A program made the translations under genes and the position numbers. The notes under the pieces are model-generated. The model made no database searches and had not been told where the DNA came from. It worked only from the letters and a program-made list of their open reading frames with translations. From Mucilaginibacter tundrae (GTDB lineage: Bacteria; Bacteroidota; Bacteroidia; Sphingobacteriales; Sphingobacteriaceae): 64,000 nt of DNA. This document shows, in pieces, positions 1 to 64,000 of the stretch (within the stretch, counting starts at the first letter, position 1; each line of letters starts with the position of its first letter). Location: NCBI RefSeq assembly GCF_013408825.1, contig NZ_JACCBZ010000011.1:62001-126000 (forward strand), given 5' to 3'.

Positions 1-738
1 ATAAATTACCTGCTAAGCGCTTGGGAAGAGAAAGGAAAACTTACTGGAAACGAGTACATTGTTAAAACCATTGTAACCACTAACCTTATCGAGGCTATTG
101 CCAATGCTAAACAAGTTAAGTTTTATAATACGTTAACCGGCTTTAAATATATTGGCGAACTAATGACCAAATTTGAAGGTAAACAAACCTTTATAGGTGG
201 TGGCGAAGAAAGCTATGGTTACCTGATTGGTGAGCTGGTAAGAGATAAAGATGCCATAATATCCAGCGCGTTTATTGCCGAGATGACCGCTTATTACAAA
301 GACAAAGGCAGTAGTTTATTTGAGGCCTTGTTGAATACTTATGTAGAGTATGGTTTTTATAAAGAAAAGCTGATCTCGATCACCAAAAAAGGCAAAACAG
401 GTGCGGAAGAGATTAAGGCGATGATGGAAAAATTCCGTACCAACCCGCCTGTTACTTTAGGTGGATCGAAGGTGATCACGCTGAAGGATTATGAAAAAGG
501 TACTGAAACTGACCTTACTTCAAACATAACTTCAAAACTGGATTTCCCTGAATCAGACGTATTACAGTTTATTACTGCTGATGGCAGCATTATATCTGCC
601 CGCCCGTCAGGTACTGAGCCTAAAATAAAATTCTATTGCAGCGTGAATGGCAAGTTGGAAAATGCCGCCGCTTATAAAGAAACCGATAAAAAATTAGACG
701 ATAAGATTGCTGCGATCATGCAGGATTTGGGCGTTTAA
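1..738 (+). CDS. Phosphoglucomutase/phosphomannomutase, C-terminal part (5' truncated by window edge)
   Basis: The reading frame is open from the first base and only its C-terminal 245 residues are in the window. It interconverts hexose 1- and 6-phosphates in the cytoplasm (alpha-D-phosphohexomutase superfamily), feeding sugar-nucleotide synthesis. Seen directly: the sugar-recognition loop GGGEESYGYL, followed by a helical linker, and the domain-4 phosphate-binding loop SARPSGTEPKIKFY near the C-terminus. These two motifs identify the family; substrate (glucose versus mannose) cannot be decided from this half. The first ATG in frame (163) is internal, not the start. A strong hairpin follows the stop codon. 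Confidence 0.93.
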   Translation: MNYLLSAWEEKGKLTGNEYIVKTIVTTNLIEAIANAKQVKFYNTLTGFKYIGELMTKFEGKQTFIGGGEESYGYLIGELVRDKDAIISSAFIAEMTAYYKDKGSSLFEALLNTYVEYGFYKEKLISITKKGKTGAEEIKAMMEKFRTNPPVTLGGSKVITLKDYEKGTETDLTSNITSKLDFPESDVLQFITADGSIISARPSGTEPKIKFYCSVNGKLENAAAYKETDKKLDDKIAAIMQDLGV

Positions 739-755
739 TTGAATCCATATTTTAT

Positions 756-787
756 AAACAACCCGGGCCTGATGGTCCGGGTTGTTT
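756..787 (+). terminator. Rho-independent terminator after phosphohexomutase
   Basis: A perfect 11-bp inverted repeat (AAACAACCCGG / CCGGGTTGTTT) with a 10-nt loop lies 18 nt after the stop codon and is followed by a short T-rich tail. It sits between convergent genes, so it can act on both strands. Confidence 0.8.
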
Positions 788-791
788 AGTT

Positions 792-1214
792 TTAGGATTG
801 TTCCTGGTTAACATAGTTCAGCATCCAGGTAACGCCAAACTGATCAGTTACCATACCAAAGAATGCACCCCAAAACTGATGGCCGAGCGGTATTCTGACT
901 TCGCCACTTTCAGCAAATTTATTATACAGGCGGGTGTTTTCTTCTTCGCTGGCGGTATCAATATTCACCATAAAGTTACTGCCCACAATTACCGGTGGCC
1001 TGCCTGCCGGACAGTCCATACCCATTATTAAATCATCGCCAATGGGCAAAGCCATAAATAATATTTTATTGGATTGTTCCTCAGTCAGGTTCTCTGCGCC
1101 CGGCATATCTTTCATACGCGTTAGCCTTTCGAAATCGCCGCCAAATATGGACCGATAAAAATTAAACGCCTCTTCGGTTTGGCCGTTGTATACAATGGTG
1201 ATATTAGCTTTCAT
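792..1214 (-). CDS. VOC-superfamily (PhnB-like) protein
   Basis: A 140-residue protein of the vicinal oxygen chelate / glyoxalase fold, PhnB-like subgroup (often labelled 3-demethylubiquinone-9 3-methyltransferase domain). Seen: the N-terminal strand-helix segment NGQTEEAFNFYRSIFGGDF, a central MALPIGDDLIMGMD segment and the terminal WGAFFGMVTDQFGVTWMLNY, which are characteristic of the group. Length is normal for a single PhnB-like unit. The substrate of these proteins is generally unknown and nothing here specifies it. It stands alone on the minus strand, converging with the mutase gene. Confidence 0.85.
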   Translation of the reverse strand: MKANITIVYNGQTEEAFNFYRSIFGGDFERLTRMKDMPGAENLTEEQSNKILFMALPIGDDLIMGMDCPAGRPPVIVGSNFMVNIDTASEEENTRLYNKFAESGEVRIPLGHQFWGAFFGMVTDQFGVTWMLNYVNQEQS

Positions 1215-1324
1215 GTTGATACTTGGTTAGTATAACAAATATAGTGATGACCTTTAATTTAAAACATTAAATTATGAATTACCGTTCCCGCTTTGATACA
1301 GTTTTTTATAAAATGCAGTTATAA

Positions 1325-1358
1325 AAAAGGATAGCCGTTATATACAACTATCCCTTTT
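1325..1358 (-). terminator. Terminator after GH16 gene
   Basis: On the minus strand a GGGATAG...CTATCC hairpin is followed by a run of six T, directly downstream of the GH16 stop codon. The stem is interrupted by one extra base. Confidence 0.65.
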
Positions 1359-1375
1359 ATTGAGGAGGATTTATT

Positions 1376-2404
1376 CTATTGATAAACCCTTACATAATCC
1401 ACCTGCATACTTGAGCTTACAAAATTTGGATCAACTGTCCCACCGAAATCGCCTCCCATCGCTATATTAAATATAAAGAAGAATGGGGCATTAAATGGTA
1501 GCGCCGGATTATTTTGAACAGTTTGGAAAACTACACCGTCAACTGATATTTGAACTGCTGTTGGTGACCACTGCAAACCATAAATATGGAATTGAGTTGA
1601 TGTGTTTTGTACCGTTGTAGTGCCCTGATTGCCATTAGCACCTGAGTGCCCCGGATAATGCAACGTACCATATACAGTAGTTGGGTTTTTACCGATCTGC
1701 TCCATTATATCCATTTCGCCGCAAGCTGGCCATGCTTGCGTGGCATAATCCTGCCCAAGCATCCATAACGCCGGCCAGGTTCCTAAACCTGATGGCAACA
1801 TCGCTCTTATTTCAACCCTTCCGTAAGTGAAGGAAAATTTTGCATCTGTTACAATACGGGCCGAACTATATTGATAACCAGCGCTATTTTCTTTTATGGC
1901 GGTTATTTTTAATACTCCATTTTGCACTATAACGTTAGCTGGATCACTGGTGTAGTTTTCCAGTTCGTTATTACCCCAGCCGCTATTGTTGCCCAGGTTA
2001 TAACTCCATTTAGATGGGTCAGGCGGCCCATCTGTATTAAACTCGTCGCTCCAAACTAATTTTAACCTAACAGCTATTGTTACATTGGTTGTTGCAGTGA
2101 TTGTTTGCCCTGATGCATTTGTGGCAACAACAGTGATGGAATATGTACCCGGCTGGGCGTATCTATAAGTTATAACGCCCGACGCTACTGTTTTCGCAGT
2201 ATCGTTTCCAAAATCAATGTTGTAAGATGTTGCATTTGTGGCTTTGGCAGTTATGGCCACATTGCCGCTACTGTCTGTAGATGCTACTGCGGTAACTGTT
2301 AAATTGGTTGGGGGAGGGTTTGTTGGTGTTACGGGGCTTTTGCTCTTGCTGCAAGCGGCAAAAAAAATGCTTAATATAATAAGCCCCTTAATGTACTTAG
2401 TCAT
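1376..2404 (-). CDS. GH16 family beta-glucanase lipoprotein with PKD-like domain
   Basis: A 342-residue secreted endo-beta-glucanase/laminarinase-like enzyme (glycoside hydrolase family 16), predicted to cleave beta-1,3(4)-glucans at the cell surface. Seen: lipoprotein signal peptide with lipobox FAAC (Cys18), a PKD/Ig-like domain at about residues 36-112, then the GH16 jelly-roll from about 115 to the end. The GH16 catalytic signature ExDxxE is present as EMDIME (Glu230, Asp232, Glu235), and substrate-cleft motifs such as GTWPALWML and a C-terminal VDYVRVYQ are intact. It lies downstream of, and on the same strand as, a large hybrid sensor kinase, but 511 bp separate them. Exact glucan preference is inferred only at family level. 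Confidence 0.92.
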   Translation of the reverse strand: MTKYIKGLIILSIFFAACSKSKSPVTPTNPPPTNLTVTAVASTDSSGNVAITAKATNATSYNIDFGNDTAKTVASGVITYRYAQPGTYSITVVATNASGQTITATTNVTIAVRLKLVWSDEFNTDGPPDPSKWSYNLGNNSGWGNNELENYTSDPANVIVQNGVLKITAIKENSAGYQYSSARIVTDAKFSFTYGRVEIRAMLPSGLGTWPALWMLGQDYATQAWPACGEMDIMEQIGKNPTTVYGTLHYPGHSGANGNQGTTTVQNTSTQFHIYGLQWSPTAVQISVDGVVFQTVQNNPALPFNAPFFFIFNIAMGGDFGGTVDPNFVSSSMQVDYVRVYQ

Positions 2405-2915
2405 AATTCGTTGGTTTATAAATTTATAGTCGGTAAGGCTAATATAAATTATTTTTTTTCTTTCACGTTATTTTTGGGCTTTTAATTTAATGTAATGCAG
2501 AATCATCAATGATAACGAAATGCTAGATTTATCCCCAAAACAAATAGCTTATTACTGAACATTATTATAATGAAACGGACAACATGCGATTATGAATGCT
2601 GTGAGAAATTAAATTTTAGGTTAAATGTGTTTATTTTCCTGTATACATGTAGAACGTAAGTCTTAATACTCAATCCATAAAAAAGTCGAAAAAATAAATA
2701 TATTTATACTCTTTACAGAATATTTAATATCTTTATAATTAATATTTTCTTATTAATTATGCCTGTAGGGAATCGGAAGTACGAAAATACTCTTCAATTT
2801 GCATTAGGATTAGTGATCCTGGCGATATTGACGCAGTGTTTAATGAAAAGTTTAATAACATTATGGTTTTACATATTCAGATAAATGAACCATTATTTAT
2901 TCATGTTCATACTTG
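2405..2915. other. Intergenic region between GH16 gene and sensor kinase
   Basis: Very AT-rich 511-bp stretch. It must contain the promoter of the GH16 gene on the minus strand. The only open frame of note is a 41-codon plus-strand ORF (2759-2884), listed separately. No repeat, RNA gene or clear terminator for the kinase was recognised. Confidence 0.6.
2759..2884 (+). CDS. Possible small membrane peptide (doubtful)
   Basis: A 41-codon open frame from ATG 2759 to TAA 2884. The conceptual product has a polar N-terminus (MPVGNRKYENT) and then a hydrophobic stretch containing LGLVILAILTQC, which could form one membrane helix. I recognise no family. It lies between two minus-strand genes with no clear ribosome-binding site, and AT-rich DNA produces such frames by chance, so this may be spurious. 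Confidence 0.15.
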   Translation: MPVGNRKYENTLQFALGLVILAILTQCLMKSLITLWFYIFR

Positions 2916-5900
2916 CTAACTATTCTTCAAATTAATTAGCTCGCCGTATTTTTCAAGCACGGCTATCATTTCAGTTAATTTCATTGGCTTGCTTAGGTAG
3001 TCGTCCATGCCTGCTAGCAAACATATATCCCTGTCCTCAGCCATCGCGTTAGCTGTCATAGCAACAATGTAGGGTTGGGTAGCGAAGTTAGCCCTGATGA
3101 ACCGTGTGGCCGTAAGTCCGTCCATTTCCGGCATCTGCACGTCCATGAAAATCAGATCAAAACTATTGTTTTTTATTGCATTTACGGCTTCTAAGCCATT
3201 GTTTGCTATTTGTGGATGATATCCCATTTTCCCAAGAATATGCATGGCAACTTTCTGATTAACCAGGTTGTCTTCAACAATTAAAATTTCCATAGGATAT
3301 TTTAGTGCCATTTCGGTAGATATGTGGCTCTTTTGAGGTTTTGCATTTTTAACTGCTTCATCCTTATGTTTTAACAAGTCAATAATGCATTTAAGTAGCA
3401 CCTGGTGCCGGGCAGGTTTACTCAATACCACATCAAATAAAACTGAGTCGGTGCCAATTTGCTGACTATCAACCGATGTGAGCAAAATAACAGGTAGTTC
3501 TGGCCGTATTTTTTTTATTTTTTTTGTGAGTTGAATGCCATCCATTTCGGGCATACCCATATCCGATATCACTATATCAATTGGGCTGCCTGTTGATAAT
3601 ATACTTAAAGCATCCAACCCGGAGCTTGCTAATACAGGGATGAAATTCCAATAAGCTAATTGAGTTTTAAGAATGTTAAGGTTAGTATTATTATCATCAA
3701 CAATAAGGATATGTTTATTTTCTAACGCAGATGTGTTTAGATTTTCCGGTTGTTGGGTAAAACCGGTTGCTATACCACATTTTATAGTGAATGTAAATGT
3801 GGTGCCCTCATCTACCTTACTGTCGACAGATATATTGCCGCCCATTAGTTGTACCAGTTTATCGCATATTACTAATCCGAGCCCTGTACCGCCGTACTTC
3901 CTTGTTGTGCTGGAGTCAACCTGAGAAAATGCTTTAAATAATCGCGCTATCTTATCGGCAGGTATGCCAATTCCGGTGTCGCGTATTTCAAAAGACAGGG
4001 TTATCTCGTCATTAACAACATTAACAATGCTCGCGTGCAAATAAATTTCGCCCTGGGTGGTAAATTTAATAGCGTTCCCAATAAGGTTTATTAAAACCTG
4101 CCTCAGGCGTGTAGAATCCGCAATTACATTGGCCGGAATGTTAGGCTCGATATGATAGAGCAGCTCCAGGTTTGAACGGTATATTTTTTCTTTAAAAAGT
4201 TCCAAAACACCCTCAATACATTCCCGCAGATCAAACTCGTGGTCATCAAGCTCCATATTGCCCGATTCTATCTTTGAAAAATCCAATATGTCATTAATAA
4301 CGGTTAACAAAGCATCGCCTGAGCTTTTGATGATCTCGGTATATTCCGCCTGTTCAGGAGTTAAATCGGTATCTGCTAATAAAGTAGCCATACCTATAAC
4401 TCCATTCATTGGTGTTCTTATTTCATGACTCATAGTAGCTAGAAAAATGCTTTTGGCTTTATTGGCATTTTCCGCTTCTTCTTTGGCTTTTTCAGCAATC
4501 TCGCGAGATTTACGTTCTTCAATAGTAAGCTGCAAAATGTTTTCGGTACGTTCATACACCTGTTGCTCTAATATTTCTTTTTGTTTTTCAATTGCACGTA
4601 ACCGATACCTAAACAAGGCAATAACATTGCTTACTATAAACACTACCGCAAGTATTTCAAACCACCATGTTAACCAAAATGGTGGTACTATAATTATATT
4701 AAGTGGCGATGCCACCGGCGACCACGCTCCCTGGCTATTTCTGTATTTTAATTTGAAAGTATAGTTACCGGGAGGGAGATTAGTATAGGATGCCTGGTTA
4801 TGGCTGCCGATATAGTTCCACTCTTTATCAAAACCCTCCAGAAAATAGGCATATTGTTTTCTATCAGGCGAGGCATAATCAAGCGCCGCGAATTCAATTG
4901 AAAAAACGGATTGCTTATGTGATAGTGTTATTTTCCTGGTATCAGTTATATCGTTTTTTAACGGCGAATCATCATCGCGGCTTTGTGCAATAGTAAGTGG
5001 TTTGTTAAATAATTGGAATGATGTTATAACCAACGGCGCAAACTTTACCTCTTTTAAAACTTTAGCGGGCGAGAAAACATTAAATCCATTAATGCCGCCA
5101 AAATACATGCTGCCATCGTGGGCAACCAAGGCCGAGTGTGGTTTAAACTCGTCTCCCTGTAAGCCATCTTCGGTAGTATAATTGGTGAATGTATTAGCAT
5201 CAGGGTCAAATTTTGTTAATCCGCCATTGCTGCTTATCCATAATTTGCCCAGCTTGCCTTGCCTTATGGCATAAATAATATCACTTGGCAAGCCATCCTT
5301 TTTTGTATAAACAGTAAAATGTTTGGTCGCCCGGTCAAATAAATCAAGCCCCGATAATGTGGTTAACCATAGCCGGCCTTTGCTATCCTCAAAAATATCT
5401 GTTACCGAGTTGCTGCTTATACTATTTGTTTTTTCGTTGTGCAGGTAACTTGTAAATGTATTGTTGCTCCGGTTTAACATATCAAGGCCGCCGTCCGATG
5501 TTCCAAACCATAGGTTGCCCTCTTTATCCTCGTAAATTATATATATCCTGTCGCTGCTTATGCTTTTGGGGTCGTTTGCATTAAAATGGTAATGTTTAAA
5601 TAAACCTGTTGCGGGGTCGTAGCAATCTACGCCGTTGTTAAAAGCGCTTATCCATGTTTTTTTGTCGCGTGTATGTAAAATGTAGTAAATGTTGTTGCCG
5701 CCAATGCTGTTAAGTTTGTTGGTATCAACCTTAAAGTTTTTAAATGTATTTGTTGATGGATTAAATATACTTAACCCATCGCCCCAGGTACCTATCCAAA
5801 TATTTTCCTGGTCATCGGGCTTTACCACAAGGTCATAGTTACCTGTAATGCCATTTTTGCCATCAGCTGGTTTTTTATAATGAATAAAAGTTTGTTTAAC

Positions 5901-7109
5901 CGGATCAAACTTATTTAATCCGCCACCATCGGTGCCTATCCAAATATTGTTGTTTATATCTTCGGCAAAATCTAACACATAATTGTTTGATAAACTTAAA
6001 GGCGAACTGTTATGGCGATAAAGCGTAAAACTTGAGGTGCTTTTTTTATACAGATTTATGCCGCCTCCGAATGCCCCAACCCACATATTGCCATCTCTGT
6101 CTCTACATATCGCGTATACAGAGTTGCCGTTAATGCTATTATTATCAACCTCATCGTTTTGATAAACGTTGATGCTGCCGGTTTTTTTGTTTAGGATGCA
6201 TAGCCCGCCATTTTCTGTTCCTATCCACAAATTCCCGTTTTCATCATCGTTTAAACTATATATAGTTTTGGATGATATGCTATTTGGATTTTTTTGATCA
6301 AAAGCGAAATGCTTAAACGTTTTTTGCTGCGGGTTAAAAGAGAAAAGGCCATCGTCTTGCGTACCAAACCATATTTGTTGTTGCCTATCTTCAAAAATAC
6401 ATATAACATCGTTCCCAATAGTAGCATGTGTTAACGGATCGTGATATTTATATTTGGTAAAGGTATTATTTGCCCTGTTATAAAGGTTCAGTCCACCGTT
6501 GCCGGTTCCTGCCCATAGGCGGTGCTGGTTGTCCTGGTAAATGGTACGAACGTTATTATCGCTTAAACTGGTAGTATCCCGCTTATTATGCTGATGGTGC
6601 ACAAATTTATTACGTGAAATGTAAAAACAATCCAGGCCGCCGTCCTGTGTCGCAACCCACAAATTATCGTCGGTATCAAATGTTATACGGTTTATAATAT
6701 TATCAATAATACCCGCATTGTTATGGCTGTTATGCATGTAGCGTACAAAACGCCCTGTACTGCGTTGGTACATATTTAAGCCACCAAGTGTGGCCAACCA
6801 TATGTTCCCCGTCTTATCTTCAGCAATATCGGTAACCATGTTATTGCTTAGGGATGTAGTATCAGCAGGATCATAGCGGTAAGTTATAAAATGATAACCA
6901 TCATAACGATTTAAGCCGTTTCGGGTGGCAATCCAAATAAAACCCCGGCTATCCTGCATTATGCAGTTTACGTTAATTTGCGATAAGCCCTCGCTTGTGC
7001 CAACATGTTGAAATTTCAGGCTTATATTTTGGGCATAACTTTTAGTTAATAAGCCGAAAGTGCCTATCAACAATAAAATTATAATACGTTTTGTATTCCG
7101 ATTTAACAT
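2916..7109 (-). CDS. Hybrid sensor histidine kinase with periplasmic two-domain propeller and two receiver domains
   Basis: A 1397-residue inner-membrane sensor. Order of domains: signal peptide (1-26), a long array of Reg_prop propeller repeats (about 30-720; recurring NIWIGT.GGGL and GNLWFGT units), a Y_Y_Y domain (about 735-800), one membrane helix (about 808-830), coiled coil, HisKA with phospho-acceptor His895 ([10 protein letters not shown]), HATPase_c with N box [10 protein letters not shown] and G boxes DTGIGIP and GTGLGL, then two receiver domains with phospho-acceptors Asp1183 ([11 protein letters not shown]) and Asp1323 ([11 protein letters not shown]). The architecture resembles Bacteroidota hybrid two-component polysaccharide sensors, but the usual C-terminal AraC-type DNA-binding domain is absent, so output must pass to another protein. 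The GH16 glucanase downstream suggests, without proving, a glucan-related signal. Confidence 0.93.
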
Positions 7110-7334
7110 TTAGGAATAAAGGTATGAATTGGGTATAAAATGGTATACGTTTATACCGCCATTAAGTTTCTTCTAAATTAACTGTGAAAATGAATGTTTT
7201 TACTATTCGAAGAGAATTATTTTTGGTTTGATAAATCAATCAACTACGTTTAAAGAGTAATATTAAAATTACGATGCTGAAAGAAGAATTTTATTTAAGT
7301 TTACCACGTACCCCTGAATTTTTTGATATTGTTA

Positions 7335-8192
7335 ATGCGACAAAAAGTCTTTCGTTTATTGGGGTTTATAATATTTAATAAAAAGGCATCCTTAAATTTA
7401 ATTGAGCAGATAAAACTGATAAGGGTACTGCGGTATTTTACTAATAATAAACTAGCACATTTAAGGGTTAATCTTTACCATTTAACTGAATATCTGTCAT
7501 ACTCATTTAGTACTGACGAAAAGTTGCAAGCTCTTCTTTATCATTACAATTACCTTAAAGCAACTTTCAGCCTCAATCAATTAAAACAGCTTTTTAATAA
7601 TGGAATTGAATGTTACACGGAAGATATTGAAAATGATAAGTACAGTATTGTTTTAACGGGCAGCTCAACCCTTGAGTTTGAAGGCTCTTTGTCATTATTA
7701 CTTAAAATGAATGGTGTTAAAATTGCTGTTTTATCATTTACTATTGTACGCGGGGAACTTTTTGGGCTCGAAGATGAAAAAGTGGGATATATTACCTGTT
7801 TGCAAAGAATAGGACAACATAAGGCCAGTATTCAAATAGCTATAAAGCATTTTAAGGATTTAATACCTTCTTTTATACTGATGAGGTCATTTGAAGCCAT
7901 TCTTTCGGTACTTAAAATAGAAACTTGCGTTGGGGTTGCCTATACCAACCAGATTACCGCGATGAAAAATGTGGATAATGAAAATTATTATTCATTTTAT
8001 GACGAGCATTGGCTGAATTATGGAGGGGTTTATAAAGACGGAAATTATATAATATCCAGGCCATTCGCCCAAAAGCCACTATTATCAATTAAACAAACAC
8101 ATAGAAACCGTACGGTTAAGAAACGCAATAAGTTAAAGGAGATATATAATGAATCTCGTAACAATATGGACAATTTTGTTAAAGAGGTATAA
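7335..8192 (+). CDS. VirK/YbjX (DUF535) family protein
   Basis: A 285-residue protein assigned to the VirK/YbjX (DUF535) family from the central GRELFGLEDEKVGYITCLQR-like segment and the C-terminal pattern YDEHWLNYGGV...RPFAQKPLLSIKQTHR...KKRNKL. Members in enterobacteria are linked to outer-membrane/virulence traits, but the molecular function is unknown. The frame is open from a TTG at 7323, but ATG at 7335 (MRQKVFRLLG) is the more likely start. It is divergent from the large sensor kinase and is followed by an MFS transporter 104 bp downstream. No signal peptide or membrane segment is evident. Confidence 0.75.
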   Translation: MRQKVFRLLGFIIFNKKASLNLIEQIKLIRVLRYFTNNKLAHLRVNLYHLTEYLSYSFSTDEKLQALLYHYNYLKATFSLNQLKQLFNNGIECYTEDIENDKYSIVLTGSSTLEFEGSLSLLLKMNGVKIAVLSFTIVRGELFGLEDEKVGYITCLQRIGQHKASIQIAIKHFKDLIPSFILMRSFEAILSVLKIETCVGVAYTNQITAMKNVDNENYYSFYDEHWLNYGGVYKDGNYIISRPFAQKPLLSIKQTHRNRTVKKRNKLKEIYNESRNNMDNFVKEV

Positions 8193-8296
8193 ATGGAAAT
8201 TTTCATTTGGTGAATATATTTTCCGTCTTAAATATGTTAACAACAGATGATCTTGGCTATTCCTGTTTTCGTTAAAGTTTTGCTATTCTATTTGTT

Positions 8297-9577
8297 ATGT
8301 TACCGGAGGGCGGTAAACAATTATATATTAACCATGTTCAATTAACGAAGATGGGAAAGCAACGGAATGTTTTGGCGAAAAATTATTGGGTAATTTGGCC
8401 GCTTCAGTCGCTCAATTTTTTCATGGCTGATATGCAGGCGGGAATTGGTCCGTTTTTAGGCATTTTCCTGTTAGCCAATGGTTGGAAAAGCGGCCCAATT
8501 GGTACAGTAATGACTATAGGTGGTGTCGCGGGCATGATGATGACTGCCCCCGCCGGCGCATTAATTGATGAAACCAAACTCAAACGGTTATATGTAGCTA
8601 TTCCGGGTATTTTTACAATCCTTGCTTCAGCTATAATATTGTTATCTCAAAATTTCTGGCTAGTGAGTATTTCGCAGGTTGCAACAGCTGTTGCGGGTTC
8701 TGCTATAGGGCCGGCGGTTGTTGGCATAACCTTAGGTATAGTGAAACAAGCAGGCTTTAACCGGCAAAATGGGTATAATCAGGCATACAACCATGCAGGG
8801 AATGTAGTGGGAGCGGCACTATCTGGCTATTTAGGGATGAAATTTGGCATGCCCGCGATATTTTATCTGGCAGCGCTTTTTGGGATGCTTTCGATAATTT
8901 CTGTTTTGATGATTCCAGCTAAAAGCATTGATGACAGGGCTGCAAGGGGCTTAAAAGAGGGTGGGGAGGATAGTAAGGCAAGTGGCATAAAAGTATTACT
9001 GCGTTGCAAGCCCCTGCTTATATTAGCCGCGGCATTAGCCTGTTTCCATTTAGGGAACGGAGCGATGCTACCACTATATGGTTTAGCCGCTGCTACAAAA
9101 AATCAGGGTGACCCAACCATGTTCGTTGCGATGACCATTATAATTGCACAGGTAGTTATGGTTGTTGTTTCTTTGATAGCTATGAGAATGGCCGAGAAAA
9201 GGGGTTATTGGCTGGTATTATTAATTTCATTTTTAGCGCTACCAATTAGGGGGCTCATAGCCTCGCATGTGATCAATCATATTGGACTTTACCCAGTGCA
9301 AATGCTGGATGGTATAGGCGCTGGCCTACAGAGTGTGGCTGTACCCGGTTTGGTAGCACACATTTTAAATGGAACAGGTAGGGTAAATATAGGCCAGGGA
9401 GCAGTGATGACTGTTCAGGGTTTGGGCGCATCCCTAAGCCCCGCTATCGGCGGATGGATAGCGCAGGTATTTGGTTATAGTTCCACCTTTTTAATTTTAG
9501 GAAGCTTTGCTACAGTATCTATTTTATTATGGTTACTTTTCGCAAAAACACTTAGAAAGGCTTGTGATACAAACTAA
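8297..9577 (+). CDS. Major facilitator superfamily (MFS) transporter
   Basis: A 426-residue integral membrane protein with about twelve hydrophobic helices and the MFS layout of two six-helix bundles joined by a charged cytoplasmic loop (KSIDDRAARGLKEGGEDSK) near the middle. It probably is a proton-driven permease; the substrate cannot be told from sequence. The start may instead be ATG 8351 (MGKQRNVLAKNYW), which removes 18 residues unlike any membrane-protein N-terminus and leaves a conventional 408-residue transporter. It ends only 9 bp before the ArsB-type permease, so the two are likely co-transcribed; an involvement in metalloid or organic-acid export is inference from this neighbour only. 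Confidence 0.85.
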   Translation: MLPEGGKQLYINHVQLTKMGKQRNVLAKNYWVIWPLQSLNFFMADMQAGIGPFLGIFLLANGWKSGPIGTVMTIGGVAGMMMTAPAGALIDETKLKRLYVAIPGIFTILASAIILLSQNFWLVSISQVATAVAGSAIGPAVVGITLGIVKQAGFNRQNGYNQAYNHAGNVVGAALSGYLGMKFGMPAIFYLAALFGMLSIISVLMIPAKSIDDRAARGLKEGGEDSKASGIKVLLRCKPLLILAAALACFHLGNGAMLPLYGLAAATKNQGDPTMFVAMTIIIAQVVMVVVSLIAMRMAEKRGYWLVLLISFLALPIRGLIASHVINHIGLYPVQMLDGIGAGLQSVAVPGLVAHILNGTGRVNIGQGAVMTVQGLGASLSPAIGGWIAQVFGYSSTFLILGSFATVSILLWLLFAKTLRKACDTN

Positions 9578-9586
9578 ACAAACTAC

Positions 9587-10828
9587 ATGAATATTGCTAT
9601 CTGGATAATTTCGTTTTTAGCTATTGCTGGTGTTATTATAAGGCCATTTAAAATTACTGAAGCAATATATGTGGTAGTTGGAGCCGCCCTGTTATTAATT
9701 TCCCAATTGATTAAGCCAGGCCAAGCATGGGCTGGTGTGGTTAAAGGTTTAGATGTGTACCTGTTTTTGATAGGCATGATGCTACTTGCTGAAACCGCCC
9801 GCGAGGAAAAGCTTTTTGACTGGCTAGCCGCCCACGCAACTGTTATGGCCAAAGGATCGGCTAACCGGCTATTTTTATTAATATACCTGGTAGGCGTGGT
9901 AGTTACTACATTTTTGTCTAACGATGCTGCGGCGGTTGTATTAACCCCCGCAGTGGCGGTTGCTGTTAAAGCTGCTAAAGTTGAAAAGCCGCTACCTTAT
10001 TTGCTTATCTGCGCATTTATAGCCAATGCCGCATCATTTGTGTTGCCTATATCCAACCCGGCCAATTTGGTTATTTACGGTACTCATATGCCGCCGCTGA
10101 TGCATTGGTTGGGTCAATATGGTTTGCCATCGGTTTGCGCCATTGTAGTTACTTACTTTGCGCTGCATTTTACACAACGTAACTGTTTTAAAACAAAATT
10201 GGAGACTAATATCAATATCCCTGAGTTATCGCAAGGCGGCAAAACCGCGTTAATTGGAATAGTAGCCACTGCTATAGTTTTGCTGATAGCATCAGCCTTA
10301 GGCATTCAATTGGGTTTGCCTACAGCGATTACCGGAGTGATAACATCTACTATTGTTATCATCCGCTCAAAAAAGAATCCCCTGGTAGTGTTCAAAGGGG
10401 TATCCTGGGCGGTGCTACCGTTGGTGGCCGGTTTATTTGTAATTGTTGAGGCTTTAAATCAAACAGGCTTAATCCAGCACTTAACGGCCATACTTAATCA
10501 TGGTATATCACAATCAATAACCAACACTGTTTGGATAGGTGCGGGCGCCATTGCCGTAGTGTGTAACCTGATGAATAATTTACCCGCCGGGCTTATTGCT
10601 GGTAATGTAATTAACATTGCGCACGCCCCCGAAATAGTTAAAAGCGCGGTGCTTATTGGGGTTGATCTTGGGCCGAATCTTTCCATCACCGGTTCGCTGG
10701 CTACTATACTTTGGCTGGTCGCTTTAAGGCGCGAGGGCCAAACTATTAGCGCGTGGGCATTTTTAAAATTGGGCAGTATAGTAATGACCCTGGCGCTTAT
10801 TGCAACCCTGGCTTCATTATGGGTTTAA
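9587..10828 (+). CDS. arsB: ArsB-type / SLC13-like ion permease
   Basis: A 413-residue membrane protein of the ion transporter superfamily (ArsB/NhaD/CitM fold) with about ten to twelve helices. Seen: FLIGMMLLAETAREEKLFDWLA near helix 3, the family-typical TFLSNDAAAVVLTPAV re-entrant segment, an NAASFVLPISNPANLVIYG segment, and the mirrored C-terminal half with NLMNNLPAGLIAG and GVDLGPNLSITGSLATILW. These match arsenite efflux permeases well. It is odd that no arsR, arsC or arsA lies nearby, so another anion remains possible. The 3' end overlaps the convergent DUF2165 gene by 12 bp. Confidence 0.8.
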   Translation: MNIAIWIISFLAIAGVIIRPFKITEAIYVVVGAALLLISQLIKPGQAWAGVVKGLDVYLFLIGMMLLAETAREEKLFDWLAAHATVMAKGSANRLFLLIYLVGVVVTTFLSNDAAAVVLTPAVAVAVKAAKVEKPLPYLLICAFIANAASFVLPISNPANLVIYGTHMPPLMHWLGQYGLPSVCAIVVTYFALHFTQRNCFKTKLETNINIPELSQGGKTALIGIVATAIVLLIASALGIQLGLPTAITGVITSTIVIIRSKKNPLVVFKGVSWAVLPLVAGLFVIVEALNQTGLIQHLTAILNHGISQSITNTVWIGAGAIAVVCNLMNNLPAGLIAGNVINIAHAPEIVKSAVLIGVDLGPNLSITGSLATILWLVALRREGQTISAWAFLKLGSIVMTLALIATLASLWV

Positions 10829-11335
10829 TATGATCTCTTCCTCTTTAAAATGAAGTAGGATCAATATCAGCACTAAAAAACTAACAATTCTTTCTGCCGC
10901 GCCTAAGCCGTTCCAAACCTGGCTTTGCCACATGGCAAACCATTCGCCGCCTATTACTTCGAAACCTAAAAACCAAATGGTGATGCCGATAGTAATTCCT
11001 GCTACAGCCCAGTTTTTAGCCGCGTGAAAAGATGCCGCATTTGATTTTAAATTTTCGAAAAGCATCCAGCTGCCTTTTATACAGCAAAATGCCATTACAG
11101 CTTCCACGGCAATTAGTACAATATAGCCGGCATGATATAGGAATGGGTTCCCGATATGCCTATAGTATAGCCTGCTGCCCGGGAAAATGGTATCCATTTT
11201 CATTACATGCTCAACAAAGTTATAGTTGGTAAAGTAATCGGTGGTGTTGCCAAAAACAATCAGTAGCGACATTAAGGCAATGGCAGTAACGGCAATTGTT
11301 TTAGCAATACGAAACAGAAATTGGGTGGAGTACAT
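10817..11335 (-). CDS. DUF2165 family small integral membrane protein
   Basis: About 172 residues with four hydrophobic helices; the conserved pattern NPFLYHAGYIVLIAVEAVMAF...GFEVIGGEWFAMWQSQ WNG identifies the DUF2165 family of predicted small membrane proteins, whose function is unknown. The frame extends upstream to 11383, but the ATG at 11335 (MYSTQFLFRIAK) gives the normal family N-terminus. It converges with and slightly overlaps the ArsB-type gene. Confidence 0.78.
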   Translation of the reverse strand: MYSTQFLFRIAKTIAVTAIALMSLLIVFGNTTDYFTNYNFVEHVMKMDTIFPGSRLYYRHIGNPFLYHAGYIVLIAVEAVMAFCCIKGSWMLFENLKSNAASFHAAKNWAVAGITIGITIWFLGFEVIGGEWFAMWQSQVWNGLGAAERIVSFLVLILILLHFKEEEIILNP

Positions 11336-11568
11336 ATTGTGATGGCTATTTACGAATATGCCAATTGTTTTTACATCCGCCAATAGATGATTTGAGAAAA
11401 ATATATTTTATAGTTATCCAAATATCGCCGAATAATAAAAACGTTAACGAATAATTAAATAAAAAAGTATAGCTGTGATAAAAAATAATAATTTAGCTAT
11501 AGGAAATTAATAATCAGATACTTAACTTAGTTCCGTGCTAATTAAAGTACAACCTAAATCTAATCAAT

Positions 11569-13338
11569 ATGAAAAAAGCCACACTCTTCGTGGTTATTTG
11601 CCTCATCACATTTTTCAAAGCATTTGGGCAAAAACCAGTTATCAGTTATCCTCCAAACAACTTTACATTTACTCAGGGGCAAGAAATTAAATATTTGTAC
11701 CCCAACAATTCTGGAACACAGGCTATAAGTTATACTGTTAGTCCGTTACTCCCGAATGGTTTAAATCTGGATGCCCATTCGGGGATTATTTCAGGCACGC
11801 CTTCGGTGGCTACTGGTACCATTAGTTATACTATAAAAGCAACCAGTGCCCCTGGAGATACCGGAATTGTTTCTATACAAATAACAATTAATCCAGGTGC
11901 GCCGCAGTTTTTGTATAGTGCGCCGGGGAATTTGATAGTAGGGACTACAATAGCACCCTTAAAACCAAGTAATACGTTCGGGCCAGCCGATAGTTACACT
12001 ATTAATCCTGCATTGCCCAGCGGGCTATCATTGGATAAATTCGGAACGATTAGTGGAACACCGCTTGTTGCTACCCCCGCGGCACTTTATACAGTAACGG
12101 CTACGAATGTTACGGGTAGTTCAACTTATGTATTAAGATTCAGCGTACAACCGATGTCTCCGCATATAACTTATCCTCCTTTTGCAACCTTTATAGCTGG
12201 GGTTTGTATCCCCGATCTTGAAAAGGATCCGGTAAAAAAGGCTAATGATGAAACTACATTGGTGTATAACCATCAGCGTATTATACCACTAGTTTTAAGC
12301 CCTACTCCAGTAGCTACCGGTAGTCCTTCACCCATAAACTACTCAGTTTCGCCAGCTCTGCCTGCAGGCCTGATACTAAACGCTTTAACAGGAGATATTT
12401 CGGGTACTCCTACCACGGCCACCCCTGTGGCTAAATATACTGTTACCGCTTCTTACACAAATGATCCGCCAAGCACTGCTGACATTATGATCGCTGTAAT
12501 TACAAATCCGGATATAGTTAGTACCCCTGCAACCATTTCATTTGTAGGCCAGGGCGATATTCAGCAATCACTAACCACCGGTTCAAAAATACCGGCAAGC
12601 ACCGGGATTGGGGTTGTTTACAGGGAGAACTCTAATATTAAATATAAATGGCTGCACCACATCGAGATTGATTTTTCTGTAAATGTGGCCTCTACCGTTG
12701 ATACGATAAAATCAGTTAATGACCCCACAACAAATATGGTTACCAACAAAAGCGCGTTTGGTAATAGTGTTTTGCTCCCGCTTAATTCAGGCGAGGCGTT
12801 TTCATTTAGGGGGTTGGCTTATTTTACTGAACGGGGAGGGCCTAATGGGAATTATCAACGAAATGCAGGTGCAATACCGGTAGGAACTGTCTTGTCCGGC
12901 TTGGATATAGCCGTGCAGGGGTCAAACAGGAATTGGGAATATGACAGTAACGATAAATCTGTAACACTTATACAGGCATCGCAATTAAGCGTGTATACAG
13001 GTATTTTTCACGAATTTATTACGCCTACAGCTGCTAATAGTTATGGCCAAAATGCTTCGGTTACTATAGGGATAGGGTATTCAGGCAGGTTTATTATGGG
13101 CGATGTTGCCCAAACCAGTAACAGCGCGCTAAGGCAAAGTTTATTGGGCACGACACAAACATCCTTTAATGGTTATGAAGTAAAACTAGGCTTGCGTTTT
13201 TATAATATACAGGCCGAAGTTCATTTGCCATTCTTAAGTGGCAAGTCGAGTGTACCGGGTCTATCAGGCGCGCAGCCTTATACATTTATCGGATTTACCG
13301 GTGGTTTCCCGATCGATCTGACCAGCAAATCTAATTAA
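11569..13338 (+). CDS. Secreted protein with putative-Ig (He_PIG) repeats
   Basis: A 589-residue secreted or surface protein. Seen: a clear signal peptide (MKKATLFVVICLITFFKAFG), then at least three He_PIG-type Ig modules (about 25-110, 115-190, 195-310) each carrying the hallmark PxLPxGLxLdxxTGxISGTP; for example LLPNGLNLDAHSGIISGTP and ALPAGLILNALTGDISGTP. The C-terminal 280 residues are of a different kind, rich in beta-strand, with Gly/aromatic alternation and a final YTFIGFTGGFPIDL, possibly an outer-membrane or adhesive domain; I do not recognise it. It precedes a patatin-like gene by 34 bp on the same strand, suggesting co-expression. Role unknown. Confidence 0.75.
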   Translation: MKKATLFVVICLITFFKAFGQKPVISYPPNNFTFTQGQEIKYLYPNNSGTQAISYTVSPLLPNGLNLDAHSGIISGTPSVATGTISYTIKATSAPGDTGIVSIQITINPGAPQFLYSAPGNLIVGTTIAPLKPSNTFGPADSYTINPALPSGLSLDKFGTISGTPLVATPAALYTVTATNVTGSSTYVLRFSVQPMSPHITYPPFATFIAGVCIPDLEKDPVKKANDETTLVYNHQRIIPLVLSPTPVATGSPSPINYSVSPALPAGLILNALTGDISGTPTTATPVAKYTVTASYTNDPPSTADIMIAVITNPDIVSTPATISFVGQGDIQQSLTTGSKIPASTGIGVVYRENSNIKYKWLHHIEIDFSVNVASTVDTIKSVNDPTTNMVTNKSAFGNSVLLPLNSGEAFSFRGLAYFTERGGPNGNYQRNAGAIPVGTVLSGLDIAVQGSNRNWEYDSNDKSVTLIQASQLSVYTGIFHEFITPTAANSYGQNASVTIGIGYSGRFIMGDVAQTSNSALRQSLLGTTQTSFNGYEVKLGLRFYNIQAEVHLPFLSGKSSVPGLSGAQPYTFIGFTGGFPIDLTSKSN

Positions 13339-13372
13339 ACCGATTAACTAACCTGTTTAAAATCACAATATA

Positions 13373-15235
13373 ATGATTGATAACCCAATACTTGATAAAC
13401 CCTTTGATAATATAGCGATAGCTTTCTCAGGGGGAGGGTTTCGCGCGGCAGCATTCGCGCTTGGAACTTTATGTTACCTGGACAGAATTGGTTTAACCAA
13501 CCAGATCAATTATGTATCGTCAGCATCCGGCGGCACCATAACTAATTTGTTATACACGTCCAGCCTTAAACAGGATATACCATTTAATACGTTTTATAAA
13601 AATGCATTGGCTGCACTAGATGGTGAGCAACTGCTTACTGCAGTATTGACGCTTTTAAATGATGATAAACAATGGCCAGAACCTGGCAGCGAAAAGGAGC
13701 GAAACCTGATAAACTCTTTCGCCAGGGTATATGACAGCAATCTGTTTTTTAACGGGCAAACTTTATCGGTATTTTGGAATGATAACAGAAAAGGACTGGA
13801 AATTTGTGCCAATACTACTGAATTTTACAGAGGGTTGAGCTTTCGTTTTCAAACAGATGGTATCGATAGTTCAAAAGAGCTTACCGGGAATTTTTACCTG
13901 CATTTTGATGTTACCGGTCATGTAGAGACTTTAAAGAAAATTAAATTGGCAGATATATTGGCCTCTTCGTCTTGCTTTCCGGCGGGGTTTGAACCTATAT
14001 GCTATCCTTGTGATTTTAGCCATACTGATTTAAGTATTGATGAACTTAGGCAAGGTATGCTGTATACAGGGTATGACGAGATACAGCATCCGTTAAGTTT
14101 TGTCCCTCCGCCTCACGAGCATGATCCTAAACAGCAAAATTATATTGATTCATTTGGTTTTATGGATGGCGGCATAACAGATAACCAGGGTTTGGCCAGC
14201 CTAATGCTGGCTGATAATAAAAGAAGGAATTCTACCAATGGCAGTCCGTTTGATTTAATGATTATAACCGATGTGGCCAGCTATTTTATGGATAGCTATA
14301 TAGCACCGGAGATAAAGCCACCTGTGGGCTGGCGCGGAAAGACGATAAATTATTTTGAAAAAACAGTAAAAAAAATAGCCGCGGTGCCGACAACTATTCT
14401 ATGGGTTAGTTTGCTGGCTGTAATTGCTTGTATAGTAATCGGTTTTATATCGCCTTGTGTTATTAAAACAATCATCTGCAGTGTTTTAACCGGGCTGTTT
14501 AGTGCGGTGTTTATTCTTTCATTATTGATCAAAACCACTAATCCCACAAAAGAAATAATAAACAATATTAAAGGATTTGACCTTGAACAGGAGCTGATAA
14601 GAGCAGCCAAGTTGAAAAATATCTTCTCGGCCCCAATCATCAGTAAGTTGACACAGTTTTTAAGCCAAACCAAGCTGAATATTTTTGAACAGATGCTAAA
14701 AGCAAGGATCAGCTCGATGTTAAGCATGGTTATGGACGTGAATTTAAAACAGGTACGCAGACTGATCTACCAAGCGTTTTATGCTAATACGAATTATGAG
14801 AACAGGAGGATGCCGAACTTTATTTATGAGCTGAGTTTACATAATTCAAACAGCAGAAATAATAGGATAAATGATCCTGCAAGATTGACATGGACTGCAA
14901 CTGGTGCTGATAAAACTCTTTTATTAGGAAATTTACAATTGATAGAACCTATTGCGGAAAACGCAAGATTAATGGGTACAACCCTTTGGTTTGAAGATGG
15001 AGCTGCGGGAAAGCAGCTAATGAAGGATGTTATCGCAACTGGCCAGTTTACCACCTGCATGAATTTGATTGAGTACATCATTTCGCTGCAACGCAAAAAT
15101 GTTCAACTCAGTCCAGAAAATACCCAAATGATGAATAACCTGTTAGTGCAATTGGTGAATGACATAAACGAATTTAAAAAAGACCCTTATTGTATGTATA
15201 ATGGAAAGATACCTGCTGTTGTTTTTAAGTATTAA
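13373..15235 (+). CDS. Patatin-like phospholipase with internal membrane segment
   Basis: A 620-residue patatin-domain protein, predicted lipid acyl hydrolase with a Ser-Asp dyad. Seen: oxyanion loop GGGFR (20-24), nucleophile elbow SSASGG (Ser52), and the aspartate motif DGGITDN (Asp265). The elbow begins with Ser rather than Gly, as in several bacterial patatins. After the catalytic domain come two adjacent hydrophobic helices (about 339-388), then a 230-residue C-terminal region of unknown type. The membrane insertion distinguishes it from soluble patatins. Its upstream neighbour is a secreted Ig-like protein, likely in the same transcript. Physiological substrate is unknown. Confidence 0.85.
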   Translation: MIDNPILDKPFDNIAIAFSGGGFRAAAFALGTLCYLDRIGLTNQINYVSSASGGTITNLLYTSSLKQDIPFNTFYKNALAALDGEQLLTAVLTLLNDDKQWPEPGSEKERNLINSFARVYDSNLFFNGQTLSVFWNDNRKGLEICANTTEFYRGLSFRFQTDGIDSSKELTGNFYLHFDVTGHVETLKKIKLADILASSSCFPAGFEPICYPCDFSHTDLSIDELRQGMLYTGYDEIQHPLSFVPPPHEHDPKQQNYIDSFGFMDGGITDNQGLASLMLADNKRRNSTNGSPFDLMIITDVASYFMDSYIAPEIKPPVGWRGKTINYFEKTVKKIAAVPTTILWVSLLAVIACIVIGFISPCVIKTIICSVLTGLFSAVFILSLLIKTTNPTKEIINNIKGFDLEQELIRAAKLKNIFSAPIISKLTQFLSQTKLNIFEQMLKARISSMLSMVMDVNLKQVRRLIYQAFYANTNYENRRMPNFIYELSLHNSNSRNNRINDPARLTWTATGADKTLLLGNLQLIEPIAENARLMGTTLWFEDGAAGKQLMKDVIATGQFTTCMNLIEYIISLQRKNVQLSPENTQMMNNLLVQLVNDINEFKKDPYCMYNGKIPAVVFKY

Positions 15236-15291
15236 AAAACGGGATAGTGATTTTTCCGTCTGATTTTTTGATACAATGCATCATAAAAAAG

Positions 15292-15321
15292 AAGGGTTAT
15301 CGTTTACAAACGATAACCCTT
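15292..15321 (-). terminator. Terminator after luciferase-like monooxygenase gene
   Basis: A perfect 14-bp inverted repeat (AAGGGTTATCGTTT / AAACGATAACCCTT) followed on the minus strand by CTTTTTT. It sits 28 bp beyond the stop codon of the minus-strand oxidoreductase and 57 bp beyond the convergent patatin gene. Confidence 0.85.
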
Positions 15322-15348
15322 TCAAAAAAACAATCAATCATTAAAAAA

Positions 15349-16353
15349 TCAGACTTTCGCAAAAGTGCTTTTATGCACGGCCTCCGCGAATAGTTTGTAA
15401 GATCTTAAGCGCGCCTGGTGATCGAAAATATGCGAGGTTGCCATTATTTCATCAATGCCGGTTTCATCTGCAAATTGCTGTAATTCACGGGTTATTTTTT
15501 CCGGACCGCCTATAAAAGCGTAGGCTAACATACCCATAATGTGATCTTTTTCAATTCCGTTCCAAATCGTACTCATATCTTTTACAGGCGGTTGCAATAA
15601 ACGGCGCTTGCCGGTGATCACACCCATGAAAAATTGTTTAACCGAGGTAGACAGATATTCCGCTTCCTCATCTGTATCAGCAGCTACCACATTTACACAA
15701 GCCATTACATAAGGCTTTTGCAGGTATTGCGATGGCTTAAAGTTGTTACGGTATATTGCTATCGCTTCCCTAAAATAGGTTGGCGCGAAGTGACTTGCGA
15801 AAGCGTAAGGTAAGCCCATGGCGGCGGCAAGATGCGCGCTATCAGTACTGGAACCTAGGATCCAGATCGGGATATCCAAACCTTCGCCCGGTATCGAGCG
15901 GACGGCTGCGTCCTGGTTATCGGCAGAGAAAAATTTAAGTAAACTTTTAACATCATGCGGGAAATAATGTGGCGCATTCATGTTTTCGCCACGAATGGCT
16001 TTGGCGGTAACCTGGTCGGTGCCGGGCGCGCGGCCTAGGCCTAAATCAATACGATTAGGGTATAAGGTAGCCAATGTTCCAAACTGTTCGGCAATAACTA
16101 AAGGAGCGTGATTAGGCAGCATAATACCGCCTGATCCGACACGAATTTTTTTAGTGTTACCGGCGATGTAACTAATTAATACCGATGTTGCCGAGCTGGC
16201 AACATTCATCATGTTATGATGTTCGGCAAACCAGTAGCGGGAATAGCCCAGCTCTTCGGCTTGCCTGGCAATTTCAAGGCTTCTATGATAGGTATCTGCT
16301 ATGGAGTGCCCTTCGACTACCGTAGCGAGATCAAGTACTGAATAATTAAGCAT
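15349..16353 (-). CDS. LLM class flavin-dependent oxidoreductase
   Basis: A 334-residue protein of the bacterial luciferase-like (F420/FMN-dependent) monooxygenase family, YhbW-type subgroup. Seen: N-terminal [23 protein letters not shown], the cofactor-proximal [42 protein letters not shown] segment (given here as a region, about 72-115), and [24 protein letters not shown]. Length is typical. It probably uses reduced FMN and oxygen on an unknown small substrate in the cytoplasm. Single gene with its own terminator. Confidence 0.9.
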
Positions 16354-16463
16354 GAATAAATTTAAGGCTAATCCTTAATTATTATGCAATGCTTTAAAGC
16401 GATATGACGGTAAAATGATAGGGGAAAGGCGGAATGACAATTGCGTTAAAATTGACCGTGTTG

Positions 16464-16763
16464 TTACTCCGGCATAATATTAAGCGCCTGGTAAACCTCA
16501 GCATAAAGTAAACCGCTTCCGCCACCGTAATGTATGGCAATAGGTGTGCCTATAAATGATTCTTTTATTATCAATGTTTCGTTATTATCAATACCGCCAC
16601 CAATTAATACGAGGTCAAATTTTTGATCGCTGCCAAATGCCAATGCTTCGGTTAAGCTGCTGGCTCCGGTGGCTTGCCAGCCTGGTTTGTTATTTAACAG
16701 GCGTAAAATAACCGGTAGTATCTCAGTATTTGTTCCTATAGCTAATATGTTGATCGGTTCCAT
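16464..16763 (-). CDS. Small degenerate receiver-like protein
   Basis: A 99-residue protein whose pattern (INILAIGTN at the start, then helix, then FDLVLIGGGIDNNE, then GTPIAIHYGGG) resembles the first four beta-alpha units of a response-regulator receiver. The position of the phospho-acceptor Asp is occupied by Gly in LVLIGGG, and the acidic pair after strand 1 is missing, so it should not be phosphorylated in the standard way. It lies 16 bp downstream of an AraC-family gene on the same strand and is probably co-transcribed. Assignment is by pattern only. Confidence 0.55.
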   Translation of the reverse strand: MEPINILAIGTNTEILPVILRLLNNKPGWQATGASSLTEALAFGSDQKFDLVLIGGGIDNNETLIIKESFIGTPIAIHYGGGSGLLYAEVYQALNIMPE

Positions 16764-16779
16764 TAAGCTAAGCTACAAA

Positions 16780-17688
16780 TTAAGCCCGGAATGTTGCAGG
16801 AGTGAAGGACGTTTGTTTTTTGAAGAAGTTTGAAAAGTGCGAAAGATCATCAAAACCCAAAGTGTACGAGATCTCGGCAATGTTCCAGTTGGTTTGTTTA
16901 AGCAGGATCTTGGCTTCCTGTATTACCCGGTTGCTGATGATTTGCGTAGTGGTATGGCCGGTAACTTCTTTTAATACTTTATTCAGGTGGTTTACGTGAA
17001 CCGCTAATCTGTCAGCATAATCCTTTGCGGTACGCAGATTTAGCCGCTGGTTCATTGATTCTAATGGGAATTGCCTTTCCAATAACTCAATAAATAAAGA
17101 AGAGATCCTCTCCGAAGCATTTTGCGCGGTGCTGATAGCCTGCATTGGTTGCAACTTTTGCCCGTAATGGATCAGTTCCAAAACCAAATTGCGCAGCAGG
17201 TCATATTTAAATTTATAATCAGCGCCTAACTCCCTTTGCATTTTGCGAAAAATATATTCGATCTCTTTTGATTCCTCCGCGTCCAACTGAAAAACGGGCA
17301 CTTGTCCCGGTTGAAAGATAGGCAAGTCATCCAAACTAACGCCAGCTTTATGCGGGGTCAAAAAATCCGCAGTAAAAATGCAGAACATCCCTGTTTGGTC
17401 GCTATCTGCAGGCACCCAGTTATAAGGGATTTTTGGTGTGGCGAACAGTAGTGCGTTTTCACTGATGTCGATCACTTTGTCAGCATATTCTGCTTTGCTT
17501 TTGCCGCGGATCCAGCTGATCTTATAATATTCCCTTCGGCTGTAAGGCATTATCCTTGTGCCGGTTTTTTTATCAAATAGCTTTTCCGCTTCAAATACAT
17601 TAAAATGTCCAATCTCCTTCGCGATACCGCCGGGGAGCGGGGCCGCGTTCCTTTTATAAAAGTCGTTGAGTGAAGTATTGGTGATCAT
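16780..17688 (-). CDS. AraC family transcriptional regulator
   Basis: A 302-residue regulator with an N-terminal cupin-like sensing region (about 30-190) and a C-terminal double helix-turn-helix AraC domain (about 200-302) including NHLNKVLKEVTGHTTTQ and the second HTH NIAEISYTLGFDDLSHFSNFFKK. It probably controls the SDR gene just upstream on the same strand (86 bp away) and itself, which is common for AraC/SDR pairs in this phylum; this is inference. The ligand is unknown. Confidence 0.9.
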   Translation of the reverse strand: MITNTSLNDFYKRNAAPLPGGIAKEIGHFNVFEAEKLFDKKTGTRIMPYSRREYYKISWIRGKSKAEYADKVIDISENALLFATPKIPYNWVPADSDQTGMFCIFTADFLTPHKAGVSLDDLPIFQPGQVPVFQLDAEESKEIEYIFRKMQRELGADYKFKYDLLRNLVLELIHYGQKLQPMQAISTAQNASERISSLFIELLERQFPLESMNQRLNLRTAKDYADRLAVHVNHLNKVLKEVTGHTTTQIISNRVIQEAKILLKQTNWNIAEISYTLGFDDLSHFSNFFKKQTSFTPATFRA

Positions 17689-17726
17689 TAGTATTTGTAA
17701 TATTCAAAGTTAGGCATTTGGTAAGG

Positions 17727-17767
17727 ACACAAACAAACGAGGCTCGATTAGCCCCGTTTGTTTGTGT
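17727..17767 (-). terminator. Hairpin after SDR gene
   Basis: A 13-bp arm (ACACAAACAAACG / CGTTTGTTTGTGT), one A/C mismatch and a further 4-bp GGCT/AGCC stem around a 5-nt loop. It starts 7 bp beyond the SDR stop codon. The T-rich 3' arm is inside the stem, and no long U tract follows, so termination may be partial. Confidence 0.6.
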
Positions 17768-17774
17768 TTATAGA

Positions 17775-18539
17775 TTAGAGTGCCATACCGCCGGCAACTT
17801 CTATGCGTTGCCCGTTAACCCAGCGGGCATCCTCGGTACAAAGAAAGGCTACAACACCACCAACGTCTTCTGCAACGCCCGGCCTGCCTAAAGCAGTTAC
17901 GCTGCTGATGAATTTCTGCAATTCTTCGCTGTTTCTCAGGTGAGCCCCGCCGAAGTCAGTCATGATAGCACCTGGCGCAATCACATTTGCGCGGATTCCG
18001 CGAGCGCCTAATTCTTTAGCCAAATAGCGGGTAAATACTTCGATAGCGCCTTTCATGGAAGCATAAGCTGATGAAGCGGGCACCGTAACACGGGTTAAGC
18101 CGGAAGATACATTCACAATGCCGCCGTCATCATTCATAAGCGTTACCATTTTTTGGGTGAGGAAATAAACACCTTTATAGTGGATGTTTAACATCTGATC
18201 AAATAGCTCTTCGGTCACATCAGCAAAGGGAGAGTAGCCGCCAACGCCGCCATTATTTACTAAATAATCAAAGTGGGTAGTGCCGAAAGTATTTTGCAAT
18301 ACATCCTGTAACTGAGTGGAAAAAGTGGCAAAGCTTTTTAAGTCGCCGACATTCAATTGAAGTGCCGCGGCTTTTTGTCCGGCTTGTTGTACCTGTGCTA
18401 CTACTGCTTGCGCATCATCTGCCTGGCTGTTGTAGGTGATGATCACATCAAGGCCTTTTTCGGCAAGGCGAAGGACCATGTCTTTGCCCAATCCGCGGCT
18501 TCCGCCGGTTACCAGGGCTATTTTATTTTTGTTTTCCAT
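17775..18539 (-). CDS. SDR family NAD(P)-dependent oxidoreductase
   Basis: A 254-residue classical short-chain dehydrogenase/reductase. Seen: nucleotide-binding TGGSRGLG near the N-terminus, NNGGVGG strand-4 motif (NNAG variant), the catalytic Ser in GIVNVSSGL, the YASMK catalytic Tyr/Lys, and the C-terminal GEDVGGVVAFLCTEDARWVNGQRIEVAGG found in 3-oxoacyl-reductase-like SDRs. The substrate is not determined. It is upstream of an AraC regulator on the same strand, separated by a hairpin. Confidence 0.92.
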   Translation of the reverse strand: MENKNKIALVTGGSRGLGKDMVLRLAEKGLDVIITYNSQADDAQAVVAQVQQAGQKAAALQLNVGDLKSFATFSTQLQDVLQNTFGTTHFDYLVNNGGVGGYSPFADVTEELFDQMLNIHYKGVYFLTQKMVTLMNDDGGIVNVSSGLTRVTVPASSAYASMKGAIEVFTRYLAKELGARGIRANVIAPGAIMTDFGGAHLRNSEELQKFISSVTALGRPGVAEDVGGVVAFLCTEDARWVNGQRIEVAGGMAL

Positions 18540-18656
18540 CTTGTATTAAAATTATAATACAAAGGTGGGGGTTAATTGAATTGTTTGTTTGAAGGATTCA
18601 ATCGATTATTTGCGAAATTCAAATAATTTAGTGTATGGAGTAAATATGCTAAAATA

Positions 18657-18777
18657 AATTAGAAGTAATGGATGTAACCATGAGCGTAGTCGAAGGGTAA
18701 GCGCAGAGGCCTGCCCGCATACTTCGACTACGCTCAGCATGACGCCTTTAGTTGTGGTAACCACCTCAATTCTAATG
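18657..18777. repeat. MITE/REP-like inverted repeat
   Basis: The core is a perfect 15-bp inverted repeat, TGAGCGTAGTCGAAG (18681-18695) and its complement (18722-18736), with a 26-nt loop. Outside it, weaker arms continue (ATTAGAA...GTAACCA on the left, TGGTAACCACCTCAATTCTAAT on the right read in pieces), giving an element of about 120 bp. Its shape and intergenic position fit a small non-autonomous mobile repeat. Only one copy is seen in this window. Confidence 0.6.
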
Positions 18778-18785
18778 AATAAAAA

Positions 18786-18807
18786 AGCCCTGCATAATTG
18801 CAGGGCT
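18786..18807 (-). terminator. Terminator after efp
   Basis: A perfect 9-bp stem (AGCCCTGCA / TGCAGGGCT) with a TAAT loop, followed on the minus strand by a run of T. It lies 28 bp beyond the efp stop codon. Confidence 0.85.
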
Positions 18808-18835
18808 CTATATTAATCGAATTATTATTTAATAT

Positions 18836-19396
18836 TTATTTCACGCGCTCAACGTAATCGCCGGTGCGGGTATCTACCTTAACTTTATCGCCCTGGTTTA
18901 CAAAAAGAGGGACTTTGATTTCTATACCATTTTCAGTAGTCGCATTTTTTAACGCGCCTGATGAGGTGTCGCCTTTAACAGCAGGTTCGGTGTAAGTAAT
19001 TTCAAGCTCAACAAAGTTTGGTGCTTGTGCCATGATAGGTTCTTCGCTCTCGAATGAAACGATAACATCCATGTTTTCTTTCAGAAATCTGGCAGCCGGG
19101 CCAAATAAAGCTTTGGGTATGCTAAACTGTTCGTAAGATGTATTGTCCATAATTACCAAATTATCACCTTCTTCATACAAATATTGGTAATCATTGGTTT
19201 CAACGCGGCAAATCTCAACCTGTTCGTCAGTTGCTAAACGGGCTTCCACAATCCTGCCGGTTTTTATATTACGGAATTTATCTAAATAAAATGCGCCGCC
19301 TTTGCCCGGTGTACGGTGCAGTACTTCAATAACGGTTACCAGTTCGCCGTTGAAACGTAATATATTTCCTACTTTAACTTCAGATGCTTTAGCCAT
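18836..19396 (-). CDS. efp: Elongation factor P
   Basis: A 186-residue translation factor that binds the ribosome between P and E sites and relieves stalling at polyproline stretches. Seen: N-terminal KOW-like domain with the tip loop HRTPGKGGAFY (Lys32 is the residue that carries post-translational modification in many species), a central OB domain with YQYLYEEGDNLVIMDNTSYEQ, and the C-terminal OB domain ending in VPLFVNQGDKVKVDTRTGDY. Full length and highly conserved. Transcribed alone with a strong terminator. Confidence 0.97.
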   Translation of the reverse strand: MAKASEVKVGNILRFNGELVTVIEVLHRTPGKGGAFYLDKFRNIKTGRIVEARLATDEQVEICRVETNDYQYLYEEGDNLVIMDNTSYEQFSIPKALFGPAARFLKENMDVIVSFESEEPIMAQAPNFVELEITYTEPAVKGDTSSGALKNATTENGIEIKVPLFVNQGDKVKVDTRTGDYVERVK

Positions 19397-19507
19397 GAGA
19401 ATATGATTGTAATTTTTGCGGTCAAAGATATAAAGTTATGGGAATATTTAGGGTGTGTGGATTTTTTCGGTAGACGATAAGGTTACAACGGGTTTTGTGA
19501 ACAGAAT

Positions 19508-20236
19508 TTAAAGATAAAGCTGCACCATCTTTCTCCAACTGCGCGGAGCGTGTGCATAACCATGCCATGTATGAAACTGATGGCGGATACCCTTCCATCC
19601 AAGCAATTCACTAAATTCGTAGTTATCGTTTCTGAATGGATCGGTTTCACCTATTACCAGCAACATATCAAGCCTGCGGATGTGATTAAGCAAACATTCG
19701 TCATCCATATTAGCTACAAACTGACGGGGCATGTTAAAGTAAATGTTTTCACTGTGGTAACCATCAAATAAGTCCTTAAAACATTGAACCGGCCGGGTAA
19801 GGTCATACCTGCCGCTCATGCAAACCAACTTATTAAACAGATGCGGATGTTTTAGGGCAATGTTGGCGGCATGGTAAGCACCCATGCTGCAACCCGCGAC
19901 TTCGAAATCATTGTCGGGCTTTTTGATATTCATTAGCGGCAATACTTCGCAAAGGATGTATTGCTCATACTGCAAATGGCGATTGATCCTGGCATCAGGG
20001 TGCGACCAGCCGTTATAGAAGCTTTCCTCATCGACACTATCTACGCAAAAAAGTTGTAATTCGCCACGGTTTATGCGGTCGGACAGAGCAGCCACCACAC
20101 CCCAGTTCTCATAATCGTAGAAACGGCCCATGCGGGGTGGAAAAAACAGTACCGCCCTGCCTGCGTAACCAAAAACCAACAGTTCCATATCCCGGCCAAG
20201 TCGACCGCTATACCACCGGTAATATTCCCTGTTCAT
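19508..20236 (-). CDS. Esterase-like alpha/beta hydrolase
   Basis: A 242-residue protein of the putative esterase (esterase D/feruloyl-esterase-like) group of alpha/beta hydrolases. Seen: nucleophile elbow GCSMGA (Ser117) followed by the small-residue helix YHAANIALKHP, an acid candidate Asp199 in VIGETDPF, and His225 or His229 in HTWHGYAHAP. It lacks a signal peptide and is probably cytoplasmic. Substrate unknown. It is next to another hydrolase gene on the same strand. Confidence 0.8.
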   Translation of the reverse strand: MNREYYRWYSGRLGRDMELLVFGYAGRAVLFFPPRMGRFYDYENWGVVAALSDRINRGELQLFCVDSVDEESFYNGWSHPDARINRHLQYEQYILCEVLPLMNIKKPDNDFEVAGCSMGAYHAANIALKHPHLFNKLVCMSGRYDLTRPVQCFKDLFDGYHSENIYFNMPRQFVANMDDECLLNHIRRLDMLLVIGETDPFRNDNYEFSELLGWKGIRHQFHTWHGYAHAPRSWRKMVQLYL

Positions 20237-20300
20237 AAGCGCGGCTATTTTTCCTGAAATATCCCTGTAAGATATTAACTTTTTGTCAAAAAATAGTTAA

Positions 20301-20894
20301 TTATCTGTTTATTAGCGCGTTTTGAATAGTGTTTTTCCAAATGAGGTAACCTTTCTCACTCAGGTGAAGGCCATCGTTTAAATAATATTCGGTATTAGGG
20401 TGGCCGTCGATATTTAGCATCGCGCTAAAAATATCTATCCATCTCCAATCCGGATGATTGTTTTTGATCTCGGCGGCAATTATTTCATTAGTATAGGTGA
20501 ACTGATCAACCATTGGCCAGCGGTTAATACTTGGCTTTAATGAAATAAAATAGCAAGGTAATGAACCAAACCGTTTAGTTACTCTTTCTGTAAATTCCTG
20601 AAAAAAAATAAAGACCTCTTCAGGATGCCTTCCATCCCCTAAGTCGTTATCTCCGGCATACAAAATCAGCCTTTCGGGTTGATATCCAGTCATAGCCCGG
20701 TCGAAAAACCAGGTGCACGCGGCCAGCGTAGAGCCACCAAACCCAAGATTAACAGGTTTAAAGTCGCGGAAATCATCAGCTAAACCAGCCCATAACCTGA
20801 TAGAAGAACTCCCATAAAACAAGGTTGCCGGTTGATAATTCATTTCGGCACGCTGCTTTTCTAAACGCTTTATTTCATCTTCATACCAAAACAT
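20301..20894 (-). CDS. SGNH/GDSL-family hydrolase
   Basis: A 197-residue SGNH hydrolase (esterase/lipase or carbohydrate esterase type). Seen: block I as FYGSSSIRLW with nucleophile Ser30 (GSS replaces GDS), block II Gly in VNLGFGGSTL, block III Asn in YAGDNDLG, and block V Asp/His in NDGLHLSEKGY. No signal peptide. Length is normal for the compact family. It probably deacylates a small ester; the substrate is unknown. Confidence 0.87.
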   Translation of the reverse strand: MFWYEDEIKRLEKQRAEMNYQPATLFYGSSSIRLWAGLADDFRDFKPVNLGFGGSTLAACTWFFDRAMTGYQPERLILYAGDNDLGDGRHPEEVFIFFQEFTERVTKRFGSLPCYFISLKPSINRWPMVDQFTYTNEIIAAEIKNNHPDWRWIDIFSAMLNIDGHPNTEYYLNDGLHLSEKGYLIWKNTIQNALINR

Positions 20895-21200
20895 TATTCT
20901 TGCTATTAAGTATTGCCAAACCTAAATAAATGATTTGAAAGAAGAAGTTTTTTACAGGATATTCCACACTGATTAATGATTTGCGAGTTGTGCAATTGGT
21001 TGGTTAACTGTTTCAATCTTTGCTAAAATTCAATCTAAAAGCGATAAAAAACACGTTATTTTTCATCAAAAATTGGCTAAAAATGATGTTTTTTAATGAT
21101 TTTTTAGCTTAAAATAGGTGTTTTTGGACCAAAAATGACTTCAAAAACGATATAAAAACCGCCTTTTTAAAGTCATTTAGGGCGTTTTTGGGGTGAAAAG

Positions 21201-21236
21201 TGTACCAAATGTACCAAGTGTTTCATATGTACCGTG
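21201..21236. repeat. Four 9-bp-phased TGT(ACC) units
   Basis: TGTACCAAA, TGTACCAAG, TGTTTCATA and TGTACCGTG follow one another without gaps. Three of the four share TGTACC. This could be a set of protein-binding sites or decayed coding sequence; no function is known. Confidence 0.5.
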
Positions 21237-21386
21237 ATACAATACAGCAAAAAAAGACATAAAAAAAAGCCCGGTAGCCGTGCTAAGGGAGCCCCTTTTG
21301 CTACAGGTTTAAAACCATACAATTTGCCCCGATACAACTCAGCCATAAATAGTTGAATTATTAACTGAATATCATTGTGTAAATAT

Positions 21387-21394
21387 TAAATTTG
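21387..21394 (+). promoter_or_regulatory. Possible -7 element before first PqqD-like gene
   Basis: TAAATTTG matches the Bacteroidota -7 consensus TAnnTTTG and lies 27 bp before the ATG of the 21422 gene. A well-spaced -33 TTTG is not evident. Confidence 0.3.
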
Positions 21395-21421
21395 CTTTAG
21401 TATTATAAAAACTTTAAAAAG

Positions 21422-21718
21422 ATGTCTGTATCTGCTCCATTCAATTTAAATACGATTATTCAGCGTAATGAAAATAATTTTTTGGCAAATTCATTAGGTG
21501 ATGAAACCGTAATGATGGATATGGACAATGGTGAATACCTGGGTATTAATAGTGTGGGTACTGATATATGGAATTTGCTGCAGGAACCTATATCTGTACA
21601 GGAACTGATCAAAAAAATGCTTGATATATATGAGGTTAGCGAAGAAGAATGTACTGCCGAAATAAATGCCTTTTTAAGCCGTATGATCAAACAGAATATG
21701 CTGGTTGTTCTGAAATAA
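21422..21718 (+). CDS. PqqD-like lasso RRE protein B1 (copy 1)
   Basis: A 98-residue PqqD-family protein, the RiPP recognition element (B1) that binds the precursor leader and delivers it to the B2 protease. Seen: the family-typical LGDETVMMDMDNGEYLGIN beta-hairpin, the GTDIWNLLQEPISVQELIKK helix region, and the EEECTAEINAFLSRMIKQNML helix. Its stop is 43 bp before the transglutaminase-like B2 gene, an arrangement standard for lasso clusters with split B protein. A second copy at 27034 is clearly homologous (both contain EV/LGDE-VMMDM). Confidence 0.9.
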   Translation: MSVSAPFNLNTIIQRNENNFLANSLGDETVMMDMDNGEYLGINSVGTDIWNLLQEPISVQELIKKMLDIYEVSEEECTAEINAFLSRMIKQNMLVVLK

Positions 21719-21761
21719 TAATCATTTTTTGGCAAATCGCGGTGGCTGTTAAAAATACAAT

Positions 21762-22205
21762 ATGAATTTAATTCGCAAAGTAAAAACTTTCGCTGCCTAT
21801 CCGTTATCAATTAAATTGTTGTTTGCAGAAGCCCTGATCACCTCAGTAGGGGTTAAATTAACGCTTAAATTTTTCCCTTTTAAAAGGGTTATGAATTGGC
21901 TTGGCACTGCCCGGCGAGAAAGTGAAAGAGACGAAAGCCCATCAACATTATTAAAAAGAAAACAAATAAAAACCGCTTTGCAGCTTTGTAACCGCTACGC
22001 GTTTTGGCCAACGGAGTGCTATACTTTATCACTTACGGGCAAGTTGCTGCTAAAAAGAAGAAATATTGACAGCACTATTTATATAGGGTTTAATAAATCA
22101 GAAGACGGGAAATACAAGGGGCATGCCTGGTTAAGGGCTAATGATACTTACATCTCAGGCATTAAGGAAGCAAGGGCATTCACGGTTCATTCATTATTTA
22201 GTTAA
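21762..22205 (+). CDS. Lasso peptide leader peptidase B2 (transglutaminase-like, copy 1)
   Basis: A 147-residue B2 protein that removes the leader peptide before ring closure. Seen: catalytic Cys86 in FWPTECYTLSLTGKLLLKRR, followed by IYIGF and catalytic His121 in GHAWLRAND; the usual acidic third member is most likely Asp128 (His+7), with Asn127 next to it. The N-terminal half has the hydrophobic FFPFKRVMNWLG segment seen in Bacteroidota B2 proteins. It follows B1 in one operon and converges with the cyclase gene (24-bp gap). Confidence 0.9.
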   Translation: MNLIRKVKTFAAYPLSIKLLFAEALITSVGVKLTLKFFPFKRVMNWLGTARRESERDESPSTLLKRKQIKTALQLCNRYAFWPTECYTLSLTGKLLLKRRNIDSTIYIGFNKSEDGKYKGHAWLRANDTYISGIKEARAFTVHSLFS

Positions 22206-22229
22206 TAGCATGGCAAATATTAATCAACT

Positions 22230-24140
22230 CTAATGCCATTCGGGATTTTTTTCCAGCCATCTTAACAATTCCATTGAGGGTATGTTATTGGATTTAACCT
22301 TATGTAAAGCGGATTGGTCATCCTTTTTTATTTCCGAAGCATGTTTTGCTTTTTCTAAAATAGCATCTTTATTTTTTAATAAAGGATGATCCGTTCGCTG
22401 TAAAAGATCTATATACTGGTTCCAGTTATACTTATTTAACATTAAAAATGGAGCAACGCTGCCAAACTTGCTGTCTCTTTCCATTATAATAGGTGGTAAA
22501 TATTGTTTAACGGCCTGCCTGTAGGTAGTACGGGCAAGTTCGCCGTCATATTTAAGATAATTAGGCATTGAAAGGTAAAACTGGGCCAGTCTTATATCGG
22601 CCATCGGGAAACGGGGCTCTGTTCTGAAATGCAATCCATAACGCGTTTCACTTTCCAGCCTTTGATTAACCTGTGGTTTAAGCAGCCGATATTTTTGTGT
22701 ATGTCTGTAGCTTTTAAATTGTTCTTTATAATTTACATCCTGCCAAACGTTCTCTCTGTAATTTCGCTTGTATTTATTCGGAATATGATATATTTCAAGT
22801 GCCTCGTTCATCGCTGACCCGTACCTTTTAAATAATATTTTTAAACGATGCAGGCTGTATTTTAAAGGGTAAGGAAGTAATGGTTCCAGCTTATTTAAGC
22901 CGGGATCCTTTTTTTTGGCCAGGAAATATTTAAGATATTGATTTTTATCCCTGTAGTCGAGAAAATAATATTTACCCCGGTAGGTAACCAGTTCATCACC
23001 CGGAAAACCAGATAATAAGGTGCGGATATCATATTGCAAAGCGGCCTTTTTGATCGGCAATTGCCATAAAGGGTTCCATCGTTCCATACCATCATTAACA
23101 AAAATTGAAAAATCCATTTCTTCAACATGATCTTTGAAGGCGGGTTCAGTTATATAAATGGGATCTTTAATTTGATTATAGGCTGTTACGGCATCAATAT
23201 ATTTCCGCTCATCAAATTTGTTTATATTTTCGTCAAAAACACCATCAGGCAGCGTATTTGACAACGTGAACAAACGCTTGTTCTTTTCTTTCAAAAAGCG
23301 ATTAGCTGCACCTGTTATGGCAGATGAATCCATTCCTCCACTTAATTCAACACCAACTGGAAAATTTGACCGGGTACGGCATTTTACCGCCTCATTAAAA
23401 AGACGAAGTAATTCCTCGTAATATGCTTCTTTGGACGGTAGTGTTATCTCCGTTTCGGTATCAAGGGTCCAATATTGTTTTAATATCGATGGTTTTCCTG
23501 TAGCTGATACTATAAGGGAATGAGCAGGCGGCAGGCGTTTTATCTGCTGGTATAATGTAGTATCTGTGCTTTGTTCTGGTCTGCTTAATAGCTGATTATA
23601 AAAAAACTGCTTATTAATGGTTTTATCAACGTCGGGTACTGTAAGTATCCCTTTTTTTTCACTGGCAAAAACAAAAAAACGATCGTCTGAATAGTAAAAA
23701 AATGGTTTAACACCCAGGTGATCTCGTGCGCAAAAAAGTTGCTGCCTGTTCTCATCCCAAATGGCAAATGCAAAATCGCCTATTAGATATTTAACGCAAT
23801 GCTCGGCATATTGCTCATATGCCTTCAAGATCAGGCTGCTGTCTGGTATAGTTTTGCGGAGTAAGTGTGGTATATTAAGCCTGGCAAATAGTTCGTCACG
23901 ATTGTCAATGCGGGCATCGGCTGTTATAGATAGCTTACTTTCGGGGTTATAATATGGTAACTTTTCATGAAGCGATTCGGGGGTATTATATAACATTAGA
24001 TGCCCCAGGCCGGTATGATGATTGTGCCACAGACCCGAGTCATCGGCATTCCAATGATTTAATACAATTTCCATCGGCACAAGATCACGCTCCTGCACTA
24101 TTTCTTTATTAATATTTATTCTTCCGAATATAGCGCTCAT
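22230..24140 (-). CDS. Lasso cyclase, asparagine-synthetase-like protein C (copy 1)
   Basis: A 636-residue asparagine-synthetase-B-like protein that adenylates the ring Asp/Glu side chain and joins it to the N-terminal amine of the core peptide. Seen: degenerate N-terminal glutaminase domain (starts MSAIFG, lacking the Cys2 nucleophile), the inner DARIDNRDELF and FAIWDENRQQLFCARDHLGVKP segments, and the ATP-pyrophosphatase motif SGGMDSS (Ser267 to Asp271). Loss of Cys2 fits lasso cyclases. It is encoded opposite to B1/B2 and divergent from precursor 1, with 138 bp between their starts. Confidence 0.9.
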   Translation of the reverse strand: MSAIFGRININKEIVQERDLVPMEIVLNHWNADDSGLWHNHHTGLGHLMLYNTPESLHEKLPYYNPESKLSITADARIDNRDELFARLNIPHLLRKTIPDSSLILKAYEQYAEHCVKYLIGDFAFAIWDENRQQLFCARDHLGVKPFFYYSDDRFFVFASEKKGILTVPDVDKTINKQFFYNQLLSRPEQSTDTTLYQQIKRLPPAHSLIVSATGKPSILKQYWTLDTETEITLPSKEAYYEELLRLFNEAVKCRTRSNFPVGVELSGGMDSSAITGAANRFLKEKNKRLFTLSNTLPDGVFDENINKFDERKYIDAVTAYNQIKDPIYITEPAFKDHVEEMDFSIFVNDGMERWNPLWQLPIKKAALQYDIRTLLSGFPGDELVTYRGKYYFLDYRDKNQYLKYFLAKKKDPGLNKLEPLLPYPLKYSLHRLKILFKRYGSAMNEALEIYHIPNKYKRNYRENVWQDVNYKEQFKSYRHTQKYRLLKPQVNQRLESETRYGLHFRTEPRFPMADIRLAQFYLSMPNYLKYDGELARTTYRQAVKQYLPPIIMERDSKFGSVAPFLMLNKYNWNQYIDLLQRTDHPLLKNKDAILEKAKHASEIKKDDQSALHKVKSNNIPSMELLRWLEKNPEWH

Positions 24141-24225
24141 TATGTGTGTGTTGCAAACTCTAGAGTAAATTGGACTAAGGAATTCCTTCGGGTAAATTGT
24201 TAAATTAATATATTAAATTAAGTTA

Positions 24226-24256
24226 TTTGAAATAAATAAACTTTTTACTAAATTGG
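24226..24256 (+). promoter_or_regulatory. Promoter of lasso precursor 1
   Basis: TTTG (24226-24229) and TAAATTGG (24249-24256; one mismatch to TAnnTTTG) are separated by exactly 19 bp, the preferred Bacteroidota spacing. Predicted start of transcription is about 17-20 nt before ATG 24279. Confidence 0.55.
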
Positions 24257-24278
24257 CTTTTAATATATTAAAATAAAA

Positions 24279-24461
24279 ATGATGACAAATCAACCTAAAC
24301 CCACAATGGAAAAAAACGAAACTGGTAATAAAAAAATTTGGAAAAGCCCTACAATAGAAATAATTGGTCAGGATGCAGTTCAGAGCGGGAGTGTTACAGG
24401 AACAGAAGGTAAACATTTTACGCTGACTGGGAATCCTTACATTGGCGGGTCAACTTCGTGA
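24279..24461 (+). CDS. Lasso peptide precursor 1 (A1)
   Basis: A 60-residue precursor. The leader (residues 1-36) contains WKSPTIEIIG, matching the [Y/W]xxPx[L/I]xxxG motif bound by lasso B1 proteins. The predicted 24-residue core starts at Gly37; its first seven residues are GSVTGTE, so Gly1 can close a macrolactam on Glu7 (Glu43 of the precursor). The tail contains bulky residues (Lys, His, Phe, Tyr) able to lock a threaded tail and ends in ...GGSTS, with a C-terminal Ser. The residue at leader position -2 is Gln rather than the common Thr. Starts at 24282 or 24306 are also possible. It lies between the cyclase and the sulfotransferase/kinase genes. Confidence 0.85.
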   Translation: MMTNQPKPTMEKNETGNKKIWKSPTIEIIGQDAVQSGSVTGTEGKHFTLTGNPYIGGSTS

Positions 24462-24493
24462 TCGATAAAATAAAGTATCTTATAACTTGTTAA

Positions 24494-25357
24494 TTAAAGA
24501 TAATCATATAATTCCATATATTTTTTATGGATTGATGTAATATCATTGATTTGCTCTGAATTTAATTCATTTTCCCAATTACCAGCCTTTCCTTTTCTGA
24601 AAAAGGAAGGGCTTCCAATAAATTTTTCTTTAAAGCCCTTCTCTTTCTCTTTTTTCTGTAATTGTTCAAAGCTACTGGCTATTATTGCTGCTTCAATTTG
24701 TTCTTTTGTAGCAGTTATCCCCATAAAATTTACTGCTTTGCTAAAAGCTGTAAGCGTATCGGCTATCATATCCTCGTATCTTATTAACAAAACCGGAAAC
24801 GGTAGGTTACTTGTCCAGCTTTTTACATGCCCGCTCCAGCTTAGCATTAATTGTTTAAACTGGTTATATATATTTAAATTATTGCTTTGTTTTGCCAGGA
24901 AGCCATTTTCATTGCTCATCAACGTAATGGTTTGATCAATGGTACTGTTATTATGATTGGCAAATGAACCTACGACATCTAAGGGATTGCGGATAAAATA
25001 TATGGCACATCTTGTACATTCAGTCGGAACTATAGGCTGGTTATCCTGGTTATAGGTGTAAGCATCATGAATTTTGACGAACAAATTCTCTTTTTCATAG
25101 GTCTTTTCCAGGTTTATAAAAACCTCCGGCAGTAATACTTTCACTTCCTCGTCGTAAAGATAAGTTGAATCGAGGTCAGTAAAATTATCAAATACTGGTC
25201 GTGACGAAAATATACCATCTGTCTTCATTTCATTAATATCCAGTTCGCCCTCATTCAGCAAAGCAGTTAAAAATGCCCTAAACCAAGTGTTTCCACTTTT
25301 TGGATAAGATGCAAGCCAGATAATTTTTTTAGCCTTATCAATGTCATTATTGTCCAT
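24494..25357 (-). CDS. Sulfotransferase 1 of lasso cluster
   Basis: A 287-residue PAPS-dependent sulfotransferase. Seen: 5'-phosphosulfate-binding loop YPKSGNTWFRAFL near residue 17, and the 3'-phosphate-binding segment FIRNPLDVVGSFANHNNST in the middle, followed by YEDMIADTLTAF. Cytoplasmic, full length. Its start overlaps the end of the kinase gene by 11 bp, so the kinase and sulfotransferase are translationally linked, and it converges with the precursor-1 gene (32-bp gap). The likely acceptor is a hydroxyl on the lasso peptide (Ser, Thr or the tail Tyr), which is inference from context. Confidence 0.88.
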   Translation of the reverse strand: MDNNDIDKAKKIIWLASYPKSGNTWFRAFLTALLNEGELDINEMKTDGIFSSRPVFDNFTDLDSTYLYDEEVKVLLPEVFINLEKTYEKENLFVKIHDAYTYNQDNQPIVPTECTRCAIYFIRNPLDVVGSFANHNNSTIDQTITLMSNENGFLAKQSNNLNIYNQFKQLMLSWSGHVKSWTSNLPFPVLLIRYEDMIADTLTAFSKAVNFMGITATKEQIEAAIIASSFEQLQKKEKEKGFKEKFIGSPSFFRKGKAGNWENELNSEQINDITSIHKKYMELYDYL

Positions 25358-26267
25358 TTGCGGTAAAGTTTAATTCAACTAAAGAAACTAATTGGGTAAT
25401 GGTGTTTCGAGATTCAACTCTGCTTATATCATATACCGGGGTGTTTGCGGTTATTTTTGATATTATATCAAAATGAATACCTCGTTTTTTCATGGAATTC
25501 ATTTGAACAGGATGCTGGTTATTTCTTTGTATTTCGCGGAAAGCCGCAATGGAACTCAATTCCTTAATTTCGACTTCGATATTTTTATTTAATTTACGCA
25601 GTATAAAAATTCGCTTTATAAGTTTCGGTTTTATATTAAACTCGTCATGGCAAAAGCGGGCGTATTTAGGTAATTGAGGGCGAATTTTATTATCATCTTC
25701 CGGTATTTCAATACCTATTTTTTCAAAGCTATCTCTCCATAGGTGGATAGAAGGGTAAGATGAATAAGCATATACCTGCCCATTACTTTTATCAGCTTTC
25801 AACACGCATAAATCGTCCGAAAATAGCTTATAGCCTTTTTGCTGCAGCATTGCTACCGTAGTTGATTTTCCTGTTCCTGAACCGCCGCAAAATAAAATTA
25901 CCCCATCTTCGTGTTCAATAGCTGATGCATGTAATGGGATCAAATCACGCTGGTGTAAAACAGCCGGCATTGCATTGGTCAACAAAAACAGCCTGATGCT
26001 TTTTTCATCAGCACCTGTCATGGGGTCTATAATAATCCTGTTGCCATCAGTTACATAATAATTAGCAATATTTAAAAATTTAAGTAAGTATTTTGTAGGG
26101 CTGATAGATACTCTTGCCCGGTTTATTACATCTTCACCAATTAGTATTTGCGGGGTGATGCCAATACTGATATTTACATCGGGCAGATTGGGGAATTCGA
26201 AAGGTAAGAGTTCAGGAAATTCTATTTCGGATGCAATATGTAATCCAAATCCCCAGTAATTATACAT
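25347..26267 (-). CDS. HPr-kinase-like lasso tailoring kinase 1
   Basis: A 306-residue HprK-related kinase. Seen: N-terminal YWGFGLHIASEIEFPEL, PLHASAI with His113, P-loop GGSGTGKST (128-136, Lys134) and the downstream acidic pair in YKLFSDDLCVL. Kinases of this group in paeninodin-type lasso clusters phosphorylate the side chain of the C-terminal Ser of the precursor; precursor 1 ends in Ser. The motif set is complete, so it is likely active. It is the first gene of a two-gene operon with sulfotransferase 1. Confidence 0.88.
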   Translation of the reverse strand: MYNYWGFGLHIASEIEFPELLPFEFPNLPDVNISIGITPQILIGEDVINRARVSISPTKYLLKFLNIANYYVTDGNRIIIDPMTGADEKSIRLFLLTNAMPAVLHQRDLIPLHASAIEHEDGVILFCGGSGTGKSTTVAMLQQKGYKLFSDDLCVLKADKSNGQVYAYSSYPSIHLWRDSFEKIGIEIPEDDNKIRPQLPKYARFCHDEFNIKPKLIKRIFILRKLNKNIEVEIKELSSIAAFREIQRNNQHPVQMNSMKKRGIHFDIISKITANTPVYDISRVESRNTITQLVSLVELNFTANGQ

Positions 26268-26371
26268 TTATACAGATTGATTATAGAAAAGTTATACTAC
26301 AATAATAAGCAAATTCAATTGATATATAGTTTTACTATTTTAGTGGAATCATTTTCATTAGTAGATCTTTT

Positions 26372-26944
26372 ATGGAAAACAATTCGTGTATTATCTATAC
26401 TGATTTTTTAGAGGACGATGTTAATTCAGAACTCTATAATCATACTATATCCATTTCGGAAAAGTTTTCCCAAACAAAGCTTGGAAAAGGGATAATTAAT
26501 GAAAAATGGAGAAAATCAAATGCCATTATTTCAAACGATTATTCTAAGTTTAGCGAGATAGTAAAGGAAAAAATCATTGAGAATTTTGTTGAAATATGTG
26601 AAAAATTAAAAATTGATATTTTTGATATTAAACGCATTGAAACGCATCTTACCAGCCATAATAATGGCGAGTTTTATAAACCACACATAGATACGGGTAC
26701 AGGAAAAATGGCAAGCAGGGTTATAACTTTTGTTTATTATTTTCATTCTATCCCTAAATTATTCACCGGCGGGCAGCTTCTTTTCCTTAAAAACCAGCCC
26801 CGGCCACTTATTGTAGAACCGGCCAATAATTCCATCGTTTTCTTTAATTCATCGCTGGTGCATGCCGTACATCCGATAAATTGCCCTGACAAAAAATTTG
26901 AACACGGACGTTTCACTTTAAACGGATGGATTCATAGGAAATAG
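26372..26944 (+). CDS. 2-oxoglutarate/Fe(II)-dependent oxygenase (prolyl-4-hydroxylase-like)
   Basis: A 190-residue non-heme iron oxygenase. Seen: metal-binding HxD in KPHIDTGTG, distal His in SSLVHAVHPI, and the 2-oxoglutarate-binding Arg in HGRFTLNGW. The GEFYKPHID...TFVYYF pattern is that of the P4Hc group. It is divergent from the kinase/sulfotransferase operon and 89 bp before the second B1 gene. In this context it may hydroxylate a core peptide residue; the Pro of precursor 1 (NPYIGG) is one candidate. That assignment is inference; the enzyme family is clear. Confidence 0.85.
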   Translation: MENNSCIIYTDFLEDDVNSELYNHTISISEKFSQTKLGKGIINEKWRKSNAIISNDYSKFSEIVKEKIIENFVEICEKLKIDIFDIKRIETHLTSHNNGEFYKPHIDTGTGKMASRVITFVYYFHSIPKLFTGGQLLFLKNQPRPLIVEPANNSIVFFNSSLVHAVHPINCPDKKFEHGRFTLNGWIHRK

Positions 26945-27033
26945 CACCTACCGACCTGAATTGTTTAATGTAATACTTTTATTGCAATTGAATTTTTCTA
27001 AAAAAAATAATTGCAGAGTACATATATTTGATT

Positions 27034-27327
27034 ATGTTAAATGATGAAAGCCTAACCTTAGAAACAGTACTTCAAAAAAATACCCAAAATTTGCTGATCA
27101 GTGAGGTTGGTGACGAATTGGTAATGATGGATATGGAAAAAGGAAACTATATTAATCTGAATAAGATTGGCCGTATTATATGGGAACAAATTGAAAATCA
27201 GATAACAGTAATTGAGTTAATTAATTTATTAACAAACCGTTTTGATGTGCAAAAAGATGAATGTACTAAGGATACACTGGAATATTTGCAGAAAATGTAT
27301 GATCAAAATCTTTTATCAGTTAAATAA
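27034..27327 (+). CDS. PqqD-like lasso RRE protein B1 (copy 2)
   Basis: A 97-residue PqqD-family protein with the same segments as copy 1 (EVGDELVMMDMEKGNYINLN, GRIIWEQIENQITVIELINLL and a C-terminal helix ending YDQNLLSVK). The frame is open from TTG 27028, but ATG 27034 (MLNDESLTL) is the natural start. It presumably supplies the leader-binding function to the second lasso module, whose B2, cyclase and precursor genes lie beyond the tail-collar genes on the opposite strand. Pairing with module 2 is inference. Confidence 0.88.
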   Translation: MLNDESLTLETVLQKNTQNLLISEVGDELVMMDMEKGNYINLNKIGRIIWEQIENQITVIELINLLTNRFDVQKDECTKDTLEYLQKMYDQNLLSVK

Positions 27328-27653
27328 TATCTATTTTATCAATACAACAGTTTAAAAAGCCAAGTACAAAGAAACAATCTATAAGAAAGTATCGTAAAAA
27401 AAGTTATAAATTTACAAAGCGGACCTATCATTCAGCTATTTAAAACGTTCAATTTTTAAGAAAGGAGGTTTTAGGCATTTAACAAATAAATACCAAACCG
27501 GCTGTCCGCCGGGCTTATTTAAAGCTTTTTAATTTTGATTAAAATACCTTTGAATAAAAATATTATGTTTTATTAGATTTTAAAACCCCAATTTTAAAAA
27601 TCTAAACCTGTTACCTAAACCTTTTAAATTTTTAAACCTTAATCTTTAAATTC
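27328..27653. other. Intergenic region between B1 copy 2 and tail-collar genes
   Basis: A 326-bp AT-rich stretch. It holds a small CCGGC...GCCGG hairpin (27498-27512) followed by a T-rich run that could end the B1 transcript, an isolated AAAGGAGG with no start codon after it, and a candidate promoter at 27549-27581. No gene was recognised. Confidence 0.5.
27549..27581 (+). promoter_or_regulatory. Candidate promoter of tail-collar operon
   Basis: TTTG (27549-27552) and TAGATTTT (27574-27581; one mismatch to TAnnTTTG) are separated by 21 bp, within the range used in Bacteroidota, and lie about 75 bp before the first tail-collar gene. Confidence 0.35.
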
Positions 27654-28226
27654 ATGGATAATTACATTGGAGAAATCAAAGCTTTCCCTTTTAATTTTGT
27701 ACCTGTCGGCTGGATCCCCTGTGACGGGAGGCAGCTGTTGATTCAACAGTACACTGTATTGTATGTCATTCTTGGCAGTCTTTATCAGCCAGCAGGCGTT
27801 CCTGTAAGCCCAACAACATTTTATGTACCTGACCTGCGTGGGGTTGTACCAATTGGCTTTAACCCGGCAGGCCCTTTAAACACTATTCAGGGTCAAAAAG
27901 GTGGTGAAGAAACAGTTACGCTTACGCAAACCCAGATACCATCGCACAATCACAACATACAGGCAGAGATATTTAGCCATACGTCTAATCCAGCCCAGTT
28001 AACCAATCAGCCAGGCAATACGGTTTATCTTACAAATGCAAGTACAGTGAGCGGAACAACTGTGGATAATATATATACCTATGCTGCTTCAAGCTCACCT
28101 GGTACAACGATGAATACTATTGCACTTGGTTTCACAGGTAATGGCGGAGCTCATGAAAATAGGATGCCTTATCTACCGATGAATTTTGCGGTATGTGCTG
28201 AAGGTCTATATCCATCAAGACCATAA
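27654..28226 (+). CDS. Phage tail collar domain (MdpB-like) protein 1
   Basis: A 190-residue protein with an N-terminal tail-collar domain: GEIKAFPFNFVPVGWIPCDGR, then a LYVILGSLY segment and FYVPDLRGVVPIG, followed by a low-complexity middle with paired His (IPSHNHNIQ) and a C-terminal HENRMPYLPMNFAVCAEG...SRP. The family is known from phage tail fibres and from microcystin-related (Mdp) proteins; function outside phages is unclear. First of three tandem paralogues, all inside the lasso locus, with no other phage gene nearby. Confidence 0.88.
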   Translation: MDNYIGEIKAFPFNFVPVGWIPCDGRQLLIQQYTVLYVILGSLYQPAGVPVSPTTFYVPDLRGVVPIGFNPAGPLNTIQGQKGGEETVTLTQTQIPSHNHNIQAEIFSHTSNPAQLTNQPGNTVYLTNASTVSGTTVDNIYTYAASSSPGTTMNTIALGFTGNGGAHENRMPYLPMNFAVCAEGLYPSRP

Positions 28227-28275
28227 TAGATCAGTTTTCAAATTAACAAAATCCTAACCTCTTAAAAATAAAAAA

Positions 28276-28839
28276 ATGGATAATTATCTTGGCGAAATAC
28301 GCATATTCCCGTATTCACATATTCCCAGCGGCTGGTTGCCCTGTAACGGACAAACCCTGCAATCGCAACAATATCAGGCCCTGTTTTCACTCCTGAGCAG
28401 CATATATGGCGGCAATGGCTCAACTAATTTTAACCTTCCTAATTTAAACGGAAAAGTAATAGTTGGGCAGGGTACAAGTACAACAGGTACGGCTTACCCT
28501 ATAGGTGTCGCTGGCGCAGGTGGGTCAGCAAGCGTGGTGCTTGGCACAGCAAACATCCCCTCGCATAACCATCTTGTAAATGCTGCAACCACATACGATT
28601 CAAACAACGCAACCAACGAGCTATTGGGTAATCCTAACGTTCCTACAAGCGCTACACAACCCCATATCAACGTAGCTGGTGCACAAATAAATTTGTATGG
28701 CCCCGGGCCTGCAAATACAACACTTAATGCAGGCAGCATAACTACTACCGGTACTGCAGCGGCACACGAAAACCGCATGCCTTATATGGCTTTAATTTAT
28801 TGTATTGCAACGTCAGGTCAGTATCCAACAAGATCTTAA
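28276..28839 (+). CDS. Phage tail collar domain (MdpB-like) protein 2
   Basis: A 187-residue paralogue of its neighbours, starting MDNYLGEIRIFPYSHIPSGW and carrying LFSLLSSIYGGNGSTNFNLPNLNG, NIPSHNHLV and HENRMPYMALIYCIATSGQ. It lies 49 bp after the first copy and 46 bp before the third, in the same operon. The repeat of the whole gene rather than a domain indicates tandem duplication and divergence; the middle regions differ most. Confidence 0.88.
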   Translation: MDNYLGEIRIFPYSHIPSGWLPCNGQTLQSQQYQALFSLLSSIYGGNGSTNFNLPNLNGKVIVGQGTSTTGTAYPIGVAGAGGSASVVLGTANIPSHNHLVNAATTYDSNNATNELLGNPNVPTSATQPHINVAGAQINLYGPGPANTTLNAGSITTTGTAAAHENRMPYMALIYCIATSGQYPTRS

Positions 28840-28885
28840 CCGCATATAGAAATCAAATCAATTATTAACTTAAAATTTAGTTTAT

Positions 28886-29419
28886 ATGAATTATTATTTA
28901 GGAGAAATCATTGCTTATGCAGGCAATTATGTACCACAATATTTTCAATTGTGCGATGGATCGATGTTAAACATTAACGAATATCAGGCGTTATATACTT
29001 TATTAGGAACTACCTATGGCGGCGGAGCAGGAACTTTTGCTGTACCTAACCTAAAGAGCATTGTAGTTGTAGGTACAGATTCAGGCACCTCATATCCATT
29101 GGCTGCAACAGGGGGAGCAACTACCGTTACGCTGGCAGAAGCAAATTTGCCTGTACATACGCATGCCTTAAACGCAAGTACTGCTGCTGCAACTGCTGCT
29201 TCGCCAGCCGGCGCCTTCCTTGCTGCTTCTAATAGTCCAACCGGTTACCCTAATGTATCTGCTTATTCAGCACCACCGGCAACACCGTCAACCATCTCGG
29301 GGATCCTGAATGCTGCATCCATTAACAACACAGGTGGCAGTGCTCCACATGATAATATGATGCCATACCTTACTATTAATTATATGATATGCACCCAAGG
29401 GCTATTTCCAACTTCCTGA
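28886..29419 (+). CDS. Phage tail collar domain (MdpB-like) protein 3
   Basis: A 177-residue third paralogue: NYYLGEIIAYAGNYVPQYFQ, LGTTYGGGAGTFAVPNLKS, NLPVHTHALN and a C-terminal HDNMMPYLTINYMICTQG. It has lost the GW..C spacing slightly (QYFQLCDG) but is otherwise complete. A terminator follows 43 bp downstream, ending the operon. Possible roles (surface or extracellular oligomeric fibre, delivery or immunity) are speculation. Confidence 0.88.
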   Translation: MNYYLGEIIAYAGNYVPQYFQLCDGSMLNINEYQALYTLLGTTYGGGAGTFAVPNLKSIVVVGTDSGTSYPLAATGGATTVTLAEANLPVHTHALNASTAAATAASPAGAFLAASNSPTGYPNVSAYSAPPATPSTISGILNAASINNTGGSAPHDNMMPYLTINYMICTQGLFPTS

Positions 29420-29755
29420 TACTAAGCATTAATATAGTAGTGACTGTTTAAATTTTATCAATATAACGCACTTGCATTTTGTTAACCGGGATGCAAGTGT
29501 GTTATTATAGTTTTCTACAGATATGTACTGTAAATCAATTATTTAGGTAAGTCAATTGCCTAAAAAGAAATTGCTATAGGAATCTTATGAATTGGCAATT
29601 CATAATGAGATTAAAAAAATAACTCAATAATAATAAAATAGACCTGATCCATATTAATAGATCAAGCCTAATAGTAAATATCCAAGAAAACCCTGTCGGC
29701 AATAGTGTTTAAAACACTTAATAAGCCACAGCTTAGTGGTAGTTACTATTCTTAC
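29420..29755. other. Intergenic region between tail-collar operon and precursor 2
   Basis: A 336-bp stretch between convergent transcripts. It contains the terminator of the collar operon (listed separately), a TGAATTGGCAATTCA palindrome near 29590 and an AAGTGTTTTAAACACTT palindrome (29704-29720, minus strand) that may end the precursor-2 transcript. No further gene was seen. Confidence 0.5.
29463..29505 (+). terminator. Terminator after tail-collar genes
   Basis: ATAACGCACTTGCAT pairs with ATGCAAGTGTGTTAT (one G-T pair) around a 13-nt loop, followed by TATAGTTTT. It is 43 bp after the last collar stop codon. Confidence 0.7.
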
Positions 29756-29899
29756 TTAACTGCCTGTAATGCCACTGTCTGATTGTACATCCCCAACACC
29801 TTGTGTCTCTGTTTCTATTGGTAAAAAATTCACTTCAGGTTTGCTCCAGTTTTCTTTAAGCTGATCGTTGTTGTTCGTAGTGGTGATTTCAGTTTTCAT
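29756..29899 (-). CDS. Lasso peptide precursor 2 (A2), short
   Basis: A 47-residue reading frame recovered by reading the minus strand downstream of cyclase 2. The leader (1-33) contains WSKPEV, the [Y/W]xxP motif of lasso leaders, and ends ETQ with Thr at position -2, the residue most often found there. The predicted 14-residue core is GVGDVQSDSGITGS: Gly1 can form a macrolactam with Asp8. The distance from the motif Pro to the core Gly is 13 residues, identical to precursor 1, which supports both cleavage predictions. It ends in Ser like precursor 1. The tail is short and lacks bulky residues, so threading, or the ring choice, is less certain. Confidence 0.75.
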   Translation of the reverse strand: MKTEITTTNNNDQLKENWSKPEVNFLPIETETQGVGDVQSDSGITGS

Positions 29900-29935
29900 A
29901 TCAGTAGTTGATTATTGTTTAAGTAGCATTTTATA

Positions 29936-29966
29936 CAAATATAAATTATCTATAGTAAATAAAAAA
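29936..29966 (-). promoter_or_regulatory. Candidate promoter of lasso precursor 2
   Basis: On the minus strand TATATTTG (complement of 29936-29943) matches TAnnTTTG exactly; 19 bp upstream the -33 position reads TTTT rather than TTTG. The predicted leader is about 30 nt. The precursor could also be read through from the cyclase gene 188 bp upstream. Confidence 0.4.
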
Positions 29967-30087
29967 GATAAAATAAAAATTATTTTACTGAAGATATATT
30001 TTAATTACGTTATTTATAATTACAATAGGCATATAAAGTAAACTATCAATTAAATTAGCGAATAATTGCCGATTCTTGGAACGGTGT

Positions 30088-31980
30088 TTAAGTAAACAGA
30101 TAGTTTTTTTTCTTTAAATAGCTAAATACTTTGCATGAAATGCCTGCCTGCATCATTCTTATTCCCATAACTGATGTGGAGTTGCTGAAGCCGGCAAAAG
30201 GTTCGATCTGGTCAAAATGTTTTTCTATAATTTCTTTTGAGAAATATTTGTCAAAAACAAAGGCATAGTCTTCATGTGCCATCATGTCATTCAAAATTTC
30301 CCGGCTTTGTAAAGTCCGCCTGACAAAATCAGGCGTATAAGGCAGTTTATCTTTACGCCATTGTATTTCTGCGGGAATTACACCAGCCATGGCATGTCTT
30401 ATAAATCCTCTTTTATAACCATTTTTGTTAAATAAATGCAGCGGTGCTTCCATTAAAAACGCCATTATATTTTTATCGAACATCGGGTCGCTGCTGTTCA
30501 TATTATAATAAGAGTTGCGGTTAGCAAACAAACCGGTTAAACGACCGATAAAACCACTTTCTATTAACTTTTGCATATTAGCCTTATTATCTATCTTTTG
30601 TGAAAGATCAACAAAAGGCGAATATTTAGTTGTTAAGTCGTTTTTTAGAACAGTTTGTATTTGCCAGTTAACCTCATCAGGTTTTATAAGTTTGCGCAAT
30701 CGCTTATAGAAGGCTGTATATACCGCATATTCTGTTCTTATTAATTGAAGCAGGTTCTTATCTTCCGTCTCTGAAAATTGCTTTAATAAATTCAAGGCAA
30801 GCTTAAGTTGTTTTTGTTGGATAAGCTGGTAAATAACCGTATTGCCTTTCCAAGACACCCAATGGTCACCCCCAAAACCTGTAAACAGGTTCCTGATCTT
30901 TTTTTCCTGTGCAGCCGCTAAAATAGCATGATCTATGTAGAAAAAACCATTGGGAAGGCATTCGTCTTTTTCAAAGGCATCTTCCACATTGTAAAAAGGC
31001 CCTTTGCCGGGTGCTTCCACATATGTTTGTATGATATTGGGGCAATGCTTATTTACAATTTCGATATATTGCCGTTCATCCTGTTCGACACCGGTATGGT
31101 TTAGCGGTAATACTGAAGAAAAAGCATAAAGTGGTTTATTTTTTTTGGCGAGAAGCTCTGATAATATACAGCCAATACTGGTAGAATCAAGACCGCCGCT
31201 TAAGGTTATACCCACAGGCACATCTGGGTTCAGCCGTTTTTCAACGGCCTGATATAGCAGATCTTTAAAGCAATTAATCCAGTCTTCATCTTTTAAAAAA
31301 TGATATTTGTTTAATGATTTTGGCGTCCAATATTTTTCAATACTTGTTTTACTATCAATTAATTTAAGTACACTACCACCGCATAAGGCAAATATTTCCT
31401 TATTATAAGTTTGGTTGGGAGGAGACTGCCTGAAATGATAATGCATTAAATGTGCTTCATTAAAATAATTGGGGGTGATTTTGGCCGCTACAACCCCTTT
31501 TATTTCGCTGCAAAAAATCAATTCGTCCGGACTGTCATAATAAAATACCGGCCGGAAACCGATATGATCAGTGGCCATAAAAAGCTGTTGAGATGTTTTA
31601 TTCCAGATGGCAAAAACATATTCACCTTCCAGGTGATCAACACATTGTTCGCCCCATTTTTGATACGCTTTTAATATCAGGTAGGAGTCAGGTTCTGCCG
31701 CGTATTGCTGTTTATCCAAATTTAATGAACTATACAGTTCATCCCGGTTATCAATTCGGGCATCGGCAGTAAGTACAAGGTCTGCTGTTTCAACAGGCAA
31801 TTGTTCATTAATTTGCTGCGGATAAACGATCAGCTTACAAAAACCAAGCGCTGCATAGTCACTTTGCCATAAGCCGCTGCCATTGGTAGCCCTGTGAGCA
31901 ATAGCCTCCTTTATTCTATTGATGCTTTCCCCGTCAGTAAACTTGCTCTTTTTATTAATAATGCCAAATATTGCGCTCAT
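30088..31980 (-). CDS. Lasso cyclase, asparagine-synthetase-like protein C (copy 2)
   Basis: A 630-residue homologue of cyclase 1. Seen: N-terminal MSAIFGIINKK without the Cys2 nucleophile, DARIDNRDELYSSLN, FAIWNKTSQQLFMATDHIGFRPVFYY-type segment (split here by position about 135-160), and the ATP-binding SGGLDSTS (Ser261 to Asp265). It is predicted to close the ring of precursor 2, encoded 188 bp downstream on the same strand. A palindromic element separates it from the upstream sulfotransferase gene, so it may have its own promoter. Confidence 0.9.
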   Translation of the reverse strand: MSAIFGIINKKSKFTDGESINRIKEAIAHRATNGSGLWQSDYAALGFCKLIVYPQQINEQLPVETADLVLTADARIDNRDELYSSLNLDKQQYAAEPDSYLILKAYQKWGEQCVDHLEGEYVFAIWNKTSQQLFMATDHIGFRPVFYYDSPDELIFCSEIKGVVAAKITPNYFNEAHLMHYHFRQSPPNQTYNKEIFALCGGSVLKLIDSKTSIEKYWTPKSLNKYHFLKDEDWINCFKDLLYQAVEKRLNPDVPVGITLSGGLDSTSIGCILSELLAKKNKPLYAFSSVLPLNHTGVEQDERQYIEIVNKHCPNIIQTYVEAPGKGPFYNVEDAFEKDECLPNGFFYIDHAILAAAQEKKIRNLFTGFGGDHWVSWKGNTVIYQLIQQKQLKLALNLLKQFSETEDKNLLQLIRTEYAVYTAFYKRLRKLIKPDEVNWQIQTVLKNDLTTKYSPFVDLSQKIDNKANMQKLIESGFIGRLTGLFANRNSYYNMNSSDPMFDKNIMAFLMEAPLHLFNKNGYKRGFIRHAMAGVIPAEIQWRKDKLPYTPDFVRRTLQSREILNDMMAHEDYAFVFDKYFSKEIIEKHFDQIEPFAGFSNSTSVMGIRMMQAGISCKVFSYLKKKNYLFT

Positions 31981-32054
31981 GCTATCTATAAATTATACGT
32001 ATCGTACTTGTAAAATAATTTTCACCTGTTTTTAGTAATAATAAATGAATGTTA

Positions 32055-32100
32055 AGCCTCTTTCTAAATCTCTCCTTCTGGGGGAGATTTAGAAGAGGCT
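32055..32100. repeat. Palindromic intergenic element
   Basis: AGCCTCTTTCTAAATCTC (left) and GAGATTTAGAAGAGGCT (right) form an almost perfect stem with one bulged T, closed by CTCCTTCTGGGG. No U tract follows on either strand, so it looks more like a REP-type repeat than a terminator. It lies between sulfotransferase 2 and cyclase 2. Confidence 0.6.
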
Positions 32101-32109
32101 GCAATTATA

Positions 32110-32961
32110 TTATAAATATTGATACCTTTTCATTACGCTGTGATGCTTTTGGGTAATATATTCAACCTGCGATGCAGCCAGTTCATGTTCCCAACCATTC
32201 ATTTCCCCTTGTCTAAAAAAAGCTTGGTTTTTGGCGGAAAATCTTTCACCAAACCCTTGTTCCTGTTCTTGTTTTTTCAGACTTGAAAAACTACTGGCCT
32301 CAATGGCCTTTAACAATTCATTATCATTGTACTTACCCGGATCGATATGCTGCATTAATTGCTTAAATGTATCAAAAGTATTAATAAGCATATCTTCATA
32401 GCGCACTGTAAAAACCGGGAATGGAGGCCTTAATGTCCAGCTTTCTACATGAAAGCTCCAGTTGGAGATGAATTGCCTGAACTGACTATCAGTATTAAGG
32501 TTATTATTTTGATTAAAAATGGCATAATCGTCATCAGCTAATCTTTTAACTGCATGGTCAATGGTTATACTACTATGATTAGCCAGCGAGCCGGCTATAT
32601 CCAAAGGGTTTCGAACGAAATAAATGGCACAAAATGTACTTTCGGTTGGGATAATGGGTTGATTTAAATGGCTAAATGTATAAGCATCATGTACTTTTAC
32701 ATAAAACCTTTCTTGTTTGTAAGAAGCAGCTAAATGGTTATACATTAGCGGTTGTGTTATTTTGGCTTCTTTATCAGTAAGGTATGTTGAGTTGAGATCT
32801 GTATGGTTAGTAAATATTTGACGCGAAGAAAACATTATTTTTTCCATTTGATTAATATCAACTTCGCCATTATTCATTAAAGCTGAAAGGAAAGCCCTGA
32901 ACCACGTATTGCCGCTTTTAGGATATGATGCCAGCCAGATAATTTTTTTTTGCAGATCCAT
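32110..32961 (-). CDS. Sulfotransferase 2 of lasso cluster
   Basis: A 283-residue PAPS-dependent sulfotransferase, clearly paralogous to the 24494 gene. Seen: SYPKSGNTWFRAFLSALM near the N-terminus, FVRNPLDIAGSLANHSSIT, YEDMLINTFDTF, and a C-terminal FFRQGEMNGWEHEL segment with the same order as copy 1. It is 11 bp after kinase 2 in one operon. Because each module has one kinase-sulfotransferase pair, both modifications appear to belong to the pathway rather than to a single peptide. Confidence 0.88.
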   Translation of the reverse strand: MDLQKKIIWLASYPKSGNTWFRAFLSALMNNGEVDINQMEKIMFSSRQIFTNHTDLNSTYLTDKEAKITQPLMYNHLAASYKQERFYVKVHDAYTFSHLNQPIIPTESTFCAIYFVRNPLDIAGSLANHSSITIDHAVKRLADDDYAIFNQNNNLNTDSQFRQFISNWSFHVESWTLRPPFPVFTVRYEDMLINTFDTFKQLMQHIDPGKYNDNELLKAIEASSFSSLKKQEQEQGFGERFSAKNQAFFRQGEMNGWEHELAASQVEYITQKHHSVMKRYQYL

Positions 32962-32972
32962 ATTTTGTTTTT

Positions 32973-33890
32973 TTATATAGCAAAAAAATCTTCAGATTCT
33001 AAAAATGCAATTATTTGTCTGATCGTATCCCTTTTAGCAGGCCGTTGAATTTTGATAATATTTTTACAAGAGGCAAGTAAATTTGTTAATGCATAAAAAT
33101 AATTATTTCTTTTTTGCGTCCCGTTTATTTGAAATGGTCTAAATATATTTTTTTCCAGCTCTGCTAATACCCCGATTGTTGACAGCCTGGATGTCTGGAT
33201 CTTTTCAAGTTGATTCTTTTTTTCTAAAAATATAATCCCTTTCACCAAAGCCGGATCTTTAGTAAATCCTGAATGAAAGGATAATCCATATTTAGGAAAA
33301 TCAGGACGTAACATCAGCTCATTACCTGGTTTATTGATGCCTAATTTATCAAAACTGTCTTCCCATAAATTAATCACAGGATAAGAGGGTGTTACCCATG
33401 CCTTATTATCAGTATTATCAGGGCCAAATACGCACATATCGTCACAAAATACTCGGTGCCCGCGGGCTTGCAATGCAGCGGCAAGCGTGGATTTTCCTGA
33501 ACCGGGCTGCCCCAGGAACAGGCAAACCCCGCCACTTATATGTACGCCTGAAGCATAAAAGGGAATCAGGTTACGTTGAAGCAACAAGGCCGAGATTACG
33601 CTGTCCAGTAAAAATAACCTGACAGATCTATCGTCTGATGCAGCATCAGGCTGAACGGTTATCTCGTTTCCATTACGCACATAGTAAGCCGCAACACCCG
33701 TTATAAGTATCAGATATTCCCTTTCATTTATAGAAACATTTAAAGCGCTCACCACATTATCTCCGTTTATTTCATCAGGAACGATACCTCTTCTGATGGC
33801 AATATCAGGTTTTGAAAAATGATGAGGAACCAATTCAGGGAAAGCTATTTCTGATTCGATATTCAACCCAAAGCCCCGGTAATAATTCAT
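32973..33890 (-). CDS. HPr-kinase-like lasso tailoring protein 2 (altered HAS motif)
   Basis: A 305-residue HprK-related protein; the frame extends to 33926, but ATG 33890 (MNYYRGFGLNIESEIAFPEL) aligns with the start of kinase 1. Seen: P-loop GQPGSGKST and acidic pair HRVFCDDMCVF. The HAS segment before the P-loop reads PFYASGV, with Tyr where kinases 1 and 3 have His. If that His takes part in catalysis, as the conserved His does in HPr kinase, activity may be altered. It is encoded between B2 copy 2 and sulfotransferase 2 in one operon. Confidence 0.82.
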   Translation of the reverse strand: MNYYRGFGLNIESEIAFPELVPHHFSKPDIAIRRGIVPDEINGDNVVSALNVSINEREYLILITGVAAYYVRNGNEITVQPDAASDDRSVRLFLLDSVISALLLQRNLIPFYASGVHISGGVCLFLGQPGSGKSTLAAALQARGHRVFCDDMCVFGPDNTDNKAWVTPSYPVINLWEDSFDKLGINKPGNELMLRPDFPKYGLSFHSGFTKDPALVKGIIFLEKKNQLEKIQTSRLSTIGVLAELEKNIFRPFQINGTQKRNNYFYALTNLLASCKNIIKIQRPAKRDTIRQIIAFLESEDFFAI

Positions 33891-33974
33891 TTCGTTAAAG
33901 TTTACTTGTAATAATTCAAGCGGCAACCAAATTTATCACTATTACTTAAAATATCAGATTATTATGTCTGTTTA

Positions 33975-34400
33975 TTAGCTTTCAAACCTGCTTAGAACTG
34001 TATAATTATCTAATTTACCATCACCTGTAATTATTACGGCATTACTTTTTAGCCATGCATGCGCAAGTAATTTATTGGTGTCGGTCTTGTACACTCCAAA
34101 GTAAATAACACTTTTAAAACCTCTTCTTTTCAGCATTATTTTAGCAGCCAGCGCCTGTTCAAAACATTTTGCCCGCCACGGGGAATAATGAGCGCCCCTT
34201 AAAATTGACATGCTTATTTTTTTAAGAACGTTATCATCATTGACTGGGAAATTGCTTTCAAGGTTATCAGTTTTTACTTTGCCCATTAGCGGCACAATTT
34301 TTTTGAAAGGAAAAAACACCAGCATTATCCTCGCGAAAGCAAGTAAAAACCAGGCCTCGGTAAAGAGAACATATTCCTTAAACGTAACGGATGGTTTCAT
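33975..34400 (-). CDS. Lasso peptide leader peptidase B2 (transglutaminase-like, copy 2)
   Basis: A 141-residue B2 protein. Seen: FFPFKKIVPLMG near the N-terminus, catalytic Cys79 in SPWRAKCFEQALAAKIMLKRRG and His114 in LAHAWLKSN. At the place where copy 1 has Asn-Asp, this copy has Asn120-Ala, so the acidic third residue of the triad is missing or supplied from elsewhere. It starts 3 bp after the stop of kinase 3 and is followed by kinase 2, all in one operon of module 2. It should remove the leader of precursor 2. Confidence 0.87.
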   Translation of the reverse strand: MKPSVTFKEYVLFTEAWFLLAFARIMLVFFPFKKIVPLMGKVKTDNLESNFPVNDDNVLKKISMSILRGAHYSPWRAKCFEQALAAKIMLKRRGFKSVIYFGVYKTDTNKLLAHAWLKSNAVIITGDGKLDNYTVLSRFES

Positions 34401-34403
34401 TAA

Positions 34404-35339
34404 TTATAATAATCCTTCCAAATGTAGCAATAGTTGTTCCCTGGTTTCACCTGCCGGCCTGGTGATTTCATAAACTTTGCTGGTTTTTAGTAGCCCTGTA
34501 ATAACACCAAAACGGATGTGTTTTAAATTATCACCCTTTAACAACTTAGCCCTGTAAACCTGTTCGTTAACAGCAACAAAGGCTTCTCCTCCTGATAATT
34601 CTCTGATTTTTAATTCAGTTCCCTCGCCTTTTTTTAAAACAATAATTTTGTCAATAGGATAGCTCTTTTTGTTGAAGCTATTATGAAAAAAGATACCATA
34701 TTTATCCATTCCGGGTCTCACCAAAAAAGATCTGTCGTTAAACATCTCATGCTGCAGGTTATTTAACGTATCATTCCACAATTTGATCATTGGGTATGAA
34801 GCTGTTGCTAATATATCTCCCGAGCCATTTTTTTGCAGCACTACAACGTCATCGCTAAAAATAGTGTATCCTTTTTTTATTAATCCCGCAGTAAGTGTTG
34901 ATTTTCCGGCACCTGAGTCGCCAGTAATTAACAACAGACGATCATCCCTGATAATGGCAGATGCATGAAATGGTAATAGGTCTCTTTGTAAAAGGATAGC
35001 AGCCATAACCGTGGCAAGTACAAAAAGCCTTACACTACGCATTTCGGTACTATTAATATCAGGCTCAATAATTATACTATTGCCGTTTGTTGCATAATAT
35101 CTTGCAACGTTTTTTACTTCAAAAGTGAGTTCTGTCTCATTAAGCAAGTGAAAAATATGCTTTCGATGGTTAAGGGTCGACTCATTATGAAAAGGCATTT
35201 TTCCAAGAACGATGGTTACGTCCGCCTTATCAAATTCAGAAGGCAATAATTCGGGAAATTCAATTTCTGATGAGATATTTAATCCGAACCCCCAATAATT
35301 ATAATTAGACTTATGCTTAGTTAGGGAAGTTTTGTTCAT
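34404..35339 (-). CDS. HPr-kinase-like lasso tailoring kinase 3
   Basis: A 311-residue HprK-related kinase with a full motif set: YWGFGLNISSEIEFPELLP, PFHASAI (His125), P-loop GDSGAGKST (140-148, Lys146) and YTIFSDDVVVL. It is the promoter-proximal gene of the module 2 operon (kinase 3, B2, kinase 2, sulfotransferase 2, cyclase 2, precursor 2). Since kinase 2 in the same operon has an altered motif, kinase 3 may be the main phosphorylating enzyme there; alternatively the two add successive phosphates. Both ideas are inference. Confidence 0.87.
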   Translation of the reverse strand: MNKTSLTKHKSNYNYWGFGLNISSEIEFPELLPSEFDKADVTIVLGKMPFHNESTLNHRKHIFHLLNETELTFEVKNVARYYATNGNSIIIEPDINSTEMRSVRLFVLATVMAAILLQRDLLPFHASAIIRDDRLLLITGDSGAGKSTLTAGLIKKGYTIFSDDVVVLQKNGSGDILATASYPMIKLWNDTLNNLQHEMFNDRSFLVRPGMDKYGIFFHNSFNKKSYPIDKIIVLKKGEGTELKIRELSGGEAFVAVNEQVYRAKLLKGDNLKHIRFGVITGLLKTSKVYEITRPAGETREQLLLHLEGLL

Positions 35340-35465
35340 TAGTTTTTAAAATCGCTGCAATTAACAAAAAATGTGTAAACAATATACCGTAAATTATATT
35401 GTCTTTTTTTGTAATATATCGATTATAAAATTTCTTTAAGTTTAAATGTGTTTGCAAAAGTTTTA

Positions 35466-35473
35466 TAGGTTTG
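35466..35473 (+). promoter_or_regulatory. Possible -7 element before ABC exporter gene
   Basis: TAGGTTTG matches TAnnTTTG exactly, 58 bp before the ATG of the ABC transporter; the expected -33 TTTG is not at ideal spacing. Confidence 0.3.
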
Positions 35474-35530
35474 TTAGTATTAATATATAACTATGCAGTT
35501 AAGCCAACAGCCTTTAAAATTATTTCTTAA

Positions 35531-37303
35531 ATGAAGATTAAAGATAACATCAATTATTTAAGAAAAGATCTGCTAAGGATATTCCTACTGCTATGGAAAG
35601 CCGATAAACATACTGCTTTTATTAATATTACTTTACAGTTTGCACAGGCGTTACTGCCTGTTATCTCTTTATACTTCATTAAAGCACTTATTGACGCTTT
35701 AACAAAAGGTCACAGGCAATTTACGGATGTTATACCGATAATTATCGCATTTGGCGTTGTACAATTCTTATTATCCCTTGTTACCCAATATGCAAGTTAT
35801 ATAACTACTATCCATCAGGAAACACTAACAGACTATTTATCAGGTGAAGTTTTAAGTAAAGCCATTGATGTTGACTATGCCTATTATGAAAACCCCGACT
35901 ATCATGATACCTTACATCTGGCGCAACAGCAGTCTTTATACAGAGCTACTGCGCTGTTAACTAATTTTAATTCTTTATTGCTCAATAGCTTATCGCTGAT
36001 TTTTTTAGTGGCGTTCTTTTTTAGCCTGCACTCAACATTTGCTTTATTATTCATGGTATTGTCTATTCCGCTTGCAATAATTAAATGGTATTCCGGCTTT
36101 TGGTTATTAAAGTTAGAAAGGCAGTTTGCTCCATTGGAAAGAGAAGCAAATTACCTGCACCAAACGCTAACCGGGGTAAGTTTTGCTAAAGAAGTGCGCG
36201 TTTTTGGATTTGGCCAGTCATTTATTACCAAATTTAATAACATACGAAAATACATCCATCATGAAAAAAAGAAATTGCACATCAGGCTAACGTGGTATAG
36301 TTTAATAGCCGAATCGATGGAAATTATTGCCATGACTTTTATTTTTGGTTTATTAGCCAAATATACATGGGAAAAGACAATTACAATTGGCGTTTTTGTA
36401 ATATATATCCAGGGCTTTCAGCGATTGCAAAGCACTTCAAAAAGCTTTTTACAATCTGTAGTGCAAATTTTTCAGCAACGAATTTTCTTAAAAGACTTTT
36501 TTGCTTTTTTTGATATCGGGGTAAACAAAAATACTCTGGCTACTAAGCCATTTCCCGCCAAACTGGAAGGCATATCTGTGAGAAATTTATCTTTTACTTA
36601 TCCCCAAACGAGTAAAACGGTATTAAAAGACATATCAATAGAATGTGCTCCGGGTAAAATTATAGCTATAGTTGGCGAAAATGGCTCGGGCAAATCAACA
36701 CTTGTAAAGCTATTGGCACGTTTATACGAAGCTGAAGCAGGGGGGATAAAAATTAATGATGAAGATATAAATGATATTTCAATAGACGATTTTAGAAATC
36801 ATACTATATTTCTATTTCAGGACTTTGAAAAGTATTTTTTAACTATTGAAGAAAATATCATTCTTGGCGCTGATAAAAGTGACGTTCCGGATGCCTTGGA
36901 GAAAGCCGCAAAATTATCCGGCGCTCATCCTTTTATTTCAAAACTTTCAAAAGGATATAAAACCAAAATGGGTAGGTTATTTGAAGGCAGCGAACAAATT
37001 AGTGGCGGCCAATGGCAAAAATTAGTATTATCGCGTATATTTTATAAAAACACTAAACTAGTAATTCTTGACGAGCCAACCAGCGCTCTGGATCCTACGG
37101 CAGAGTTTGAACTATTTAACAATTTGAAGGATGAATTAAAGGAAAAAATAGTAATTCTTATTACTCATCGTTTATATAATTTAAAGATTGCTGATTATGT
37201 ATATTTAATGCAGGATGGCAGAATAGCCCAAGAAGGCACCTTTGAAGATTTGATAAACAAGGATGGCGCTTTCAGCAAAATGTATGAAGCACAAAAATTG
37301 TAA
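35531..37303 (+). CDS. ABC transporter, lasso peptide exporter D
   Basis: A 590-residue half-transporter of the exporter type: six predicted membrane helices (about 1-330) fused to an ATPase domain. Seen: Walker A GENGSGKST, Q-loop LFQDFEKYF, signature ISGGQWQK (LSGGQ variant), Walker B KLVILDEPTSALD and the H-loop Thr-His in LITHRLYNL. No N-terminal C39 peptidase domain is present, which agrees with leader removal by the separate B2 proteins. It is the only exporter in the locus and so probably serves both peptides and also gives self-immunity, as lasso D proteins do. Confidence 0.88.
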   Translation: MKIKDNINYLRKDLLRIFLLLWKADKHTAFINITLQFAQALLPVISLYFIKALIDALTKGHRQFTDVIPIIIAFGVVQFLLSLVTQYASYITTIHQETLTDYLSGEVLSKAIDVDYAYYENPDYHDTLHLAQQQSLYRATALLTNFNSLLLNSLSLIFLVAFFFSLHSTFALLFMVLSIPLAIIKWYSGFWLLKLERQFAPLEREANYLHQTLTGVSFAKEVRVFGFGQSFITKFNNIRKYIHHEKKKLHIRLTWYSLIAESMEIIAMTFIFGLLAKYTWEKTITIGVFVIYIQGFQRLQSTSKSFLQSVVQIFQQRIFLKDFFAFFDIGVNKNTLATKPFPAKLEGISVRNLSFTYPQTSKTVLKDISIECAPGKIIAIVGENGSGKSTLVKLLARLYEAEAGGIKINDEDINDISIDDFRNHTIFLFQDFEKYFLTIEENIILGADKSDVPDALEKAAKLSGAHPFISKLSKGYKTKMGRLFEGSEQISGGQWQKLVLSRIFYKNTKLVILDEPTSALDPTAEFELFNNLKDELKEKIVILITHRLYNLKIADYVYLMQDGRIAQEGTFEDLINKDGAFSKMYEAQKL

Positions 37304-37307
37304 TTAC

Positions 37308-37325
37308 ACTTAAATTTACTTAAGT
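37308..37325. terminator. Weak bidirectional hairpin between ABC and nucleotidyltransferase genes
   Basis: ACTTAA and TTAAGT pair across a 6-nt loop, followed by TTTT on the plus strand. It occupies the 29-bp gap between convergent genes. Confidence 0.35.
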
Positions 37326-37332
37326 TTTAACT

Positions 37333-38529
37333 TTATCTCTTACTGGGTTTTATTACAGATCTGAAAGGTTTCATGATATAATATACAAAAAAAAGTTTTT
37401 CGGATAGTTGTATTTCACTAAAATCTGTGGGCCCCGGAATAAAGCGAAATTTACCGCATAGCCAATAAAATTTTATCTTTTGTAGAAAAGAATCCTGTAA
37501 AAGCGCTATGTTTTTAATGAATTTTACCATATTCTCTTTCTTAAAGTGAAATACCTCCTGTGAGCAAACCTGGTCGCGAAAATGCTTAACTATATTTTCC
37601 GGATCGTTAAAATCAGGTGCTTGCGGCAATGAAATGCCCATCAATTGTTCTGAGAGCATGTTACTTACGCTTAAAGCTTTTTTTAATTCGAAATTTGTAA
37701 AGCTGTTAGTTAATAAATTGCCGGAAGCATGTATGGAAGGCTGGCGAATGCCCTGGCTTATATCTATAATATTTTTTAAAAACTTAAAGGTATCTTTTAT
37801 AGAATGATGAATTAACATTGCAGAAAAATGCGCGGCGGGATCTAATCCTCTAATGTTAGTCTTAAAAAAAACTATTTGTTCATTTGCCTGATAAAGTAAT
37901 GTATTGACTTTCGCATTTACGCCTACCTCATTTTCCGCAATAGCCCAGTGTAATTCTACGTGAAAATGTCTGATGTTCCCTTTAAATTTATTGAAATTAT
38001 AATCCTTAAAATAATCAAAATATTTTGCTCCCAGATATTGATAAATATCATCAAGCTCGGGGCTATAACCGTCTTCTTTCAAAATTTGTATAGCTGCCGG
38101 CAAATCATCCGGTTGTATAATTAAATCAATATCACTGTTTTCACGTGAAATAAGATCACCAAAAAACTGCTTTGAAAACGCTGTGCCTTTGTAGGGAATT
38201 ACCTCTATATTGCTTTTTTTTAAAAGCAGTATAATCCGTTCTGTTTCAGCTCCCTGCTTCCAGTTTTGCAATACAACTTCTCTATACTCTGTAGCAATAA
38301 AATCCTTTAATGGCGCAGGAATGTTTAATTGGCCAATTATTTTATAAACAATAGGCCTTACCTTGTGTATTTTGGATAAATAAATAAAATTTTCCCAATT
38401 AATTTCATTATCAGTTACAAAAGCTGTTAACTCATCTTGGGTGCTAGTTTCAAAAAACACACGGCAACTTAAAATAAGGGTTGCTATTTCATTGCCATAG
38501 CTTTTTTTAATATCGTTAATTGCAATCAC
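37333..38529 (-). CDS. Nucleotidyltransferase family protein (PF14907-like) of lasso cluster
   Basis: A 398-residue protein of the nucleotidyltransferase family 5 type (Nucleotidyltr_5). Seen: the metal-binding core SRENSDIDLIIQPDDL with the DxD pair, preceded by the conserved YKGTAFSKQFFGD, and followed by helix-rich region with FHVELHWAI and an AAHFSAMLIHHSIKD segment. Such proteins are found in kinase-bearing lasso clusters and in other RiPP or exopolysaccharide loci; a role in adding a nucleotidyl or further phosphate group to the phosphorylated peptide is plausible but unproven here. Convergent with the exporter gene. Confidence 0.8.
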   Translation of the reverse strand: MIAINDIKKSYGNEIATLILSCRVFFETSTQDELTAFVTDNEINWENFIYLSKIHKVRPIVYKIIGQLNIPAPLKDFIATEYREVVLQNWKQGAETERIILLLKKSNIEVIPYKGTAFSKQFFGDLISRENSDIDLIIQPDDLPAAIQILKEDGYSPELDDIYQYLGAKYFDYFKDYNFNKFKGNIRHFHVELHWAIAENEVGVNAKVNTLLYQANEQIVFFKTNIRGLDPAAHFSAMLIHHSIKDTFKFLKNIIDISQGIRQPSIHASGNLLTNSFTNFELKKALSVSNMLSEQLMGISLPQAPDFNDPENIVKHFRDQVCSQEVFHFKKENMVKFIKNIALLQDSFLQKIKFYWLCGKFRFIPGPTDFSEIQLSEKLFFVYYIMKPFRSVIKPSKR

Positions 38530-38719
38530 AAGCGGTTGTAGATAGTTGTAAATATAATGTATTCTGCTTGTTTAAAAAAAACGACAGGAAAAAATAAATT
38601 TTTAAGTTCGGATAGATGGAATACAGCACCTAACTAATTCAACCCTGCCCAATATATATTGGATTTATGACTGGATAACTATATTTTTATGGCCTGATCT
38701 TTATCATGGTTTTCAAAAT

Positions 38720-39796
38720 ATGAAGCGAATTAGAAGCCTGGACGGCATACGGGCTGTATCAATTATAATGGTTTTACTTGCGCATGCAAGTGATACCATG
38801 CCAGAAATCATCTCAAAAAACAGATTTTTTTCGTTCATCGCTAATTCAGACTTGGGTGTAAAGGTCTTTTTTGCCATAAGCGGATACCTGATCACCAAGT
38901 TACTGATCGTTGAAAAAGAAAAGACAGGAAACGTTAGTCTGAAAAACTTTTATATCAGGCGCGTGTTCCGCATTTTCCCCATATTTTATCTATATATAGT
39001 TGTTTTAATATTGCTGAAATGCTTTTACATTCCGACTGTTTTTGAAAGCTATAAGCTACTTGGTGTTGCGGCCTTATACTTATGGAACTATGAGCATTTG
39101 ATTAACATCCATATCACAGGAATTGATAACGGATTTTGGTTTTTTGGTCATTTTTGGACGCTATCGATGGAAGAGCAGTTTTACCTGCTATGGCCGCTGT
39201 TGTTCATAAAGGTTAAAGAACCATCGCTGAAAAAGGTTGTAATTGCTATGATTATTGCCATGCCCTTTTTAAGAGTGCTTACTTATTTTTTTATGCCAGG
39301 CAGCTCGGGGCAAATGGGTATGATGCTGCAAACCGGGGGCGATACCATCCTGATAGGATGCCTGGGCGCATTGGTAGAAAAAACGGAATTTTTTAAAGAG
39401 AAAGTGTTAAAAGCAATTCATTATAAGGGGCTAATTATTTGCCTGGCTGTATTTTTATTTATTATTTCTCCGATTTTAGATAGCCATTTTAAAGGGATGT
39501 ACAATCTTCCGATAGGCAGAAGCTTAGATAACCTATGCATCATTATGCTTATTTTTTGGTGTGTGTATGTACCTTCAAAAGTATCCGATTTGCTCAACAC
39601 CAAAGTACTGATCCAAATTGGACTTCTTTCTTATTCACTATATATATGGCAGCAACTGTTTTTTACCAACAGGATCCATTTTTGGGTTAATCAATTTCCA
39701 CAAAACATATTCGTGGTATTTGCTGTTGGCTTTGTTTCCTATTATGGAATAGAAAAGCCTATTTTAAGCTTGAAAAAGAGATTTAAAAAGGTTTAG
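38720..39796 (+). CDS. Acyltransferase 3 family membrane protein
   Basis: A 358-residue multi-helix membrane acyltransferase (OafA/NolL type). Seen: RSLDGIRAVSIIMVLLAHA with the catalytic-site His of the family, FFAISGYLITKLL, RRVFRIFPIFYLY and FWTLSMEEQFYLLWPLL. It moves acetyl or other acyl groups onto sugars of surface polysaccharides. It sits 190 bp from the lasso locus and 523 bp before the polysaccharide export genes, so it belongs more naturally with the latter. Acceptor unknown. Confidence 0.9.
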   Translation: MKRIRSLDGIRAVSIIMVLLAHASDTMPEIISKNRFFSFIANSDLGVKVFFAISGYLITKLLIVEKEKTGNVSLKNFYIRRVFRIFPIFYLYIVVLILLKCFYIPTVFESYKLLGVAALYLWNYEHLINIHITGIDNGFWFFGHFWTLSMEEQFYLLWPLLFIKVKEPSLKKVVIAMIIAMPFLRVLTYFFMPGSSGQMGMMLQTGGDTILIGCLGALVEKTEFFKEKVLKAIHYKGLIICLAVFLFIISPILDSHFKGMYNLPIGRSLDNLCIIMLIFWCVYVPSKVSDLLNTKVLIQIGLLSYSLYIWQQLFFTNRIHFWVNQFPQNIFVVFAVGFVSYYGIEKPILSLKKRFKKV

Positions 39797-40319
39797 TATG
39801 AAACGGGGAAGAACTTGATTTATACCAGACCTACATAGGCACGGCTCCAATGTTATTAAGTATAAGAACAGTTATTCATTATAGCAGCCAGTCAAACCCG
39901 GTGGCGTTCGGATAGCAATGAGTTTATTAATTTAGCACCATCTAAAAAACAATAATAATGAACATTATAAATGTGAAAATTTAACTGTATTAGATAATAC
40001 TTATATACGGGCTATATTATAGAATGATGATTTTGTTTTAAAAATTACACGAATTAGGATAGATAAATTGCATTATTTTTTATAATTGGCAGGTAAAATA
40101 ATTAATTTTATATAAGTGGGTTCATTTGCTTATATATATTATATTTGCTAGGTGAAAAATTAACGGGTTTTGTTACATCGCGATATAATGGTTTGATAAG
40201 TAATTTTACATCTGTTTGAAAATGTTAATTAGCGTGGTTCTACAATTTTTATATTAATAATTATCTCTGATTATAATAATGCTGATATACATTAAGCCTT
40301 TACATAACTAATTTTCTTC
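39797..40319. other. Leader region of the exopolysaccharide cluster
   Basis: A 523-bp AT-rich stretch without a gene. It holds a good -7 element (listed separately) giving an untranslated leader of roughly 165 nt. No UpxY-type antiterminator gene, riboswitch or strong hairpin was recognised. Confidence 0.5.
40140..40147 (+). promoter_or_regulatory. Candidate -7 element of the polysaccharide operon
   Basis: TATATTTG followed by C matches TAnnTTTG; the -33 position at 19 bp upstream is not TTTG. It is the best match in the leader region before the Wza-like gene. Confidence 0.35.
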
Positions 40320-41120
40320 ATGATAAAACTTACGTTTAAAAATCTGCTTTTTTTTGGTTTAGTTGTAACTACTTTTTCTGCATGCATAAACGAAAAAAAA
40401 TTGGTTTATTTTCAGAAATCAAATAATCATTCAGATACTCTCGAACTTGCAAAAGCCTATATTCCTAAAGTACAAACAGGCGATATCCTTTCTATCTATG
40501 TAAGCTCATTGAATCCTGAGGCCAGCAGTTTTTTTAATCCATACGCAGGAACCACTAGCACCGCCAGTTCGGCAGGGGGCTCAGGTAATAGCTCTGTTCA
40601 GGCCAGCCAAACATCATCTACGGGCTATTTGGTTGACCCGTCTGGGATAATTGAATTGCCTCTTATCGGTAACATAAAAGTTAGCGGATACACAACAGCA
40701 CAGGTTAGGGACACTATAAAAACTTTACTGAAAACTTATTTGAAAGAACCTACTGTATTAGTGCGTTTTTTAAACTTTAAGATTTCAATTTTGGGTGAAG
40801 TAACCCGGCCGGATGTATATAGTATTCCTAATGAAATGATCACCCTTCCTGAAGCATTGAGCATGGCAGGTGATTTAACCCTGTACGCAAGAAGAGACAG
40901 CATCGAAATTATAAGAGATGTTAACGGTAAAAAGGAATTTGGCTATGTGGATTTACGTAAACGCGATATTTTTAGTTCCCCTTATTACTATTTGCATGCT
41001 AACGATTTAATTTATGTTAAACCTGCAAAAACCAAAGCCGAGGAAACAGACAGAAGTATTCAGTATGTCTCGATAGGTGTAAGCTTACTCTCCATCCTCC
41101 TTGTTGTATTTAAAAAATAA
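40320..41120 (+). CDS. Polysaccharide export outer-membrane lipoprotein (Wza-like)
   Basis: A 266-residue polysaccharide biosynthesis/export protein. Seen: lipobox FSAC (Cys22), Poly_export domain with KVQTGDILSIYVSSLNPEA, GYLVDPSGIIELPLIGNIKV, a SLBB-like domain with ISILGEVTRPDVYSIPNE and LPEALSMAGDL, and a C-terminal membrane helix (SIGVSLLSILLVVF). It forms the outer-membrane channel for polysaccharide. The Wzc-like kinase starts 15 bp later, the usual pairing; this gene opens the cluster. Confidence 0.93.
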   Translation: MIKLTFKNLLFFGLVVTTFSACINEKKLVYFQKSNNHSDTLELAKAYIPKVQTGDILSIYVSSLNPEASSFFNPYAGTTSTASSAGGSGNSSVQASQTSSTGYLVDPSGIIELPLIGNIKVSGYTTAQVRDTIKTLLKTYLKEPTVLVRFLNFKISILGEVTRPDVYSIPNEMITLPEALSMAGDLTLYARRDSIEIIRDVNGKKEFGYVDLRKRDIFSSPYYYLHANDLIYVKPAKTKAEETDRSIQYVSIGVSLLSILLVVFKK

Positions 41121-41135
41121 TAGGCCAACTATAAA

Positions 41136-43475
41136 ATGAATCAAAATAGAGAATTGTTTGGTGAAGGTAAAGGCACTGAACTTAATATACGCGAAATTGT
41201 TTATAAATACTTAAAAAACTGGAAATGGTTTGTTCTTTGTATTTTTATTTCAATGGCACTGGGATATGTTTATATACAATCACAAATACCACAATATAAG
41301 GTTCAGATAGATATTTTAATAAAAGATAATAGGGGGAGTGCCGGCGATAAAGATTTGTTGGATCAGCTTAATTTAAACTCCTCAGGTAAAATAATTGATA
41401 ATGAAATAGAAATTTTAAAGTCAAATACATTAATGGAGCGGGTAGTAAGCGATTTAAGCTTGGAAAACTCTTACTATATCCAAAATCGTATTTCGAAGAA
41501 AGTTCTATATAAAAATATTGGCCTTAAAATTGAAGTTCTGAAAGAAAGTGTTTACACCTTTAGGCAACCGTGGACTTTTAAATATATTGATAGCACTAAA
41601 GCGGAATTTAATGGGAAAATAGTTCCATTAAATCATCCGGTAGAAACAGAGGCCGGCCTTATTCTGATCACACCAGATGGTGTGCCCACCTTTAATCATA
41701 TTATATATGTTAATTTTGGCAGGGTGCCTAATGTTGCAGAGGGTTATATAGCCCGTTTGAAAATTGAAGCTGCCAGTAAGCAATCAACCGTTTTAATAAT
41801 TACTTTAGAAGATGCTGATGTACAGCGCGGGAAAGATGTATTGAACAGGCTGGTTGATGAATATAACCAGGCTGCCATTGAAGATAAAAATTTAACTTCG
41901 GCTAACCAATTAAACTTTTTGACCGAAAGGATTAAGTCAATAGCGATAGAGCTAAACTCTGTTGAAAAAAATGTCCAGGATTTTAAATCAGCTAATGGAA
42001 TTACCGATTTAGCTGCCACAACCTCTGTTCCCTTTCAAGCTGCCGTACAATCTAATAACGAAGATGTAAACAGAATTAAAATACAGCAGGTTACTTTAAA
42101 CAATCTTGAGAATTATTTAAAAGCTCCAGATAACGCTCCGGTTAAATTGCCCGCTATGCTAGGCGTTCTTGACCCCACTTTGCTGGATTTGGTGAAGGAA
42201 TTAGGTGATGCACAGATAAAAAAAGAAAGTTTATTAAGAACCATACCGGAAACAAACCCGGTTATTAGTTCTATTAATGACGAAATAAAGGCTTTAAAGA
42301 AATCAATTTTCCAAACGCTTCAAAATTTAAAAGCAGGCATAGCTTTAACTCAACAACAATTAAAGGCACAGGGTGACGAGTTTCAATCAGTTATAAAAGG
42401 TGTTCCTTCGAAAGAACGTGGATTGGCAGATATTATGCGTGAAGCATCCGTTAAAAATAATTTGTTTACCTATTTGCTTCAAAAACGTGAAGAAACCGCT
42501 TTGTCTTTAGCGTCAACCGTTGCTGACAGCCGGATTATCGATAAAGCGAAAGGTAGTAATTTTCCTTTTAAACCTGTTAAAACGTCCCTTTACTTAACCT
42601 TCTTATTATTGGGCTTGTTTATTCCATTTGCGGTAATTGCAGTAAAAGAAACATTAAATATTAAAGTAAGGAACCATGGAGATATTGAAAAATACACCGA
42701 CGCTACTATCCTGGCTGATATAGTGCAGACGGATGACTTTGACCCACTTATTGTTGTATCAAAACCTCGGTCAATGATTGCTGAGCAGGTCAGGGCGTTG
42801 CGTTCTAATCTTCAGTATATAAGCCCTGAACTTGATCACAAAGTTTTATTATTTACTTCAAGTATAAGTGGTGAAGGAAAATCATTTGTTTCATTGAATC
42901 TTGGGGCTAGTTTAGCAACAACCGATAAAAAAGTAATTATCCTGGAACTCGATCTTAGAAAGCCAAAGCTGAATGTTGCTTTAGGTATGGACAATAGCAC
43001 CGGAATATCAAATTACCTGATAGGCCAGGTTGATTACCGAGACATTATAAAACCTATCCCCCAGCAGGCAAATTATTCTATTATTACCAGTGGTCCAAAT
43101 CCTCCGAACCCGGCCGAGTTGTTACTAAACGGCCGCATAGAACATCTTATCAACGAATTAAAAAAGGAATATGACTATGTGTTATTGGACGCTCCGCCTG
43201 TTGGTTTGGTAACTGACGCCCAAATATTAGCCAATTTTTCTGATGCCACTTTGTTTATGGTGAGGTATAACTACACAATAAAATCTCAGATCCGCATTAT
43301 TGATGAGCTTGTCCAAAGACAAATGTTTAAAAACCTGAATATTATATTTAATGCCGTTGATGCCAAAGCTATGAGTTATGGATATGGTTATGGCTACGGT
43401 TACGGATATTACTCAGAAGACAGTCGCTCAGTTAAAAATCCTTTGTTAAACATATTTGGGAGTAAAAAGAGATAA
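41136..43475 (+). CDS. Polysaccharide co-polymerase / tyrosine autokinase (Wzc-like)
   Basis: A 779-residue inner-membrane protein controlling chain length and export. Seen: Wzz domain at the N-terminus with first helix FVLCIFISMALGYVYI, coiled-coil periplasmic region (about 230-430), second helix around residue 490, then a BY-kinase domain with Walker A SSISGEGKSF (Lys582), Walker A' ILELDLRKP and Walker B YVLLDAPPVG. The C-terminal tail has a Tyr cluster alternating with Gly (748-759), the autophosphorylation site. Complete, with the two functions fused in one chain as usual in this phylum. Confidence 0.94.
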   Translation: MNQNRELFGEGKGTELNIREIVYKYLKNWKWFVLCIFISMALGYVYIQSQIPQYKVQIDILIKDNRGSAGDKDLLDQLNLNSSGKIIDNEIEILKSNTLMERVVSDLSLENSYYIQNRISKKVLYKNIGLKIEVLKESVYTFRQPWTFKYIDSTKAEFNGKIVPLNHPVETEAGLILITPDGVPTFNHIIYVNFGRVPNVAEGYIARLKIEAASKQSTVLIITLEDADVQRGKDVLNRLVDEYNQAAIEDKNLTSANQLNFLTERIKSIAIELNSVEKNVQDFKSANGITDLAATTSVPFQAAVQSNNEDVNRIKIQQVTLNNLENYLKAPDNAPVKLPAMLGVLDPTLLDLVKELGDAQIKKESLLRTIPETNPVISSINDEIKALKKSIFQTLQNLKAGIALTQQQLKAQGDEFQSVIKGVPSKERGLADIMREASVKNNLFTYLLQKREETALSLASTVADSRIIDKAKGSNFPFKPVKTSLYLTFLLLGLFIPFAVIAVKETLNIKVRNHGDIEKYTDATILADIVQTDDFDPLIVVSKPRSMIAEQVRALRSNLQYISPELDHKVLLFTSSISGEGKSFVSLNLGASLATTDKKVIILELDLRKPKLNVALGMDNSTGISNYLIGQVDYRDIIKPIPQQANYSIITSGPNPPNPAELLLNGRIEHLINELKKEYDYVLLDAPPVGLVTDAQILANFSDATLFMVRYNYTIKSQIRIIDELVQRQMFKNLNIIFNAVDAKAMSYGYGYGYGYGYYSEDSRSVKNPLLNIFGSKKR

Positions 43476-43517
43476 TTAAATATTACCGTTTTTAAATAAC
43501 AGGTACAATCTTTTAAA

Positions 43518-44822
43518 ATGAACGGACGTGTTCAAAGTCTGAAAAATAAAATGCCAAATTATTCAAAGACTTTTGAATGGATTAAACTTATCACTATTAC
43601 CAGTTCTGCTCAAATAATTGTTCAGCTTGTTGGCTTGGTAGGAGGTATTATTATTATTCACCTGCTTCCAACCAAAGAGTACGCTTTGTACACCCTTGCC
43701 AATACAATGCTGGGCACTATGACGGTGCTGGCAGATAGCGGCATATCTGCAGGGGTAATGGCCCAGGGAGCCAAAGTTTGGCAGGACAGGGAAAAATTAG
43801 GAAGTGTTATAGTTACCGGGCTGGAATTAAGGCGAAAATTCGCGATCTATAGCCTTGCAATTTCGTTGCCGATTTTATTTTATTTTCTGCGGAGCCATGG
43901 AGCAGGTATCGTATTCACTATTCTAATTGTTTTATCGGTAATTCCTTCATTTTATGCTGCCTTGTCTGATAATATTTTAGAAATAGCATCAAAGCTGCGG
44001 CAGGATATCCCCAGGCTGCAAAAAAACCAGATTGCAGCCGGAGTTGGCCGTTTTTTGTTGATCACGGCATCATTGTTTGTATTTCCATGGACCTTTATCG
44101 CTATATTAGGAAACGGTATCCCACGCATCTGGGCTAATATGCGCTTAAAAAAAATATCGGCAGAATATGCAGATCCTGAACAAAAAGCTGATCCGGCAGT
44201 TAGAAAAGAAATTCTTTCGGTTGTAAAAAGGATCATTCCAGGTTCAATTTATTATTGTTTATCAGGGCAAATTACCATTTGGATTATTTCTATATTCGGA
44301 TCTACTGACAATATAGCCCAGGCAGGCGCACTATCCCGCTTGTCAATGATGCTAACCGTCTTTACCGTGCTCAACAGCACTTTAATCCTTCCGCGATTTG
44401 CGCGGATCCCTAACAATCGCAAGCTTATTTTTACCCGTTATGTACAGATACAACTAATTTTAATTTTGTTCAGCCTTTTCATTATAGGAATTGTTTGGCT
44501 GTTTCCGGCTCAAACGTTATGGGTATTAGGAAAACATTATTCAAATTTAAAAACTGAAGTTGTATTGAATATCGCGGTGAGCTGTATTAACCTGATAGCC
44601 GGAATATGTTTCGGTTTATGTACAGCCAGGGGATGGACAGTGAACCCTATTCTTTCCATTTCATTAAATATATTGTCTATTATAGTTGGAGTAATTTTTA
44701 TAAATATTTCAACACTTAAAGGTGTATTAATATTAAATATATTTATTGGTTCGGTAGATGTGCTGATGTATTTTATATATACACTTTTAAAAATACGGGC
44801 AGTAAAACCAGCTTATACTTAA
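43518..44822 (+). CDS. Polysaccharide flippase (Wzx-like, MOP superfamily)
   Basis: A 434-residue integral membrane protein with about twelve helices of the polysaccharide-transport (Wzx/RfbX) group. Seen: AQIIVQLVGLVGGIIIIHLLPTKEYALYTLANTML-type first pair of helices (about 30-65) and further hydrophobic helices at intervals with a short basic C-terminus. It would flip lipid-linked repeat units across the inner membrane for Wzy polymerisation. A long perfect hairpin begins in its stop codon. Confidence 0.85.
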   Translation: MNGRVQSLKNKMPNYSKTFEWIKLITITSSAQIIVQLVGLVGGIIIIHLLPTKEYALYTLANTMLGTMTVLADSGISAGVMAQGAKVWQDREKLGSVIVTGLELRRKFAIYSLAISLPILFYFLRSHGAGIVFTILIVLSVIPSFYAALSDNILEIASKLRQDIPRLQKNQIAAGVGRFLLITASLFVFPWTFIAILGNGIPRIWANMRLKKISAEYADPEQKADPAVRKEILSVVKRIIPGSIYYCLSGQITIWIISIFGSTDNIAQAGALSRLSMMLTVFTVLNSTLILPRFARIPNNRKLIFTRYVQIQLILILFSLFIIGIVWLFPAQTLWVLGKHYSNLKTEVVLNIAVSCINLIAGICFGLCTARGWTVNPILSISLNILSIIVGVIFINISTLKGVLILNIFIGSVDVLMYFIYTLLKIRAVKPAYT

Positions 44823-44851
44823 CATTTTATTATTCTTTAATAAAATGTTAA
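44819..44851 (+). other. Perfect AT-rich hairpin overlapping wzx stop
   Basis: TTAACATTTTATTA and its exact complement (14 bp) around the loop TTCTT; the stop codon is within the left arm. No U tract follows, so it may attenuate transcription or stabilise the mRNA end instead of terminating fully. Confidence 0.55.
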
Positions 44852-44896
44852 ATAGATATAAAATTATCAGAACATACATTTTATAAAACAACGCGC

Positions 44897-45841
44897 ATGC
44901 CATCCGTTATTTGTACACTATTTGAAGGTAATTATCACAAAGGAGTAGCCGGACTGGTTAATTCTCTTTATTATTTTGATTTCAGGGGCGATGTTTTTAT
45001 AGGTTATAGGGGAGCGCTTCCGCAATGGGCTGATGCTGCAGAAAATAACCCCTCATTAAATTGGGCCAATGCCAAAATACTTAAAGCTGCTGATGGCTTG
45101 AATCTGCATTTTTTACCTGTTGATACACATTTCCATTTTACAACTTATAAGCCATATTTTATGTTGCAACTATTGGAAGGTGTGGCAAAGGATGCTGATG
45201 GTGTAATGTATTTTGACCCGGACATAATAGTAAAATGCAAATGGGATTTTTACGAAAAATGGATAACTTTTGGAGTAGGCATCATACATGAAATTATCAA
45301 TAACGATATGCCGCCAAATCACCCTGTGCGTTTAATGTGGAAAGACAGGATTGAACAAAGTGGAAAAGAGGTAACCCGGTTATTACACTCCTACATTAAT
45401 GCTGGCTTTTGTGGAGTTTCAAGAAGCCACATTGAATTTATTAAGACGTGGTGTTATATGATCGATTTTGCTATTGAACACTTCGAGTTTGACCCGGCTA
45501 CCTTCTTACTTGACGATCCGTCGTCGATATTTCGCGGAGATCAGGATGCATTAAATATGGCTGCCATGTGCAGCCAATCTCCTGTAAGCGAAATGGGTCC
45601 ACAGGCAATGGGCTTTATACATGGCGGTTATACAATGTCTCATGCTGTCGGTTCGCCTAAGCCCTGGAATAAGAGATTTATTTTTTCCGCGCTTAAAGGT
45701 TATCCGCCGGGTACGGCTGATAAGGATTTTTGGTTGCATGCGAAATCTCCTATAAAAATTTATAGTGATCAGCAGGTAAGGTTAAAGCGGTTGTCTATTT
45801 CAGCCGCGGCTTTTATGAGCCGTTTTTATAAAAGAAATTAA
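44897..45841 (+). CDS. GT-A fold glycosyltransferase-like protein
   Basis: A 314-residue protein with features of a nucleotide-diphospho-sugar transferase: an N-terminal VICTLFEGNYHKGVAGLVNSL segment, DxD motif in MYFDPDIIV (Asp107, Asp109), INAGFCGVSRSH and a final DQDALNMAA segment, the order found in GT8-like enzymes. No membrane segment. It probably transfers a sugar to the growing lipid-linked unit in the cytoplasm. Linkage and donor are not predictable. Confidence 0.72.
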   Translation: MPSVICTLFEGNYHKGVAGLVNSLYYFDFRGDVFIGYRGALPQWADAAENNPSLNWANAKILKAADGLNLHFLPVDTHFHFTTYKPYFMLQLLEGVAKDADGVMYFDPDIIVKCKWDFYEKWITFGVGIIHEIINNDMPPNHPVRLMWKDRIEQSGKEVTRLLHSYINAGFCGVSRSHIEFIKTWCYMIDFAIEHFEFDPATFLLDDPSSIFRGDQDALNMAAMCSQSPVSEMGPQAMGFIHGGYTMSHAVGSPKPWNKRFIFSALKGYPPGTADKDFWLHAKSPIKIYSDQQVRLKRLSISAAAFMSRFYKRN

Positions 45842-45871
45842 TAAAATAATTATTGTTTGTAACTTGTTGCC

Positions 45872-46414
45872 TTGGGACGTATTAAATATATATTATCTGA
45901 ATTTAAAATTTGGTTTTGTAATTTTATAATTGCCTACATACCATCGCATGCTATAAGATTAGCTTATTATCGTTATATTATGGGTTTTAAGATAGGCAAG
46001 GGGTCAAGCATACTTTTAGGTTGTCGTTTTAACACATCCGGATTATTTATTATAAAAGAAAATAGTACCATTAATCAGTTTTGCCACCTGGATAATCGTG
46101 GAGGGATCGAGATCGGAAGTAATGTATCTATCTCTCCTAAAGTAAGTTTAATAACAGCCGATCATGATTTAAACAGTAAAGATTTTATCGGCAGATCAGC
46201 CGCTATAATTATTGAGGATTATGTTTTTGTAGGATATGGGGCTATTGTTTTAAAAAATTGTGATCTGAAAATTGGATCAGTACTTGGCGCCGCATCTTTA
46301 TTAGCACATTCAACAGAAAGCTATGGGATTTATATGGGAGTACCGGCTAAGTTAATAAAATACAGAACGAAAGATTTTGATTACACATGCAATTATAAAA
46401 GGCTTTTTAATTAG
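45872..46414 (+). CDS. Hexapeptide-repeat acyltransferase (WbbJ-like)
   Basis: A 180-residue left-handed beta-helix acetyltransferase. The start must be TTG 45872, since a stop codon lies four codons upstream in frame and the next ATG removes the N-terminal helix. Seen: repeated [I/V]G..S turns (IKENSTINQFCHLDNRGGIEIGSNVSISPKVSLIT region, about 62-98), catalytic His in TADHDLNS, and the closing GAIVLKNCDLKIGSVLGAASL and MGVPAKLIKYR. It O- or N-acetylates a sugar of the polymer. Confidence 0.87.
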   Translation: MGRIKYILSEFKIWFCNFIIAYIPSHAIRLAYYRYIMGFKIGKGSSILLGCRFNTSGLFIIKENSTINQFCHLDNRGGIEIGSNVSISPKVSLITADHDLNSKDFIGRSAAIIIEDYVFVGYGAIVLKNCDLKIGSVLGAASLLAHSTESYGIYMGVPAKLIKYRTKDFDYTCNYKRLFN

Positions 46415-46520
46415 TAAAGTTATAGCCTAATGTATACATGTATGTATGTGACAGCTAAGATACGCGGTAAGTAAAATGTTTATCAAGTAATTATAATTCA
46501 TTATTAAACAATATAACCTT

Positions 46521-47327
46521 ATGAAACGTGTTTATATTGAAAATAGCTGGAAAGATAGCTGGAAATACTCTTATCCCTACGATCTTCTGGAGATTTATGG
46601 AGAAGATAAAGGAAACGAAGGCTACTCGTATGCTTATCAGAAGAGACGCGACAATACCATATCTCTTATAAAAAGTGTTACAAAAAACGGTGATTGTATT
46701 TTAGATGTAGCAGCTGCACAAGGCAATTTTTCTTTAAAATTGGCTGAGTTAGGTTATAATGTAATATGGAACGACATCAGGGAAGATCTTGCTGAATACG
46801 TTGAAATGAAAAGAGAGACGGGCAATATTGTATACAAGCCTGGTAATGCATTTGATGTAAAGTTTGATAAGCTTTTTGATCTGGTGCTCGCAACAGAAGT
46901 TATTGAGCATGTCGCTCATCCTGATGAATTTCTTTTAAACCTTTCAAAACTGGTAAAGCCGGGTGGATATGTAGTGATCTCAACCCCTTTAGGCTCCTAT
47001 TTTAAAAACAATCTTCCAAAATTCAGCGAATTTGCAAACCCTGACATATTTGAATCAAGGCAATTTGGGCCAAACTCTGATGATCACATTTTTCTTCTTC
47101 ATCTGGATGAAATTCCGGCATTAGCGGAAAAAGCCAAATTGCAAATAGTAAATATTAAATATTGTACTAATACTTTAACTAATGGGCACTTCAAATTAAG
47201 TCCTTTATTAAAGTTGTTGCCCAAAAAATGGGTGTTCAACTTTGAGGCTTTTACGCAGAAGCTGCCAAAGTTTATTGGGAAACGTATTCATACCAATTTT
47301 GCCGTGTTATTAAAAAGAACGGTATAA
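46521..47327 (+). CDS. Class I SAM-dependent methyltransferase
   Basis: A 268-residue methyltransferase. Seen: SAM-binding motif I ILDVAAAQGNFSLKLAE, post-I VIWNDIR, motif II/III LVLATEVIEHVAHPDEFLLNL and LVKPGGYVVISTP. Full length without other domains. In the polysaccharide cluster it probably methylates a sugar or the chain end. It stands between two short gaps (106 and 182 bp) and does not overlap its neighbours. Confidence 0.85.
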   Translation: MKRVYIENSWKDSWKYSYPYDLLEIYGEDKGNEGYSYAYQKRRDNTISLIKSVTKNGDCILDVAAAQGNFSLKLAELGYNVIWNDIREDLAEYVEMKRETGNIVYKPGNAFDVKFDKLFDLVLATEVIEHVAHPDEFLLNLSKLVKPGGYVVISTPLGSYFKNNLPKFSEFANPDIFESRQFGPNSDDHIFLLHLDEIPALAEKAKLQIVNIKYCTNTLTNGHFKLSPLLKLLPKKWVFNFEAFTQKLPKFIGKRIHTNFAVLLKRTV

Positions 47328-47509
47328 GTAGCTGTGGACTGTATAAGTTGCTCTAAAACAGGGTAGGAGTACTAATAGTTTTGTCGTTTTGTATTTATAA
47401 ATATTATTTTTCAATATCCTTTAGTTTAACGTTTATAGAACATTTTGATGATTATTAAAATACTTTCCTTTTAAATTATTAATATTATAGCTTATTTGCT
47501 TTTGTTGCA

Positions 47510-48472
47510 ATGAAAACAGCATTTATTACAGGAATTACCGGGCAGGACGGAGCATATTTAGCTCAGTTACTAATTCAAAAAAAATATCAGGTTATTGGTT
47601 TAACCAGAAGCTATAATAATATTAATGTAACTAATTTTAAGTATCTTAATATCGATGGGCAAATCACATTTGAAGAGTGTGATCTGCTTGATTTTTCAAG
47701 CATAATAAAATTATTGTTACGGTACCGCCCGGATGAGTTTTATAATTTAGCTGCACAAAGCTCTGTCGGGGTTTCATTTGAACAACCTATTGGAACCATT
47801 AATTATAATACACAGTCAGTGCTTAATATTTTGGAGAGTATTAGATTGTTAAAATTAGATACTAAAGTATACCAGGCATCAAGCAGTGAAATGTTTGGCC
47901 GGGTTAATACGTTACCGGTAAATGAACAAACTCCTCTGCATCCACTCAGTCCTTATGCTATATCAAAAGCGTCTGCCTATTGGATAGGAATAAATTACAG
48001 GGAATCATATAACGTTAATTGCGTAAATGGTATTTTATTTAATCATGAGTCCTATTTAAGGAGCCCCAATTTTTTTGTAAAAAAAGTAATTCGTACTTCT
48101 TTAGAAATAAAACACAAAAATAAAGACAGCTTACATGTTGGTGATATCGATATAAAAAGAGATTTTGGGTACGCTCCCGACTATGTGAAAGCAATGTGGC
48201 TTTCCCTGCAGCAGGATAAACCCTATGATTATATTATATGTTCAGGTACATCAATTTATCTTCGCGAAATAATTGATTACGTGTTTGATTATCTGAGTAT
48301 ATCAAAAGATAAACTTATTGAAGATCCTGCATTATTCAGGCCGACAGAAATTGTTGATATCTATGGCGATAACACGAAAGCTAAAACTATGTTGAATTGG
48401 GAGTATGATAAATCATTTTTTGATGTTTTAGATATTTTAATTCATGAAGAATCCGCGAATATGAAGGTATAA
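47510..48472 (+). CDS. GDP-mannose 4,6-dehydratase family protein
   Basis: A 320-residue extended SDR closest to GDP-mannose 4,6-dehydratases. Seen: nucleotide-binding TGITGQDGAYLAQLL (8-22 region), NLAAQSSVGVSFEQP, QASSSEMFG, catalytic YAISK (Tyr149, Lys153), NHESYLRSP and RDFGYAPDYVKAMW. It would convert GDP-mannose to the 4-keto-6-deoxy intermediate used for fucose, rhamnose or perosamine. It is shorter than typical Gmd (about 345-370 residues), so a related reductase activity cannot be excluded. Confidence 0.82.
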   Translation: MKTAFITGITGQDGAYLAQLLIQKKYQVIGLTRSYNNINVTNFKYLNIDGQITFEECDLLDFSSIIKLLLRYRPDEFYNLAAQSSVGVSFEQPIGTINYNTQSVLNILESIRLLKLDTKVYQASSSEMFGRVNTLPVNEQTPLHPLSPYAISKASAYWIGINYRESYNVNCVNGILFNHESYLRSPNFFVKKVIRTSLEIKHKNKDSLHVGDIDIKRDFGYAPDYVKAMWLSLQQDKPYDYIICSGTSIYLREIIDYVFDYLSISKDKLIEDPALFRPTEIVDIYGDNTKAKTMLNWEYDKSFFDVLDILIHEESANMKV

Positions 48473-48555
48473 CGATTGAAATTTTGATTTTTGTTTGTCA
48501 GGCGTAATTTATTCATTTTGATCACTTACCACATTTAAAAACATTTTTTGAAATA

Positions 48556-49701
48556 GTGAAAATTTTATTCATTTGCAGTTCCCTTGAACAAGGAAAAGAT
48601 GGGGTTGGGGATTATACACGCAGGCTTGCTGTTGAAATGATCAGAAACGGGCACCAGGTAGCAGCCCTTACTTTAAACGATAAACATATTACCAAGGAGG
48701 ACGACACCAGCCAGGGTGCTGACGGGATCACATTGCGTGTTCTTCGTATCCCTTCAATTTATACTGTGGAACAACGGTATAGCAAATTATCTGTTTTTTT
48801 TAATGACTTTAACCCCGACCTGGTGAGCCTCCAGTACTCTGGTTTTGGCTTTCACAAATATGGGTTACCATTTGATATGCTTACCAGGTTCAGATCTGTA
48901 ATAGGTAAAACGAAACTGCATATCATGTTTCACGAGCTTTGGTGCGGGATGGCAGCAAGCGCGGGTATAAAAGAACGAATATTAGGTAAATTGCAGGAGC
49001 TTTTTTTAAAATTGCTATTGACGAAATTGAAACCGGATAGCGTTTTTACCAGTATCCAATATTATGCTGATTGTTTAAAACAACTGGGCATTTATTCGAG
49101 CGTTGTGCCGATTTTTGGTACTATTAGTTTGGATGAATTTGGGAGTGAAGCAGAGCTTAGTGAGCTAGCTGACAGAATAGGTTTATCTGATGCATTAAAC
49201 AGCCCTTCAAACTGGCTCATACTTGGTTTTTTTGGGACCGTTTATCCTTGTATGGGATTAGACGCCTTGATCCAAAATGCCGCCACAGCCGCTACTCAAA
49301 TAAACAAAAAGCTGGGTATTCTTTTAATAGGGCATAATCGCGGGCAGGATATTAATGCCCTTGTTCAAAACATGGATAATGTTACTGTTTGGAAAACCGG
49401 ATTGCTTAACGAAGCGATGATCAATCAAATGATGCGCACTGCAGATATTGGCGTAGTTACAAGCGCAGTTGATGGTTTAAATAAAAGTACAACCGCCATA
49501 GCGTGGATGGAGCGGGGCATTCCGGTGATCGTTTCGGGAGAAGACCAAGCTTACAGCAAGGAACAGATGCAACTATTGGGGGTTTACCAGATAAAAACAG
49601 AAACTGATGTTAAAGACGCCTTTAACAATAAGGGAAGTTTGATGCCTGCCGGTAGAATAGCCTATGTTGCCGACGAATATGGTAAATTAGATAAGGTGTA
49701 A
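48556..49701 (+). CDS. Glycosyltransferase family 4-like protein (GTG start)
   Basis: A 381-residue GT-B fold glycosyltransferase. The start is GTG 48556 (KILFICSSLEQGKDGVGDYTRR follows), as no nearby ATG preserves this N-terminal donor of the fold. Seen: GVGDYTRRLAVEM loop, FFGTVYPCMG phosphate-binding region, and the C-terminal pattern IGVVTSAVDGLNKSTTAIAWMERGIPVIV. The usual final EX7E motif is altered (first Glu replaced by Asp/Gly), so assignment to GT4 is by overall pattern. Confidence 0.78.
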   Translation: MKILFICSSLEQGKDGVGDYTRRLAVEMIRNGHQVAALTLNDKHITKEDDTSQGADGITLRVLRIPSIYTVEQRYSKLSVFFNDFNPDLVSLQYSGFGFHKYGLPFDMLTRFRSVIGKTKLHIMFHELWCGMAASAGIKERILGKLQELFLKLLLTKLKPDSVFTSIQYYADCLKQLGIYSSVVPIFGTISLDEFGSEAELSELADRIGLSDALNSPSNWLILGFFGTVYPCMGLDALIQNAATAATQINKKLGILLIGHNRGQDINALVQNMDNVTVWKTGLLNEAMINQMMRTADIGVVTSAVDGLNKSTTAIAWMERGIPVIVSGEDQAYSKEQMQLLGVYQIKTETDVKDAFNNKGSLMPAGRIAYVADEYGKLDKV

Positions 49702-49830
49702 TACCTATAAAAGTTTAGAAATTTTTATATTTTTGAGAAGGTTGTATGTGCATCTATTATAAATATTGCATATACCCTTAAAAAAACTTATAAAATATTC
49801 AATGCAAAGGCTTGAATTGTGTGATAAATT

Positions 49831-50988
49831 ATGAAAGATCGTGCTTCACAAACGTATGGACATGAAAGTGTAAGTAAAAAAAAAAAAATACTTTTAATGG
49901 GCCACGTTGATGGTTTAGGGGGCGCTCAAACCGCTTATAAGGAATTATATGAATTTGTTAACACCGAAGGGTTTGAAGTTAAATTTATAAGTATTACCGA
50001 TTACGCAACTATTAAGGAGCCATTTAACAGCGCTCACCTCATTGGCAAAATTGAACACAAGAGCGTCGGCCTGATCAGTAAAATTAAAAAATGGAAATCA
50101 TTGCTATTAGTAGGTGTCGGTTCAAAATTTTTTAATCCTGATATATTCATAAGTGTAGGGTTATCTAATTCTTCCATTTTTATTTCCAGGTTTTTAAATA
50201 AAAATTGCTTTAAAATTGCTCAGGATTTTATTGCCGACAGATCTAAAAATGAAAGGATCTGGAATTTGAGTCGTGCCAGATTCAACGGCATTGCGGTTCA
50301 GGCACCATCAATGGTAAATTATTGGCGTAATCTTGAATCTGATGTTAAAGGCATAAACTGGCTGCCATGTTTTCCTGAACAACCAATAGAAGGCGTTACA
50401 CGAAAAAATGGAAAAGAAGCCGGTCACGAGGTACGGCTCGCTTATTTTGGCCGTTTGGCAGGCAACAAAGGATTGCCATTATTGCTACATGCGCTCGCTT
50501 CATTACCGGCAACAGACAATACAACACTTGATTTATGGGGTACGGGTGAAGAAGAAGCTAATCTGCGCGAATTGACCGAACAGCTTACATTAGGCAACAA
50601 AATAAAATTTGCCGGAAGTTACCCCTTTGGGAAAGAAGGCGCTCAGTTAATGGTTTCATATGATGCAATAGTACTTACCTCAACTAAAACAGAAGGTTTG
50701 CCGCTTATTTTGCTAGAGGCAATGGCTTATGGATTACCATTTTTGGCCACGGATATTGGTGCAATTCAGGATTGCTGTATCAATAACCCGGATACAATTT
50801 TGGTACAACCAGTACAGGAGGATATTACAAAGGGGCTATCTGTTTTAATCGATCGGATAAAAAATAATGAATTTGACACTGAACGTTTAATGTCATTTTA
50901 TCAAAAAACATTTTCCTACGAAGTTATGTCTATTCGTTGGCGCGAATGTTTTAATAATCCAAAACTATTTTTTTATGGGAATGAATAA
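49831..50988 (+). CDS. Glycosyltransferase family 4 protein (poly-A tract near start)
   Basis: A 385-residue GT-B glycosyltransferase. Seen: N-terminal ILLMGHVDGLGGAQTAYKELY, RLAYFGRLAGNKGLPLLL, LDLWGTGEEEANL and the donor-site STKTEGLPLILLEAMAYGLPFLATDIG (EX7E). A run of 13 A (49876-49888) encodes Lys residues just before the first beta strand; slippage there would shift the frame. The 3' end overlaps the epimerase gene by 14 bp, indicating translational coupling. Confidence 0.88.
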   Translation: MKDRASQTYGHESVSKKKKILLMGHVDGLGGAQTAYKELYEFVNTEGFEVKFISITDYATIKEPFNSAHLIGKIEHKSVGLISKIKKWKSLLLVGVGSKFFNPDIFISVGLSNSSIFISRFLNKNCFKIAQDFIADRSKNERIWNLSRARFNGIAVQAPSMVNYWRNLESDVKGINWLPCFPEQPIEGVTRKNGKEAGHEVRLAYFGRLAGNKGLPLLLHALASLPATDNTTLDLWGTGEEEANLRELTEQLTLGNKIKFAGSYPFGKEGAQLMVSYDAIVLTSTKTEGLPLILLEAMAYGLPFLATDIGAIQDCCINNPDTILVQPVQEDITKGLSVLIDRIKNNEFDTERLMSFYQKTFSYEVMSIRWRECFNNPKLFFYGNE

Positions 50989-51907
50989 AACGGTACTTAT
51001 AACCGGGGCCTCTGGGTTTTTAGGTACGTGGGTTGCAGAAGTATTTACCAGAAAAGGTTACAAACTGATAGGAATCGATCTGAGGGCTCCCGACAAGCCC
51101 CAGCTATGGGATAGGTTTGCTACCTCATCTCTTGAATCTGTTGACTTAGATCATTTATTGATGGATTGCCAACTGTTTGCTGTTTGCCATTTAGCTGGCG
51201 GGGCTTCTGTCGCGTCTTCGGTTAATGATCCATTCGGCGATTTTTCGAGCCTATTGCCTGGGACGGTGCGGTTGGCTATTTATTTAATGCGCGCCCAGCC
51301 TAAAGCACGCCTGGTGTTGTTTTCAAGTGCCGCCGTTTACGGCAATCCGCAACAGTTGCCTATAACGGAAACTACTCCTATACTCCCAATTTCTCCATAT
51401 GGGATACATAAAGCCGGTGCAGAATTCTTGTTGGAGAATTACTCTAGAGCTTTTGGACTGAATGTTACAATTTTTAGAATTTTCTCGGTATATGGTCCGG
51501 GCCTGCGCAAGCAATTGATATATGATGTAAGCCAGCGGGCATTAAAAGCTTCTGCGGAAGGAAAAAGTGAGATTATGCTTTTTGGAACCGGAAATGAAAG
51601 CCGCGATTTTATTTATGTAGAAGATTTATGTGAGGCAACGCATATTTTACTTGAAAGCGAATCTAAAACTAATTTTTCTGTTTACAACATGGCATCCGGA
51701 ATTGAGAGCACCGTTGCCGATGTAGCAAATAATTTAATAAGGCACTTAAACATCGACATAAAAATAAAATTTAACGGGGAAGTACCTAAAGGCGACCCTA
51801 TTAATTGGCGGGCTGATATTACGAAATTGTTTGAACTTGGCTTCACACCCAAATACACTATTGATAAAGGTTTGGAAAAGATTGCCGATTGGGCTAAAAT
51901 GGAATAA
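50975..51907 (+). CDS. NAD-dependent epimerase/dehydratase
   Basis: A 310-residue extended SDR acting on a nucleotide sugar. Seen: TGASGFLGTWVAEVF at the N-terminus, HLAGGASV, FSSAAVYG, catalytic SPYGIHKAGAEF, and RDFIYVEDLCEATHILL. Starts at 50975 or 50981 are both possible. The first 14 bp overlap the preceding glycosyltransferase. It may be a UDP-sugar epimerase; the specific substrate is unknown. Confidence 0.88.
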   Translation: MGMNKTVLITGASGFLGTWVAEVFTRKGYKLIGIDLRAPDKPQLWDRFATSSLESVDLDHLLMDCQLFAVCHLAGGASVASSVNDPFGDFSSLLPGTVRLAIYLMRAQPKARLVLFSSAAVYGNPQQLPITETTPILPISPYGIHKAGAEFLLENYSRAFGLNVTIFRIFSVYGPGLRKQLIYDVSQRALKASAEGKSEIMLFGTGNESRDFIYVEDLCEATHILLESESKTNFSVYNMASGIESTVADVANNLIRHLNIDIKIKFNGEVPKGDPINWRADITKLFELGFTPKYTIDKGLEKIADWAKME

Positions 51908-51948
51908 ATAGATAGATAAACTAACTATGGTTAATACCACACGTTTAC

Positions 51949-53091
51949 ATGAAATATAATCCGGAGTTAGATTCTCTTAGAGCATTAGCTGCTATTGCCG
52001 TAATTGCAGCTCATTATACACTTTTTCCATGCGGCTGGATCGGTGTTCAATTCTTTTTCGTTCTTTCAGGTTTTTTAATTTCGAGCATTATTTTAAAAGG
52101 AAAAGAAAATTATATAAAAGGTACTGGTTTAGATTTTTTTTTAAAGTTTTATTCAAGAAGAATATTGCGGTTATTTCCTTTGTATTTCGGTTATTTAGCA
52201 ATATTAGCAGCTATTTATTTAGTATTTAAAAAACCACTTTCTTTTGGTCAGGAATGGCCCTCGCTGTTTACATATACCCTTAATTTCAGATGGTTGTTTA
52301 AAGATTATATATTTCATCCTTTTTACGGGCATTTATGGAGTTTATGTGTTGAATGGCAATTTTATCTATTGTGGCCATTCTTTATCTGGTTTTTGCCTCG
52401 CAAATATTTACTCAATATACTTTTATGGCTAATTCCCTTGGCCATGCTCATCCGGGTAGCTGAGTGCTGGATATGCATGCATATTAGTGGAAGTATTTCA
52501 TTCCATGGCAGCCCTGAAGACAGGGTACTTGCTTCCTATGTGCTTCCTTTTTCACATGTTGATGCATTTGTATTTGGTGCTATACTTTATAATGAAAAAA
52601 TTAGGCTTTTTTTGGCTAAGCCAATTGTGCTGTTAACCTGCCTTTGTAGTTGTTTAATTGCAGGTGCAATTCTTTTAGTTATATATTTACCTACCGGTAA
52701 TTATTATACTTTACCTTCATTAGGATGGCCTAATAAAATGCCATTTGGCTATCAATGGGTGTGGGGTTACAGCTTATTGAACCTTACAAGCGCATCGGTA
52801 ATTGCGGCTGTTATGGAACGGTCTTCTTCATGGCTGGCTTTTACCCGGTCACGGATACTCCAATATCTAGGGAAAATCTCGTATGGGATTTACGTTTTCC
52901 ATTTGATGATCGTTTCAACTATTCTTGGAGTAATGCAAAAGATAAAACCATTTCCTGGTGAGCGGTTGTTAGGGCTTTTAGTAGCAATTGTTACTACTTG
53001 TGTTATTGCTCATATATCCTACAAGTATTGGGAACAAAGATTTTTAAAACTAAAGGCAAAGGTGAAAATGCCCGCACCAAATACAAATTAA
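51949..53091 (+). CDS. Acyltransferase 3 family membrane protein
   Basis: A 380-residue OafA-type membrane O-acyltransferase. Seen: PELDSLRALAAIAVIAAHY with the conserved Arg/His region, GVQFFFVLSGFLISSIIL, RRILRLFPLYFGYLA and HLWSLCVEWQFYLLWPFFIWF. About ten helices. It probably O-acylates a sugar of the exported polymer. A second, divergent acyltransferase gene follows after 7 bp. Confidence 0.9.
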   Translation: MKYNPELDSLRALAAIAVIAAHYTLFPCGWIGVQFFFVLSGFLISSIILKGKENYIKGTGLDFFLKFYSRRILRLFPLYFGYLAILAAIYLVFKKPLSFGQEWPSLFTYTLNFRWLFKDYIFHPFYGHLWSLCVEWQFYLLWPFFIWFLPRKYLLNILLWLIPLAMLIRVAECWICMHISGSISFHGSPEDRVLASYVLPFSHVDAFVFGAILYNEKIRLFLAKPIVLLTCLCSCLIAGAILLVIYLPTGNYYTLPSLGWPNKMPFGYQWVWGYSLLNLTSASVIAAVMERSSSWLAFTRSRILQYLGKISYGIYVFHLMIVSTILGVMQKIKPFPGERLLGLLVAIVTTCVIAHISYKYWEQRFLKLKAKVKMPAPNTN

Positions 53092-53098
53092 CAAACCT

Positions 53099-54223
53099 GT
53101 GGAAATGGATTATAACATTAAAAGATTTTACTGGCTTGATATTTTACGGGGAGTAGCCGCCTTAAGTGTCGTATTCTGGCATTGGCAGCATTTCTTTTTT
53201 AATGGCACCTTTAATGATATGATGGGTAAAATTATTGACAAAAGTCATTATCCGCTTTATCATATTTTCAGGCCGTTTTATGGGCAGGGCTGGCGAGCGG
53301 TAGAATTGTTTTTTACACTTTCGGGCTTTATATTCTTCTGGTTATATTCATCTAAAATATCAAATAAAGAAGTTGGGTTTGAAAAATATTTAACGCTTCG
53401 TATCTCCCGGTTATATCCGTTGCATGTGCTAACTCTATTTGTAGTAATAATTGCCCAGTATTGTTTGTATCATACCAAAGGGTACAATTTTGTATACAAT
53501 GATTTTAGTGCCGGAGCATTTTTGGCGAATATTACCCTTACGTTTGACTGGTTCTCTTCTGCCATTACCTTTAACGGCCCGTCATGGTCCCTTTCCGTTG
53601 AAATGTTTTTATATTTGGTTTTTTTCTTGTTTTGTATTATAAAATTTAACCGCTGGTGGTATGCACTGCCGATGATTTTTATAGGCTATTTATTAAGAGG
53701 AACTTTCTTAGATTCGATGGGCACAGGTATTATGTCATTTTTTGCAGGGGGATGTATATTTTATTTATTTAACTGGCAAATGAATACATGGAGTAAAAAA
53801 TGGCGTATTTATTTTGCTATTTTCAGCATGCCGCTTATTATAATAGGGTCGATAATATTCAGGTATATAGCTAAAATAGAATTACCAGCATACTTTTTTG
53901 AATTAGCTATTTTTCCTTCAATAATTTTAACTATTTCCCTTCTCGAAGCTTCACTTGGTTATGGAATAGGTAAACATTTAGCGTTTATAGGTGATATCAG
54001 TTATTCCACCTATTTATGGCATTTCCCGCTCCAAATTATTTTTGTACTTGCAGTTAACTTTATTGGCAAAACCCGGGCGGTTTTCTATTCTCCCGTTACG
54101 TTGTTATTGTTTTTTGTTGTACTGATAACCATTTCAATTTTAAGTTATCATTACTTTGAGAAACCTATGCAAAATTACTTAAGGCAAAAATGGAATAACC
54201 GTCGTTTATCTTTTCGTAATTAA
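53099..54223 (+). CDS. Acyltransferase 3 family membrane protein
   Basis: A 374-residue OafA-type O-acyltransferase. Seen: FYWLDILRGVAALSVVFWHW, GWRAVELFFTLSGFIFFWLY, LRISRLYPLHVLTLFV and GPSWSLSVEMFLYLVFF. It shares the fold but little sequence with the preceding gene, so the pair is not a recent duplication; they may acylate different positions or use different donors. In the same transcript as its neighbours. Confidence 0.88.
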   Translation: MEMDYNIKRFYWLDILRGVAALSVVFWHWQHFFFNGTFNDMMGKIIDKSHYPLYHIFRPFYGQGWRAVELFFTLSGFIFFWLYSSKISNKEVGFEKYLTLRISRLYPLHVLTLFVVIIAQYCLYHTKGYNFVYNDFSAGAFLANITLTFDWFSSAITFNGPSWSLSVEMFLYLVFFLFCIIKFNRWWYALPMIFIGYLLRGTFLDSMGTGIMSFFAGGCIFYLFNWQMNTWSKKWRIYFAIFSMPLIIIGSIIFRYIAKIELPAYFFELAIFPSIILTISLLEASLGYGIGKHLAFIGDISYSTYLWHFPLQIIFVLAVNFIGKTRAVFYSPVTLLLFFVVLITISILSYHYFEKPMQNYLRQKWNNRRLSFRN

Positions 54224-54245
54224 TAACAAATATTAGATAATAATA

Positions 54246-55346
54246 ATGGTTAATAAGAAACTAATAGTAATTGCAAAATCAGCCCCGCCCGCCTTTTGCG
54301 GCATGAGTGATTACTCTTATCAGGTGGCCAAATCATTATCCCGTTTTTATGAATCTGTTGAAATTGCTGTAGCAGAACTACCACCCCTTGTACCTGAAAG
54401 CACTAATCAGTTTCCGGTTAAACTATTTAGCGAGGTATTGAATAAGGTAATAAAATCTGCAGATGCTTATGATGTTTTATTAAATTATACGCCGGCTAGT
54501 TATGCTCGTTCTGGTTGGCCGATAAAGCTAATTTCATTATTGAATAAAGTAAAAAAAGCAAATGTCAACAATAAACTTTTTGTTCATTTTCATGAATCGT
54601 GGAATGGAGGGGCAAATTTAAAGTTACACCATGCTATCCGCGATAAGTTTACCAAATCATCTATGCACAGGATAGGTAAAATGGCTGATAAAATTGCGGT
54701 ATTTACCGAAGGACAGAAAGAGAAATTTGAAACTTTAGGATTTAAGAACATCCACTTTGCTCCAATTGGTTCAAGCATTAGTCCTTTAACAGAAGATGCT
54801 GGTTTACAAAGTATCAGAAAAGAGGGCTATTGGATTGTTTTTGGTTTGGCTCATACACGTTTGTGGACGTTTGAAGCCCATTTGCAGTTTCTTAAAAAGA
54901 TGTATGCGGATGGTACTTTACGTCATTTAATAACAGTTGGGCCAGTTGATGACAGCAACGCAATTAAAGAAGCTGAGCTGATAGCCAATAACCTGGATAA
55001 AGAAGTATTAATGCAGTTGGGGCCGCTTCCGCCGGAGGAAGTATCGGGCCAGCTTCTTAACGCGCAGGCAGCGCTGATTGGGCAAAATTTCGGTAATCTG
55101 CAAAAATCATCTAGCTTCGCGGCGTTGGCAGCACATGCTATACCGGTGATTTGTGAGGTTCCTGAAACAATGTCTATCCCACCTGCTAACACCATCTTTT
55201 TACCATCAGATGTAATTTCAAATGCCGCGGTTCTTTCTAATAAAGAAGGCTACCAGAAACGTAAATTATTGCATGAATGGTTTTGGGCAACCCGTAGCTG
55301 GGATGCCATTGGTGAAAATATGCATAACTGGATGGTAAACGAATAA
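54246..55346 (+). CDS. Glycosyltransferase-like protein (GT-B type)
   Basis: A 366-residue protein with GT-B features: N-terminal IVIAKSAPPAFCGMSDYSYQVAKSL, a VLLNYTPASYARSGWP segment and FVHFHESWNGGANLK, then a poorly conserved C-terminal half with GPLPPEEVSGQLLNAQAALIGQNFG. The last part resembles but does not clearly show the EX7E donor motif. Assigned as a glycosyltransferase by context and N-terminal pattern; moderate certainty. Confidence 0.68.
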   Translation: MVNKKLIVIAKSAPPAFCGMSDYSYQVAKSLSRFYESVEIAVAELPPLVPESTNQFPVKLFSEVLNKVIKSADAYDVLLNYTPASYARSGWPIKLISLLNKVKKANVNNKLFVHFHESWNGGANLKLHHAIRDKFTKSSMHRIGKMADKIAVFTEGQKEKFETLGFKNIHFAPIGSSISPLTEDAGLQSIRKEGYWIVFGLAHTRLWTFEAHLQFLKKMYADGTLRHLITVGPVDDSNAIKEAELIANNLDKEVLMQLGPLPPEEVSGQLLNAQAALIGQNFGNLQKSSSFAALAAHAIPVICEVPETMSIPPANTIFLPSDVISNAAVLSNKEGYQKRKLLHEWFWATRSWDAIGENMHNWMVNE

Positions 55347-55383
55347 TTTTTAGAATGTATTTAACAAAGGAAGTTACTGGTAA

Positions 55384-56637
55384 ATGTCAGTGTTTATAAC
55401 CCACCCAACAGGTAATCAAAATGTTCGTGCTGTTTTGAAGGCACTGGTAAAATCCGGTAAGCTGGCAAAATTTGGTACTACGTTAGCAGCAGATCCATCA
55501 GCCACCTGGCTCAGGTTATTACCTGCCGGGATGCGCCAGGAATGGCTTCGGCGTACTTTTCCGATTGGTGGTGATCAAATCTGGACACATCCGGTATTGG
55601 AAGTAGCCCGTATGGTATTACCCAAAATAGGATTGAGCTATTACGCCCGTCATGAAAAAGGTATGGCTTCGGTAGATGCAGTATACAGAAATTTTGATAT
55701 GGCAGCTTCCCGACAATTGCTCAAATTAAAAAAAGAATGCCAAATTAATGCTGTATATGCTTATGAGGATGGTGCCTTGGCTACTTTTATAAAGGCTAAA
55801 GAATTAGGTTTAAAATGCATTTATGATTTACCTATTGCTTACTGGCAAAAAGGGCGGGAGTTGATGTTGCAGGAAGCGGCACGCTTGCCAATATGGGCGG
55901 CAACTTTGGGTGGGGGAATTATAGATTCAAACGAAAAACTTGATCGTAAAACCCGCGAACTAGAGTTAGCGGATTTAATTGTATGCCCGGGGCAGTTTGT
56001 AAGAGATTCCATTCCGGCATGGGCCAGCAATAAAAAAACAGTTATGGCTCCTTTCGGATCTCCGCAATTAATAACCGACGGTAAATTAAACTTAAACAAG
56101 GAGTATGATGTTACCCGTCCGTTACGTATATTGTTTGCAGGGTCAATGGGTCAGCGTAAAGGGCTTGGAGATTTATTTGCTGCTATAAAGCTTCTCAACA
56201 GAAAAGATATCGAATTGGTTGTAATGGGATCGTTATTAGCGCCGATGGAGTTTTACAGAAATGAACTTTCGGATTTTACCTATGAGCCCGGCAGGCCAAA
56301 TGAACAGGTATTGGCTTTAATGCGCTCATGTGATGTATTTTGCCTTCCATCCATTGTTGAAGGGAGGGCGTTAGTCACCCAGGAAGCCATGAGCCAGGGC
56401 TTGCCAGTAATTATTACAGCCAATACCGGAGGAGAAGATATGGTGATAGAAGGCGTTACCGGCTTTTTGGTACCTGTACGCTCTCCTGAAGCTATCGCTC
56501 AAAAAATTAATTGGTTTATTGAGCACCGTTCACAAATACCAGAGATGGGTAAAATGGCTAAATTGCATGCGCAAAAATATACATGGGAAAACTATGGCAT
56601 GCAAATTATTGAAGCGATAGATGGGCTTTTTACATAA
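55384..56637 (+). CDS. Glycosyltransferase family 4 protein
   Basis: A 417-residue GT-B glycosyltransferase. Seen: MSVFITHPTGNQNVRAVLKAL at the start, VYAYEDGALATFIKAKELGL, ILFAGSMGQRKGLGDLFAAIKLL and the donor-site PSIVEGRALVTQEAMSQGLPVIIT (EX7E) ending with GGEDMVIEGVTGFLVP. Cytoplasmic. It adds a sugar in repeat-unit assembly; linkage unknown. Separated from its neighbours by short gaps, same transcript likely. Confidence 0.9.
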   Translation: MSVFITHPTGNQNVRAVLKALVKSGKLAKFGTTLAADPSATWLRLLPAGMRQEWLRRTFPIGGDQIWTHPVLEVARMVLPKIGLSYYARHEKGMASVDAVYRNFDMAASRQLLKLKKECQINAVYAYEDGALATFIKAKELGLKCIYDLPIAYWQKGRELMLQEAARLPIWAATLGGGIIDSNEKLDRKTRELELADLIVCPGQFVRDSIPAWASNKKTVMAPFGSPQLITDGKLNLNKEYDVTRPLRILFAGSMGQRKGLGDLFAAIKLLNRKDIELVVMGSLLAPMEFYRNELSDFTYEPGRPNEQVLALMRSCDVFCLPSIVEGRALVTQEAMSQGLPVIITANTGGEDMVIEGVTGFLVPVRSPEAIAQKINWFIEHRSQIPEMGKMAKLHAQKYTWENYGMQIIEAIDGLFT

Positions 56638-56780
56638 ATTAATTTAATAGTAAAGTTTGGAGTAACAGATAAAAAAAAAGTAATTTTAATTCAATACAGA
56701 ATTGATATTATATATTATTATTTCAAATTATAATGAAGCCTTGTATTTTGCTTAAAACTTAGTTGATCTGTAACTTTTAG

Positions 56781-58193
56781 ATGGATATATCAGATAATTC
56801 AAAATCATTAACACCAGGAATCAATTCAGCCAGGCTGGCTTATGACTCTGTAAAAAGAGGGGTGAGTAAAGATCCTGACAGTATTTTAAGAAAAGGAATA
56901 TGGATATATTTTATATTACTGATTTTTGAGGGCGCTTTACGTAAATGGATTTTTCCGGGCTTAGCGACCCCTTTATTACTTATTCGTGATCCGTTGGCAA
57001 TATGGTTGATAATAGCCGGCTGGAGACGGGGAATGCTGAATGGTAATATGTATGTGGTTGTTATGTTTCTGGTAGGCACATTGGCTATTTTTACCGCAAT
57101 ATTTTTGGGTCATGGAAATATCCTGGTTGCGCTGTACGGCGCTCGGGTTTTAATAGTCCATTTTCCGCTTATTTTTATTGTTTATTGTGTATTTGACAAG
57201 GAAGATATTATAAAAATAGGCAAGTTTATGGTATGGCTAACTATTCCGATGGCCATATTGCTTGTTTTTCAGTTTTATAGCCCTCAAACAGCATGGGTAA
57301 ACCGGGGGATAGGCGGAGATACCTCAGGCGGCGGATTTGAAGGGGCTTTGAACTTTTTTCGCGGACCCACAACCTTTTCCTTTACTACAGGTACGGCTCT
57401 TTTTTTTGGTTTATCCGCCTGTTTTATTTTTTACTTTTGGTTGGACCCCAAAAAGCATATTGGCAGGCCATTATTAATATGTGCTTCAATAGCGCTTTTA
57501 ATGTCTATTCCGTTTTCAATCAGCCGCACGCTGCTTCTTTCTGTAGGGATTACGGCGGCGTTTGTTTTATTAGCAGTTTCCAGAAATCCTAGGTTTTTCG
57601 GAAAAGTAGTAATTATTACCATCGTTTTATTGATGATGTTTGTTGGATTAAGCCAGCTTGGCATTTTTCAAACGGCAACGAACGCGTTTAGCTTTAGGGT
57701 TAACGCGGCAAGCGATACAGAAGGAGGGGTTCAAGGCATTGTTGGCGGTCGTGTTCTTAATGCATTCCTGGGCGCGTATACCTCATCAGATGATATACCT
57801 TTTTTCGGATACGGCATTGGTATGGGAACAAATGTTGGGAGTACTTTACTCACCGGGAAAACCCAGTTTTTAATAGCAGAAGGAGAATGGGGAAGATTAA
57901 TCGGGGAAATGGGTTTGGTTATGGGGACTATTGTTATTTTTATTCGTTTATCATTGTTTTATAAAATTGCTGTTGCATCTTTTAAGCGATTAAAACATGG
58001 CGATTTTTTGCCGTGGTTGTTATTAAGTAATACATTGCTCATATTCCCGCAATTATCATGGTCGCAACCAACTGAGCTTGGTTTCTGTGTTATTATTGCT
58101 GGTTTTACAGTGGCTTCAACCCGGGTGCGGAGTGTTCCTGTAACTACACAACCCTCAGAAACTGCTGTTGATAAGAAATTTGTACATGCATAA
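56781..58193 (+). CDS. O-antigen polymerase/ligase-like membrane protein (Wzy candidate)
   Basis: A 470-residue integral membrane protein with about ten to twelve helices, a basic IRKGIWIYFILLIFEGALRKW-type N-terminal segment (about 35-55), and a larger extracytoplasmic loop containing DTEGGVQGIVGGRVLNAF between helices in the C-terminal half, as seen in Wzy polymerases and O-antigen ligases. It is the only gene of this kind in the cluster, hence the best polymerase candidate. Sequence alone does not separate polymerase from ligase. Confidence 0.75.
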   Translation: MDISDNSKSLTPGINSARLAYDSVKRGVSKDPDSILRKGIWIYFILLIFEGALRKWIFPGLATPLLLIRDPLAIWLIIAGWRRGMLNGNMYVVVMFLVGTLAIFTAIFLGHGNILVALYGARVLIVHFPLIFIVYCVFDKEDIIKIGKFMVWLTIPMAILLVFQFYSPQTAWVNRGIGGDTSGGGFEGALNFFRGPTTFSFTTGTALFFGLSACFIFYFWLDPKKHIGRPLLICASIALLMSIPFSISRTLLLSVGITAAFVLLAVSRNPRFFGKVVIITIVLLMMFVGLSQLGIFQTATNAFSFRVNAASDTEGGVQGIVGGRVLNAFLGAYTSSDDIPFFGYGIGMGTNVGSTLLTGKTQFLIAEGEWGRLIGEMGLVMGTIVIFIRLSLFYKIAVASFKRLKHGDFLPWLLLSNTLLIFPQLSWSQPTELGFCVIIAGFTVASTRVRSVPVTTQPSETAVDKKFVHA

Positions 58194-58297
58194 ACATCTA
58201 TAAATAATTTCTTATAGCTGTTATAATTTTAATGATCCAAGAAAAATCAGAATAGAAATATAATCAATGCACCGAATTGATTAAATAAGTACCCCTA

Positions 58298-59308
58298 ATG
58301 ACCGAAAGGAAAATAAAAGTTAATTTTTTTCAACGTAAGCCGCGTAAGGGCTTTAGTTTTAGCCTTGAATTTATTTTTGATGATATTAGAAAAAGATTGG
58401 TTGATAAGATTGATGCCAAAGTTTATATATCAAAATGTTATAACGACGGATATTACAGTAAATTTATAAACATTGCAGAGGCGGCCTTAAGGCAGGGCAA
58501 CGATATAAATCATATCACTGGCGAAGTTCATTTTCTTGATCTTTTAATGAAAAAAGACCGGGTGGTACTAACCGTTTTGGATTGCGGGATGATGATAAGA
58601 AAAGCGGGAATATCAAAAAAGATCATTCAATGGTTATATCTCTCGGCGCCAGTAAAAAAAGCAAAAGTGGTAACGGCTATTTCAGAAGTTACCAGGCAGG
58701 AAATTATCCGCTATACCGGTGTCAACCCTGATAAAATATGTGTGATACCCGTGGCCGTAAGCCCGCGCTATAAGCCTAACCCCAAAGTTTTTAATAAAGA
58801 AAAGCCTGTAATACTACATATTGGCACCGGTTATAATAAAAATTTATTGAGATTAATTGAAGCGCTCAAAGGGCTCAGCTGTCATTTAACAATTGTGGGG
58901 AAGCTATCAGATGAACACCTTTTAGTATTACAAGAAAATAAAATTGATTATAGTAATGAATACGACATATCAGACGAAAGGATTTTAGAGAAATACCATG
59001 AATGTGATATACTTGCTTTTGTTTCTACATTTGAAGGATTTGGAATGCCAATAGTTGAAGCAAATGCGGTGGAGCGGGTAGTAGTTACCAGTAATGTTTC
59101 ATCCATGCCAGAAGTAGCCAGAAATGCCGCCTGCCTTGTTAACCCACTTGTAATTGACGATATCCGATCAGGAATTATGAAAGTAATTAATGATGATTCG
59201 TTCAGGGATTTGCTGATTGCAAACGGAAAGATAAATAAGTCCAGGTTTGACGCTGATAACATTGCCAACATGTATTTTGAATTGTACAAAGAAGTATTAC
59301 ACAGCTAA
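58298..59308 (+). CDS. Glycosyltransferase family 4 protein
   Basis: A 336-residue GT-B glycosyltransferase, mannosyltransferase-like. Seen: HITGEVHFLDLLM, VTAISEVTRQEIIRYTG, VIPVAVSPRYKP, ILHIGTGYNKNLLRLIEAL, and the donor-site STFEGFGMPIVEANAVERVVVTSN (EX7E). Shorter than neighbours because the N-terminal domain is compact. A 104-bp AT-rich gap precedes it. Confidence 0.9.
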   Translation: MTERKIKVNFFQRKPRKGFSFSLEFIFDDIRKRLVDKIDAKVYISKCYNDGYYSKFINIAEAALRQGNDINHITGEVHFLDLLMKKDRVVLTVLDCGMMIRKAGISKKIIQWLYLSAPVKKAKVVTAISEVTRQEIIRYTGVNPDKICVIPVAVSPRYKPNPKVFNKEKPVILHIGTGYNKNLLRLIEALKGLSCHLTIVGKLSDEHLLVLQENKIDYSNEYDISDERILEKYHECDILAFVSTFEGFGMPIVEANAVERVVVTSNVSSMPEVARNAACLVNPLVIDDIRSGIMKVINDDSFRDLLIANGKINKSRFDADNIANMYFELYKEVLHS

Positions 59309-59594
59309 ATTTTTTATAGAATCGAAACAATAATACTGAGATATCGTTGCATTACAGTTCAGTATTAATAGCCGGATTGGTGTACTATAAGGATCAAATT
59401 TTTATATTCGCATTTCTTAATAGCCCCGCCAATGATTTTACCCCTAATCGTTGTATTTTGAAAATAGTTGGTTAAACTTTATCTTAATATAATGGCTCGT
59501 TTAATTTTTTCTGTACGGACAGATAAAACTGTCTTATGAAACAGAATTGTTGAAAGTAACTAAAGAGATGATTTTTGATATATACAAACGCTAA
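59309..59594. other. Gap between two glycosyltransferase genes
   Basis: A 286-bp stretch, the longest gap within the polysaccharide cluster. I see no gene, no clear hairpin and no good promoter; it may contain an internal promoter for the last five genes. Confidence 0.4.
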
Positions 59595-60800
59595 ATGCAC
59601 ATACTTCATGTTATAACCACTATGAATCCGGCCGATGGCGGCCCGTCTCAAGGAATAAGAAACCTTGATAAAGCGATGCGGGAAATGGGAGTAGTTAGGG
59701 AGGTAATGTGTATGGATGCACCGGGTTCACCTTATTTAGATAATAATGGCTTTAAAATCCACGTTGTGGGGCCTGCAGGAGGTTGGTGGCATTATAGTTC
59801 AGCATTAATTCCGTGGCTGACAGAAAATATAAGCAGGTTTGACGTAGTTATTATTAACGGGTTATGGTTATATCATAGCTATGCCACCTGGAAAGTAATC
59901 AAAAAGCTTAAAAAAACTGCTCCGGATAAAAAGTTGCCCCGCGTATTGGTAATGCCACATGGTATGCTCGACCCTTATTTTCAAGTAGCGAAAGAAAGAA
60001 GATTAAAAGCGATAAGAAACTGGATCTACTGGAAACTGATAGAAAGTAAAGTAGTAAATGATGCTGACGGATTGTTGTTTACATGTGAAACAGAAATGCT
60101 GCTGGCCCGCGAAACATTTAGCCCTTATCATCCAAAAAATGAATATAATATAGGTTATGGTATAGAAGCGCCGCCTATCTATGAGCCGCAGATGTCAGTA
60201 ACGTTCAATGCCCATTGCCCTGATTTAAATGGAGCTCCCTATTTGCTTTTTCTAAGTCGTATCCATCAAAAAAAGGGAGTTGATTTGCTGGTGAAAGCCT
60301 ATATATATCTATACAAAAGCAGAAAACCAGAAGATACAAAATTGCCAAAGTTGGTAATAGCCGGTCCTGGATTGGATAGCCATTTTGGGAAAAAACTTCG
60401 TGATGAGGTTAACAAATTTCCGGAAATCAAAGCAAATATATTTTTTCCGGGGATGTTAACCGGGGATGCCAAGTGGGGTGCGTTTTACGGATGTGAAGCA
60501 TTTGTATTACCAAGCCATCAGGAGAATTTTGGTATTGCTGTTGCAGAGGCACTTGCCTGTTACAAACCCGTACTGATCTCTGACCAGGTAAATATATGGC
60601 GCGAAATTAAAAATGGCGGTTTTGTTAGCCCAGACACTTTTGAAGGGACAAGATCAATAATAGAAAAATGGCTTAATTTAAGTGTGATTGATAAAAAACA
60701 AATGGAGCAAAATGCCTGGAATGTCTACCACGAAAATTTTCAAAATGTTCCCGCAGCCCTAAAATTCTTCAAAGCTTTAAGTATTATTGAAGAAAATTGA
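59595..60800 (+). CDS. Glycosyltransferase family 4 protein
   Basis: A 401-residue GT-B glycosyltransferase. Seen: ILHVITTMNPADGGPSQGIRNL at the start, VIINGLWLYHSYATW, VMPHGMLDPYFQVAKERRLK (typical of WcaI/WbaZ-type enzymes), LFLSRIHQKKGVDLLVKAY, and the donor-site PSHQENFGIAVAEALACYKPVLIS (EX7E). It commonly pairs with a WcaF-type acetyltransferase, which is indeed the next gene (36 bp). Confidence 0.92.
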   Translation: MHILHVITTMNPADGGPSQGIRNLDKAMREMGVVREVMCMDAPGSPYLDNNGFKIHVVGPAGGWWHYSSALIPWLTENISRFDVVIINGLWLYHSYATWKVIKKLKKTAPDKKLPRVLVMPHGMLDPYFQVAKERRLKAIRNWIYWKLIESKVVNDADGLLFTCETEMLLARETFSPYHPKNEYNIGYGIEAPPIYEPQMSVTFNAHCPDLNGAPYLLFLSRIHQKKGVDLLVKAYIYLYKSRKPEDTKLPKLVIAGPGLDSHFGKKLRDEVNKFPEIKANIFFPGMLTGDAKWGAFYGCEAFVLPSHQENFGIAVAEALACYKPVLISDQVNIWREIKNGGFVSPDTFEGTRSIIEKWLNLSVIDKKQMEQNAWNVYHENFQNVPAALKFFKALSIIEEN

Positions 60801-60836
60801 TTTATATTCAACATAAACAAAGCAGCAGTTTAATAA

Positions 60837-61424
60837 ATGTTTTCAAATCATCAACACGATAGCCAGGATGCGCTGCTAAGGCCAGTTTTTTCTTTCAAAG
60901 ACAAGCTTCGCCGTTTTACCTGGAATATAACCTGGTTTGTTTTTTGCAAATGGACGCCCAATCCTATGCATAAATGGCGGATTAGTGTTTTACGCCTTTT
61001 TGGAGCAAAAATTGGCGATAAAAATTTTATTTATCCGAATTGCAAAATATGGGCACCATGGCTATTACAAACAGATGATGTGGTTACCATTGGCTCAGGA
61101 GTAGAAGTTTATAACCCCGGTGGTGTTGTAATAGGTCACCACGCTATTCTTTCGCAGGATGCATTTATATGTGGCGCAACCCATGATTATAACACCTCTG
61201 ATTTTACTTATATAAAGAAACAAATAACTATTGATGCTCATGTTTGGATCTGTGCGAGAGCAGTTGTTTTACCCGGTGTACATTGTAAAGAAGGCAGTGT
61301 GCTGGGCGCAGCTGCAGTTATATCAAAAGATATGGAACCATGGACAGTATATGCAGGTAACCCGGCTAAAGAGATTACTAAACGTGAAAACTTTTTAATA
61401 CGGAAAGCGGTTAGCAGTCTATGA
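60837..61424 (+). CDS. wcaF: Colanic-acid-type acetyltransferase (WcaF-like)
   Basis: A 195-residue hexapeptide acetyltransferase of the putative colanic acid WcaF group. Seen: NPMHKWRISVLRLFGAKIG, CKIWAPWLLQTDDVVTIGSG, hexapeptide turns and catalytic His in GATHDYNTSDF, then WICARAVVLPGVHCKEGSVLGA and YAGNPAKEI. Its ATGA junction overlaps the next gene by 4 bp. The symbol rests on family resemblance only. Confidence 0.85.
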   Translation: MFSNHQHDSQDALLRPVFSFKDKLRRFTWNITWFVFCKWTPNPMHKWRISVLRLFGAKIGDKNFIYPNCKIWAPWLLQTDDVVTIGSGVEVYNPGGVVIGHHAILSQDAFICGATHDYNTSDFTYIKKQITIDAHVWICARAVVLPGVHCKEGSVLGAAAVISKDMEPWTVYAGNPAKEITKRENFLIRKAVSSL

Positions 61425-63070
61425 AATCGGAATTTGATGATCAGGTAATTTATGACCTTTGTATAATTGGGAGCGGGCCGGCCGGTATCATTACAGCACT
61501 TGAATATTCGCGCCTTGATCCGGGAAAAAGGGTGTTGCTTATTGAATACGGGATTAAAGAACAGCCGGTTGAAAATGATCTGGATAATTCTATCCAAAAT
61601 ACTAATCCTATAAATCATCATGACCCCTATGAGTGTACAAATAAAGGCCTTGGCGGCTCTTCGGCTACATGGGGCGGAAGATGTGTTATGTATGATGAGG
61701 TAGACTTTATTGACAGGCCTGCGCTTTCTGGAGGCTGTACCTGGGATAGTGCTTTATTTGATGAGACAAAAAAATATATCCCTGCAGCTGCGGCATACTT
61801 TGAATGTGGCGATCCTGTTTTCAATTTAAACGATATGCCGGAATTTTCAGAAACAAAAATCGCTGATAATTTTAGGGAAGGGGTAGTAACCGATAGTGTT
61901 GTTGAACGATGGAGCATGCCCACGCGCTTTGGCACACGTTATGAAAAGGAATTAGCCGAACGCGAGAATTTAACGCTACTAATGGGGTACGAAGCAAGGG
62001 ATTTCTCTGAGCCTGATGAAAGCGGAAATGTTTCTTTATTGAAAGTGAGAAACATAAGCACTAAAAATATTTCGGAGGTTAGTGCCAAAAAGTTTGTATT
62101 GTCAGCCGGAACGCAGGAAACAACCCGGATATTGCTACGTAATTTACAATTATTTAATTCACTGCAAGAAGTTCCGCCGGCTTTAGGTAAATATTATCAG
62201 GGACACCTTTCCGGTAAAATAGCATCTGTTGTTTTTAAGGGCGAGCCTAAAAATATCGATTATGGATTTTTGCGCAATGCCGATGGATCTTATATGAGGC
62301 GGCGGTTCCAGTTCACATCAAAATATTTAGTTGATAATAATTTACTTAATACGGCAATATGGCTTGATAACCCTCTTTACTTTGATCCTGTGCATAAAAG
62401 CGGGGCAATGTCTTTTATGTACCTTGCCATGATAACACCTATTTTAGGAAAAAAACTTGCTCCGCCTGCCATCGCGCATTCTATTACCAAAGGTGAAGTA
62501 AAAGGTGTAGGAAAGCACATCCTGAATATAATTAAAGATTTCCCCGGATCATTAATAACACCGGCATCCATTTTTTATAAAAGATATTGTCTTAAACGTA
62601 AACTGCCCGGCGTGTTTTTATACAGTCCAAAAAATAATTATGCCCTTCATTTTCATTCGGAACAGATACCATTTGAAGGCAACCGTATGGAACTTGGCGC
62701 CGATGGTGAAAAGCTGATCATCCATTATGAGCTTACGGATACGGATATAAATTCGGTAATTAAGCTTCATGATACGCTTGACAAATGGCTTAGGGAGTGT
62801 AATTGCGGCGAATTGCAATATTGGTTTAAAGAAGATGAATTATTTGATGCCATAAAAAAAATATCAAAAGACGGCATTCACCAATCAGGCACTACCCGCA
62901 TTGCCGACTCATCAAAAGAAGGCGTTGTAGACCGTGATTTAAGGCTTTGGGGGACAAAAAATGTATTTGTGTGCAGCAGCTCAGTTTTCCCAACTTCCGG
63001 GCAGGCTAATCCAACGTTCTATTTAGGCGTTTTTGCCGTCAGATTAGCAAATCATCTAAATAAAATTTAA
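61421..63070 (+). CDS. GMC-type FAD-dependent oxidoreductase
   Basis: A 549-residue flavoprotein of the glucose-methanol-choline oxidoreductase family. Seen: FAD-binding CIIGSGPAGIITALEYSR, GGSSATWGGRCVMY (cofactor ribityl region), and the C-terminal GMC signature with HQSGTTRIADSSKEGVVDRD and SSSVFPTSGQANPTFYLG, where the His and the Asn are the expected catalytic pair. It oxidises an alcohol group, probably of a sugar or sugar-lipid. It overlaps both neighbours (4 bp and 1 bp), so it belongs to a tight three-gene unit with the acetyltransferase and an aldo/keto reductase. Confidence 0.88.
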   Translation: MKSEFDDQVIYDLCIIGSGPAGIITALEYSRLDPGKRVLLIEYGIKEQPVENDLDNSIQNTNPINHHDPYECTNKGLGGSSATWGGRCVMYDEVDFIDRPALSGGCTWDSALFDETKKYIPAAAAYFECGDPVFNLNDMPEFSETKIADNFREGVVTDSVVERWSMPTRFGTRYEKELAERENLTLLMGYEARDFSEPDESGNVSLLKVRNISTKNISEVSAKKFVLSAGTQETTRILLRNLQLFNSLQEVPPALGKYYQGHLSGKIASVVFKGEPKNIDYGFLRNADGSYMRRRFQFTSKYLVDNNLLNTAIWLDNPLYFDPVHKSGAMSFMYLAMITPILGKKLAPPAIAHSITKGEVKGVGKHILNIIKDFPGSLITPASIFYKRYCLKRKLPGVFLYSPKNNYALHFHSEQIPFEGNRMELGADGEKLIIHYELTDTDINSVIKLHDTLDKWLRECNCGELQYWFKEDELFDAIKKISKDGIHQSGTTRIADSSKEGVVDRDLRLWGTKNVFVCSSSVFPTSGQANPTFYLGVFAVRLANHLNKI

Positions 63071-63927
63071 TGAAAACTGTTGAACTTACTCCAAATATAC
63101 ACTCTTCGGTTCTTGGATTTGGTTGCGCGCCCATCTTAGGGTCGGTAAGTGCAAAAACGGCTAAGCTTGCGCTTGATTTTGGTGTTGATAACGGGATTAA
63201 TCACCTCGATATTGCCCGTTCTTATGGATATGGTGAGGCTGAAAAATTTGTTGGGAAATTAATAGCAGGAAAAAGGCAAGAAATGGTGCTCGCCAGTAAA
63301 TTTGGCATCACAGCTAATTGGAAGGCTTCGTTACTTAATACATTAAAGCCTTTCGTCAGGGAAGTCCGAAATCAGATTAAAAAAAATAAAAAAGATACTG
63401 CAATTGTTCGCGGACCACAAAAAGTAAATCTTGCTGACAATTTTTTTGATCGTATAGTCCCGCTTCGTGGCAAGGATATGCGTATTAGTTTAGAAAAAAG
63501 CCTGAAAGAATTGAGGACCGATTATTTGGATTATTTTTTTATTCATGAACCTCACCAAACGCTTACTTCTTTTGAAGATCTACAGGAAACAAGCGAAAAA
63601 TTGAAGGCGGAAGGCAAAATACGAGCCTGGGGAATTGCCTATATGCAATCACAGGAGCAAATGCACCAGGCATATATTAATAAGTTCGACCTGTTACAAT
63701 TTAACAATTCACCCGGAATGCCTGATTATGATAAAACAGTTTTAACCAGGGGAAAGGAATCAAATATAATCTTCTCGCCTTTTAGTGGTGGATCTGCCGA
63801 CATAAAACCTGTTGAAAAATTAAAGAAGCTTTTGGGCGATTTTCCGGAAAGCGTAATTCTTTGCTCTATGTTTAACCTGGAGCATCTGAAACAAAATATA
63901 ACCACCGTCAATAATTTTAATTATTGA
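63070..63927 (+). CDS. Aldo/keto reductase
   Basis: A 285-residue aldo/keto reductase with the (beta/alpha)8 fold. Seen: LDIARSYGYGEAEKFVG (catalytic Asp and Tyr), LASKFGI (Lys) and YFFIHEPH (His), completing the tetrad. It reduces a carbonyl with NADPH. Together with the overlapping GMC oxidoreductase it could oxidise and then reduce one sugar carbon, inverting its configuration; this is inference from gene order. The start ATG shares its A with the preceding stop codon. Confidence 0.9.
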   Translation: MKTVELTPNIHSSVLGFGCAPILGSVSAKTAKLALDFGVDNGINHLDIARSYGYGEAEKFVGKLIAGKRQEMVLASKFGITANWKASLLNTLKPFVREVRNQIKKNKKDTAIVRGPQKVNLADNFFDRIVPLRGKDMRISLEKSLKELRTDYLDYFFIHEPHQTLTSFEDLQETSEKLKAEGKIRAWGIAYMQSQEQMHQAYINKFDLLQFNNSPGMPDYDKTVLTRGKESNIIFSPFSGGSADIKPVEKLKKLLGDFPESVILCSMFNLEHLKQNITTVNNFNY

Positions 63928-64000
63928 TATTAAATTATTGAGAGTTATCTTGAATAAAGGTTTATTTTAATTCATATTATTATAAATTTAACAAACGGAC

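Follow-up and report, generated by a model that had tools for sequence, protein, structure and literature searches.

Two predicted lasso peptide pathways of probably different ancestry and a trio of phage tail collar genes in one Bacteroidota cluster

Lasso peptide clusters of the paeninodin type combine split B1 and B2 genes, a C gene, an ABC exporter and an HprK-like kinase with a precursor ending in Ser, all of which are also found in the locus described here (PMC8498205; PMC9266682). The catalytic set of the lasso kinases has been given as a conserved His-Lys-Asp-Asp (PMC9266682). A kinase gene accompanied by a nucleotidyltransferase gene, again as in the present locus, is known from the pseudomycoidin cluster (PMC8498205; PMC9266682), and the Bradymonas bsf cluster likewise carries K, N, B1/B2, C and D genes (PMC10368454). 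A review notes a 2016 report of sulfotransferase and nucleotidyltransferase genes in lasso clusters of Firmicutes (PMC8498205). Lasso B2, nucleotidyltransferase, sulfotransferase, aspartyl hydroxylase, PqqD and asparagine synthase families also appear with near-consecutive numbering in one table, where these lasso-related families, and elsewhere a tail fiber family, are listed as co-occurring with salt tolerance (PMC10040529).

The DNA analysed here (the window) is a stretch of 64,000 nt, within which the lasso cluster occupies positions 21,422–38,529. Its genes are given below; loci and genomes used for comparison carry L and G numbers, respectively.

21422..21718, + strand: B1a, PqqD-like leader-binding protein (RRE) of module a (PF05402, E 2e-17; NF033536, E 1e-20)
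21762..22205, + strand: B2a, leader peptidase of module a (NF033537, 83.9 bits against a cut-off of 33)
22230..24140, - strand: Ca, lasso macrolactam synthetase of module a (NF033535, E 2e-131; PF00733; PF13537)
24279..24461, + strand: Aa, candidate precursor of 60 aa (ORF and motif scan)
24494..25357, - strand: STa, PAPS sulfotransferase (PF00685, E 9e-27)
25347..26267, - strand: Ka, HprK-like kinase, overlapping STa (TIGR04352, E 4e-10, P-loop region only)
26372..26944, + strand: OX, 2OG-Fe(II) oxygenase (PF13640, E 2e-15)
27034..27327, + strand: B1b, PqqD-like leader-binding protein of module b type (PF05402, E 3e-17)
27654..28226, + strand: TC1, phage tail collar (T4 gp12-like fibre-tip) protein (PF07484, E 3e-16; PHROG tail proteins)
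28276..28839, + strand: TC2, phage tail collar protein (PF07484, E 1e-24; AlphaFold model, Foldseek)
28886..29419, + strand: TC3, phage tail collar protein (PF07484, E 3e-20)
29756..29899, - strand: Ab, candidate precursor of 47 aa (ORF)
30088..31980, - strand: Cb, lasso macrolactam synthetase of module b (NF033535, E 1e-111)
32110..32961, - strand: STb, PAPS sulfotransferase (PF00685, E 2e-21)
32973..33926 (32,973-33,890 from an ATG start), - strand: Kb, HprK-like, predicted impaired kinase (family and motif searches)
33975..34400, - strand: B2b, leader peptidase of module b (NF033537, 91.6 bits)
34404..35339, - strand: Kc, HprK-like kinase of module b (TIGR04352, E 1e-11; His-Lys-Asp-Asp intact)
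35531..37303, + strand: ABC exporter, MsbA-like (PF00005, E 1e-29)
37333..38529, - strand: NT, nucleotidyltransferase (PF14907, E 1e-34)

The original prediction for this DNA had named two lasso gene sets (A, B1, B2 and C) with one common exporter, and family searches together with an ORF scan recovered both at these coordinates. Also present, as it had claimed, are two PAPS sulfotransferases (Sulfotransfer_1), one 2OG oxygenase (2OG-FeII_Oxy_3), one nucleotidyltransferase (NTP_transf_5, PF14907) and three HprK-like proteins, the last matched in their P-loop region only and under the curated cut-offs (PF07475, TIGR04352). Homology searches place both B2/C pairs in the lasso families (NF033537 and NF033535): the two B2 proteins exceed the NF033537 cut-off, with the Cys and His conserved in B2a, and the C proteins score 440 (Ca) and 374 (Cb) bits, under the NF033535 cut-off of 525, with additional Asn_synthase and GATase matches. 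The B1 proteins match PF05402 above its cut-off and NF033536 slightly under it (73.7 vs 80 bits). B1, B2 and C homologs of the class II split-B lasso type are present, two of each, together with a nucleotidyltransferase gene (PF14907 match), as would be expected of a pseudomycoidin-type cluster. No formyltransferase was matched in the window between 20 and 40 kb. Exopolysaccharide export genes (Wza/Wzc-like) adjoin the cluster and also occur in L017, L020 and L021.

Both candidate precursors are encoded by short ORFs whose leaders carry a W-x-x-P motif. In Aa, the leader (WKSPTI...AVQ) precedes a predicted core, SGSVTGTEGKHFTLTGNPYIGGSTS, with a predicted S1–E8 ring and a C-terminal Ser; an alternative form of 51 aa would start at an inner ATG at 24,306. 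In Ab, the leader (ENWSKPEV...ETQ) precedes the predicted core GVGDVQSDSGITGS, with a predicted G1–D8 ring and again a C-terminal Ser. Counted from these putative core starts, which we infer from the sequence, both peptides combine the leader motif with D/E at core position 7–9, as expected of lasso precursors, and the C-terminal Ser of both cores is that of the paeninodin type. The Aa leader resembles those of L023 and L058, and the Ab leader has KENWSKPE in common with L016 and L055. Precursors of relatives have W/Y-x-x-P leaders, usually with D/E at core position 8 or 9, and a C-terminal Ser except in L024, L060, L061 and L068; the ORF and motif scan returned no plausible precursor in L018, L020, L021, L057 and L076, and none in L123 among the ORFs ending in Ser, the sole ones kept by the scan. 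The Bradymonas bsf pathway processes a leader with Ile at position -2, and Ile/Val(-2) has been seen in other groups (PMC10368454), a pattern that the predicted Val(-2) of Aa matches.

The original prediction had explained the two modules by duplication and divergence. Such a local duplication of one cluster would account for identical gene families occurring twice within 17 kb, and could draw on the 49% identity of STa and STb and on the lack of a settled tree position for STb; nevertheless, identity falls to 33% between Ca and Cb, 31% between B2a and B2b and 38% between B1a and B1b, and the trees separate the modules. In the C tree, L020, L021, L023 and L057 from four other genomes join Ca (support 100), L016 and L055 from two other genomes join Cb (support 99), with L065 next, and the kinase tree places Kc with the module-b kinases of L016, L055 and L065. 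With both Ca and Cb falling among loci from elsewhere, two older lineages seem to have been brought together, and the island resembles a composite of them rather than a fresh duplication. We reject local duplication for C and Kc on the basis of the low identity (33% for Ca/Cb) and the grouping with other genomes' loci, and consider it highly improbable as an account of the two modules. The B2 tree gives strong support for the module-a group only. B1a is 64–67% identical to the B1 proteins of L018 and L019, and B1b 60% and 59% identical to those of L016 and L055, respectively. The exporter is closest (67% identity) to those of L021, L057 and L058, which are module-a loci, and NT is closest (51–57% identity) to its counterparts in L016 and L055, both module-b loci, and in L059. 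STb and Kb are both divergent, and the trees do not settle where they belong.

Motif checks found the His-Lys-Asp-Asp set intact in Ka and Kc, and a Tyr in place of the catalytic His in Kb. The latter is predicted to be an impaired kinase and may serve as a non-catalytic docking partner for the sulfotransferase. Other kinase-like proteins encoded next to a sulfotransferase are also degenerate, with His replaced by Asn in L016, by Gln in L071 (which has DG for DD as well) and by Arg in L074 and L082 (with DH/DG for DD); those of L017, L019, L021, L022 and others are intact. STa and STb have intact PAPS motifs at what we take to be the positions characteristic of the sulfotransferase family, as would be expected of a cluster for a sulfated lasso peptide. 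Among solved structures, STa best matches the glycopeptide(-antibiotic) sulfotransferase TEG12. The Ab core has no Tyr, and any sulfation of Ab would therefore fall on Ser/Thr or elsewhere. By similarity, APS kinase-like genes occur in the lasso loci L020, L021, L055, L056, L058 and L064, with the Pfam match checked on the L038 reference only.

The oxygenase gene is present as first described, and its assignment to the lasso peptide is doubtful; OX may act on the lasso peptide or on a collar protein. Homologs of OX (59% identity) adjoin the Ka homolog in L019 and B2 in L056; the window and L019 share the ST-K-OX gene order as well as a collar trio, and no collar gene was found in the L056 genome. 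A role on the collar side only is rejected, since OX or other PF13640-like genes adjoin B1/B2 in L056 and L060, in whose genomes no collar gene was found. A PDB sequence search gave no match for OX. Nor is the combination of tailoring genes unusually rich, as originally supposed: the combination of kinase, sulfotransferase and nucleotidyltransferase recurs in many of the relatives examined and on a Thalassobaculum plasmid, and kinase-type lasso clusters of Firmicutes have already been described with sulfotransferase and nucleotidyltransferase genes (PMC8498205).

The three tandem Phage Tail Collar genes (27,654–29,419), which lie between B1b and Ab and encode proteins of 177–190 aa, had gone unmentioned in the original prediction, as had the His loss in Kb. 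TC1–3 match phage tail families (PHROGs) beyond the collar domain as well. An AlphaFold model of TC2 (mean pLDDT 68.5) is good in the first ~60 residues only, with low confidence beyond; its best Foldseek matches are the tail fibre of cyanophage A-1(L) (8kec) and the short tail fibre of T4 (1ocy), and a PDB sequence search with TC2 gave no match. His97 and His99, which form a His-x-His motif, are invariant in an alignment of 40 collar sequences; T4 gp12 binds zinc through such histidines. Visual inspection of the collar proteins showed no signal peptide. No other phage structural or replication genes were found by Pfam on the main ORFs at 21.4–39.8 kb, or by eye at 17–43 kb, so the collar genes are without the phage neighbours of a prophage or phage-tail-like particle. 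Bacteria commonly encode collar ("microcystin-dependent") proteins, and we know of no role assigned to those that stand alone.

The tree of single collar proteins has weak support; in it, genes of equal rank within a trio (first, second or third) tend to cluster together, window TC2 being among the exceptions, as might be expected if three subunits assemble. A second tree was built from 24 concatenated trios, of which 18 come from B2-positive genomes. There, the trio of the window falls in a six-row group (support 100/98) composed only of trios from B2-positive genomes, which overall do not form one clade. Among 20 collar regions scanned in the genus (L034–L053), some of which lie near lasso loci (e.g., L039, L046 and L047), 14 contain a formyltransferase; Asp/Asn hydroxylase, 2OG oxygenase, carbamoyltransferase and a Peripla_BP_6 protein also recur, and in L035 and L038 an APS kinase gene accompanies one that is Sulfotransfer_3-like.

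Collar and lasso genes are linked in two phyla. B2-positive genomes numbered 15 of 149 in the genus, 12 of 301 in a family draw, 35 of 392 in a phylum draw and 131 of 298 in the Sphingomonadaceae-type set. Searching 52 B2-positive Bacteroidota genomes identified collar genes in 23, and in eight of these (G000, G014, G179, G348, G357, G373, G618 and G749) the collar gene lies at most 12 kb from B2; in G276 and G165 the distance is 24 and 28 kb. A first Sphingomonadaceae-type set of 80 B2-positive genomes gave 24 with collar genes, nine of them within 12 kb, and a replicate set of another 49 gave 14, two within 12 kb and a third (G970) at 13.1 kb, for 11 of 38 collar-bearing genomes at most 12 kb from B2 overall. 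Random placement would yield 0.47 such cases among the first 47 collar-bearing genomes, 0.20 among the last 14 (2/14 observed, P 0.016) and 0.7 overall, with P values that overstate independence because the genomes are related; arrangements are repeated among G853/G917, G857/G889, G768/G862/G924 and G348/G373. In these counts G803, G870, G979 and G1002, for which no B2 place was listed, were scored as unlinked, and G1058 (weak B2 match) was left out of the collar search. G382 has no PF07484 match, and its contig L029 breaks off next to B1, inside a C-terminal fragment that is collar-like. Of the genus genomes sampled, 7 of 10 B2-positive and 14 of 90 B2-negative ones have collar trios (at least three matches; P 6e-4).

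Among linked loci, L019 has B1-B2-TC-TC-TC-formyltransferase and L065 has TC-TC-TC-formyltransferase-B1, each on one strand, and L064 has C, B2, B1, ST, K, formyltransferase and three TC genes, then NT and ABC. Linked Sphingomonadaceae-type loci carry one to three TC genes adjoining B1, K and B2, and mostly also C, ST and NT.

Linkage was also compared with gene content in 12 linked Sphingomonadaceae-type loci (within 13.2 kb and thus including G970) and a subset of 57 unlinked B2 loci (40 from the first set and 17 from the replicate); L091, L101 and L134 (unlinked) and L076 (linked) are well under 20 kb long. A kinase is present in 12/12 linked vs 20/57 unlinked loci and a lasso-type sulfotransferase in 9/12 vs 5/57, or 9/12 vs 5/20 when only kinase-positive loci are counted. 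As the linked loci had contributed to the original ST and K models, which might bias the comparison, both models were rebuilt from Bacteroidota loci only (16/27 ST and 25/37 K rows), and these counts were unchanged. The discovery part by itself gives 8/9 vs 4/40 for the sulfotransferase, and the replicate by itself 1/3 vs 1/17 (P 0.28) for the sulfotransferase and 3/3 vs 6/17 (P 0.07) for the kinase, neither of which is significant. Thus, the kinase association is the more robust, and the sulfotransferase association comes mainly from the first set; strict sulfotransferase specificity of the collar link is weakened by the replicate, where one of three linked loci has a sulfotransferase and all three have a kinase. 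In Bacteroidota, ST/ST3 genes were found in 7/8 linked vs 8/16 unlinked loci (P 0.09, not significant), with L027 (degraded), L028 (MAG) and G039 (weak match) left out; L020, L021 and L024, although scored as "unlinked", lie 24–66 kb from a collar trio.

On balance, we lean towards two complete class II paeninodin-type lasso pathways of different ancestry, in which the collar trio would be a recurrent second component acting as a fibre-tip partner. Both pathways would share one exporter and one nucleotidyltransferase. B1 would capture the WxxP leader, an HprK-like kinase would phosphorylate the C-terminal Ser (Ka on Aa, Kc on Ab), B2 would cleave after V/T-Q and C would close the 1–8 macrolactam, whereupon NT would modify the phosphate. 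STa and STb would sulfate a hydroxyl (on Ser or Thr in Ab), with Kb more likely a docking partner of STb than a kinase. TC1–3 may assemble into a (hetero)trimeric, metal-binding fibre tip like that of T4 gp12, whose most likely role would be to bind the lasso peptide after its modification and so store, protect or present it. A broader proposal, which we put forward only tentatively, is a two-part system of Bacteroidota and Sphingomonadaceae, in which a phospho/sulfo-lasso peptide is specifically bound or displayed by a three-subunit gp12-like tip serving as carrier, receptor or immunity protein. Counting against the collar trio as a second component are the collar trios in 14 of 90 B2-negative genus genomes, the kinase/ST loci L016, L017, L018 and L022, in which no collar gene is in view, and the non-significant contrasts in the replicate (ST and K) and in Bacteroidota (ST).

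Collar and lasso genes might instead have no joint function and share only a chromosomal hot spot where variable genes for surface structures and secondary metabolites collect, as the export genes beside the cluster and in L017, L020 and L021 would suggest, along with collar islands found by themselves and collar and lasso genes on separate contigs in G121, G174 and G571. We regard this as unlikely, given that linkage favours kinase/ST loci (12/12 and 9/12 vs 20/57 and 5/57), appears in two phyla and extends to same-strand interleaving in L019 and L065. Alternatively, the collar proteins could themselves be substrates of tailoring enzymes (sulfotransferase, oxygenase and formyltransferase), with the lasso cluster a borrowing neighbour; this reading is fed by collar proteins in modification-rich islands with no lasso genes in view, whether with a Sulfotransfer_3-like gene and an APS kinase (L035 and L038) or with Asp/Asn hydroxylase, 2OG oxygenase, carbamoyltransferase and formyltransferase. 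The window-like Sulfotransfer_1 enzymes, however, pair with HprK-like genes and are also present in the lasso loci L016, L017, L018 and L022, where no collar gene is in view, and we judge the substrate explanation improbable.

To our knowledge, no purpose has been established for the phosphate or sulfate tailoring of lasso peptides. A linkage in two phyla that tracks kinase/sulfotransferase subtype offers a testable partner for both the collar role and the purpose of tailoring. The open-licence PMC literature yielded no paper on a collar-lasso link and, including the available part of PMC9484694, no description of a sulfated lasso peptide, for which the locus supplies candidates. With two leader-binding proteins and two precursors, it is also useful for studies of pathway cross-talk. 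The recurrence of collar genes beside lasso pathways in two distant bacterial groups hints at an undescribed partnership; if the two-part system is real, a phage tail-fibre fold would have been reused as a lasso peptide carrier, receptor or immunity protein.

Compared with paeninodin-type clusters, the locus differs in its Bacteroidota origin, its two modules and two sulfotransferases, the Kb protein without catalytic His and the collar genes. Relative to pseudomycoidin, it has additional sulfotransferases, an oxygenase and collar genes, and NT is likened to PsmN by gene type. For the Bradymonas bsf cluster, the available part of the report mentions no sulfotransferase or collar gene (PMC10368454). 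The Thalassobaculum plasmid NZ_CP139716 (L071) carries nearly the same set (two PqqD and two HprK-like proteins, an Asn-synthase-type C, ST, B2, ABC and NT), including a kinase-like protein without the His next to the sulfotransferase, but has one C and one B2, with no collar gene found in 24.8 kb. Finally, TC1–3 share with T4 gp12 and "microcystin-dependent protein" (PF07484) the collar domain, the His-x-His motif and, for TC2, the Foldseek match; unlike T4 gp12, and with no other phage gene seen by eye (17–43 kb), they are stand-alone bacterial proteins of 177–190 aa that occur in threes.

A further twin cluster was found in genome G357 (L066 / L058), where two genes for the lasso macrolactam synthetase (C), two pairs of HprK-like kinase and PAPS sulfotransferase genes and two precursors occur with single copies of the genes for the leader-binding protein (B1) and the leader peptidase (B2), as well as two formyltransferase genes and a trio of Phage Tail Collar (PF07484) genes. 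Locus L072 of Tistrella mobilis pTM1 carries a lasso-type kinase-sulfotransferase pair and a nucleotidyltransferase-family gene, and no lasso B2 or C annotation was found in its 20.8 kb. The genome that holds the window has a third lasso locus (L027; G000:C3, about 621 kb), comprising C, B1 and a precursor-like ORF, together with a partial match to B2 that is broken by stops.

At L017:3068–4652, five paralogous precursors lie in tandem; their leaders resemble one another, whereas their cores differ, and one of the five cores has no acidic residue at all. An identical 46-aa precursor-like ORF occurs twice in L125 (8682–8822 and 12911–13051), 4 kb apart. A SET-domain gene is located between C and the sulfotransferase at L021:6847–7485, with a counterpart likewise placed at L057:1908–2531 (the domain was called by Pfam, run on the L021 copy only); this gap is the place of the module-a precursor in the window, and a precursor search in these two loci, both with the SET-domain gene, found none.

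The sphingomonad cluster L077 encodes a 1101-aa FG-GAP/UnbV_ASPIC protein (11580–14882), and an ORF of equal length is present in L081. In the window, an acyltransferase gene and Wza/Wzc-like exopolysaccharide export genes (38720–43475) adjoin the lasso cluster, a neighbourhood shared in part by lasso loci L017, L020 and L021.
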